NCBI GenBank assembly: GCA_021371965.1
Contig: JAJFVE010000130.1
Coordinates: 1 to 36,092, forward strand
Reading direction: 5' to 3'
From: Planctomycetaceae bacterium
GTDB lineage: Bacteria > Planctomycetota > Phycisphaerae > SM23-33
DNA length: 36,092 nucleotides
Made by a program: the position numbers and the translations under genes. Shown here piece after piece: positions 1 to 36,092 of the stretch (positions within the stretch are counted from its first letter, which is position 1; every line of letters begins with the position of its first letter). A model generated the notes under the pieces. It made no database searches and was not told the origin of the DNA. It saw only the letters and a list, made by a program, of their open reading frames with translations.

Positions 1-753
1 CTTGAGGAACTTCGCCTTGGCCACGTCGAGGTTGGCGATCAGGCCCGAAATGCTGCCGATGATGTACCCGTACATGCCCACCCCGAGCACCTGCACGACC
101 ATCGTATAGATAATCTGCACGTTGCTGTTGCGATCGGGCACGTAGTCGCCGTAACCGATCGTCGCCACCGTCGTCAGGCACCAATAGAGCGAGCGAATGT
201 ACGTGTCGACGGGCCCGCGACCACTCTCGGCCGCACCGATCAGAATCCATCCCAGCGCCATGAAGTGGCATATCAGCGTGAACCAGAAAGCGAAGACCGT
301 CAGTCGCATGATCGCGGGGTTGACGTACAGCGAACCGGAAACACCGCCCAGGGCCCGGCGAACCTTGAGAAGCTTCAGCAGGCGCAGCGCCCCAAGGATG
401 GCCGCCGCCCGCATGCCGCCGGCGACCAGTCCGTCGCCGGCCAGCGCAAGCAGCGGAACCGCCGCAATCACATCCACGGCAAACCAGCCCCGCAGATAGG
501 CCTTCATGTCGGGGACCTTGCCGCCGGCAGCCATCGCCGGGGCGCGGCGCCAGAGAAGATCCCCGACCAGGTCCAGGCAGAACAGGGCGGTGAAAAACCA
601 GTACATCGCACTGGGGGCCCCTGTGCCCAGAACGATCTCGTACGAGAGGCTCAACGAAGACGCCCACACCGCGGCCACGAGGATGAGATTCCACACCGTG
701 CCCAGCGCTATGGGGGAGTTCTTCTCTTGCTGCAGGTCGCTCATGCACGACAT
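1..753 (-). CDS. Voltage-gated potassium channel, N-terminal part (cut by window edge)
   Basis: The reading frame is open to the window edge and gives 251 residues. Visible parts: hydrophobic helices near residues 18-40 and 50-68, an EAG/CNG-type S2-S3 segment (YLRGWFAVDVIAAVP, about 86-100), an S4-like helix with regularly spaced basic residues (LRLLKLLKVRR, about 123-133), an S5 helix (about 150-174), a pore helix and the K+ selectivity filter TIGYGD (198-203), then S6 (about 213-240). This is the voltage-sensor plus pore layout of six-helix K+ channels in the inner membrane. In EAG/CNG relatives a cyclic-nucleotide-binding domain follows S6, which cannot be seen here. ATG at 753 is used; an in-frame ATG at 744 is an alternative, and neither has a strong ribosome binding site. 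The fusion to a regulatory C-terminus is unknown. Confidence 0.88.
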   Translation of the reverse strand, partial: MSCMSDLQQEKNSPIALGTVWNLILVAAVWASSLSLSYEIVLGTGAPSAMYWFFTALFCLDLVGDLLWRRAPAMAAGGKVPDMKAYLRGWFAVDVIAAVPLLALAGDGLVAGGMRAAAILGALRLLKLLKVRRALGGVSGSLYVNPAIMRLTVFAFWFTLICHFMALGWILIGAAESGRGPVDTYIRSLYWCLTTVATIGYGDYVPDRNSNVQIIYTMVVQVLGVGMYGYIIGSISGLIANLDVAKAKFLK

Positions 754-852
754 TATGCGCGAAAGAACCGTCTTTGCCGATACCCCAGATTTCCTGCGGC
801 GTTATAGATCATGGTCGACGATACTTTACGGCGACGCCACAGAGGACTGACG

Positions 853-2223
853 ATGACCAAGACCATACGCATCAATCCCGACGATCGCACGATCTTGACA
901 GGCTATTTCGCCCGCGTCGTCGGGCCGGTCGCCTCGGCCTGGACGAGCCCGGGCTCCCGCGGGTTCTGGCAGGGCTGGACCGGACCCGATCAGGGCTTCG
1001 ACTGGACGATCAACGTCCCCCGCGCCGGCCGCTACGCCATTGACGTGCTCGCCGAGGGCGGACCGCAGCGCCCGACGGTTGAAGTGACGGCCGCCGGCAA
1101 GACGTTCCCCGTGCGCCTCGGGCCGTACTGGGACCGCATCAGCGCCGGCGAGGTCGCCCTGCCCGCCGGGCGCAGCACGATCTCGCTGCGATCGACCGGC
1201 GAAACACAGCCGCTGAAGTTCATCTCGCTGGAACTGGTGCGCCCCGGCGTGGCGCGGCGCATCGAGACCGATGCGATGTCGCTGCGGGCCGACACATCCT
1301 GGATGGTCGACAAGACGTACGGCCTCATGTTCCACTGGGTCGGCGGCACGTACCCGCGCCGCGGGCCAAGCAAGCCCTATCGCCAGGCCGTCAACGACTT
1401 CCCGGTCAAGAAGTTTGCCGACACCGTCGCCTCGATGGGCGCCGGCTGGGTCTACGTCTGCACCACGCATGCGATCTATCACTGGCCCGGGCCTAACTCG
1501 GCGATCGACGCGATCCTCCGCGGCCGCACGTGCAAACGCGACCTGATCGGCGAACTCGCCCAGGCCCTGACCGACCGCGGCGTGCGCCTGGGGCTGTACT
1601 ATCATCCCGGCCACGACGATAAGCCCTGGTGGAACCGCGTGGGGTTCGATACGGCCGGGCGCGAGACGTTCTTCCGCACGTGGAAGAGGGTGATCGAAGA
1701 CGCCGGGCGGCGGTACGGAGAGCTGCTGGCGGGCTGGTGGTTTGACGACGGGATGCACAGTTACTACCACGCCGCCCCGCCGTGGAAAGACCTGCTGATC
1801 GCCGCCCGCGCGGGCAACCCGCAGCGCGTGGTGCTCTGGAACGCGTGGCTGGCGCCGAAGGTGACGTGGTACACCGACACGTCGAGTTGGGAGTCGTGGC
1901 TGACCAGCGACTTGATCTCCGGCGGCGGCAATCTGCCCGTCGGCGGCGACGGCCGCTTCATCGCCGGCCCGCAAAAAGGCCTGCAGGCGCACCTGACCAC
2001 ATTGATCCACCAAAGCTGGGGCCATCACAAACCCAACACGCCCATCAGCAAGTGCCAGTACACCACCGAGCAGTTGATCAAGTGGCTCCAAGAAGTCCGC
2101 AGCCGCAAGGCCGTCGTCTCGCTCAACCTCGAAATCTACCAGGACGGCAAGCTAGGCCCTGCCGACATCCGCCGCTTCCGCCAGATCCGCGCGGCGCTGG
2201 ATAAGAGCCACAGAGGAAGCTGA
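853..2223 (+). CDS. GH29-like (alpha-L-fucosidase family) glycoside hydrolase with N-terminal beta-sandwich
   Basis: 456 residues. ATG 853 is chosen because GAGG at 842-845 sits at the right distance; a longer in-frame start at 811 lacks this. Residues about 15-132 look like a carbohydrate-binding beta-sandwich (FDWTINVPRAGRYAIDV, then a LxFISLELVRPG ending). Residues about 150-400 resemble the GH29 TIM barrel: GLMFHW, a strand ending VYVCTTHAIYHW where fucosidases have KHHDGF, RDLIGEL, RGVRLGLYYHPGHD, and GWWFDDG, whose Asp (298) lies where the GH29 nucleophile Asp is found. Family knowledge: GH29 enzymes release alpha-L-fucose by a retaining mechanism. The substrate here is inferred only, because the HHDGF motif is not kept. 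There is no signal peptide, so it is probably cytoplasmic. It is divergent from the channel gene and lies head-on to the gene at 2285-2665. Confidence 0.75.
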   Translation: MTKTIRINPDDRTILTGYFARVVGPVASAWTSPGSRGFWQGWTGPDQGFDWTINVPRAGRYAIDVLAEGGPQRPTVEVTAAGKTFPVRLGPYWDRISAGEVALPAGRSTISLRSTGETQPLKFISLELVRPGVARRIETDAMSLRADTSWMVDKTYGLMFHWVGGTYPRRGPSKPYRQAVNDFPVKKFADTVASMGAGWVYVCTTHAIYHWPGPNSAIDAILRGRTCKRDLIGELAQALTDRGVRLGLYYHPGHDDKPWWNRVGFDTAGRETFFRTWKRVIEDAGRRYGELLAGWWFDDGMHSYYHAAPPWKDLLIAARAGNPQRVVLWNAWLAPKVTWYTDTSSWESWLTSDLISGGGNLPVGGDGRFIAGPQKGLQAHLTTLIHQSWGHHKPNTPISKCQYTTEQLIKWLQEVRSRKAVVSLNLEIYQDGKLGPADIRRFRQIRAALDKSHRGS

Positions 2224-2284
2224 GGGAGCAGAGGCTCGCGATACCGGGAGAAGCTACACACCGTCTCCTCGAATCTCCGCGGTT

Positions 2285-2665
2285 TCAGGTTTCGTCTGAT
2301 GGAATGGAGGCGAGCGCGACGATTATTGGCAGCTCGCGATCCTCGTGTTCCACTCTCAGATAGAGGTTTCTTTCTTTCCAAACCGCAATCTTAATTCCGA
2401 TGGCCCATTCGGGGAAATCGTCTGCACCAACCTCAAATGCTTGCGGTTCTGCCCCGACAGCAGAACTAACCTGGCGACTCAACGATTGGAATGCAGCCTC
2501 ATATTCCGGGTATATTCGCTCACTCAAGTCGTAGTTCTTTGCATCATAAAAATCATTTGAGACAACAAAGTAGATTTCTTTCTCGTTGCCGGAGGTTATC
2601 TCACGGATGCAATCCGGGATACCTCGCGGCTCCACGAATTGACAATGTGGTAGTGCTTTTTCCAT
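2285..2665 (-). CDS. Small acidic hypothetical protein
   Basis: 126 residues, not recognised. It is soluble, acidic, with no signal peptide or membrane segment. Alternating hydrophobic stretches (KEIYFVVSNDFYD, WAIGIKIAVW, NLYLRVEHED, LPIIVALASI) suggest an alpha/beta fold. Its base composition is visibly more AT-rich than the flanking glycosidase genes, which together with the lack of family resemblance suggests acquisition. GGAGA lies directly before the ATG, closer than ideal. The gene ends 61 bp from the GH29-like gene (convergent) and starts 28 bp downstream of the GH42 stop on the same strand, so it could be read from that transcript. It is like the small low-GC genes at 12164-14546 in size and composition but shows no clear sequence similarity to them. 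Confidence 0.6.
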   Translation of the reverse strand: MEKALPHCQFVEPRGIPDCIREITSGNEKEIYFVVSNDFYDAKNYDLSERIYPEYEAAFQSLSRQVSSAVGAEPQAFEVGADDFPEWAIGIKIAVWKERNLYLRVEHEDRELPIIVALASIPSDET

Positions 2666-2693
2666 TCTCCGCTGCTCTGCTTATCTAAGCCCG

Positions 2694-4670
2694 CTACAGC
2701 TTCACTACCGCCACGCCGAATCTTGGCAGTTCGATGGACTTTTTCGTCATCGCTCCGGTCAGCAGTTCTTTTTTGCCGGCGGGCACGAAGACGATCTTGG
2801 ACTCTTCGGTGTAGTTCATCAGGAACAGCAGCTTCTTGCCGGCGCCTTCGCGGATGGAGGCTTCCACGCCCGGCGGCGGGGTGACGACCGGGCGGATCTT
2901 TGCGTCAGCCAGCAGAGCGGCGATTAACTTCACGTAGAACTCGGGCTCTTTCACCACCGTGCCGCAGTACCAGCCGATGCCCTTGCCGTAAACGTTGCGA
3001 GTGACGGCCGCAAACTTCTTCATGTGCCACGGCTCATAGCCCACCAACGTCTCGGCGCCCTTGGCGGTCACCCAGTCGGCGCCTTGCGTGGCAGTGAAGG
3101 CCCCGGCCAGGAGGTCGTCCGTGCCGGTCATCGCATACCCTTCGGGAAGCGTGCTTTCGTACTCTTCGATCTCGATGCCCAGCGCGGCGCTGAGCAGGCC
3201 CGGCAGCGTGCGCGCGTGGCAGAGGCTCGTCTCGTCCTTGACGCCGGTTCGGATGTCGCAGCAGAACACGCCGCCGGCTTTGACGAACGCGTCGACCTGC
3301 TTGGCCGCCGCGTCGGGCATGACGTACCAGTCCGGCGCGAAGACCAGCTTGTAGGGCGTCAGGTCGTCGCCAGGTTGGATGATGTCGGCATTGACGCCGG
3401 CCGCAAGCAGCGCGTTGTAGTACCGCTTGACGGCGGCCATGTAGCTGTTGCCGCTGAAACCCGGCTGCATGTCGACGGCCCAGCGGCTGTCGTAGCTGTA
3501 GATGAAGGCGACCTTGGGCTTGACGGTCGTGCCGGCCAGGTGCTTCTCGATCTTGCGCAGCTCGCGGGCGATGGCGGCCGTCTCGCGGTATCGCCGCAGC
3601 GGCTTGCCGTCATGGCCGAGAATGCCGTGCCAGTACTGCTCGCGCCCGGCTGTGCACGCCCGCCAGCGGAACCAGATGTACCCCTCGCAGCCATGGGCAA
3701 ACTGCTGGAACGCCCAGGTCTGCATCTCGCCGGGGCGCGGGGCGCGCCCGTACGTGCCCCAGCCGTGCGGGCCGGAACTGGTCTCCATGATCCAGAAGTT
3801 CTTCTTCTTGCAGCCGCGCATGAGGTCGGCCGCCAGGGCGGGCCCGTCAGCCATCCCGCCGCCGTAGAACAGCGGATAGCTGTCCCAACTGACGTGGTCG
3901 AGGTCTTCGCTGAGCTGGAAGTAGTTCAGCCCGCCGTAGCCGTAGCCCATGAGGTTGTGCGTGATGAAGTGCTTGGGGCAAACCTCGCGCAGGATCTGCA
4001 CCTGGTCGCGCTGGAAGCGCACGTTCTGCCAGGTGTAGAACCGCTTCCATTCCAGGCCCAGGCTGGGGTTGTGCGACCCGTCGGCGGCGGGCAGCTCGAT
4101 CTCTTCCCACGTCTTGACGTAGTGGCCCCAGAAGTGCTTGCCCATCGCCTTGTTGAAGGCGTCGATGGTGCCGTAGCGGCTGCGCAGGAAGTCCTGGAAG
4201 TCGCGCCGGCACGAATGGCACCAGCAGACCGTGCCGCCGAACTCGTTGTCGGTCTGCCAGCCGATGACGTTGGGGTGTGCGGCGTAATGCTCGGCCATCG
4301 CACGCGTGATGCGCTGCGACATCAGGCGGAACGTGCCGCTGGAATAGCACTGGTCCTTGCGGACGCCCCACTCGACGCGGGCCGCCCCGGGCCCGCCCTG
4401 GGCCATCACCTCGGGATACTTTTCCTTCATCCACGCCGGCACGATGGCCGTGGGCGTGCAGAGGATCGCCGAGACGCCGTTCTTGCCCAGCACCTCCAGC
4501 GACTCGTCGAGCCAGGCGAAGTCGTAGCGCCCTTCCTCGGGCTCCATCATCACCCAGGCGAACTCCGCCAGGCGCGTAACGTTGAAGCCGGCCTTCTTCA
4601 TCAGGCCCGCATCGATTGGCCAGCGTTTCTTGTCCCAGTGCTCGGGGTAATAGTCGGCGCCGATGTACAT
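2694..4670 (-). CDS. Beta-galactosidase, glycoside hydrolase family 42
   Basis: 658 residues, normal length for GH42. It opens with MYIGADYYPEHW, typical of the family barrel. The acid/base Glu is E143 in QTDNEFG and the nucleophile Glu is E296 in IMETSSGP. Cys 108, 149, 151 and 154 (CWCHSC) match the zinc-binding cluster found in many GH42 enzymes. After the barrel come a trimerisation, flavodoxin-like domain (about 395-590) and a small C-terminal beta domain. ATG 4670 is used because GGAGA precedes it by about 7 bases; an upstream in-frame ATG at 4730 adds residues with no family match. No signal peptide: it probably hydrolyses imported beta-galactosides in the cytoplasm. It is divergent from the beta-helix gene at 4898. 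Confidence 0.93.
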   Translation of the reverse strand: MYIGADYYPEHWDKKRWPIDAGLMKKAGFNVTRLAEFAWVMMEPEEGRYDFAWLDESLEVLGKNGVSAILCTPTAIVPAWMKEKYPEVMAQGGPGAARVEWGVRKDQCYSSGTFRLMSQRITRAMAEHYAAHPNVIGWQTDNEFGGTVCWCHSCRRDFQDFLRSRYGTIDAFNKAMGKHFWGHYVKTWEEIELPAADGSHNPSLGLEWKRFYTWQNVRFQRDQVQILREVCPKHFITHNLMGYGYGGLNYFQLSEDLDHVSWDSYPLFYGGGMADGPALAADLMRGCKKKNFWIMETSSGPHGWGTYGRAPRPGEMQTWAFQQFAHGCEGYIWFRWRACTAGREQYWHGILGHDGKPLRRYRETAAIARELRKIEKHLAGTTVKPKVAFIYSYDSRWAVDMQPGFSGNSYMAAVKRYYNALLAAGVNADIIQPGDDLTPYKLVFAPDWYVMPDAAAKQVDAFVKAGGVFCCDIRTGVKDETSLCHARTLPGLLSAALGIEIEEYESTLPEGYAMTGTDDLLAGAFTATQGADWVTAKGAETLVGYEPWHMKKFAAVTRNVYGKGIGWYCGTVVKEPEFYVKLIAALLADAKIRPVVTPPPGVEASIREGAGKKLLFLMNYTEESKIVFVPAGKKELLTGAMTKKSIELPRFGVAVVKL

Positions 4671-4712
4671 GGTCGTCTCCTTAGCAAGGCCAAGAGCATA
4701 CAAGGGGCATCG

Positions 4713-4732
4713 CCAATTTCCAATTTCCAATT
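4713..4732. repeat. Short tandem repeat, 7-bp unit
   Basis: The unit CCAATTT is repeated almost three times in the intergenic space upstream of the GH42 gene. It is AT-rich against a GC-rich background and is not part of a gene. It could affect promoter spacing for either divergent gene, but nothing in the sequence shows this directly. Confidence 0.6.
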
Positions 4733-4765
4733 GCTCATTGCCTCTAACCTCGGCCGCGCCGCATG

Positions 4766-4860
4766 TGGAGTGCGGCGGCAGCAGCCGCCGCTTTCGATGT
4801 TGTTGCGGGCGCGAGCATCCCAGAAACAGCCAAAGCGGCAGCTAAGGCTGCCGCACTCCA
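4766..4860. repeat. Miniature palindromic element between divergent genes
   Basis: A 95-bp segment bounded by a perfect 10-bp inverted repeat (TGGAGTGCGG at 4766 and its complement ending at 4860). Just inside each end are further hairpins: GCGGCGGC with GCCGCCGC on the left and GCGGCAG with CTGCCGC on the right. It encodes nothing convincing. It sits just upstream of the true start of the beta-helix gene (4898) and creates a false in-frame N-terminal extension. The structure is that of a non-autonomous, hairpin-forming dispersed repeat. No second copy was seen in this window. Confidence 0.65.
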
Positions 4861-4897
4861 TAAGGAACGTTCGCGGGCGCGGGGGGTTTCAAAGCCT

Positions 4898-6892
4898 ATG
4901 AAAACTGCAATGATATCATTGGCTTTAAATCTTGTATTGGCCGCCGGGGCGGGCGCGGCGGAGATTTGCGTCAGCCCCGCCGGCAACGACGCCAACGCCG
5001 GCACGAAGGATAAACCCCTCGCCACGCCGACGGCCGCTCGCGATGCGGTGCGGAAACTCATCGCGGCCGGGCTTAAGGAGAACATCACCGTCCTGATTGC
5101 GCCGGGCGTGTACTACCTGCCGCAGGGGCTGGCGCTGGAATCCGCCGACAGCGGCAGCGAGGCCTTCAGCGTCACCTACGCCGGTGCCGACGAAGCCCAC
5201 GCGCCGGTGCTCCTCGGCGGCGGGCCGGTCACGAACCTCAAACCGTACAAGGACAAGATCTGGATCGGCGACCTGCCGCAAGGCGCGCAGCCGAAAGTCG
5301 CCACCGAGAACAACCAGTGGCTCACGCTCGCTCGCGACCCCAACGACGGCTACCACCGCACGCAGGCGGCTTCGGGCGAAAAAGCCTTCATCTACAAGGG
5401 TGACCTCTTTGGCGCCATGGCCGGGCAGGATGTTTCCAGCGGCTGGGTGAATGTCTGGCCGGGGCAGGGATGGTTCAATCACGTCTGGCAGATCACCGCG
5501 CTGGACCCCAAGACCCGCAGCGTCGGCTTCGTGCGCACCAGCGGCATGGGCGGGCCGGTCGCGGCCAACAACCGCTTCTACCTCATGAACCTGCTGGGCC
5601 TGCTCGACAAGAGCGGCGAGTGCGTGATCGACGTCGCCGCGGGCAAGTTCTACGTCTGGCCGGGCCGGGGCGAGGCGGCAGAGAACGCTTACGCCGTCGT
5701 CACGGCAGAGAACGTCCTCAGCATACGCGGGCGCGACGATGCGCCCGTGCGCAACGTCCACCTGCGCAACCTGGACCTGAGCGTGGCCGCCGGCGAGGCG
5801 GTCTTCATCACCAACGCCCAGGACTGCTCGATCCGCGCCTGCCGCATCGCCAACTGCTGGGGCCAGGGCGTTTCGGTCTGGCAGGCCAATCGCCGCATCA
5901 CCATCGCCGACAGCGAGATCGCCTTCACCGGCGACCGCGGCGTGCATCTGCGCGGGGCCAATTGGAAAGGGCCGGACATCAGCAGCCATCACGTGGTGGA
6001 GAACTGCCACATCCATCACGTCGGTCGCGTGGTGCATACGTCGGCCGGCGTGCAGATCTTCCAGAGCGGGCACAACCGCGTCGTACACAACCACATCCAC
6101 GACAGCCCGCGCTACGGCGCGAGCATCAAGGGCCTGGCGCTGCGGTCGATGAACGAGAGCGACCAGACCAAGGCCCGGCGGTTTGAATTGCTGCACGCCC
6201 GCAACAACGTGCTGGCGTACAACCACATTCACCACGTCTGCCTCGACAGCGAAGACTGCGGCGCGATGGAGAGCTGGGGGCCGGGCAAGGACAACGTCTA
6301 TGATCACAACCTGATCCACGACGTTGGCACGGGGCACGTGCTGCTGATCTGCGGGATCTATCTCGACGATTCGTCGAACTATTTCACCGTCACCAACAAC
6401 GTCGTCTACGCCGTCAACGGGTCGGGGCACATTCAGCAGATCTACGCCAAGGGCATCCACAACACGATCGAGAACAATATTTTCGTCGCCGGCCGCACGG
6501 GCTCGGCCATCCGCTCCAAGAGTTCGGGCGAGGTCGGCTTCCACACGTACCGCCGCAACATCATCTGGTTCGACCAGCCGGACGGCCCGCTGTTTCAGTT
6601 CGACGACTGGGACAAAGACCGCATCACCGAGTGCGATTACAACCTGTACTTCAACATCTCCGGCAAGCTGCGCATCGCGGGGCGGACGTCGTACCGCGGC
6701 CCCTTCCCCGGCACGTGGACGCAGGCGTACGACAAGCACAGCGTGGTGGCCGATCCGAAGTTCGTCGACGTGTCAAAGCGGGACTACCGCCTGCAGGACG
6801 ATTCGCCGGCGCTGAAGCTGGGGATCAAGTCCGTCGACGTGCGCAGCGCCGGATTGACCGACAAGTTTCCCAAGCGATTGGCACGCGAATAG
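4898..6892 (+). CDS. Exported right-handed beta-helix protein, GH141-like
   Basis: 664 residues. ATG 4898 gives a signal peptide (MKTAMISLALNLVLAAGAGA) cleaved before EICVSP; the upstream in-frame extension runs through a palindromic repeat and is rejected. The mature N-terminus has the (I/L)xVSPxGxDxNxG...PLATPTAARDAVR pattern of secreted parallel beta-helix glycan-active proteins. Then come TVLIAPGVYYL, DSGSEAFSVTYAG and VLLGGG, followed by many beta-helix coils with Asn/His-rich turns (ENCHIHHVGR, VVHNHIHDSP, LAYNHIHHV, YDHNLIHDVG, IENNIFVAGR). The C-terminus has the common tail VADPKFVD...DYRLQDDSPALKLG. By resemblance it may act on plant or algal polysaccharide in the GH141 manner, but catalytic residues cannot be assigned. 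It is a paralogue of the gene at 10105. Confidence 0.85.
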   Translation: MKTAMISLALNLVLAAGAGAAEICVSPAGNDANAGTKDKPLATPTAARDAVRKLIAAGLKENITVLIAPGVYYLPQGLALESADSGSEAFSVTYAGADEAHAPVLLGGGPVTNLKPYKDKIWIGDLPQGAQPKVATENNQWLTLARDPNDGYHRTQAASGEKAFIYKGDLFGAMAGQDVSSGWVNVWPGQGWFNHVWQITALDPKTRSVGFVRTSGMGGPVAANNRFYLMNLLGLLDKSGECVIDVAAGKFYVWPGRGEAAENAYAVVTAENVLSIRGRDDAPVRNVHLRNLDLSVAAGEAVFITNAQDCSIRACRIANCWGQGVSVWQANRRITIADSEIAFTGDRGVHLRGANWKGPDISSHHVVENCHIHHVGRVVHTSAGVQIFQSGHNRVVHNHIHDSPRYGASIKGLALRSMNESDQTKARRFELLHARNNVLAYNHIHHVCLDSEDCGAMESWGPGKDNVYDHNLIHDVGTGHVLLICGIYLDDSSNYFTVTNNVVYAVNGSGHIQQIYAKGIHNTIENNIFVAGRTGSAIRSKSSGEVGFHTYRRNIIWFDQPDGPLFQFDDWDKDRITECDYNLYFNISGKLRIAGRTSYRGPFPGTWTQAYDKHSVVADPKFVDVSKRDYRLQDDSPALKLGIKSVDVRSAGLTDKFPKRLARE

Positions 6893-7001
6893 GGTGGCAT
6901 GGCGACACGCGTTTCTGTTTCACGCGGGTCGCCATGGACGGCTGTGGACGCGCCCCGTGCCTCATGGCGACCCCGGTAAAACTGGTGTCGCCATGCCACC
7001 C
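6892..7001. repeat. Nested palindrome element, 110 bp
   Basis: Outer arms are a perfect 17-bp inverted repeat (GGGTGGCATGGCGACAC at 6892-6908 and its complement ending at 7001). Inner arms are a perfect 11-bp inverted repeat (GGGTCGCCATG at 6926-6936 and its complement at 6963-6973). The first base is the last base of the stop codon of the preceding gene. It could fold into one long imperfect hairpin in RNA and may end transcription from either side, but there is no U-tract. It is different in sequence from the adjacent element at 7019-7117. Confidence 0.75.
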
Positions 7002-7018
7002 GCCGCGGGAGTAGTGAA

Positions 7019-7117
7019 GGGTGCCGTGGCGGGCAGGCCCGAAGGGCCAACAGCCACGATCCCTGATCTTCCGGCCCGTCGTGGCTGTCGGCCTGAAGGC
7101 CTCCCGCCACGGCACCC
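7019..7117. repeat. Nested palindrome family, copy A
   Basis: Outer arms: perfect 15-bp inverted repeat GGGTGCCGTGGCGGG at 7019-7033 and its complement ending at 7117. Inner arms: perfect 10-bp repeat ACAGCCACGA with TCGTGGCTGT. Related copies lie at 18964-19066 and 23557-23649. The arms are conserved between copies while the central loop differs (about 19, 22 and 12 bases), so structure appears to be kept more than sequence. All three copies are intergenic and each lies beside a PQQ-like gene. Confidence 0.8.
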
Positions 7118-7120
7118 GCT

Positions 7121-7152
7121 CGTTCTCGTCCTCGTCGTCGTCCTCGTCGTCG
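7121..7152. repeat. CTCGTC/TCG microsatellite
   Basis: A run of CGT/TCG/CTC triplets fills the space between the palindrome at 7019-7117 and the stop codon of the PQQ-like gene at 7169. Read on the minus strand just after that stop codon it would code mainly for Asp and Glu, so loss of the stop codon would add an acidic tail. It is probably slippage-prone. Confidence 0.45.
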
Positions 7153-7168
7153 GTTTTCTCTTCTCGGA

Positions 7169-9922
7169 CTACCGCTTGGGAATCATTCCTACTGATCCCT
7201 GCACGGGGTAAGGACACGTGCAACCGCTGGACGCCTCGGGCATCAGCACCATGCCGCCGGCGGGGATGATGTTGATCCAGCAGCCCGGGCGCGTCGCCGT
7301 GGTCAGGTGCTCGCTGGCCGGCGTCGAGAGGTCCGTCATCTGCGGGTACCCGCCGCGATTGAACACCTGCTTGGCCGAAGCGGAAACCGCTCCGCAGCCG
7401 CCGCCGTTGCGCCCCCACTGCCAGTTGGGCACGGCCTTGCCCGTCTTGAGCTCGTACTGCACCGCGGGGATGAACAGCCGCTCGCCGACGATGACCGCGC
7501 GGTAAGCGTTTTCGCCGTGGCTGCCGTCGGCGGCCTTGGCGCCCGGGCCGGTGTGCTCCATCTTCCACAGCCGATTGCCGCTGGCGGCGTCGAAGGCCTG
7601 CAGGTCGTACTTCAGCATCCCGCGCTTGCCGCCGGCGACGGTGCGCGAGTCGGTGGTGACGACCACGCCCCCGGCGACGCTGAGGAACAGCATGTGCTGG
7701 GCGGCTTCGAGGTCGGCCTTCTGGCGGTAGACCACCTTGCCGTCGCGCACATCCAGCGCCACCAACACGCCCCCGCCGCTCATCAGCACGGGCAGGGGCA
7801 CGCGGCCGGCCGCGTCTTCGCGCGACTTGGGATTCGTGCTCTCGATGAAGTACATCCGCCCATCCGCCACGGCGATGGTCGAGTTGACGATCATGCCCTC
7901 CTGCGGGCGGTAGGTCCACAGGCGCGTGCCGCTATGGCGATCGACGGCGAAGACGTTCTCGCTGCAGACCATGGGCGAGAGCGGGTTATACGAAAACTGC
8001 CAGGTGCTCTGGCCGATCTCGCGCCGATGCGCCCCGGGGCGGCACAGGCTGCCAAAGAGGGCGTCGCCCACGGTGGCCACATAGCCCCACTCGCAGGCCT
8101 TGCCGCCGATGTCGGCGTTGACGGTCAACTTTTTCTGGCCCGTCCGCACGTCGTAGGCCTCACACGCCCCGCCGGCGGCGATATAGAGCAGGTCTTCCGC
8201 CACGGCCATATTGCCGCAGGCTTTGCTGGTGTCCAGGCGCACGGAATTGGGCAGGGCGTGTTCCCAGAGCATCGCGCCGTTGTACGAGTCGACGCAGGCC
8301 AGGTAGTCGTAGCCGCTGACGAACAGCCGTCCGTCGCGATACAGCGGGGCGGCGGCGCGGTTGTGCCGGTCGGCCATCGTCCGCGGACCCGGCAGGCCAA
8401 ACCACTGGACCGTCATGCCCGCCCCGACCAGCGTCTCGCCGCTGCAGGTGCTGTTGCCCGCGTCGGCGTAGCAGTGCGTCCATTGGCCCGCGCCTTCCAG
8501 CGGGCCGCGAATGACGGCTTTGCCCGCCTCGGTCACCGTCACGCCGCCGCAGGGGCGGGTGACGCGCTGCGCCTCGGCCTGGAAAGCCGCCGGCGCGTTG
8601 AGCACGAGATTGAAAAGGTAGTCGCTGTAGGGCAGCGCGTCGGCCTTGGCCTCATGCACGCTCACGCGGCCGCTCATGCCGCGGGCGTCCACAACCTTTC
8701 TCGCCGCGGCGGCGGCCGGGGCATCGGCGGCGGTCATCACCACCTGCATCTTCGACTGTCGCGCGACTTCGCACGCCAGTTCGGCCGGCCCGCCGATCAC
8801 CAGCGCGTAGCCTTTGTCGGTCTGGGCCTTGGCCAGGGCGTCCTTGGCGAGGGCGGCGAACTTCTCGTCAGACGCGGCAGCCTTGGGCGCCGCGGCCTGG
8901 ACTACCGTGCCCGCGCCGCTGCCGGGGGCGAAGCAGTAGATCTTGCCTGCATCGGTGCTGACCAGGAGCTTGCCGCCAGCCACCGCCAGCGACCAGGCTT
9001 TGCCCTCGACCTTGAGCGTCCAGATCTTGTTCTTTGCCTTGAAGGCCGCCACCTCGCCGTCGCCGCCGGCGATGCGGATTTCGTCGGTGCCGATGAAGCA
9101 GTACGGATATGCCGCCGCACAGGGCTCGTGCTTGAGGATCGAACCGGCCGCCGGCGTGGCGACCGTGTCGACCGCGCCGCCGGCCGTGCGACCCGCCGGG
9201 GCGAACACCTGCGTCCCCTGCAGGCGCAGATATCCCTGGGCCGCCACCGCGACGGACTTCGAGGAGAGCTTCTTGCCGCTGGCGATGTCCGCCGTCACCA
9301 CATAAACGCCGCCGCCCTGGTTGGGAAAGAGCCCCGCGCAGAAATACGCCACGTTGCCGCTGACGAGCACGCTGGTGCGCACCGGCCAGAGACTGATGAT
9401 GCGCCCGTTGCCGGCGATGCGCCGGTCCTGGTCGGTCGCGCGGAGCTTCCAGATCAGCGTTCCATCGGCGGCCTTGAGTGCGTACGCGCAGCCGTCGTCG
9501 CTGGCGAAGAGCACCTTGTCGCCAACGACCGTCGGCGCCAGGCGCACGGGGCCTTCCGTGGCGAACGCCCACAACTCTTTGCCGGTGGCGGCGTCGAGGC
9601 AGCGGACGTTGTCGTCGGCCGATGAGCCGAAGAACACGCGCCCGCCGGCGGAGACCACCTGGAACGCGCGGTCGTACGGACAGTCGGGGGCGAGGTTCTT
9701 CTTGGAATGAAAGACGTCATCCTTGGCCGGGTCCGGCCAGGCCGGCGCGGGGGGCATCGCGGCGGTGTACACCCACTGCAGGGCAAGGGGCCCGGGAAGC
9801 TTGTCGGTCGATTCGCCCGTTCGGGCGGCATCGTGCATGTACGTGGGCCAATCCTCAGCCTGCAGAGGCAGGGCGTTTACAAGCAGAGCGACCAGCACCG
9901 CGGGCAAGAACTTCTGAACCAT
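7169..9922 (-). CDS. Exported PQQ-like beta-propeller protein with degenerate methyltransferase-like insert
   Basis: 917 residues. Signal peptide MVQKFLPAVLVALLVNALPL, mature start about AEDWPTYMHDAARTG. Propeller blades carry the PQQ-repeat pattern (VRCLDAATGKELWAF, AYALKAADGTLIWKL, ACVDSYNGAMLWEH, VFAVDRHSGTRLWTY, LQAFDAASGNRLWKM). Residues about 371-470 interrupt the propeller with a Rossmann methyltransferase-like segment (GYALVIGG...MQVVMTAAD...ADALPYSDYLFNLVLN...RPCGGVTV); the glycine loop seen in its two paralogues (GxGSGR) is here GGPAEL, so SAM binding is doubtful. The C-terminus ends with PGCWIN...SGCTCPYPVQGSVGM, a Cys motif shared with the paralogues; the malectin-like domain of the paralogues is absent. 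ATG 9922 has AGGA 8 bases upstream. It is convergent with the beta-helix gene. The true ligand is unknown; PQQ binding itself is not shown. Confidence 0.87.
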   Translation of the reverse strand: MVQKFLPAVLVALLVNALPLQAEDWPTYMHDAARTGESTDKLPGPLALQWVYTAAMPPAPAWPDPAKDDVFHSKKNLAPDCPYDRAFQVVSAGGRVFFGSSADDNVRCLDAATGKELWAFATEGPVRLAPTVVGDKVLFASDDGCAYALKAADGTLIWKLRATDQDRRIAGNGRIISLWPVRTSVLVSGNVAYFCAGLFPNQGGGVYVVTADIASGKKLSSKSVAVAAQGYLRLQGTQVFAPAGRTAGGAVDTVATPAAGSILKHEPCAAAYPYCFIGTDEIRIAGGDGEVAAFKAKNKIWTLKVEGKAWSLAVAGGKLLVSTDAGKIYCFAPGSGAGTVVQAAAPKAAASDEKFAALAKDALAKAQTDKGYALVIGGPAELACEVARQSKMQVVMTAADAPAAAAARKVVDARGMSGRVSVHEAKADALPYSDYLFNLVLNAPAAFQAEAQRVTRPCGGVTVTEAGKAVIRGPLEGAGQWTHCYADAGNSTCSGETLVGAGMTVQWFGLPGPRTMADRHNRAAAPLYRDGRLFVSGYDYLACVDSYNGAMLWEHALPNSVRLDTSKACGNMAVAEDLLYIAAGGACEAYDVRTGQKKLTVNADIGGKACEWGYVATVGDALFGSLCRPGAHRREIGQSTWQFSYNPLSPMVCSENVFAVDRHSGTRLWTYRPQEGMIVNSTIAVADGRMYFIESTNPKSREDAAGRVPLPVLMSGGGVLVALDVRDGKVVYRQKADLEAAQHMLFLSVAGGVVVTTDSRTVAGGKRGMLKYDLQAFDAASGNRLWKMEHTGPGAKAADGSHGENAYRAVIVGERLFIPAVQYELKTGKAVPNWQWGRNGGGCGAVSASAKQVFNRGGYPQMTDLSTPASEHLTTATRPGCWINIIPAGGMVLMPEASSGCTCPYPVQGSVGMIPKR

Positions 9923-9951
9923 CTCCAGTCCTTTCGAAAAGCCCCCCAGCG

Positions 9952-9957
9952 ATTATA
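9952..9957 (-). promoter_or_regulatory. Possible -10 box for the PQQ-like gene at 9922
   Basis: A perfect TATAAT on the minus strand lies 29 bases before the start codon at 9922. No good -35 hexamer is found at 16-18 bases, so this is a partial promoter match only. Confidence 0.3.
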
Positions 9958-10104
9958 CAGGTATTGAACCACAGACGACATGGCAGCGACCGCGGAGGTT
10001 TGGGCGCGGACTATCTGCGTTACTGTTCCTGTTCTTTGTTGTTTAATTGTTTTGTCGTTTGTTTCGGATTTGTCTTTTCGTATTTCGAATTTGCTGGAGC
10101 AGAT

Positions 10105-12093
10105 ATGTCCCCCCTGAATCTCTATGTCTCGCCGACGGGCAGCGACCGCAACTGCGGCAGCGAAGCCGAACCTTTCCGCACGCCCGAGGCCGCCCGCGAC
10201 GCCCTGCGCAGGAAGAAGAACCGCGCTGGTGCGGTGGTGTATCTGCGCGGGGGCATCTATGAGCTCAACAAAAGCTTCACGCTCGACCGCCGCGACGGCG
10301 GCAGCGCCAAATCGCCCATCACGTGGCGGTCGTACCCCGGCGAGCAGGCGCGATTCGTCGGCGGGCGAAAGCTGCCCGGCGACATGTTCAAGCCGGTTAC
10401 CAGCAAGGCGATTCTCTCGCGCATCATCAGCAAGGCCGCCCGCCGCAAGGTCGTGCAGATCGACCTGCGCAAGTGCGGCATTACGGACTTCGGCGAGTTA
10501 GCAGTGCGGGGCTTCGGCGGCGGCTGCAAGGCGGCGCACCTGGAGCTGTTCTTCAACGGCCTGCCCATGCAGCTCGCGCGCTATCCCAACGACGGCTACC
10601 TGCGGATCTCCGGCGTCGAGTCCAAAACCACCTTCAAGACCCGAGGCCGCCGCATGGCGCTGTGGTCCAAGGCCGAAGACCTCTGGCTGCACGGCAACTG
10701 GGACTACATCTGGGCCGACCTGTACGTGCCGGTGGCTGGCCTCGATGCAAAGAAGCGCACGATCACCGTCGCCCGCGAGCAGGAGATGAAGAAAGGCCGC
10801 CCGTTTTACGCCGTCAACCTGCTCGAAGAGATCGACGCCCCCGGCGAGTGGTACCTCGACCGCAAGAGCGGCCTGCTGTACTTCTGGCCGCCTGCTGACC
10901 CGCGCAAGGCGGATGTTGTCGTTTCGGTGCTGAAGGAGGAACTGCTGCGCGTCGAGGGCGCGGCGCACCTGCGATTTGAGGACCTGACCTTCGAGGTCGG
11001 CCGGGCGAACCTGGTCAGGGTGCAAAAGGGCGACGACGTGGTCTTCACCCGCTGCACGATCAAGAACGCCGGCATCGAGGGCGGGTCGATCCACGGCCGC
11101 GGCTGCGGGCTGACCGAGTGCGAAGTCGCCTGGTGCGGTAACGCGGGCATTTCGCTGCACGGCGGCGACCGGCCCAAGCTCATCCGCGGCGACAACTTCG
11201 TGACCCACTGCCGCATGCACCACTTCGGGCGCTGGTGCAAGACGTACACGCCTGCCGTGGCGTTCGAGGGCGTCGGGCATACCGTCGCGCACAACGAGTT
11301 CAGCGAAGGCCCGCACGCGGCGGTGCTGTTCGGCGGCAACGACCACCGCGTCGAGTACAACCACATTCATCACGTGGGGCAGTACGCCAGCAACGGCGGG
11401 GCGATCTACATCGGCCTGGGCTGGGACCAGCGGGGCAACCTGATCCGCTACAACTACCTGCACGACCTGAAGGGGCGCATCCCCGGCGGCGAGTACGGGA
11501 TCATGGCGATTTATCTCGACGACTGCAACAGCGGCAACACGGTGCATGGCAATATCGTCTCCGACGTGGTGGGCTTCGGCCTGCTGATGGGCGGCGGGCG
11601 CGACAACATCATCACAAACAACATCTTCGTGCGCTGCGGCGAGGCGTTCGGGGCCGACAGCCGCGGCATCGAGCGCATCATCGACGAGACCAACAGCCAC
11701 TGGAACCTGCTGCGGTGGATGAAGGGCAACGGCATCAACCACAAGACCGAACCGTGGGCGAGCGCGTATCCCAAGCTGGCGCGCATCCCGGATTCGTGGG
11801 AAGAGATCCAGAAAGGCCGCTGGCGCTACCCCGAGGGCTGCGTGTTCTCGCGGAACCTCGGCTGGGACAACAAGAAATTCATCCACACCGAGAACAGCGG
11901 CGGTGACGGCACGCTCAAGGCCTTCGCCCAGGTCAAGGACAACGTCGAGAACGCCGACCCCTGCTTCGTCGATCAAAGCGGCGGCAACGTCTCCCTGCGC
12001 GACGACAGCCCGGCGTGGAAGATCAACGGCTTCCAGCGGATCCCGGTGGAGAAAATCGGCCCTCAGCCCGGAAAAGAACCGCGCCTGGAGTGA
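10105..12093 (+). CDS. Right-handed beta-helix protein, GH141-like, start uncertain
   Basis: 662 residues from ATG 10105, which has GGAG at 10096-10099. The N-terminus LYVSPTGSDRNCGSEAEPF...PEAARDALRRKK matches the mature start of the paralogue at 4898. Then VVYLRGGIYEL, DGGSAKSPITWRSYPGEQARFVGG, an LELFFNGLPMQLARYPNDGYL segment typical of GH141-like proteins, and beta-helix coils with CxMHHFGRW, YNHIHHVGQY, YNYLHDLKG and TNNIFVRCG. The tail is GGNVSLRDDSPAWKINGF. No signal peptide follows ATG 10105, but the codons just upstream read in frame as a hydrophobic stretch ending FAGAD, with TTG codons at 10036 and 10039 as possible starts. Either the protein is cytoplasmic or the export signal begins at a non-ATG codon. 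The 3' end of this gene is duplicated at 13304. Confidence 0.82.
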   Translation: MSPLNLYVSPTGSDRNCGSEAEPFRTPEAARDALRRKKNRAGAVVYLRGGIYELNKSFTLDRRDGGSAKSPITWRSYPGEQARFVGGRKLPGDMFKPVTSKAILSRIISKAARRKVVQIDLRKCGITDFGELAVRGFGGGCKAAHLELFFNGLPMQLARYPNDGYLRISGVESKTTFKTRGRRMALWSKAEDLWLHGNWDYIWADLYVPVAGLDAKKRTITVAREQEMKKGRPFYAVNLLEEIDAPGEWYLDRKSGLLYFWPPADPRKADVVVSVLKEELLRVEGAAHLRFEDLTFEVGRANLVRVQKGDDVVFTRCTIKNAGIEGGSIHGRGCGLTECEVAWCGNAGISLHGGDRPKLIRGDNFVTHCRMHHFGRWCKTYTPAVAFEGVGHTVAHNEFSEGPHAAVLFGGNDHRVEYNHIHHVGQYASNGGAIYIGLGWDQRGNLIRYNYLHDLKGRIPGGEYGIMAIYLDDCNSGNTVHGNIVSDVVGFGLLMGGGRDNIITNNIFVRCGEAFGADSRGIERIIDETNSHWNLLRWMKGNGINHKTEPWASAYPKLARIPDSWEEIQKGRWRYPEGCVFSRNLGWDNKKFIHTENSGGDGTLKAFAQVKDNVENADPCFVDQSGGNVSLRDDSPAWKINGFQRIPVEKIGPQPGKEPRLE

Positions 12094-12163
12094 AATCAGC
12101 GGCCGAGCCCGCCACGGCGGGTCTTCGACTTAATTGTGGGACCTGTTTCCCATGGGAGTTCCT

Positions 12164-12496
12164 ATGAAAGTCAAGCTTCGGCCACCTATGGACAATCTTG
12201 AGAATGTTCCTCGAGGTGTCAGGCCCGGCTATGAGTACTTGGTTTTAGGAATTGAGGCTGATGACTATAGACTCCTGAATGATGAGGCAGAGCCGGTCCT
12301 GTATGATCTGACACTATTTGATATTGTCGATGACCAAGAACCCTCTAATTGGATTCATCATGTCGGTCCTGACGGTGAACACTACGCCTACCCCCCAGAA
12401 TTGAACGCCCGTGGTTTTTTTGAGGATTATCATGATGGGGTTCCAGCTTCGGTGGAGACTTTCAGGCGGTTTCTTTCGTCCCTAAACGACAAATAG
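12164..12496 (+). CDS. Small acidic hypothetical protein, immunity-like size
   Basis: 110 residues. ATG 12164 is chosen because GGGAG lies 5 bases upstream; in-frame ATGs at 12134 and 12152 lack this. No signal or membrane segment. The core reads as a compact beta-rich domain: YEYLVLGIEADDYRLLNDE, VLYDLTLFDIVDD, SNWIHHVGPDGEHYAYPPEL, GFFEDYHDG. I recall short stand-alone proteins with this 'VLGIEA...RLLND.GEPVLYD...F.IVD' pattern in several bacterial groups, always as unknowns, but I cannot name the family. It is AT-richer than the beta-helix gene that ends 70 bp upstream and is transcribed in the same direction. Confidence 0.75.
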   Translation: MKVKLRPPMDNLENVPRGVRPGYEYLVLGIEADDYRLLNDEAEPVLYDLTLFDIVDDQEPSNWIHHVGPDGEHYAYPPELNARGFFEDYHDGVPASVETFRRFLSSLNDK

Positions 12497-12505
12497 TATG
12501 GTCAT

Positions 12506-12520
12506 TGGGGACTGACCCCA
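12506..12520 (+). terminator. Weak hairpin after small gene, terminator or repeat
   Basis: TGGGG-ACTGA-CCCCA forms a 5-bp stem followed by an A/T-rich stretch without a clean T-run. It lies 10 bases after the stop codon of the 110-residue gene. It may be a weak terminator or a degenerate dispersed repeat. Confidence 0.25.
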
Positions 12521-12589
12521 TAAAATTATGCTTTTGACAGAATGCGCGGGCGGGGATAGCGTCTTGTTTATGGTCTGCCGAGTCCCAGT

Positions 12590-13135
12590 ATGAACGGATC
12601 TATAAATATCCAGTTTCACATGCTGCTCGACGAAATGATCGATTTTGTTGCTGCAGTGAGTAAGGAGTACTCATTATCCGTTGACTTGGAGCGGTGGGGA
12701 CCATCTCAGGCCAATCGTGAAGTCTCTCCAGAAGAGGACCTGGTCGTCGCGGCGCGGGATTTCGGGCATATAGATAGAATCTGGCTGCTATACCGCTCGG
12801 CTCGGATGCGAAAGCCTGAACGGTTCATGCTGAACGTTGGGACATTCAGAGGGAAGGAATTGAGTCAAGCTCAGTTGGGTGCTGGGACAGACAAGAAAGG
12901 TGCTTTCGAGATACTAAAGAGAATAGCTGCAGAATTACGACGGCGCACAACGGCAGGCGTCTGGGTGGTTTCACCGACTGGCCATGCTGGTTTCACAAAG
13001 GCATTTCGGATCTCACCTGGTGCCGCTGCCGCGTCACGCGCCGGCCAGATTGAGCTTAAGAACATAGCATTTGGACAACTCATGACCGTTGATCCGCCGA
13101 CGGAATTAGATTTAGAGAATGCCGCTATCAGGTGA
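12590..13135 (+). CDS. Hypothetical protein in low-GC island
   Basis: 181 residues, not recognised, soluble, no signal peptide. The sequence suggests an alpha/beta domain: helix LLDEMIDFVAAVSKEY, strand SVDLERWG, acidic loop SPEEDLVVAARDFGHIDRIWLLYRSA, FMLNVGTFRGKEL, helix AFEILKRIAAELRRR, strand GVWVVSPTG, then a C-terminal segment ending DPPTELDLENAAIR. No strong ribosome binding site precedes ATG 12590; the next in-frame ATG (12620) is no better. AT-rich relative to the flanks. It lies 93 bp after the 110-residue gene in the same direction and is followed at once by transposase-related debris, so it was probably brought in with the rest of the island. Confidence 0.65.
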   Translation: MNGSINIQFHMLLDEMIDFVAAVSKEYSLSVDLERWGPSQANREVSPEEDLVVAARDFGHIDRIWLLYRSARMRKPERFMLNVGTFRGKELSQAQLGAGTDKKGAFEILKRIAAELRRRTTAGVWVVSPTGHAGFTKAFRISPGAAAASRAGQIELKNIAFGQLMTVDPPTELDLENAAIR

Positions 13136-13304
13136 CACCATACATGTTTTGTGCTTGTGGGCACCTCTGGCAGGCGCGGTTGGCGTCATTCGTGTTATCC
13201 GGGGACACCTTACAGGTTCTGTGCTTGTAATGGGCGCGACTGCGGGTTAGGAGGCGGCATGGGCAGATGCGCGAGTTGTCATTCCGGAGTTGCCACAACG
13301 CAGG
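13134..13304 (+). mobile_element. Remnant of REP-associated (Y1) tyrosine transposase, 5' end only
   Basis: Bases 13263-13304 read ADARVVIPELPQRR in one frame. This resembles the conserved N-terminus of REP-associated tyrosine transposases (ARVVxPGxPHHVTQRG), and the match is lost after about 12 residues. The usual ATG is displaced by a one-base shift at 13260-13264. Upstream are two 25-bp direct repeats with three mismatches (13134-13158 and 13204-13228, GACACCxTACAxGTTxTGTG core), consistent with the repeat leader of such elements. Nothing downstream encodes the catalytic HUH or Tyr motifs, so the element is dead. The family call rests on memory of the motif. Confidence 0.5.
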
Positions 13305-13417
13305 GCGGCAACGTCGCCCTGCGCGACGACAGCCCGGCGTGGAAGATCAAAGGCTTCAAGCGAATCCCGGTCGAGAAAATCGGCCCGCAGTCTGGAAAAC
13401 AACCGCGCGTCGGGTAA
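13304..13417 (+). pseudogene. Duplicated 3' end of the beta-helix gene
   Basis: Codes GGNVALRDDSPAWKIKGF...IPVEKIGPQSGKQPRVG then stop, nearly the same as the last 38 codons of the gene ending at 12093 (GGNVSLRDDSPAWKINGF...IPVEKIGPQPGKEPRLE). The similarity continues for about 18 bases past the stop codon (AxTCAGCGGCC). There is no start or signal of its own, and it abuts the transposase remnant. It is either a leftover of a second beta-helix paralogue or the product of a duplication or insertion event at the 3' end of the gene at 10105. Confidence 0.85.
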
Positions 13418-13429
13418 AGTCAGCGGCCA

Positions 13430-13470
13430 AGCTCTTGTCCGGCATAGCTCGCAGAGCGGAGATGGATGCT
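13430..13470 (+). repeat. Left copy of inverted dispersed repeat flanking small paralogues
   Basis: Begins AGCTCTTGTC and ends GGATGCT. The reverse complement of 14839-14877 begins with the same 10 bases and ends with the same 7, with partial similarity between (GTAGC/ATAGC, GCGxAGxxGGATGCT). The pair brackets the two paralogous genes at 13555 and 14127. Confidence 0.45.
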
Positions 13471-13554
13471 GACGCGGGTATTAGCGGGTCGTCGCTTACG
13501 TCAAAAATATGGCTAGAGGCCAACCGCCGAATCCCTCTATGCGAAGGTTTAGCA

Positions 13555-13971
13555 ATGAATGAGATACTGGCCACCCTTATGCGGTACTTCAGCTTCTTGT
13601 ACGAGGAAGAAGGATTTAGATTCGTTGATTCCAGGGTGTATGACTCTGGCTCTGCGTACGTTGTACTGGCCGGTAAAGGATTATATATACTTTTCAGCGC
13701 GCACCACGACGAATGGGCGATAGATATCTCGAAAAACAATTATGGTGGAGGTGCCGAAGTATATCCTTTGGAGATGATGCGGGCCTGCCTGACAGGCAAT
13801 ACAGACAAACCGACTGGGCCGACATTGGATAAGACCATACCTGGCCTTGCTAAATGGTTTAGGAAGAATGTCGAGAGCGTTTGCGAAGCTCTATCAATAG
13901 CCAGACAAGAACAGACAAGAGCGGCGTTCACTCGCATGAGTGAGATAAACAAGAGGGCAATGGGGCTATGA
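13555..13971 (+). CDS. Hypothetical protein, first of two tandem paralogues
   Basis: 138 residues. ATG 13555 with GAAGG 7 bases upstream; the frame is open further back, but that part runs through the duplicated beta-helix debris. Pattern shared with the next gene: M(N/T)EIL..L..(Y/C)SFLY...GFRFVDS..(Y/F)........(V/I)ILA..G...L.FS...(D/E)E...(D/E), a central acidic part, then a C-terminal helix VESVCEALSIARQEQTRAAF. No signal, no membrane segment, no known catalytic motif. Small, acidic, duplicated and AT-rich, it has the general look of an immunity or anti-phage accessory protein, but no toxin partner is visible. Function unknown. Confidence 0.72.
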   Translation: MNEILATLMRYFSFLYEEEGFRFVDSRVYDSGSAYVVLAGKGLYILFSAHHDEWAIDISKNNYGGGAEVYPLEMMRACLTGNTDKPTGPTLDKTIPGLAKWFRKNVESVCEALSIARQEQTRAAFTRMSEINKRAMGL

Positions 13972-14126
13972 GAAGATTCTGTCCGCTCGCAACAACCCCG
14001 GCGGCCCGCCCCCAAAGAGGCAAAACGAGAAGAGAAATGACTAGTCCAATGTAGTGGTCAGAGCATTGGATCCTATTCGCAGAGCAGATTGGCAACGAAT
14101 CTAGCGCTTAGTGAGAGAGAATAACA

Positions 14127-14546
14127 ATGACCGAGATACTGAAGTTCCTTATAGCATCTTGCAGCTTCCTGTATCAGGACTACGGCTTTAGATTTGTCGA
14201 CTCCAAAACATTCTCCACGAGGGACGCAATGATTATACTAGCCGCGGATGGATACCTCCGTCTGTGTTTCTCTTACGAGCGGGAAGAACTTCTCTTGGAG
14301 GTCCAGCCAGACACTGCAGAAGCTGAAGACACATGGTGGGGGATAAGCCTACTGGAAGAGCTTCTTACAGGGCACGATGTCGCAAGCGGCCTTATGTCAC
14401 ATGAAAAGGCGATATTTCTAAAGAAACACATGCCTGATGTAATGAGACTCTTCGATAAAGAGAGAGTGGCAGGGACTTGCGAAAAGCTAGCTTCATTACG
14501 TGAGCAAAGGAACAAGAAGATGTTTGGAGATGCTTGGTTTCGTTGA
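14127..14546 (+). CDS. Hypothetical protein, second of two tandem paralogues
   Basis: 139 residues. ATG 14127 with a GAGAGAGA purine tract about 8 bases upstream. It aligns with the 13555 gene along its length: MTEILKFL..CSFLYQDYGFRFVDSKTF, MIILAADGYLRLCFSYEREEL, LLEELLTG, then VAGTCEKLASLREQRNKKMF. Identity is clear but low outside the N-terminal 30 residues, so the duplication is old. Spacing to the first copy is 155 bp, with no obvious feature in between. Soluble, no signal peptide. Function unknown. Confidence 0.72.
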   Translation: MTEILKFLIASCSFLYQDYGFRFVDSKTFSTRDAMIILAADGYLRLCFSYEREELLLEVQPDTAEAEDTWWGISLLEELLTGHDVASGLMSHEKAIFLKKHMPDVMRLFDKERVAGTCEKLASLREQRNKKMFGDAWFR

Positions 14547-14585
14547 CAGTCTATCCTGCATAGCACATAGATCTAGGTGCCGCCA

Positions 14586-14804
14586 TCAGGAACCTGCTTT
14601 GGCTACGGCCGTAGCGAAAGTTATCATCACATGATCCCCGCCGCCTTTGGGTTCTCTGTTGGGGATCTCGATGCGGATGGTGCGGGTCTGGCTGGCGGCG
14701 TCGGCTACGGCGGCGATGAAGATGATCTTGGAGTCGACCACGCGGCCGTTGCCGAAGTCGACTTTGGCGGCCGCGCCCGGCTCGAGGTTGGCGGCCTGAT
14801 CGAC
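14586..14804 (-). pseudogene. Fragment of HlyD/RND-type membrane fusion protein gene
   Basis: About 72 codons read VDQAANLEPG, AKVDFGNGRVVDSKIIFIAA, VADAASQTRTIRIEIPN, then VMITF. This is the pattern of the C-terminal beta-barrel of HlyD/AcrA-type periplasmic adaptors (G.v.g.I.fI.p..D..sqT..v+v.vpN). The rest of the roughly 350-450-residue protein and its export partners are absent, so this is a remnant. Its GC content is high, unlike the neighbouring small genes, so it may belong to the older local sequence into which the island was inserted. Confidence 0.65.
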
Positions 14805-14838
14805 CGGCCTAGTTGAACTCGAACTGCAAACCGCGCGG

Positions 14839-14877
14839 AGCATCCGCCTTCGCCAAGGCTACGGCGTGACAAGAGCT
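14839..14877 (-). repeat. Right copy of inverted dispersed repeat
   Basis: Inverted partner of 13430-13470: on the minus strand it begins AGCTCTTGTC and ends GGATGCT. Between it and the stop codon of the PQQ-like gene (14878-15038) I see only AT-rich sequence without a convincing gene, promoter or terminator. Confidence 0.45.
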
Positions 14878-15038
14878 CCGCCGCTAACATTGCCTCTGCC
14901 TAATTGCACTCATGTATAACAATGCGATTTGTCAATACTAATTGCTTACCTTCCCATAAACTCGCTGTGAAAAGTACAACAAAGTGCAAGGAATGTGCAA
15001 GGGCAGGTCGGATGCCCATGCTGCTTCCGCGGTGACCA

Positions 15039-18000
15039 TTATTGTCCTTCCACGCACTCGATGCCGCTCAGGATCGGCTTGCCGGTCCTGGGCTTGAACT
15101 CGACGGTCAGCTTGTCGGACACGCTGACGTTCTTGAGTTCGACAACAAGCGACCGCTTTGGTCCGCCGGCGGCGGCCGCGACGTCGAGGCCTTGCCGGAC
15201 GACCTTGCCCTGGACGATCACGTCGAAGACGCGCTGACCGGTAGCGAGGCCGTCCATCTCGGCGAAGACCAGTCGCACCGTGTGCGGCCGCGCGGGCGAA
15301 CCCTCCGGGCCCATTCTCACCGACAGCGACTCGATACCCTCGGCGACGCTGGAAGCCACCCACGCCAGCGCGCCCGAGACGGTCGAGGGGTCCTGGCGGT
15401 GCAGGGCGCCGTTGAACTCGACGACCGTCGTGGCTTTCCTGCCGGAACCGACCTGTCGCCTGCCGCCGGGCTTGAGGTCCACATCCACCTGCATCTCTGG
15501 GCTGCCGGCGGGAGGATACTCCAGCCAGAGCGTGCCCTCGTACAGGCGGTCGCCGGGGGCGCCGAGGTTCAGACCGATCCGCTTAAGCACGCCCTCGGCC
15601 GGCGGGGGCAGAACGCTGTAGGTCCACATCTGCGCCTCGGGCATGTGCACCAGCGCCAGCGACGCCTGAAGCGGGTACGAGCAACTGCACGTGCGCGTGT
15701 AGTCGGGGGCACTGAGGACGCCGTCGGCGGCAATCAGGTTCGAGGTGCAGCCGCTCTTGAACCCGCCGAAGTTTCCCGTGCCGCCCTGGCCGAGCAGATC
15801 GTAGTAGCCCGCCGTGCCGCTGCGGAAGAACATCATGTTCTGGCTGGCGATAGCCGTGTTGCAGCCGTAGAAGCGATGCCACGCCCAGGGCACATCCTGG
15901 CCGCTGACGGGATGGCGCACCGTCGCGGGCTTTCCGGTCAGCAGCGAAAACGCCTCGCCGCCGTCGCCACCGTTGGTGATGCCCCGGTCGCGCCACAGGA
16001 GCACGGGCCCTTCGATCTTGCGGTCCATGTCCTGCCAGAGCACACTGCCGTCGGCGCCGCGATAGGCGACGATACCGCGCCCCGCCTCGTCGCCGGCGCG
16101 GTCGCGCGACCCGCTGCCGCACTGCAGCAGCGCGTCGTGCGCCGATGAGTATCCCAGCCACGTGCCGAAGATGTCCTTGTCGGCCGACCAGACCCCCTTG
16201 CCGGTCTTGAGGTCCAGCGCGACCAGCCGCCCGGGCGGGACCGGCTGACCGATGAACGCCAACTGCGCGCGGTTGCCTTCGGAGAAGTTATCCAGAGCGT
16301 AAACCTTACCGCCGCCAGTGGTGACGGCGTTGTGGCGATACGCCACAGCCGCCGGTCGCTGCCAGAGCACCTTGCCGCTGTCGCGGTCGAGGGCCACCAG
16401 GTTGCGGCTGCTGATGCCGAAGCGGGTGTTGAGTTTGACTTCCGCCGCGGCCGCCAGGTCGAACGTCGCGCCCATGGGCTTGGGTTTGGGTTTAACCTTG
16501 TCCTTGGGCTTGGGCAGCTTGACGTCGATCTCCATCGGTTCGGTGGTGGCCACCAGCACGTCGCCGGCGATCATCAGCACGCCCCAGTTGGGCGCGGCGC
16601 AGCCCGCCCGCGCCGGGGCCTTGAACGTCGCGGCGGTCTTGCCGGTGGCCGCATCGAGCACGACGATGTCGGGCCCGTTGATCAGGTACAGGCGGTCGAC
16701 CGTGATAGCGTAGTTGGAACCGAACTGGTTGGCACCGGGGATATGCCCCTGGTTGTAGCTGTCGTCGCGAACGTCGTCTTTGAAACTCCTGTCCCAGTAC
16801 ATGCCAAAGTTATTGAAGCCCTCGATCTTCCGCTGCCACAGCACGCGGCCGGTGTACACGTCGCGGGCAGAGATCATGTTGATGCCCTCGATGAACAGCC
16901 GCCCGCCGGCGACCTGCGGACTGGGCCCGTGGCCGTGGCGGGGCAGCACGTCGCGGAGATTGTCGCTGCCGAACCACAGCAGTCCCAGCGGCGCGGCCAC
17001 GCGATGCTCGGCGCCGACGACCGAGTTCGACGCGTCGGCGTATTGGTGCGTCCACTCGCCGGCGCCGGGCAGGGCGCCGCCGCGGCGGATGCGAACATCC
17101 GTTGCAGCCACCTCGACCGTCGCGCCCTCGAGCTTGCCGCCCTTAGCCAACGCGGCCAGCGCCTCGCCGCCGGGCAAGACCGCCACGCCGCCGTAAGGCC
17201 GCAGCGGCGCCACCAGGCGCTCGACGCTGCACTTTGCGGCGTCGAAGCCCGCAGCCGCGATGTCTTCGCTGGCGATCAGGCTGGCGAAGTACGGCGAGAG
17301 GTCGTAGTCGAAACCGTTGCCGACGATGGCGGCCACGCGCGGGCCGTAGAGCCCCGCGTCGCTCATGCGGCGGCGGAAGGCGTCGGCCTTGGCGGCGTCG
17401 GGCTCGATCACGACGATGTGCAGCTTCGACTGGGCCAGCAGCTCGTCGATCAACCGCCCGCTGCCCACGCCCAGCACCAGGGCGTACCCTTCGGTCGCAC
17501 TGGCGGCCAGCATCGCCTTGGCTTTTTCGGTCCAGGCATCGGCCGCTGCCGCCGGCAGGGCGGGCTTGAGTTCGTGCGCGACCGGCGAACCGCCGCCGGC
17601 GCCGAAGCAGTAGATGGCGCCCTCGCGCGTAACGACGAAGAGCTTGTTATCGGCCGTGATCGCGCGATGAAACTTGCCGCGGAACTGCCCGGCGAGGTCC
17701 TGCCCCACGCGTCCGCCCTGCTCGAGCACGGCCGAGACGACCGTGCCGTCGGGTCCGGGGCCATAGAACTTGTCGCCGGCGCGGAGGGCGATCTCCTTCA
17801 TCATCGGCGAGAGCTTGCCCTGCCAGAGCGGCTTGAACTTGTCGACGGGAACCTTCTTGCCCTTCTTGTCGAAGCCTTCGCCGAAGTAGTGTTCGAGACC
17901 CTTGAACTCGCCGGCGGCGATGTCGAGCATGAAGACCTGATTGTTCTCGCCCAAAAACCCCGGAGCCCCGCCGCTCTTGCTGCCATCGAGGGTGTACCGC

Positions 18001-18923
18001 TGGCCGCCGTTATAGTACCCGCCCCAGGCCACGTACACGTCCCACCCGCCGAGCTGCTTGGTCATCATGTTGTTGGCCAGGAGCTGGCCGGTCTTCTGGT
18101 CGAAGATCGCCGGGCGGTTGCGGCTGTTGGGGATGATCAGCCGCCCCTGTGCGGCCGCGAGGTACCCCTGCGGCGCGATGCCCGAAAACGACAGCGCCCC
18201 GCCGTGAGGCTGGACCGACCACTGCTGTCCGTTGCCGCTGTTGGTCCAGACCAGCTTGCCCGTCCGCGCGTCCATGCAGTAGATGAAGGTGCCCATGAAC
18301 GGCCAGAGCCCGGCGGCGAAGTACAGCTTGCCCTCGTCGAGCAGCAGCCCGCCGCGCGCGGGCCAGAGGCTGATCAGCCGCCCGTTGCCCAGTCCGCGGC
18401 GGTCGCCGCCGCCGGCGCGGAACTTCCACAGCAGCTTGCCCGTCGCCGCGTCGAGCGCGTAGAGATAGCCATCATCGCTGATACAGAAGATCTTGCCCTC
18501 GAACGCTGCCGGCGCCAGGCGGATGGGGCCTTCGGCGTAGAAGCGCCACTTCTCGGCGCCGGTGGCGGTGTCATACGCCCTCAGGCTGTCGTCGACCATC
18601 GACCCGATGTACAGCATGTTGCCCAGGACGATGGGCTCGTATGAGGCGTCGAATTGCAGCTTCCACTGCGTGTCGGGCCAAGCCGGCTGGGGCGCGGGCA
18701 GTTGGCGGCTCCAGAGGAGCTTCATGTCGGCAGGCAGCGCCGTCGGGACAATCCCGCGCCGCTGTGCGTCGAACTGCCACTGCGGCCAATCGCCCGCCAG
18801 AGCGGCAGGGGCACAAAGACAAATCGCCACCAATGGCAGAACCATTGCAGCCAACGACGTGTGGGCCGAAGAAACAACCTGACAGGCTTGTTTCGAATGC
18901 ATGGCACGAGGTTGCGAACTCAT
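15039..18923 (-). CDS. Exported PQQ-like beta-propeller with methyltransferase-like insert and C-terminal malectin domain
   Basis: 1294 residues. ATG 18923 has AAGGA 6 bases upstream and gives a signal peptide ending APAALAGDWPQW; a longer frame to 19091 runs through a palindromic repeat and is rejected. Blades: LRAYDTATGAEKWRFYA, LYALDAATGKLLWKFRA, IYCMDARTGKLVWTN, VLWQR-type repeats. Residues about 479-600 form a class I methyltransferase-like Rossmann unit with motif I GYALVLGVGSGRLIDELL and acidic end of strand 2 (IVVIEPD). Next is WTHQYADASN...PLGLLWFG...RHGHGPSPQVAGGRL, then more blades. Near the C-terminus is SGCTSN...PDYTRTCSCSYPLQASLAL, and the last 170 residues resemble malectin (VRLVFAE, GQRVFDVIVQGKVV, DVAAAAGG, ILSGIECVEG). 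Envelope location expected. Ligand and any enzymatic role unknown. Confidence 0.9.
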   Translation of the reverse strand: MSSQPRAMHSKQACQVVSSAHTSLAAMVLPLVAICLCAPAALAGDWPQWQFDAQRRGIVPTALPADMKLLWSRQLPAPQPAWPDTQWKLQFDASYEPIVLGNMLYIGSMVDDSLRAYDTATGAEKWRFYAEGPIRLAPAAFEGKIFCISDDGYLYALDAATGKLLWKFRAGGGDRRGLGNGRLISLWPARGGLLLDEGKLYFAAGLWPFMGTFIYCMDARTGKLVWTNSGNGQQWSVQPHGGALSFSGIAPQGYLAAAQGRLIIPNSRNRPAIFDQKTGQLLANNMMTKQLGGWDVYVAWGGYYNGGQRYTLDGSKSGGAPGFLGENNQVFMLDIAAGEFKGLEHYFGEGFDKKGKKVPVDKFKPLWQGKLSPMMKEIALRAGDKFYGPGPDGTVVSAVLEQGGRVGQDLAGQFRGKFHRAITADNKLFVVTREGAIYCFGAGGGSPVAHELKPALPAAAADAWTEKAKAMLAASATEGYALVLGVGSGRLIDELLAQSKLHIVVIEPDAAKADAFRRRMSDAGLYGPRVAAIVGNGFDYDLSPYFASLIASEDIAAAGFDAAKCSVERLVAPLRPYGGVAVLPGGEALAALAKGGKLEGATVEVAATDVRIRRGGALPGAGEWTHQYADASNSVVGAEHRVAAPLGLLWFGSDNLRDVLPRHGHGPSPQVAGGRLFIEGINMISARDVYTGRVLWQRKIEGFNNFGMYWDRSFKDDVRDDSYNQGHIPGANQFGSNYAITVDRLYLINGPDIVVLDAATGKTAATFKAPARAGCAAPNWGVLMIAGDVLVATTEPMEIDVKLPKPKDKVKPKPKPMGATFDLAAAAEVKLNTRFGISSRNLVALDRDSGKVLWQRPAAVAYRHNAVTTGGGKVYALDNFSEGNRAQLAFIGQPVPPGRLVALDLKTGKGVWSADKDIFGTWLGYSSAHDALLQCGSGSRDRAGDEAGRGIVAYRGADGSVLWQDMDRKIEGPVLLWRDRGITNGGDGGEAFSLLTGKPATVRHPVSGQDVPWAWHRFYGCNTAIASQNMMFFRSGTAGYYDLLGQGGTGNFGGFKSGCTSNLIAADGVLSAPDYTRTCSCSYPLQASLALVHMPEAQMWTYSVLPPPAEGVLKRIGLNLGAPGDRLYEGTLWLEYPPAGSPEMQVDVDLKPGGRRQVGSGRKATTVVEFNGALHRQDPSTVSGALAWVASSVAEGIESLSVRMGPEGSPARPHTVRLVFAEMDGLATGQRVFDVIVQGKVVRQGLDVAAAAGGPKRSLVVELKNVSVSDKLTVEFKPRTGKPILSGIECVEGQ

Positions 18924-18963
18924 CACGTATCCTTTCGAACACACAGCAGGAACTACTGTCAGC

Positions 18964-19066
18964 GGGTGCCGTGGCGCGCAGGGCCGGAAGGCCCGGAGAG
19001 CCACGATCCCTGATGTTGCAGCAAGAGGTCGTGGCTGTCGGGCTTGGCCCTGCCGCCACGGCACCC
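18964..19066. repeat. Nested palindrome family, copy B
   Basis: Outer arms GGGTGCCGTGGC at 18964 and complement ending 19066; inner arms AGCCACGA with TCGTGGCT. Same family as 7019-7117 and 23557-23649. It fills most of the 164 bp between the two large PQQ-like genes and so separates, or links by RNA structure, two genes read in the same direction. Confidence 0.8.
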
Positions 19067-19087
19067 TGGCGACCTTCTCCGCACTCA

Positions 19088-22000
19088 TCATTTTTCCGCT
19101 TCGTCGACTAATTCGACGCCGCAGATCAGCGTCTTTCCGGTCCGGGCGGTCAGACCGACTTTCAGGTCGTCGGCGATCATGACGTTCTTGAACTCTTTGA
19201 TGACGCTGCGTCTCGGGCCCCCGGCCGCGGCGGCGATGTCAAAGTTCGCCAGCACCACCTTGCCCTGCAGCGACACGTCGAACACGCGCGCCCCGGCGGC
19301 AACGTCGTCGGGCTCGGCAAAACACAGCCGCACGGTGAACGCCCGCGGCGGGCTGAATTGCCCGCCGGGGTTCTCGCCCCAGCTCGGGCTCTGGCCGACG
19401 CGGATGTTCCAGCCGCGCACGACTTCCTCCACCTTGCCCGACTGCGGCTGAAGGAACGGGCGGATGCGGATCTCGCTCAGGCCCGTCACGCCCGAGGCCG
19501 TCACCCAGTTCAGCGCGCCGGCGACGGTCGTGTTGTGGTTGCGGAAGAGCTCGCCGGCCCCGCTGGTGCGCACGGGGACGTCGGGCGAGGGTCCGGCGAT
19601 GCTGGGATGCTCGACCCACAGCGTGCCGCTGTCGGCTGTGCGGTTGCCCGGGGCGCCGAAGTTCACGCCCACGCGGCGCACGGCCGTGGGCCGGTGCACC
19701 GGCGGATAGGCGTCGATGCCCCAGTACTCGATCTCGGGCATGTTCACCATCGCCAGCGACGACTGGTTCTGATACGAGCACGTGCACGTGCGCGTGTAGT
19801 CGGGGGCGTTAAGCACGCCGTCGGCCACGATCAGGTTCGACGTGCAGCCGCTCTTGAACCCGCCCAGGCTGGCGGTGCCCTGGCAGAGGTCCATCGGCAC
19901 AAACGCCGCCGACGCCGAGCGGAAGGTCAGCAGGTGCTCGCTGGCCACGGCGGTGTTGCACCCCTTGAACCGCACCCATTCGTAGGGGATCTGCTGGCCG
20001 GTGACGATATGGCGGCGCATCATCGAGCCGCCGGTGAGCAGGTTGTAGACCTTGGCCGGCGGGGCATAGGTGTTGGCGCCGCCGGTCTGGGTAAGGATCA
20101 TGTCGCGGCGGATCACGGGCGGGCCGCTGTACGGCTCGTCGTGCGTCCAGATCACGCTACCGTCCTTGCCGCGATGAGCGGTCATGCCCTTGCCGACTTC
20201 GTCGCCGCCGCGGTCGGGGCCTTCGCTGCCGCCCTGGAGCAGGATGTCGTGCTCGGCCGAGTAGCCCAGCCACGTGCCGAAAACATTCTGGCTGGTCTGC
20301 CAGAGCACCTTGCCGCTATGGGCGTCGAAAGCGTACAAAGTCGGCTTGGCAGTGAACTCCACGCCGCGTCGGTCGAGATATTCCGCTCGCTGCTTGCTCA
20401 GACCATCGATCGCGAACACCTTGCCGGCGGCGGCCACCACTGCGTTGTGGCGGAACCCGTACTCGCCCTTGCGCTGCCAGAGCACCTTGCCGCTGACGCG
20501 GTCCATGACCACCAGCAACTCGCTGCTCTCGCCGAAGCGCCCGTTAGCCGTCACGCCCGGCACGCGCGAGTACACCGGCCGCCCGATCTGCTTGGCGCTG
20601 GGCGGCAGGGCCAGCAGGCACGCGTCGATCATGAAGTCGCTGCTGGAGACGCTGGTGTTGTGGCCTTCGATGGCCAGCACGTTCTTGCCAGGCCGCAGCA
20701 GGCCCTGGCACTTGATGTCAACGTATTCAAAATCCGTCGCGGGGTGCTCCTTGATCCCGCGGGCCTTGCCCCCGCTGCCTTTGGCCACGTTGCCCCGGGC
20801 CACTTCCTTGCCGTTGAGGTACGCGATGAACGCGTCGTCAAACTTCACGCCAAGGGTGAGCCACCGCAGCGTCGTGTCGGCCACCTCGAACGTGTGCCGC
20901 AGATACACCCGCGTGTACTTGCCGCGCATGTCGCTCAGCGTCGTCGCCGCGTCGGCGTACTTGTACCCGATGGGCAGCTTGCCGCTCTTCCAGCCGGCGG
21001 CCGCGTAATCGATATCGCCCCACTGCCCCTGCGGGTCCGACCCGGCGAGGTACTGCCAGGACGATCCCTTGGGGATAACCGGCACGAGCCCATCGGGCGA
21101 GGCCTGCCCCGCCTCAGGCACCTGCAGCGGCTGGGCCGTGGCGACCAGCACATCCTGGTCGGCCAGCACCACGCCCCAGTTGGGTGCGGCCGCGCCCTCG
21201 GCTGCGGGTAGTTTGAAGTCGGCCAGTGTTTCGCCGCTGGCGGCATTGAGCACGTGACAGACGGTCTGATCGACCAGGTACACGCGATCGGCCATCGTGA
21301 CGTAGTTGGAGCCGAACAGGTTGGCCCCGGGATAGTGCCCCTGGTTGCGGCCGCCATAGAACGGGTCGGGGTTATACGACTCGGTGTAGTACATCCCGAA
21401 GGTGTTGAGCTTGGGGAACTCCCGCCGCCAGATCACGCGGCCGGTGTACACGTCGCGTGCGTGGATCACGCCGATGCCCTCGATCACCAGCCGCCCGGCC
21501 GCCACCTGCGGGCTGGGCCCGTGCCCGTGCCGCGGCAGCACGTCCATGTTTGAAGGCCCGCCGAACCACATCAGCCCCAGCGGCGCCTTGGCGACGCTGT
21601 CGGTGGACGAGACCGTATTGGCGGCGCTGGCGTACTGGTGCGTCCAGTCGGCCGAGCCCGGCAGAGCCCCCACGCGCTGCATCCGGATATCGTCATCTCC
21701 ACGCCTTACGAGCACATGGTCGCTCCGCAATGCCTCGATCTTCGCCGTGAGATCGGGATTGCACGCCCTTTTGCCCGTCAGGTACAGCGTCCCTCCGTAG
21801 GGGCGCAGCATGTTCAGAATTGCGTCGGCTATCTGGGTATCGCTACCCAGACCTGCACCAGCAGGGTCTTCGCTGACGATCAGGCTGGCCAGGTAGGGCG
21901 CCACGCGCATGCCCGGCCGCGACGTCATCACATGCACCCGCTCGCCGTAGACGCCGGCGGCGTCGTAGCGGCGGCGGGCAGCAGCGATCTTGGCCGCATC

Positions 22001-23452
22001 GCTCTCAAAGACGATCACGTGCAGCTTGCTCTGGAGAATCAGTTCATCAACCAACCGCCCGCTACCCAGGCCCAGAGCGACAGCGTAGCCTTCAGCAGCG
22101 CCGCTGATCTTCATCGCTCCGGCAGCGATCTGTTTCCAGAGGTCGTCCTGAGTCGCGACGGGTTGAACCTGCGGCGCGGCGGCCTCCGGGGTGCGTGAGC
22201 CGCTGTTAAAGCAGTAAATCCTGCCCTCGCGCGTGACGACGAAAAGCTTGCCGTCGCCGGCGAGCATGGTCCAGATCTTGCCCTCGACTTTCGCCTGCCA
22301 GGCGACGGACTTGGCGGCCGTGTCTACGCAGATCACTGACGACGCGCCGTCGGAACCGTAGAGGCTTTTGCCGGCGCCAATGTGCAGCTTCTTCATGCCG
22401 CCTGAAGGCACTTGCCAGAGGATGTTGGGCGGACCGGGCTTGGACGTCTTGCCGCGACGGTCGGGAATCGGCGGACCGAACATCTTCAGCTCGCGGGCGA
22501 CGATCTGCTCGCCTTCGAGGCCGATGGCGGCCTCGTCGGTCAACACCGCCGCGGGGCTGTTGGTTTTGGGCTCGCCGTCGGCGGCGGCTGCCACCTGGCG
22601 TTCGCACCAGAACAGACCGGCGGCCGAAATCACGTCATAGCCGCCGGCGTGCGTGACGGCGTTGCACCAGAGGAACCGCCCGGTCTTGCGGTCGTAACCG
22701 GCCGGCACGGATCGCCCGCCGGGCACGACGAGCGTGTCGCCCGAGACGGTCATGTACCCTTGGGGGCCCACGCCGGCGAAAGCGGGGCTGGCGTGCGGCT
22801 GGAGGATGTAGACCGCCCCGCTGCCGCTGTTGCACCAGAGGACCTTGCCGCTGTCGGCGTCGACGGCGTAGATGAACGTGCCCATGAACGGCCAGATTCC
22901 GGCGGCGAAGTAGACCACGCCGTCGGCCAGCACCGGCCCGCCCCGCGCCGGCCAGGCCGACGAGAGGCGATCGTTGGCCAGGATGCGATAGTCCATCGCC
23001 GGACCTTGCACCTTGTACAGCAGCTTGCCATCGGCCAGCGAGAGGCAGTACAAGTTGCCGTCGTCGCTGGAGAACCAGCATTTGTCTTTCGAGGCCACCG
23101 GCGCGAACCGCACCGGGGCGTCGGCGTAGAACCGCCACTTCTGGGCGCCAGTGTCGGTGTCATACGCGGTGACGCTGTCGCGCACCATCGACGGCACGAT
23201 CAGCAGCTTGCCGGCCACAATCGGTTCGTATGAGGCGTCGAACTGCTGCTTGTGCTGATTGAACGGCCAGGCCGACTTGGGCGTGGGCAGATGGATCGAC
23301 CACTGGCCGCTGAAGGATCGCGGCAGGGCCTCGCTCGTCCAGGCGCCGTGTCCGGGATTGTATCGCCACATGGGCCAGTCGCCCGCGTCTGCCGGGACGG
23401 CTGCGACCGCCAGTGCGCCCAGGATCGCCATCAATGCCGAAAGACGTTTCAC
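19088..23452 (-). CDS. Largest exported PQQ-like beta-propeller: methyltransferase-like, galactose-binding-like and malectin domains
   Basis: 1454 residues. ATG 23452 with GGAG 7 bases upstream; signal peptide MKRLSALMAILGALAVAAVP, mature start about ADAGDWPMWRYNPGHG. Blades as in the 1294-residue neighbour (VTAYDTDTGAQKWRFYA, IYAVDADSGKVLWCN). Methyltransferase-like unit at about 454-580 with GYAVALGLGSGRLVDELI and VIVFESD. Then WTHQYASAAN...RHGHGPSPQVAAGRLVIEG. An extra beta-sandwich at about 795-950 (WQYLAGSDPQGQW, YLRHTFEV, FDDAFIAYLNGKEVARGN, NVLAIEGHNTSVSSSDF) resembles the lectin-like domain common in planctomycete surface proteins. More blades, the Cys motif SGCTSN...PDYTRTCTCSYQNQSSLAM, then a malectin-like C-terminus (VRLCFAEPD, RVFDVSLQGKVVL, DIAAAAGG, LICGVELVD). 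It is probably an envelope glycan-binding or sensing protein; activity is not established. Confidence 0.9.
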   Translation of the reverse strand: MKRLSALMAILGALAVAAVPADAGDWPMWRYNPGHGAWTSEALPRSFSGQWSIHLPTPKSAWPFNQHKQQFDASYEPIVAGKLLIVPSMVRDSVTAYDTDTGAQKWRFYADAPVRFAPVASKDKCWFSSDDGNLYCLSLADGKLLYKVQGPAMDYRILANDRLSSAWPARGGPVLADGVVYFAAGIWPFMGTFIYAVDADSGKVLWCNSGSGAVYILQPHASPAFAGVGPQGYMTVSGDTLVVPGGRSVPAGYDRKTGRFLWCNAVTHAGGYDVISAAGLFWCERQVAAAADGEPKTNSPAAVLTDEAAIGLEGEQIVARELKMFGPPIPDRRGKTSKPGPPNILWQVPSGGMKKLHIGAGKSLYGSDGASSVICVDTAAKSVAWQAKVEGKIWTMLAGDGKLFVVTREGRIYCFNSGSRTPEAAAPQVQPVATQDDLWKQIAAGAMKISGAAEGYAVALGLGSGRLVDELILQSKLHVIVFESDAAKIAAARRRYDAAGVYGERVHVMTSRPGMRVAPYLASLIVSEDPAGAGLGSDTQIADAILNMLRPYGGTLYLTGKRACNPDLTAKIEALRSDHVLVRRGDDDIRMQRVGALPGSADWTHQYASAANTVSSTDSVAKAPLGLMWFGGPSNMDVLPRHGHGPSPQVAAGRLVIEGIGVIHARDVYTGRVIWRREFPKLNTFGMYYTESYNPDPFYGGRNQGHYPGANLFGSNYVTMADRVYLVDQTVCHVLNAASGETLADFKLPAAEGAAAPNWGVVLADQDVLVATAQPLQVPEAGQASPDGLVPVIPKGSSWQYLAGSDPQGQWGDIDYAAAGWKSGKLPIGYKYADAATTLSDMRGKYTRVYLRHTFEVADTTLRWLTLGVKFDDAFIAYLNGKEVARGNVAKGSGGKARGIKEHPATDFEYVDIKCQGLLRPGKNVLAIEGHNTSVSSSDFMIDACLLALPPSAKQIGRPVYSRVPGVTANGRFGESSELLVVMDRVSGKVLWQRKGEYGFRHNAVVAAAGKVFAIDGLSKQRAEYLDRRGVEFTAKPTLYAFDAHSGKVLWQTSQNVFGTWLGYSAEHDILLQGGSEGPDRGGDEVGKGMTAHRGKDGSVIWTHDEPYSGPPVIRRDMILTQTGGANTYAPPAKVYNLLTGGSMMRRHIVTGQQIPYEWVRFKGCNTAVASEHLLTFRSASAAFVPMDLCQGTASLGGFKSGCTSNLIVADGVLNAPDYTRTCTCSYQNQSSLAMVNMPEIEYWGIDAYPPVHRPTAVRRVGVNFGAPGNRTADSGTLWVEHPSIAGPSPDVPVRTSGAGELFRNHNTTVAGALNWVTASGVTGLSEIRIRPFLQPQSGKVEEVVRGWNIRVGQSPSWGENPGGQFSPPRAFTVRLCFAEPDDVAAGARVFDVSLQGKVVLANFDIAAAAGGPRRSVIKEFKNVMIADDLKVGLTARTGKTLICGVELVDEAEK

Positions 23453-23556
23453 CGTGATACTCCGTCCTTAGATTTTCGTGGCTCGTTTCAACCTTCAGTT
23501 TAACAGTTTTGCCGTCCAATCCGGCCGGGGAAAAAGCTTGCGCCGCACGGATGCGC

Positions 23557-23649
23557 GGGTGCCGTGGCGCGCAGGGCCGAAGGCCCGGAGAGCCACGACT
23601 GCCCAAGCCCGTCGTGGCTGTCGGGCTGAAGCCCTCCCGCCACGGCACC
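23557..23649. repeat. Nested palindrome family, copy C
   Basis: Outer arms GGTGCCGTGGC and complement GCCACGGCACC ending 23649; inner arms AGCCACGA with TCGTGGCT around a short 12-base loop. It lies in the 324-bp space between the divergent starts at 23452 and 23777. The rest of that space holds only a lone TATGAT at 23737-23742 as a possible -10 box for the gene at 23777. Confidence 0.78.
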
Positions 23650-23776
23650 AGCGGCATTTATAGGGGCTATATCTCGCGTCGAGGGGTTTCAATTATGGAG
23701 GCGGCAAAATCATCGTCGTACCGCCGGACCTTCTGCTATGATGAAGCGATAGCTGCCCCTGGAGAAGAGGATAACT

Positions 23777-24988
23777 ATGTCAATCAGGAACAACGGCTTG
23801 CATGGGTGGGTGATGGTGGTCGCGATGCTTTGGGCCGGCGCCGCCTTCGCGTGCGACACCCCTGTTTTCCGTTACGCCATGGAGAAATGGCGCCCGGACC
23901 CGTATCCGGTCGTGATCTTCCACAAGGGCAAGCTCACCGACGCGCAGCAGAACGCCGTGCTCCTGCTCCAGAAGCAGTCTGAGGATGACAAGACCAACAT
24001 CAAGGTCGATGTCGTCGATTTCGACGGCACGGTTCCCGCGGGGGCGAAGAAGCTTTTTGACGGTCTCACCGACAAGACGCTCCCGCGCCTGGTCGTGATC
24101 TATGAAGCTCGCTCCGGCGCCAAGGGCGTCCTTCACGACGGACCGCTGACGGTGGAAGAAGCCCAGGCCGCCATGAGCTCGCCGGCGCGCCTGGAAGTGG
24201 CCAAACGCCTCATGGGCGGCGATTCGGCGGTGTGGGTCCTGCTCGACAGCACCGATAAGGCCGCCAACGAAGAAGCGGCCAAGGTCGTCTCCGCCCAGAT
24301 CGTTTCCCTGCCCAACGAGGTGGAGGTCTCGCAGCCGTCGGCCGAAAACGCGCCCTCGCAGGACCCCGAAGGCGCCCCCGGGGCCAATCAGTCGCCCTGG
24401 CCGAACAAGCTCAAGTTCTCCATGGTCCGGCTGGCCCGCAGCGATCCCAAGGAGACGATGTTCGTCAAGATGCTGCTGGGCGTCGAGCAGGACCTCGCCG
24501 AGGGGCAGTACGCCTCCGAACCGGTCGCCGTCCCCGTCTTCGGACGCGGACGCGGGCTCTATGCCCTTGTCGGCAAGGGCATCACGCCCGACAACATGCG
24601 AAAGGCCGCAGAGTTCCTCGCCGGCGCCTGCGCGTGCGAGATCAAAGACCAGAACCCCGGCGTCGACATGCTCCTGACCGCCGACTGGGACAGTGCCGTC
24701 GGTCAGCCGCGATTCGTCGAAATCCAGCTCCCGGAACTGGCCCCCTTGGCGCCGGGACAGACCGCCGCCCCTCAGACGCAGCCGGCCACGCGCGCGGCCG
24801 CTACCGCCCCCGCTACGCAGACGGCCGCCACCGTGCCCAGCATCGGGCCGGCCCCGCGATCCGAATCGATGTCCCGCGGCGGCAGCAGCGGACGTACTAT
24901 TTTCTGGAGCGCGCTGGCGGCACTGGGCGTGCTGCTGGTAGCCGCGGGCGCAATGTCGCTGATCCTGCGGTCCCGCGCCAAACGCTGA
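23777..24988 (+). CDS. Exported C-terminally anchored protein of ABC operon, unknown family
   Basis: 403 residues. ATG 23777 with GAGG upstream (GAGGATAACT-ATG). Signal peptide about 1-26 (VMVVAMLWAGAAFA, cleaved before CDTPVF; the Cys after AFA could make it a lipoprotein, though the lipobox is imperfect). Residues 30-190 look like a thioredoxin-like or alpha/beta domain (WRPDPYPVVIFHKGKL, IKVDVVDFDG, LPRLVVIYEA) but no CxxC is present. A second part at about 210-315 includes FSMVRLARSDPKETMFVKMLL and VPVFGRGRGLYALVGKGI. An Ala/Pro/Thr-rich linker (about 325-365) leads to one membrane helix (about 374-396) and a basic tail RSRAKR. It is the first gene of an operon with permease and ATPase, 15 bp before the permease, so it probably serves as the extracytoplasmic partner of that transporter. 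Confidence 0.82.
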   Translation: MSIRNNGLHGWVMVVAMLWAGAAFACDTPVFRYAMEKWRPDPYPVVIFHKGKLTDAQQNAVLLLQKQSEDDKTNIKVDVVDFDGTVPAGAKKLFDGLTDKTLPRLVVIYEARSGAKGVLHDGPLTVEEAQAAMSSPARLEVAKRLMGGDSAVWVLLDSTDKAANEEAAKVVSAQIVSLPNEVEVSQPSAENAPSQDPEGAPGANQSPWPNKLKFSMVRLARSDPKETMFVKMLLGVEQDLAEGQYASEPVAVPVFGRGRGLYALVGKGITPDNMRKAAEFLAGACACEIKDQNPGVDMLLTADWDSAVGQPRFVEIQLPELAPLAPGQTAAPQTQPATRAAATAPATQTAATVPSIGPAPRSESMSRGGSSGRTIFWSALAALGVLLVAAGAMSLILRSRAKR

Positions 24989-25003
24989 CGGATTCTGGAA
25001 CGC

Positions 25004-26371
25004 ATGAACCTGACTCGACTGCTTCTGCGAGAGGTCGCGCATCGGAAGTTCAACTTCGCGATCGGGTTGCTGTCCGTTGCCGTGGCCGTCGGCTGCGGCG
25101 TCGGCGCCGTGCTGCTGCTGGCGCTGCAGGACCGCCAGAGCGAGCAGATCCTCGCCGCCCGGGCCGCGGCCAATGAAAAGGAATGGGCCGACTCGCAGCT
25201 CGTCCTGGCCGACATGTCCGCCAAGAGCAACAAGGCTTGGGCCACGTACAAAGACGAAGTCCGCAAGGAGTCGCTCAACCTGGGCTTCAACCTGCTGATC
25301 ATCCCCCAGGCGATGGACTACTCCTCTCCTGACAGCCAGGGCGAAACACTGCCCGAAAATTACGCCGAGAAACTCGCCGGCAGCAACATGGTGCAGATCA
25401 ACCACGTCCTGCCGTTCCTGCAGCAGAAGTTCTGGTGGCCCGAGCGCAAACGCTGGATCACGCTGGTGGGCACCACCGGCGAAGTGTACATCCAGGACCC
25501 CAAGCGCCAGAAGCCGATGCTGCAGAAGGTGACGATGGGCCGGGCGATGCTGGGCTTCGCGATCCACCAGAGCCTGGAACTCAAGAGCGGGCAGAGCATC
25601 GAGATCGGCGGTCGCAAGTTCGACATCGAGACCTGCATCGATCGCAAGAACTTCGCCGACGACGAGAAGATCTACGTGCCCCTCCGCGCCGCACAGGAAC
25701 TGCTCAACAAACCCGGCCGCATCACCGGCCTGATGGCCATCGACTGTGACTGCGACGACAAGGGCCTGCTGGCCATTCGCGAGAACGTGGCCGCCATGCT
25801 GCCCGGCACGCGAGTGGTCGAGCAGTACACCCAGCACATCGCCCGCGCCAAGAACCGCGCCATGGTGGCCCAGAACGCCGTGGCCGCGTTTGAACGCGAG
25901 AAGAAAGCCCGCACGGACACGCGCGAGCGCGCGCAGGCGTCGCTGGATAACGATAAGCAAAGCCGTAGCGACCTGCGAGACAAGCGCCTGGCTTTGGCGG
26001 CCGTGCTGGTGCCGCTGGTGGTAGCCGTCTCGGGTGTCTGGCTGGGACTGATGCTGTGGGACAACGTCCGCCGCCGCCGGTCCGAGATCGGCATCCTGCG
26101 CGCCCTGGGCGTGGGGCAGGGCAAAATCATGGCGCTGTTCCTGGGCAAGGCCTTGCTGATGGGCCTGCTCGGATCGATCATCGGCTACGCCGCCGGCCTG
26201 GCGGTGGCTGCCGGCAGCGGCCCGCTTGCGGCGTCGACTGGGATGCTGGCAGCGATGCTGGGTGCCTCCGTCGGAGCGGCCCTGGTGCTGGCGCTGGTGG
26301 CCAGCTTCGTGCCCGCCCAACTGGCCGGGGCGACCGATCCGGCCGCCGTCATCCAGGAGGAGAGCCTGTAA
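25004..26371 (+). CDS. FtsX/MacB-like ABC permease
   Basis: 455 residues. Layout of type VII ABC permeases: one membrane helix near the N-terminus (about 18-40), a large extracytoplasmic domain (about 45-330) with charged helical parts at both edges (QDRQSEQILAARAAANEKEW; AFEREKKARTDTRERAQASL), then three helices (about 332-358, 378-402, 415-440). The cytoplasmic loop RRRRSEIGILRALGVGQGKI and the ending DPAAVIQEE are typical FtsX-family coupling features. Family knowledge: such permeases move lipoproteins, peptides or drugs or act as signal transducers rather than forming a pore. The stop TAA overlaps the next start (TAATG), which gives translational coupling with the ATPase. Confidence 0.92.
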   Translation: MNLTRLLLREVAHRKFNFAIGLLSVAVAVGCGVGAVLLLALQDRQSEQILAARAAANEKEWADSQLVLADMSAKSNKAWATYKDEVRKESLNLGFNLLIIPQAMDYSSPDSQGETLPENYAEKLAGSNMVQINHVLPFLQQKFWWPERKRWITLVGTTGEVYIQDPKRQKPMLQKVTMGRAMLGFAIHQSLELKSGQSIEIGGRKFDIETCIDRKNFADDEKIYVPLRAAQELLNKPGRITGLMAIDCDCDDKGLLAIRENVAAMLPGTRVVEQYTQHIARAKNRAMVAQNAVAAFEREKKARTDTRERAQASLDNDKQSRSDLRDKRLALAAVLVPLVVAVSGVWLGLMLWDNVRRRRSEIGILRALGVGQGKIMALFLGKALLMGLLGSIIGYAAGLAVAAGSGPLAASTGMLAAMLGASVGAALVLALVASFVPAQLAGATDPAAVIQEESL

Positions 26372-27024
26372 TGCTTGAAGCCGCAGGCCTGAAAAAAACC
26401 TTCAGCCGTCCAGGCAAGATCGTCGCCGCACTCGACGGCGTGACGCTCAAGCTCGCCGGCGGCGAGTTCGTCGTGGTGCGAGGCCCAAGCGGCAGCGGCA
26501 AGACCACTCTGCTGCTGACGCTGGGCGGGCTGCTGGCCCCCGACAGCGGCCGCATCGACATCGCCGGCCGCAATCCCTACGAGCTCTCGAACGAGGCGCG
26601 GGCGGCGTTCCGCGCGGGCACGGTCGGGTTCGTCTTCCAGCAGTTCCACCTCGTGCCGTACCTGTCGGTGCGCGACAATGTGCTCTGTCCTGCCCTGGCC
26701 GCCCCGGCCGACGGGTTGGACAAGCGCGCCGATGAACTGATCGAACGATTCAACCTGGCCCCGCGCCGCACCCACCTGCCGGCCGAGCTTTCCACCGGCG
26801 AGAAGCAGCGAGTGGCCCTGGCCCGCGCCCTGCTCAACAGCCCCAAGCTGCTGCTGGCCGACGAGCCCACCGGCAACCTCGACGAAGCCAACGAGCGCGT
26901 CGTGCTGGAAACCTTCAAATCCTTCACCGCCGCCGGCGGGGCCGTCCTGATGGTCACCCACTCCCGACACTGGGAAGATCACGCCGACCGCGCGCTCTAC
27001 CTCGAAGCGGGCCGCCTGCGCTGA
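26371..27024 (+). CDS. ABC transporter ATPase, LolD/MacB type
   Basis: 217 residues. All ATPase motifs are intact: Walker A GPSGSGKT (38-45), Q-loop Gln 90 (FVFQQFHLVPYLSVRDNV), signature LSTGE (140-144), Walker B LLLADEP with Glu 165, D-loop GNLD, H-loop His 197 (VTHSRHW). The signature LSTGE replaces the usual LSGGE by one residue. GGAGGAGA at 26356-26363 lies within the end of the permease gene. It powers the permease encoded just upstream. The substrate cannot be read from the sequence. Confidence 0.95.
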   Translation: MLEAAGLKKTFSRPGKIVAALDGVTLKLAGGEFVVVRGPSGSGKTTLLLTLGGLLAPDSGRIDIAGRNPYELSNEARAAFRAGTVGFVFQQFHLVPYLSVRDNVLCPALAAPADGLDKRADELIERFNLAPRRTHLPAELSTGEKQRVALARALLNSPKLLLADEPTGNLDEANERVVLETFKSFTAAGGAVLMVTHSRHWEDHADRALYLEAGRLR

Positions 27025-27079
27025 CAAGAGAACACGAATGCCACGAATGGACGAATGAGGACGGGGGCGAATGGTGCGC

Positions 27080-27101
27080 CGGGTGCCGAGTCTGGCACCC
27101 G
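27080..27101. terminator. Hairpin between convergent genes
   Basis: CGGGTGCC-GAGTCT-GGCACCCG, an 8-bp perfect stem with a 6-base loop, between the ATPase gene and the cytochrome gene that converge here. There is no T-run on either side, so it may be a bidirectional structural terminator or a reduced member of the GGGTGCC...GGCACCC palindrome type. A CCCTGTT triplet repeat (27104-27124) follows. Confidence 0.4.
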
Positions 27102-27127
27102 TGATTCCCTGTTCCCTGTTCCCCCTC

Positions 27128-28924
27128 TTATCTCGACAGCACGTACTCCGTCAGGTCGTCCAACTGCTGTTTGCTCAGCTTGCTTGTGGCGCCGTGCTTG
27201 TCGTTGGGGTTGAACTTGGTCAGCACATCGGTCATGGTCGCGGCGCGGCCGTCAAACAGGTACGGGGCGGTGCGCCAGACTTCGGTGAGCTTGGTGGTGT
27301 AGAACTTCGTCGGGCCTTTGGCGTCGGTCAGGCCGATGTCGTGGGGCTGGGAGTCGGTGCCCAGGGCGCCGCTGTGGCAGGAGGCGCATCCGGTTGACTC
27401 AAAGAGCTTCTCGCCGCGCGCCGCCGATTCGCTCAACTTGCCGCCGACGAGTCGCGGGCTGGGCACGGGGGCGAGGCTGCGAAGATACGCCTCCAGGGCC
27501 GCAACAGCGTCTTCATCCATGCCGGTCATCTGAATGTGGCGAATGCCCGCCCGCACGGCGTCGGCCGACTTTGCCCGCACGCCGGAGATCATCACCGGGG
27601 CCACCTGGTGCGTCAGCAGCAGGCTGCGGGTGTTCTTGGGGTTGCCGTACCCGTCGTTGAGCAGATCCCAGTTCAGAGCGTCGGCCCGCACGTCGGGGTG
27701 GCAAGTCGCGCAGCTCTGCCAGTTCTGGAAGCATCCCATGGCGTCGTTGAACAGCCGCTCGCCCCGCCGCTGGGGGGATTCCTTGCTCTGCGAGCCCAGC
27801 GCGATGCTCGCGGCCTTGGCGCCGGTTGCGACCGGTTCGAGCACGGCCAGCGTGTCACTGAAATATTCAGCCGCTACGATTTTTGAGCCGGCAAAGACAA
27901 GTCCGCGCGGGCCGACGCCCATGATCGCCACGCGTCGGCGGATGCCGGCCAGGAAGGCCAGATCGTTTCGCACTTCGGCCTGCCGCGCGGGACCGGCCTT
28001 GGCGGCTTCGGCGAGTTTGGCGAGCATCGCCGGGGCGTCGATCACGCTCAGTTCATGCGTACCGGCGTGCGCGACGCAGATCTGCTTGCCGTCGGCAGAC
28101 CAGGCGATGCCCCAGGGATTGGCGGCGCCGCGGTCGAGATCGTCCAGCAGCACCGTATTCACGAGTGTGCCGCCGGCCAGATCGATCACGCTCAAGGCGT
28201 TGGTGTTCATCCAGCCGCGGTCCAACTGCGTCGTGGGCAGATGGTGCCGCGCCAGGATGTGCGTTACGGCCGCATACGCGCCATCGCCCGAGACGCACAG
28301 CCCGCGAAGGCTTGTGGAACCGTCGGGCAGGGCGACCTCTGCGCTCTTGCCGGTGGTGGTGTCGATGATCGAGACGACGGCGGAGCTCGTGGCCGTTGCG
28401 GCGCCGGCGGGCAGGTGGTTGGCCACGACGAGCTTGCGCCCATCGCTCGTGATGGCGGCGGCGACAGGTTCGCGCGAAACCGCAAGCGCCCGCGGCGCGG
28501 CGTTAGCGTCAGCGATAGAGATTGCCAGCACGCGGTTGTTGAACCGGTCGCAGACGTAGACGGTCTTGCCGTCGGGCGAGGATGTCGGGGCCATCGGCGA
28601 ATGACCTGCCGGCTTGGCCCAACGCTTGGCGCCTTGCTCGTCGAAGGCGAGCAACTGCCCCTCGCCCAGGCCGCACGTCGCGTAGACGGTCCTGCCGTCG
28701 GGAGAGACGGCCGCGCCCGTGGCGTCGGCAGGCAGTGGATACTGCCGCACGACCTTGCCGGCGGCAAGGTCCACCGCCAGCAGCTTGGGCGCCGTCGCGG
28801 CGGCTACGTACACGATCCGCCCGTCTTTGCTTGCCGCCAGGGCCAGCGGCGAGAGATGCTCATCGGCGGCGGCAGGCGAGACAGCAACGGCGGCAACTAG
28901 AATCATCGTCGCCTTGGCAATCAT
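27128..28924 (-). CDS. Exported beta-propeller fused to MauG-like di-haem cytochrome
   Basis: 598 residues. Signal peptide MIAKATMILVAAVAVSPAAA. Residues 25-370 are a YVTN-type beta-propeller (GRIVYVAAATAPKLLAVDLAAGKVV, SPDGRTVYATCG, SPDGKTVYVCDRFNNRVLAI, SDGRKLVVANH, SADGKQICVAHAGTHELSVID). Residues 380-598 are a cytochrome c peroxidase/MauG-like part with two haem-binding sites, CATCH (405-409) and CASCH (513-517), and the family segment RTAPYLFDGRAATMTDVL (551-568). It is expected in the periplasm as an oxidase, peroxidase or electron carrier; the substrate is unknown. Its ATG overlaps the stop of the upstream gene (ATGA, 28921-28924), so the two are translationally coupled and probably work together. 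Confidence 0.9.
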   Translation of the reverse strand: MIAKATMILVAAVAVSPAAADEHLSPLALAASKDGRIVYVAAATAPKLLAVDLAAGKVVRQYPLPADATGAAVSPDGRTVYATCGLGEGQLLAFDEQGAKRWAKPAGHSPMAPTSSPDGKTVYVCDRFNNRVLAISIADANAAPRALAVSREPVAAAITSDGRKLVVANHLPAGAATATSSAVVSIIDTTTGKSAEVALPDGSTSLRGLCVSGDGAYAAVTHILARHHLPTTQLDRGWMNTNALSVIDLAGGTLVNTVLLDDLDRGAANPWGIAWSADGKQICVAHAGTHELSVIDAPAMLAKLAEAAKAGPARQAEVRNDLAFLAGIRRRVAIMGVGPRGLVFAGSKIVAAEYFSDTLAVLEPVATGAKAASIALGSQSKESPQRRGERLFNDAMGCFQNWQSCATCHPDVRADALNWDLLNDGYGNPKNTRSLLLTHQVAPVMISGVRAKSADAVRAGIRHIQMTGMDEDAVAALEAYLRSLAPVPSPRLVGGKLSESAARGEKLFESTGCASCHSGALGTDSQPHDIGLTDAKGPTKFYTTKLTEVWRTAPYLFDGRAATMTDVLTKFNPNDKHGATSKLSKQQLDDLTEYVLSR

Positions 28925-31467
28925 TTGACATCCTTGAACGGATAGAACTTTCGCCCTTCGATCAGCGCCTTGCGGGCTTGCTGCTCGATGCCGAGCATCT
29001 GCTCGTACACGTTCTGGCGGCGGGCTTCCTCGCCGTCGTACTTGAAGCCGGGCATTTCCGGTCCGGGGCGTTTGAGCATCCGCTCGGCGCCGCCGCGGAT
29101 GATCGCCAGCGCCTCCTGGTATTTCGCCGGGTCCTTTTCTTTGAGGCCTTTGAGGCAGGGGCTTTTGTCCGGGCGGCCGAAGTCAACGTCGTTGGCGTTG
29201 CCGGCGGCACGGTGCAGGCGGCCGAGTTCCTCATCGCTCAGCGGCGAGCGCCCATAGCGATTGTCGCGGTACGCCGTGGCGTACTCGTTATAGTACGGGC
29301 CGTTGATGTCGATCCACGTCACGAGGCGGTCGTAGCTTTCCTTGTCGAGCTTGACGCCGTGGTGGTCGCTCCGCACGACCTTCATGAGTTTGCTGGCGTG
29401 CGAGCCCCACGAGTATGGCATCTGCACCTGCGAAGGCCCGGCCCCGATCGAGCCGACCAGCCGCTTGCTCCAGAGCTCGGAGTACGAGACGTTGAACGTG
29501 TGCTTGGGCCCGCCGGAGAGATTCACCTTTTCGCCGGCGGGTTTGCCGTAGTCGTGGCACGAGACGCAGTTGCGGTCGAAGACCGGCTGCACCTCCATAT
29601 AGTAGCTGAACGTGCGGGCCGGCCCGTACCACGGTTGCAGCTGCTGCGCCGGGCGCGCCATCGCCAGCAGCGGCGAGTTGGGCGCAGCCCCGCGGCGGTC
29701 GTCATGACAGCCGACGCAGCCCTGCGTTTCGCCCGGGCGAACCATCGTGCCCGATCGCATCGACTGGATCATCATCCCCTGCTCGTCCAGGAGCTGGAAG
29801 TAAACGAACCGGTCGGCCGGCACGTTGAAATACGCGCTGCCGTCGGCCTCGACGTTCACGGTGCCCAGGATGCGCTTGTTGATGAAATCATGCCAGCCCA
29901 TCGCGGGCGATTCGCTGCCCTGGCCGCCGTACGCCGGATGCGTCCAGTGGCGTTTCTCGGGGCTCTCGACCACGCGGAGATACTTCACCGCGCCGGGTTT
30001 GACCGTTTCCATGCCCGTGCCGCGATAGACGTTGGCGATGTAAAACGCCCCGTCGCTCTTGCGCAGGTCGACGCGGTCGGGCACCACCGACGGGCGGGGG
30101 CGGGCGGCCAGCGGCATCGGGTCGTAGCATCCCGGGGCCTCGTTGTGCAGCACGATCTCGTTGCCGAAGATGTCCAGCAGCACGAGGCTCATCTGCTCGC
30201 GGGGCCCTGTCAGGCGCGAGACGAGGAAGTACTTGCCGTCATCGCCGAGCGGGTACGGGTCTTCGTACCGCGTCGGCACGCGCATCATCGTGTCCCAGCG
30301 GCCGGCGCCTTCCATCGAGACCATGTCCGCAGCCGCCGGCGGCCACGTGCGGACGATGGGCTCGCGTCCGTTGAGCCCGCGGCGGCGGTCGATGATCGCC
30401 AGGGCGCCCCAGGGGCGGTCGTGGCATGAGCCGAGGATCGCCATCACGCGCGAGCCTTCGCTGCCGGGGATGACCCGCGCGTCGATCACCTGCGCGCTGG
30501 CGGTGTTGTTGCCCCAGTACAGGGCGTGATTGGTGCCGTCGGGGTTGCACGTCCAAAGCGCCTGGGCGTCGCCGAAGTTGCGGTCGACGTATTCCCAGCG
30601 GTCGTAGAGGATGCGCCCGTCCGGGGTCAGCGTGCCGTGACCTTCGTGCAGCGTGCTGTGGCCGATCTGGATCGGGTTGGCGCCGTCGGCTTCCATCACC
30701 CACAGGTTGCCCATGATGTGGCGGTTGCACTGGCAGAACTTCGGCTCGCGCGTCGAGGTGAAGGCGATGCGGCCGTCACTCAGATACAGCGGGTCGATGT
30801 CCGACAGCCCGCGCCCGAACGTCAATTGCCGCAGGCCCGAGCCGTCGGCGTTCATTTCGTAGAGGTGGTAGTCGTCGCGAATATCGCGCCGCATCGAGAC
30901 GAGGATGCGCTTGCCATCGAAGCTGACAACCGGATCTCGCACGATCCCGGCCGGCAAGTCCAGCAACACGGTGACCTTGCCGCTCTTGAGATCGAGCGTC
31001 TTGAGCGCCCCGCCGGCCACGCCGTTGAAGCTGCCGGTGTTGATCTCGCCGGTCTGAAACATCGTGGCCGTGTTGTGATGGTCCCGCGGAAACTGCCGCC
31101 GCGCGACATACAGCAGCGGCTGTGCCGACACCAGCGGATTGGCCACCAGCGCCTCGCGCTGCAGCGCCGCCAGATCGTGCTTGGCTTTTGCCCGCGCCGG
31201 CTCATCCCCCGCCGTCAGCCGCTTCTCGACCTCACCCAGCCGCGCGAGAAATTCCTTGCCGCGCGGGTATCCCTCGCCAAACGCGGCGCCAAGATCCTCC
31301 ACCGCCGCCCGCAGCGAGACCACGACCGCCCCATCCGAGGGCACGGCCACCGGCATTGGCGCCGGCCCACGCTTGCCACGCGAATAAGCAACCCCGGCCG
31401 CCGTCAATACGAGTATTGCAGCGACAATAGTGAGCCTGTGCTTGGTGATGATTGGGATTTTAGGCAT
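28921..31467 (-). CDS. HzsA-like (hydrazine synthase alpha family) exported cytochrome c protein
   Basis: 848 residues. The N-terminal membrane segment (about 12-29, LTIVAAILVLTAAGVAYS) is a signal anchor or signal peptide. Residues about 155-440 are TolB/PD40-like propeller blades (VSFDGKRILVSMRRD, YHLYEMNADGSGLRQLT, LSDGRIAFTSTREPKFCQCNRH, LTPDGRILYDRWEYVDRNF). A middle domain typical of the hydrazine synthase alpha family follows (GSAYFNVPADRFVYFQLLD...SMRSG). Haem c sites are CVGCH (584-588, in ETQGCVGCHDDR) and CVSCH (634-638), then WIDINGPYYNEY. Family knowledge: HzsA makes hydrazine in anammox bacteria, but relatives are common in other planctomycetes with unknown roles, and no hzsB or hzsC is seen here. 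GAGGA precedes ATG 31467. First gene of a two-gene operon. Confidence 0.88.
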   Translation of the reverse strand: MPKIPIITKHRLTIVAAILVLTAAGVAYSRGKRGPAPMPVAVPSDGAVVVSLRAAVEDLGAAFGEGYPRGKEFLARLGEVEKRLTAGDEPARAKAKHDLAALQREALVANPLVSAQPLLYVARRQFPRDHHNTATMFQTGEINTGSFNGVAGGALKTLDLKSGKVTVLLDLPAGIVRDPVVSFDGKRILVSMRRDIRDDYHLYEMNADGSGLRQLTFGRGLSDIDPLYLSDGRIAFTSTREPKFCQCNRHIMGNLWVMEADGANPIQIGHSTLHEGHGTLTPDGRILYDRWEYVDRNFGDAQALWTCNPDGTNHALYWGNNTASAQVIDARVIPGSEGSRVMAILGSCHDRPWGALAIIDRRRGLNGREPIVRTWPPAAADMVSMEGAGRWDTMMRVPTRYEDPYPLGDDGKYFLVSRLTGPREQMSLVLLDIFGNEIVLHNEAPGCYDPMPLAARPRPSVVPDRVDLRKSDGAFYIANVYRGTGMETVKPGAVKYLRVVESPEKRHWTHPAYGGQGSESPAMGWHDFINKRILGTVNVEADGSAYFNVPADRFVYFQLLDEQGMMIQSMRSGTMVRPGETQGCVGCHDDRRGAAPNSPLLAMARPAQQLQPWYGPARTFSYYMEVQPVFDRNCVSCHDYGKPAGEKVNLSGGPKHTFNVSYSELWSKRLVGSIGAGPSQVQMPYSWGSHASKLMKVVRSDHHGVKLDKESYDRLVTWIDINGPYYNEYATAYRDNRYGRSPLSDEELGRLHRAAGNANDVDFGRPDKSPCLKGLKEKDPAKYQEALAIIRGGAERMLKRPGPEMPGFKYDGEEARRQNVYEQMLGIEQQARKALIEGRKFYPFKDVK

Positions 31468-31512
31468 GAGTCCTCAGCGTTTTTAACCCAGCCCCCGCCT
31501 GGCAGGTCCGCA

Positions 31513-31561
31513 GCAGCAAAAAAGAAAGAGCAGGATCATCTCCCCGGACGATCCTGCTCTT
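31513..31561 (-). terminator. Rho-independent terminator of the beta-strand-repeat gene
   Basis: On the minus strand: AAGAGCAGGATC, loop of 12 bases, GATCCTGCTCTT, then TTCTTTTTTG. The 12-bp perfect stem with a T-run lies 24 bases after the stop codon at 31585. It is the clearest terminator in the window and separates the repeat protein from the cytochrome operon, both of which are on the minus strand. Confidence 0.9.
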
Positions 31562-31584
31562 AAGTGAGGATATTCGATCGCCCT

Positions 31585-34500
31585 CTATTTGCGACGACGC
31601 CTCAGCAATGCGGCCATGCCGCCCAGAACCAGCAGGCTCATCGTCGCCGGCTCGGGGATTAGAGTCAGTTGCAGGTCATTGCCGGAATCGCCCAGGCTTA
31701 GTGTCCCCTCGTAGACGCCGACCATTCCGGTGAGGTTCGTTCCCAGAGTGCCGCTGATCAAGGCGTTGGTGTCGAAGAGGGTATAGACGCCCGGGCCGGC
31801 TGCGCCGGTGAAGACGAAATCGTCCCAGTTCAGCAGTCCGCCGCCGATGGTCAGCACATTGACGCCGGTCAAGGTGACCTTGTCGCCGTTGGTCCCGCCT
31901 AGTTCAAAAAGCATCGACTCAGAGGCGCCGCCAAGGGCTGCGGAGATGTTAAGGCTCTTGTTTATGGTCAGCTCGCCGATCGACGCGCCTGGGGCGAGTT
32001 TGCCGCCGCTGGCGATTGTGACCGCTCCGCCAATGATGCCGGTGCCGCCCAGGATGGCACCGGAGTTGACGGTGACGTTTCCGGTAGCCGCGGTCTGGTC
32101 GCCATTGATCAGCAACTTGCCGCCGTTGATCGTCGTCGTGCCGGTATAGGTATTGGCGCCGCCAAGCACCCATTTGCCTGCGCCATTCTTGGTCAGCGTG
32201 CCGGTGCCGGTGGTGATTGCCCCGGAGATCGCCCCGTCGCCCGCACCGTCCAGCGTGAGGTTTTGGGTTCCAGTGATGGACGTCGCTGCCGTGTTGAAGG
32301 TCAATGAGCCGGCATCGGAAGTGATCAGGGTTGCGCCGGCCAGCGTGACCGTCCCCCGCCACACATTCGCGCCGCTCTTGTTTCGCAGGGCGCCGGTGCC
32401 GTTGATACCGGTGCCGGTGAGGGACAGGGCCTCATTGCCGACCGTGATGCCGCCTTGGATTTCCAGGGCAGCGCCGGAAGCCACCGTCGTGCCGGCGTCG
32501 GTGGTGCCCAGGGCAGTGGCGTTGCCGATGTTGATCGCTCCGTAGTTCACCGTTGTGACACCGGTGTAGCTGTTGGCGCCGGTGAGGACGAGGGTGCCTA
32601 TGTCGTACTGCGGATTGCCGACAGGGCCTTTGAGCAGACCGCTGAGGCCGGTGCCACTGAGCACCCCGCTCAGGGTGGCCACGTTCGTTTCGACGACAAT
32701 CGATCGTACCGCGCCATTCAGGTTGATCGCATTCTTGAACTCTATCGCGTCAGTGGCCGTGATCGCATTGAGCACGAAGGTCGTCGGGTTGAAGGGGGCC
32801 GAACCCCACGTCAGGTCCGTCGGGCTTTCCAGCGTGCCAAAAGCAACCCTGACGGGGCCGCCGTGGGCGCTGAAGCCGCTGACGCCGCCAGTAATCCGCA
32901 TGTTGCCGGCATCGCTGCCGCCCGTGCGAACCAGGTCGGTGGATGTCTCGATGACCGCGTACTTGCCGCTGCCGAGGTCAGCACCACTGATGGTGAGCAG
33001 ACTGCCGACGGGCAGACCTGCGCCGTCGTCGGCCCGGAGTACACCGCCGGCGATGGTCGTGGCGCCGGTATAGGTATTGGTGCCCGAGAGCGTTGTATAT
33101 CCGGCCTTGGATTTTGTCAGCGTGGCGGCGTTGCCGGCCAGGTTCGCCGTGATCTCGGAGATGATGGCGCCGCCAAAGTAACTGTTCCAGATGTTGCCGT
33201 TGAGGATAAAGCTGGTCGCCGTCAGGGTGCCCGTCCCGATGATGTCGCCGCCGCCGACGGTGACGGCCCCGACAGTGTCACTATATCCGCCCATATCCAG
33301 CACCGCGCCCTGCTTGCCTTCAGCCGTTCCATTGACGGTGACGCCTCCGGATGCTATGGCGTTATTGCACCCGTAGGCCAGTCTGCCCTCGCTGATGGTG
33401 GTCAGGCCCCCGTACGTGTTGGCCCGAGTAAGCGTGAGCACTCCCGACCCGGACTTGGAAAGGGTGGCGCTGCCGCCGCCGAGAATTGCGCTGACTGCCA
33501 CGGCGCTGTCGTTGGCGAACGTGTAGCTTGTGCCGGTGAGCGTTCCGGTCGAGATATCCGCGCCGGTGATGTTCCCGGCGGTCAATGCGACCGCGCCGAC
33601 CGTATCGCTGTAAGTCCCCATCGCCAGCGTGCCGCCGTTGACCGTGACGGCGCCGCTGCTGATGGCGTCATTGATGCCGTAGGATAATGTCCCGCCGGCC
33701 ACGGTGGTCGCGCCGGTGTAGCCGTTGGCGGCCGCCAGAACCAGCGTGCCCGGGCCAGCCTTGGTCACGGGGCTGCTCGCGCCGGCAGCGCCGATCAGGG
33801 CGCTGACGGTCAGTGTGCCGGTATTGACGTTGAAGATCAACTCCTGGTTGGCGGTCGAGGGCACAATCCGCCCACTACCGGTGATGCTGTACTGGTTGTC
33901 ATTGCCGCCAACATAGAGAATGCCGCCCAGGCTGGTGGCGCTGGAGGAGGTAATCGTCAAGTTGTTGGCGCCCAGGTTCAGGCTGTCGCTGTTGGCGGTG
34001 TTGGAGATCTTGACGGTGTTGGCGGCCATCGCCCCGGCGAGGGATAGGGAGCCAGCCTGGATATAGTTGGCCGAGGCCAGCCCGCCACTGGAGGGCATCG
34101 CCCCGTCATAGGCGGATAGTGCCGCGATGGCGCCGTCGGCGGCGTTGGTGCTGTTGACGGCCCAGTCCTGCCCGTTGATGGTGGCCCAGCCGCCCAGGAT
34201 GTTGTTGACGTTCGTTGTGTCCGTGTCGGCAATGCCGGCCGCGCCGAAGTTCACCGCTGAACCGACGTTGCGGGCGATGGCGTTCATTCTCAGGATGGCG
34301 CTGCCGGCGCCTCGGGTAACGCTGGAACCGCTGGAGGCGCCCAGAGTCGTCGAGGCGACGACTTCCGTGTGGCTGCCGTTATTGAGCCGCAACGTTCCCC
34401 CGCTGAGAGTCAATGCCGCCGCGTCAGCCAGCTTGCTGTTGTTCTGCGTGGCGTAGTCGAGTTGGAGCGTGCCGGCCTTGATCGCCGTTGCCCCGGTATA

Positions 34501-35292
34501 TGTATTGGCGCCGCTGAAGATCTGTGTACCAGTCCCTGTCTTTGTGAGAAGGGTCGTGCCGCCGGCCATCACGCCCGAGAAATCCCCCGAGGCGTCATTA
34601 TTGCCAAGGCTCCATGTGGTGCCGACGTTGACGCGCCCGCTGCCGGAGAGGCCGTTAATATTGGCTGTTCGAAAGAGCGTCAGCGTTCCGCCGGTATTGA
34701 CGATGAAGTCGCCCTTGCCCTCGCCGCCGGCGGGATAGATGTACGAAAACTCGAGCGTGCCGCCGTTCTCGATGGTCGTATTTCCGGAATACCACCAGCG
34801 GTCTTTATAAGATCCGAAATTGCTGAAGTCGTTGTAGAACTTGACGCTTCCCTTGATGGTCAGCCCCCCATCGCCAGAGATGGGGCTGTGGATCGTCAAC
34901 GTGCCAGCGGTGCCGTCGAGAATGGAATCGCTCTTGAGGACGATCTGGCTACCGCCCGACCAGATATTGCGGGCGCCGCCGCTGCTGGCCAACGTGCCGC
35001 CATCGAGCGTCAGGTTGTACGCCTTGGTGTCACTTAAGAGCGCCAGTTTTCCGCCGCTGTCGATCTGCAGCGAATTGCCGGCGAAAACGGCGGAGTTGGC
35101 TTGCAGCGTGTACGCGCCCGTGAAGTAACCGTTTCCAGCGCTGGGAGAAGTCGCATCATTCCAGTGCAGGCCGCTGTTGAAGCTATATTGGGTTCCCGTG
35201 TCGCTGGCGTTCATATAGACGTCGGAGGCCTGCGCGGCAGCCGCGGCAACGAGAACGACTGCGATAGCTAAAACCCGTTTCGTGATCTTCAT
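31585..35292 (-). CDS. PEP-CTERM surface protein with autotransporter-type beta-strand repeats
   Basis: 1235 residues. ATG 35292 is chosen since GAGAGG lies 6 bases upstream; ATG 35298 is nearly equal. Signal peptide MKITKRVLAIAVVLVAAAAA then QASDVY. The mature part is rich in Gly, Thr, Ser and Asn, poor in Cys, and has at least six autotransporter-associated beta-strand repeats (LTKTGTGTQIFSGANTYTG, VTKAGPGTLVLAAANGYTG, LSKSGSGVLTLTRANTYGG, LTKSKAGYTTLSGTNTYTG, GTLVLTGANSYTGVTT, LTKNGAGKWVLGGANTYTG), each followed by a (G)GxL strand. The C-terminus IPEPATMSLLVLGG...LLRRRRK is a PEP-CTERM sorting tag: PEP, one membrane helix, Arg cluster. There is no autotransporter beta-barrel, so export relies on the PEP-CTERM/exosortase route. 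Likely an extracellular fibre or adhesin. It has its own promoter and terminator. Confidence 0.92.
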   Translation of the reverse strand: MKITKRVLAIAVVLVAAAAAQASDVYMNASDTGTQYSFNSGLHWNDATSPSAGNGYFTGAYTLQANSAVFAGNSLQIDSGGKLALLSDTKAYNLTLDGGTLASSGGARNIWSGGSQIVLKSDSILDGTAGTLTIHSPISGDGGLTIKGSVKFYNDFSNFGSYKDRWWYSGNTTIENGGTLEFSYIYPAGGEGKGDFIVNTGGTLTLFRTANINGLSGSGRVNVGTTWSLGNNDASGDFSGVMAGGTTLLTKTGTGTQIFSGANTYTGATAIKAGTLQLDYATQNNSKLADAAALTLSGGTLRLNNGSHTEVVASTTLGASSGSSVTRGAGSAILRMNAIARNVGSAVNFGAAGIADTDTTNVNNILGGWATINGQDWAVNSTNAADGAIAALSAYDGAMPSSGGLASANYIQAGSLSLAGAMAANTVKISNTANSDSLNLGANNLTITSSSATSLGGILYVGGNDNQYSITGSGRIVPSTANQELIFNVNTGTLTVSALIGAAGASSPVTKAGPGTLVLAAANGYTGATTVAGGTLSYGINDAISSGAVTVNGGTLAMGTYSDTVGAVALTAGNITGADISTGTLTGTSYTFANDSAVAVSAILGGGSATLSKSGSGVLTLTRANTYGGLTTISEGRLAYGCNNAIASGGVTVNGTAEGKQGAVLDMGGYSDTVGAVTVGGGDIIGTGTLTATSFILNGNIWNSYFGGAIISEITANLAGNAATLTKSKAGYTTLSGTNTYTGATTIAGGVLRADDGAGLPVGSLLTISGADLGSGKYAVIETSTDLVRTGGSDAGNMRITGGVSGFSAHGGPVRVAFGTLESPTDLTWGSAPFNPTTFVLNAITATDAIEFKNAINLNGAVRSIVVETNVATLSGVLSGTGLSGLLKGPVGNPQYDIGTLVLTGANSYTGVTTVNYGAINIGNATALGTTDAGTTVASGAALEIQGGITVGNEALSLTGTGINGTGALRNKSGANVWRGTVTLAGATLITSDAGSLTFNTAATSITGTQNLTLDGAGDGAISGAITTGTGTLTKNGAGKWVLGGANTYTGTTTINGGKLLINGDQTAATGNVTVNSGAILGGTGIIGGAVTIASGGKLAPGASIGELTINKSLNISAALGGASESMLFELGGTNGDKVTLTGVNVLTIGGGLLNWDDFVFTGAAGPGVYTLFDTNALISGTLGTNLTGMVGVYEGTLSLGDSGNDLQLTLIPEPATMSLLVLGGMAALLRRRRK

Positions 35293-35413
35293 CGCCATCC
35301 TCTCTTTCGTCATACAACGCGACCGAGAAACACAATTCACACCAGACTTGCCCGCCTCCGCCTCTGCTGGCCCAGCCGAATATGATGGCTTCTCCCGGGC
35401 CCAAAACGGGGCA

Positions 35414-35432
35414 ATTATCAGCGTATGATAAT
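35414..35432. promoter_or_regulatory. Palindromic operator candidate over the -10 box
   Basis: ATTATCA-GCGTA-TGATAAT, perfect 7-bp arms with a 5-base spacer. It overlaps the -10 hexamer at 35425-35430, where a bound dimeric repressor would block RNA polymerase. No regulator gene is in the window. Confidence 0.5.
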
Positions 35433-35453
35433 CGCATAACCCAAAATCGTCAA
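35425..35453 (-). promoter_or_regulatory. Sigma-70-type promoter for the beta-strand-repeat gene
   Basis: Minus strand TTGACG (35453-35448), a 17-base spacer, then TATCAT (35430-35425). This is close to consensus with ideal spacing, in an AT-rich patch of an otherwise GC-rich region. The expected start of transcription is near 35418, giving a leader of about 125 bases before the ATG at 35292. Confidence 0.65.
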
Positions 35454-35576
35454 TGGATAAAATCTGGAAGCGGTTGGTATATATCTGGAAGCCAAAGGGG
35501 CTGACAATGCCTCGTTTTACCTAAGTCATCCGCAAAAACAGACAGTACAAAGTTGACGATATTCAGGCAGAGCCTT

Positions 35577-36092
35577 CTAGTTGCGACGACGCCTCAGCAA
35601 TGCGGCCAAGCCGCCCAGAACCAGCAGGCTCATCGTCGCCGGCTCGGGGACGTACGTCAGATACAGTTGGGTGTCGTCGCCGCCGGCGATGCTGTCGCCG
35701 CGAACAACGCTGAACGTGTCGTAGGCCGTGTTGGTGAATCCGGTCTTATCCACCAGAAACTGATCCGACCCGGTAAACGTGGTGATGGCCGTATTGCTGT
35801 CGGCGATCAGCCACGTGTAGGGCGTAACGCTGTCAAAGTTGGCAGCCGCGCCGGCGGTGTTGTCGAGCTTGAGGCTGGCCAGGCGGATGATGAACTCGTT
35901 GCCGGCGCTGAGGGCACTGAGGTTAAGCGCGCCGGTAATATTGACCAAGTCCCATCCGGGATCAGTGCCGGCAGTCCCCAGAGTGTCGTTGATCTCGAAC
36001 CGGTAGCTGCCGCCGGCGCCCCAGGTCAGACCGGCCGCGTACGTCTGCGTGCCGGGGCTGTTGCCGGGGCTGAGGATGGCGCTGGCGCCGAT
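35577..36092 (-). CDS. PEP-CTERM protein, C-terminal part (cut by window edge)
   Basis: 171 residues are visible and the frame stays open to the edge, so the start is outside. It begins inside LSPGNSPGTQTYAAGLTW, the 'LxPGNSPG' turn found at the end of autotransporter-type repeat proteins, then EINDTLGTAGTDPGWDLVNI, ALNLSALSAGNEFIIRLASL, TPYTWLIADS, and ends with VPEPATMSLLVLGG...LLRRRRN, a PEP-CTERM tag. The last 70 coding bases (35581-35650) match those of the neighbouring gene (31589-31658) at 69 of 70 positions. No good terminator follows: a short AGGC-TCT-GCCT hairpin at about 35565-35575 lacks a close T-run. It is probably an exported surface protein of the same type as its neighbour. 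Confidence 0.88.
   Translation of the reverse strand: MGASAILSPGNSPGTQTYAAGLTWGAGGSYRFEINDTLGTAGTDPGWDLVNITGALNLSALSAGNEFIIRLASLKLDNTAGAAANFDSVTPYTWLIADSNTAITTFTGSDQFLVDKTGFTNTAYDTFSVVRGDSIAGGDDTQLYLTYVPEPATMSLLVLGGLAALLRRRRN

Follow-up and report, generated by a model that had tools for sequence, protein, structure and literature searches.

The locus described here raises the question of what a class I methyltransferase-like (MT) domain is doing within large propeller proteins that appear to leave the cytoplasm. The window, by which we mean the whole stretch of 36,092 nucleotides that was analysed, carries three such proteins on its minus strand (ORFs 7169-9922, 15039-19091 and 19088-23452), each favoured over antisense ORFs by its high third-position GC. 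Genes for a partner protein and for the permease and ATPase of an ABC system are divergent from protein 3. The features are as follows.

7169..9922, minus strand: protein 1 (P0001, 917 aa), with signal peptide (by eye), propeller 1 (aa ~22-340), MT-fold domain and propeller 2
8516..8878, minus strand: MT-fold domain of protein 1 (aa 349-469), with a degenerate SAM pocket
7172..8491, minus strand: propeller 2 of protein 1 (aa 478-917), with C843, C881, C901, C903 and H520
15039..19091, minus strand: protein 2 (P0002, 1350 aa as called), with signal peptide (by eye), propeller 1, MT-fold domain, propeller 2 and malectin-like domain
17073..17552, minus strand: MT-fold domain of protein 2 (aa 514-673), with GVGSGR and an acidic beta2 end
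19088..23452, minus strand: protein 3 (P0003, 1454 aa), with signal peptide (by eye), propeller 1, MT-fold domain, propeller 2 and malectin-like domain
21665..22156, minus strand: MT-fold domain of protein 3 (aa 433-596), with GLGSGR and an acidic beta2 end
23777..24988, plus strand: partner (P0244, 403 aa), with signal peptide (by eye), CxC (C285, C287) and C-terminal hydrophobic segment (by eye)
25004..26371, plus strand: FtsX/LolC/MacB-type ABC permease (P0245, 455 aa)
26371..27024, plus strand: LolD/MacB/FtsE-like ABC ATPase (P0246)

The true start of protein 2 is likely at 18923. Pfam recognises PQQ_2/PQQ blades in all three proteins and Malectin in two of them. A sequence-only reading of this DNA had described exported proteins whose Rossmann domain resembles class I methyltransferases; both the modelled fold and the signal-like starts agree with that description. 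The structure prediction which it proposed was carried out for protein 2 using a piece longer than the domain itself (aa 498-682). The resulting model (pLDDT 91.9) is a Rossmann unit displaying the beta6-beta7 hairpin of class I methyltransferases, and structure comparison returned strong matches to SAM-bound enzymes. The same reading had placed the insert between the halves of one propeller, and here it was mistaken: propeller 2 of protein 1 alone matches complete 8-bladed BamB-type propellers, on which basis a single interrupted propeller was rejected. The closure and blade number of propeller 1 are predicted from the order of strands. Protein 3 also displays, by eye, an additional segment of about 150 residues within propeller 2 (~aa 785-950; SSWQYLAGSDPQGQW...) with the look of a jelly roll.

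Family searches at E<=1e-20 returned 756 and 1715 proteins, and the best 120 of each were listed; together with the three window proteins these 240 homologues make up the main set of 243. (Set A1 comprises P0001 and 85 of the 240 listed homologues, A2 has 72 rows and A3 has 17 of 22 pieces.) The listed homologues come from Planctomycetota, Verrucomicrobia, Poribacteria and others, and nearly all of those with a source name are called PQQ-binding-like, BamB or hypothetical proteins. Many of the rows carry precomputed methyltransferase Pfams, and architectures of this kind therefore already exist as automatic annotation. Further loci occur in MAGs labelled Kiritimatiellia, Hydrogenedentota, Omnitrophota, Armatimonadota and Calditrichaceae, labels which may reflect mis-binning. 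The insert is present at 79/80 named-genome loci, and the profile search in other genomes suggested by the sequence-only reading found further copies. At E<=1e-6 the matches per genome number 29 in G011, 19 in G001, 16 in both G007 and G037, 13 in G002, 9 in G086, 1 in G021 and 0 in G030, where some matches are two pieces of one gene and a few lie in short ORFs.

Alignment of the main set shows that H520, C843, R856, C881, C901, C903 and Q908 of propeller 2 are invariant (243/243) and that H483 is kept in 240/243, while propeller 1 contributes the invariant residues D142, D143 and R182. An MT-fold domain directly precedes an 8-bladed PQQ/BamB-type propeller bearing this invariant Cys4/His set, and the N-terminal propeller 1 and the malectin or LamG domains are optional. 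The insert is itself found in 243/243 proteins, but all of them were fished with insert-containing queries, so a search with propeller 2 alone is the fairer test. Among the best 120 of its 135 matches, 80 proteins have a near-complete propeller 2; CxC occurs close to its end in all 80, and 55 of them include the MT domain. The starts of nine of the 25 MT-less proteins were inspected, and eight begin within the final portion of the MT domain or beyond it and look truncated. P0297 looks like a genuine loss of the MT core, L036 (6447-10916; both propellers, MT match absent) is a second candidate for such a loss, and the absence in P0292 (67-kb contig) and P0334 (115-kb contig) is possibly a real loss or a frameshift. 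(The pattern CxC.[YFW], seen in 69/106 MT ORFs versus 2/15 MT-less ORFs, is too strict and was left out of the argument.) Complete-looking short forms run from a signal peptide through a small N-terminal domain to the MT domain and propeller 2; the small domain has a precomputed PF16656 match in P0349 and a similar-looking counterpart in P0317 (class I SAM-dependent methyltransferase in its source record) and P0325. P0296 from Poribacteria (634 aa) consists of signal peptide, MT domain and propeller 2 and nothing else. The core unit thus looks like the MT domain plus propeller 2, from which propeller 1 can be absent.

The known PQQ dehydrogenase and BamB families do not accommodate these proteins. 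The best of the three scores 48.1 bits as PQQ-dependent alcohol dehydrogenase (NCBIfam subfamily cut-off 480.05), 73.5 bits against the BamB equivalog TIGR03300 (protein 1; cut-off 285.2) and 57.4 bits against BamB NF008351 (protein 2; cut-off 423), and membership of the known PQQ dehydrogenases or of BamB was rejected by these cut-offs. To our knowledge, neither the MT domain, nor the Cys4/His set, nor the partner module is a feature of BamB. The top Foldseek match of the full model is the tetrathionate hydrolase of Acidithiobacillus (6l8a, 7cqy), also the only solved structure matched in a single-sequence search with propeller 2 of protein 1 (E 4.5e-6), and the 8-bladed propeller is homologous to that of 6l8a. 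Tetrathionate hydrolase lacks both the MT domain and the Cys4/His set, whereas the MT-propellers have both. The portion of PMC10859504 drawn on here describes this hydrolase as functioning without PQQ and its single Cys as dispensable.

A simple test of hydrophobicity and charge found signal-peptide-like N-termini in 195/243 proteins compared with 254/4860 internal windows and, judged by such sequence features, most MT-propellers look Sec-exported. The motif RRx[FLIVM] lies within the first 35 residues in only 19/243 (7.8%, against 4.4% of shuffled N-termini), which makes the set mostly Sec-like, so that most members would cross the membrane unfolded. This weakens the suggestion of the sequence-only reading that the domain loads or acts on its ligand in the cytoplasm, before export. 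That idea could draw on the slight excess of RR motifs over the shuffled expectation and on a SAM pocket that is intact in part of the family, but, as most members would be exported unfolded, we find it scarcely credible; Tat export of a preloaded domain was rejected as a general explanation.

The SAM pocket itself tells a divided story. We defined its intact signature as the three motif-I glycines plus the acid of beta2. Proteins 2 and 3 retain it, as their GxGSGR loop and acidic beta2 end had already indicated, and protein 1 has lost it, its third motif-I glycine and beta2 acid being missing. The conservation mapping that had been proposed for this pocket gave a mixed result: the signature is intact in 156/243 proteins of the main set and in 15/23 short forms, some of which show an acidic motif I of canonical form (IDYGCGTG, for example), but in only 25/83 ORFs from named-genome loci and 10/23 partner-linked ORFs (a group that takes in the three window ORFs and three low scorers of 55, 55 and 44 bits). 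The top conserved positions of the domain are instead G535, P632, R573, G635 and R585 (0.98-1.00), all outside the pocket as judged by the usual motif positions, compared with 0.87, 0.78 and 0.86 for the motif-I glycines. A second set, of 165 sequences, likewise shows pocket residues less well kept than the others, although there R585 drops to 0.80 and D565, adjoining the pocket, stands at 0.85. Comparison of the window with genome G001 gave dN/dS values for proteins 2 and 3, respectively, of 0.22 and 0.32 in the MT domain, 0.16 and 0.33 in propeller 2, and 0.11 and 0.18 in propeller 1; a row for P0001 was out of frame and was left out. The MT values are similar to those of propeller 2 and higher than those of propeller 1 and, to judge from these ratios, the domain is under purifying selection.

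It is possible to read these data as a working exported SAM-type domain, which would bind SAM or a related adenosyl compound outside the cytoplasm and either methylate or sense. The intact pocket of 156/243 proteins speaks for a continuing importance of ligand binding in many members, and the frequency of intact short forms, the strong structural match to SAM-bound enzymes and the purifying selection would all be expected. We nevertheless consider this reading unlikely, given the low counts among named-locus and partner-linked ORFs, the better conservation of several non-pocket residues and the Sec-exported look of the proteins; moreover, we know of no SAM pool in the envelope. Because the pocket has decayed in a large part of the family, whereas several residues of the fold and those of propeller 2 are fixed, the structural relic or other ligand that the sequence-only reading had also offered fits better than an active SAM enzyme. 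In comparison with class I SAM-dependent methyltransferases of the UbiE/Methyltransf_25 type (3dlc, 2o57), the domain here is exported, fused to a propeller and eroded at its pocket in many members. If it still binds SAM-like ligands, one would have to ask about adenosyl compounds beyond the cytoplasm, and if it no longer does so, the family offers a large-scale example of a methyltransferase fold that persists as its pocket decays.

A sequence-only view of the three large proteins, although correct about the domain, had included neither the Cys4/His set nor the partner and ABC genes (23777-27024), and it is these that point to a cell-envelope system. The partner has a Cys at the expected mature N-terminus (ACDTPVFRYAMEKW), and its invariants across 24 sequences include C26 and C285xC287. 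Searches against Pfam, NCBIfam and PDB sequences gave no convincing match. The presence of the partner is strongly associated with that of MT-propellers. The partner was surveyed at E<=0.001, with no more than 6 first-look candidates scored in each genome, and the MT-propeller at E<=1e-12, with no more than 10; each survey covered 300 genomes, 294 of them from the phylum, and the two are taken as the same sample. Among the 294, both are found in 42, the partner only in 1, the MT-propeller only in 8 and neither in 243 (43 and 50 genomes in total for partner and MT-propeller; Fisher p 1.5e-41, kinship not being corrected for). Two of the 43 partner matches are weak (G234, 1.1e-4; G388, 2.0e-4). 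The partner-only genome, G269, has a partial propeller 2 on the contig of its partner, and the eight MT-positive genomes in which the partner went undetected are G170, G188, G190, G254, G310, G312, G336 and G346.

The association extends to gene neighbourhoods. In other genomes 33 partner loci were considered (34 minus L152, whose partner is weak with a score of 24), using distances between stop-to-stop ORFs, for which 0 can mean overlap. A permease lies within 1 kb in 26 of the loci; 17 have an MT-propeller somewhere in the examined stretch, 14 of them within 5 kb. Five of the 16 stretches from which the MT gene is absent (L163-L167) belong to one genus whose genomes have MT-propellers elsewhere, and others are short contigs. 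In L168 (G421, 751-5568) a single ORF of 1606 aa runs from propeller 1 through the MT domain, propeller 2 and a malectin-like stretch (by eye) into the partner. A diverged partner subfamily (ACRYxVRExGF...), which hhalign relates to the first at 99.3%, adjoins MT-propellers in Planctomycetota (L023, L028), Phycisphaerales (L024, L044), Verrucomicrobiales (L069) and a MAG labelled Flavobacteriaceae (L033). A window-like permease and ATPase are also present in L024, L028, L033 and L069; L023 has a permease where its contig ends, and the contig of L044 is 4 kb long. We conclude that the linkage between partner and MT-propeller is well supported. Separately, a weak 40-aa partner match in G388:C342 (8604-8723) lies ~2.7 kb downstream of the MT match in an 1821-aa ORF, possibly as a second fusion or as a neighbour.

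On balance we tentatively favour the idea that a conserved cell-envelope module has the MT-propellers as its exported part and that, within it, the ABC system and the partner service Cys4/His propellers, with the MT domain mostly acting as a pseudo-methyltransferase coupling domain. The Cys4/His set, near the closure of propeller 2, would be a metal- or thiol-based working site which the ABC system and partner might mature or load from the inner membrane. One module could serve several propeller paralogues: G001, G007, G011 and G037 each have one partner gene beside many insert-profile matches, and G261, G291 and G344 have two partner genes each. The MT domain presumably descends from a SAM-binding enzyme and, in the envelope, would mostly be a non-catalytic coupling or ligand-binding domain beside the Cys site. 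Such a role would allow the pocket to erode while fold and position do not. NosZ, which holds CuZ in a propeller, offers an analogy. In the part of PMC7558416 used here, NosDFY and NosL are an ABC system and anchored accessory proteins serving this exported copper enzyme, which is Tat-exported, unlike the mostly Sec-like MT-propellers. The likeness goes no further than analogy, since the present case comprises genetic linkage and invariant Cys/His residues, from which the chemistry is inferred.

The ABC genes also admit a different role. Type VII ABC systems include lipoprotein release and mechanotransmission among their functions, and the window permease and ATPase are of the same class as LolCDE, MacB and FtsEX. 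They might form, with the partner, a Lol/MacB-style sorting or release machine that sends propellers to the outer membrane or surface, where malectin and LamG domains would bind glycans, with no maturation of a metal or thiol site. The best matches of the two genes are indeed LolD (ATPase) and lolCE (permease), Malectin or LamG domains are found on many listed propeller homologues, GH42 and alpha-L-fucosidase-like genes are among the window neighbours, and the C-terminal hydrophobic segment of the partner would suit such a machine. However, the scores of 182.8 bits (LolD, cut-off 307.75) and 44.6 bits (LolC/E, cut-off 362.45) fall below the family cut-offs in a system whose linked genes encode MT-propellers and an unclassified CxC partner, a lipobox-like pattern occurs in only 19/243 proteins, and sorting leaves the invariant Cys4/His set and the partner CxC unexplained. 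We regard it as possible but on the doubtful side.

The four propeller-2 Cys lie outside the strands in the structure model and could be structural disulfides. In that case they would form two disulfides, and the partner, which has a thioredoxin-like appearance by eye, would be a dedicated thiol-handling oxidase or isomerase. An invariant CxC in propeller and partner alike and the exported nature of the proteins speak for this, but the partner has no thioredoxin-family match in Pfam or in the PDB sequence search, and disulfide chemistry needs no ABC drive, making it distinctly unlikely in our view. The boldest combination, which we hold to be quite improbable, is an exported and still ligand-competent SAM-type domain beside a metal site made by the propeller Cys4/His set, this site being built and serviced by the dedicated ABC system and a new family of CxC partners, with methyl or adenosyl chemistry outside the cytoplasm.

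Our preferred reading, that of a serviced envelope module, bears on a wider problem in that planctomycetes and their relatives have many 'BamB'/PQQ-like paralogues of unknown role. Some of these now share a common core (MT domain and Cys4/His propeller), a genetic partner and an ABC transporter, which makes their function testable in a cultured planctomycete. As the sequence-only reading had supposed, no function for the combination was found: the literature searched on it, on the partner and module, and on exported or periplasmic methyltransferases yielded no describing paper. The part of PMC8567305 drawn on here puts the number of BamB paralogues in Tuwongella immobilis at 28, with no mention of a methyltransferase domain in them.

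Several observations concern the loci more generally. MT-propeller loci L001, L004, L034, L060 and L066 each have ORFs of two recurring clusters, one of which shows several 'TRR.F/TRR.L' starts that are Tat-like by eye. Divergence between the window and G001:C5 is uneven along the locus, with protein 1 100% identical, protein 3 80% and the partner 77%. An Rfam scan of the whole window gave zero matches. Elsewhere in the window are an alpha-L-fucosidase-like gene (811-2223, plus strand), a beta-galactosidase carrying all three GH42 domains (2694-4730, minus strand) and two beta-helix ORFs (4763-6892 and 9478-12093). A propeller with cytochrome c / CCP_MauG matches (27128-28924) adjoins a gene matching the hydrazine synthase alpha middle domain (28921-31467, minus strand; PF18582, E 1.3e-35) with a weak PD40 match, and a 1251-aa protein (31585-35340, minus strand) combines autotransporter-type PATR repeats with a marginal match to PEP-CTERM.
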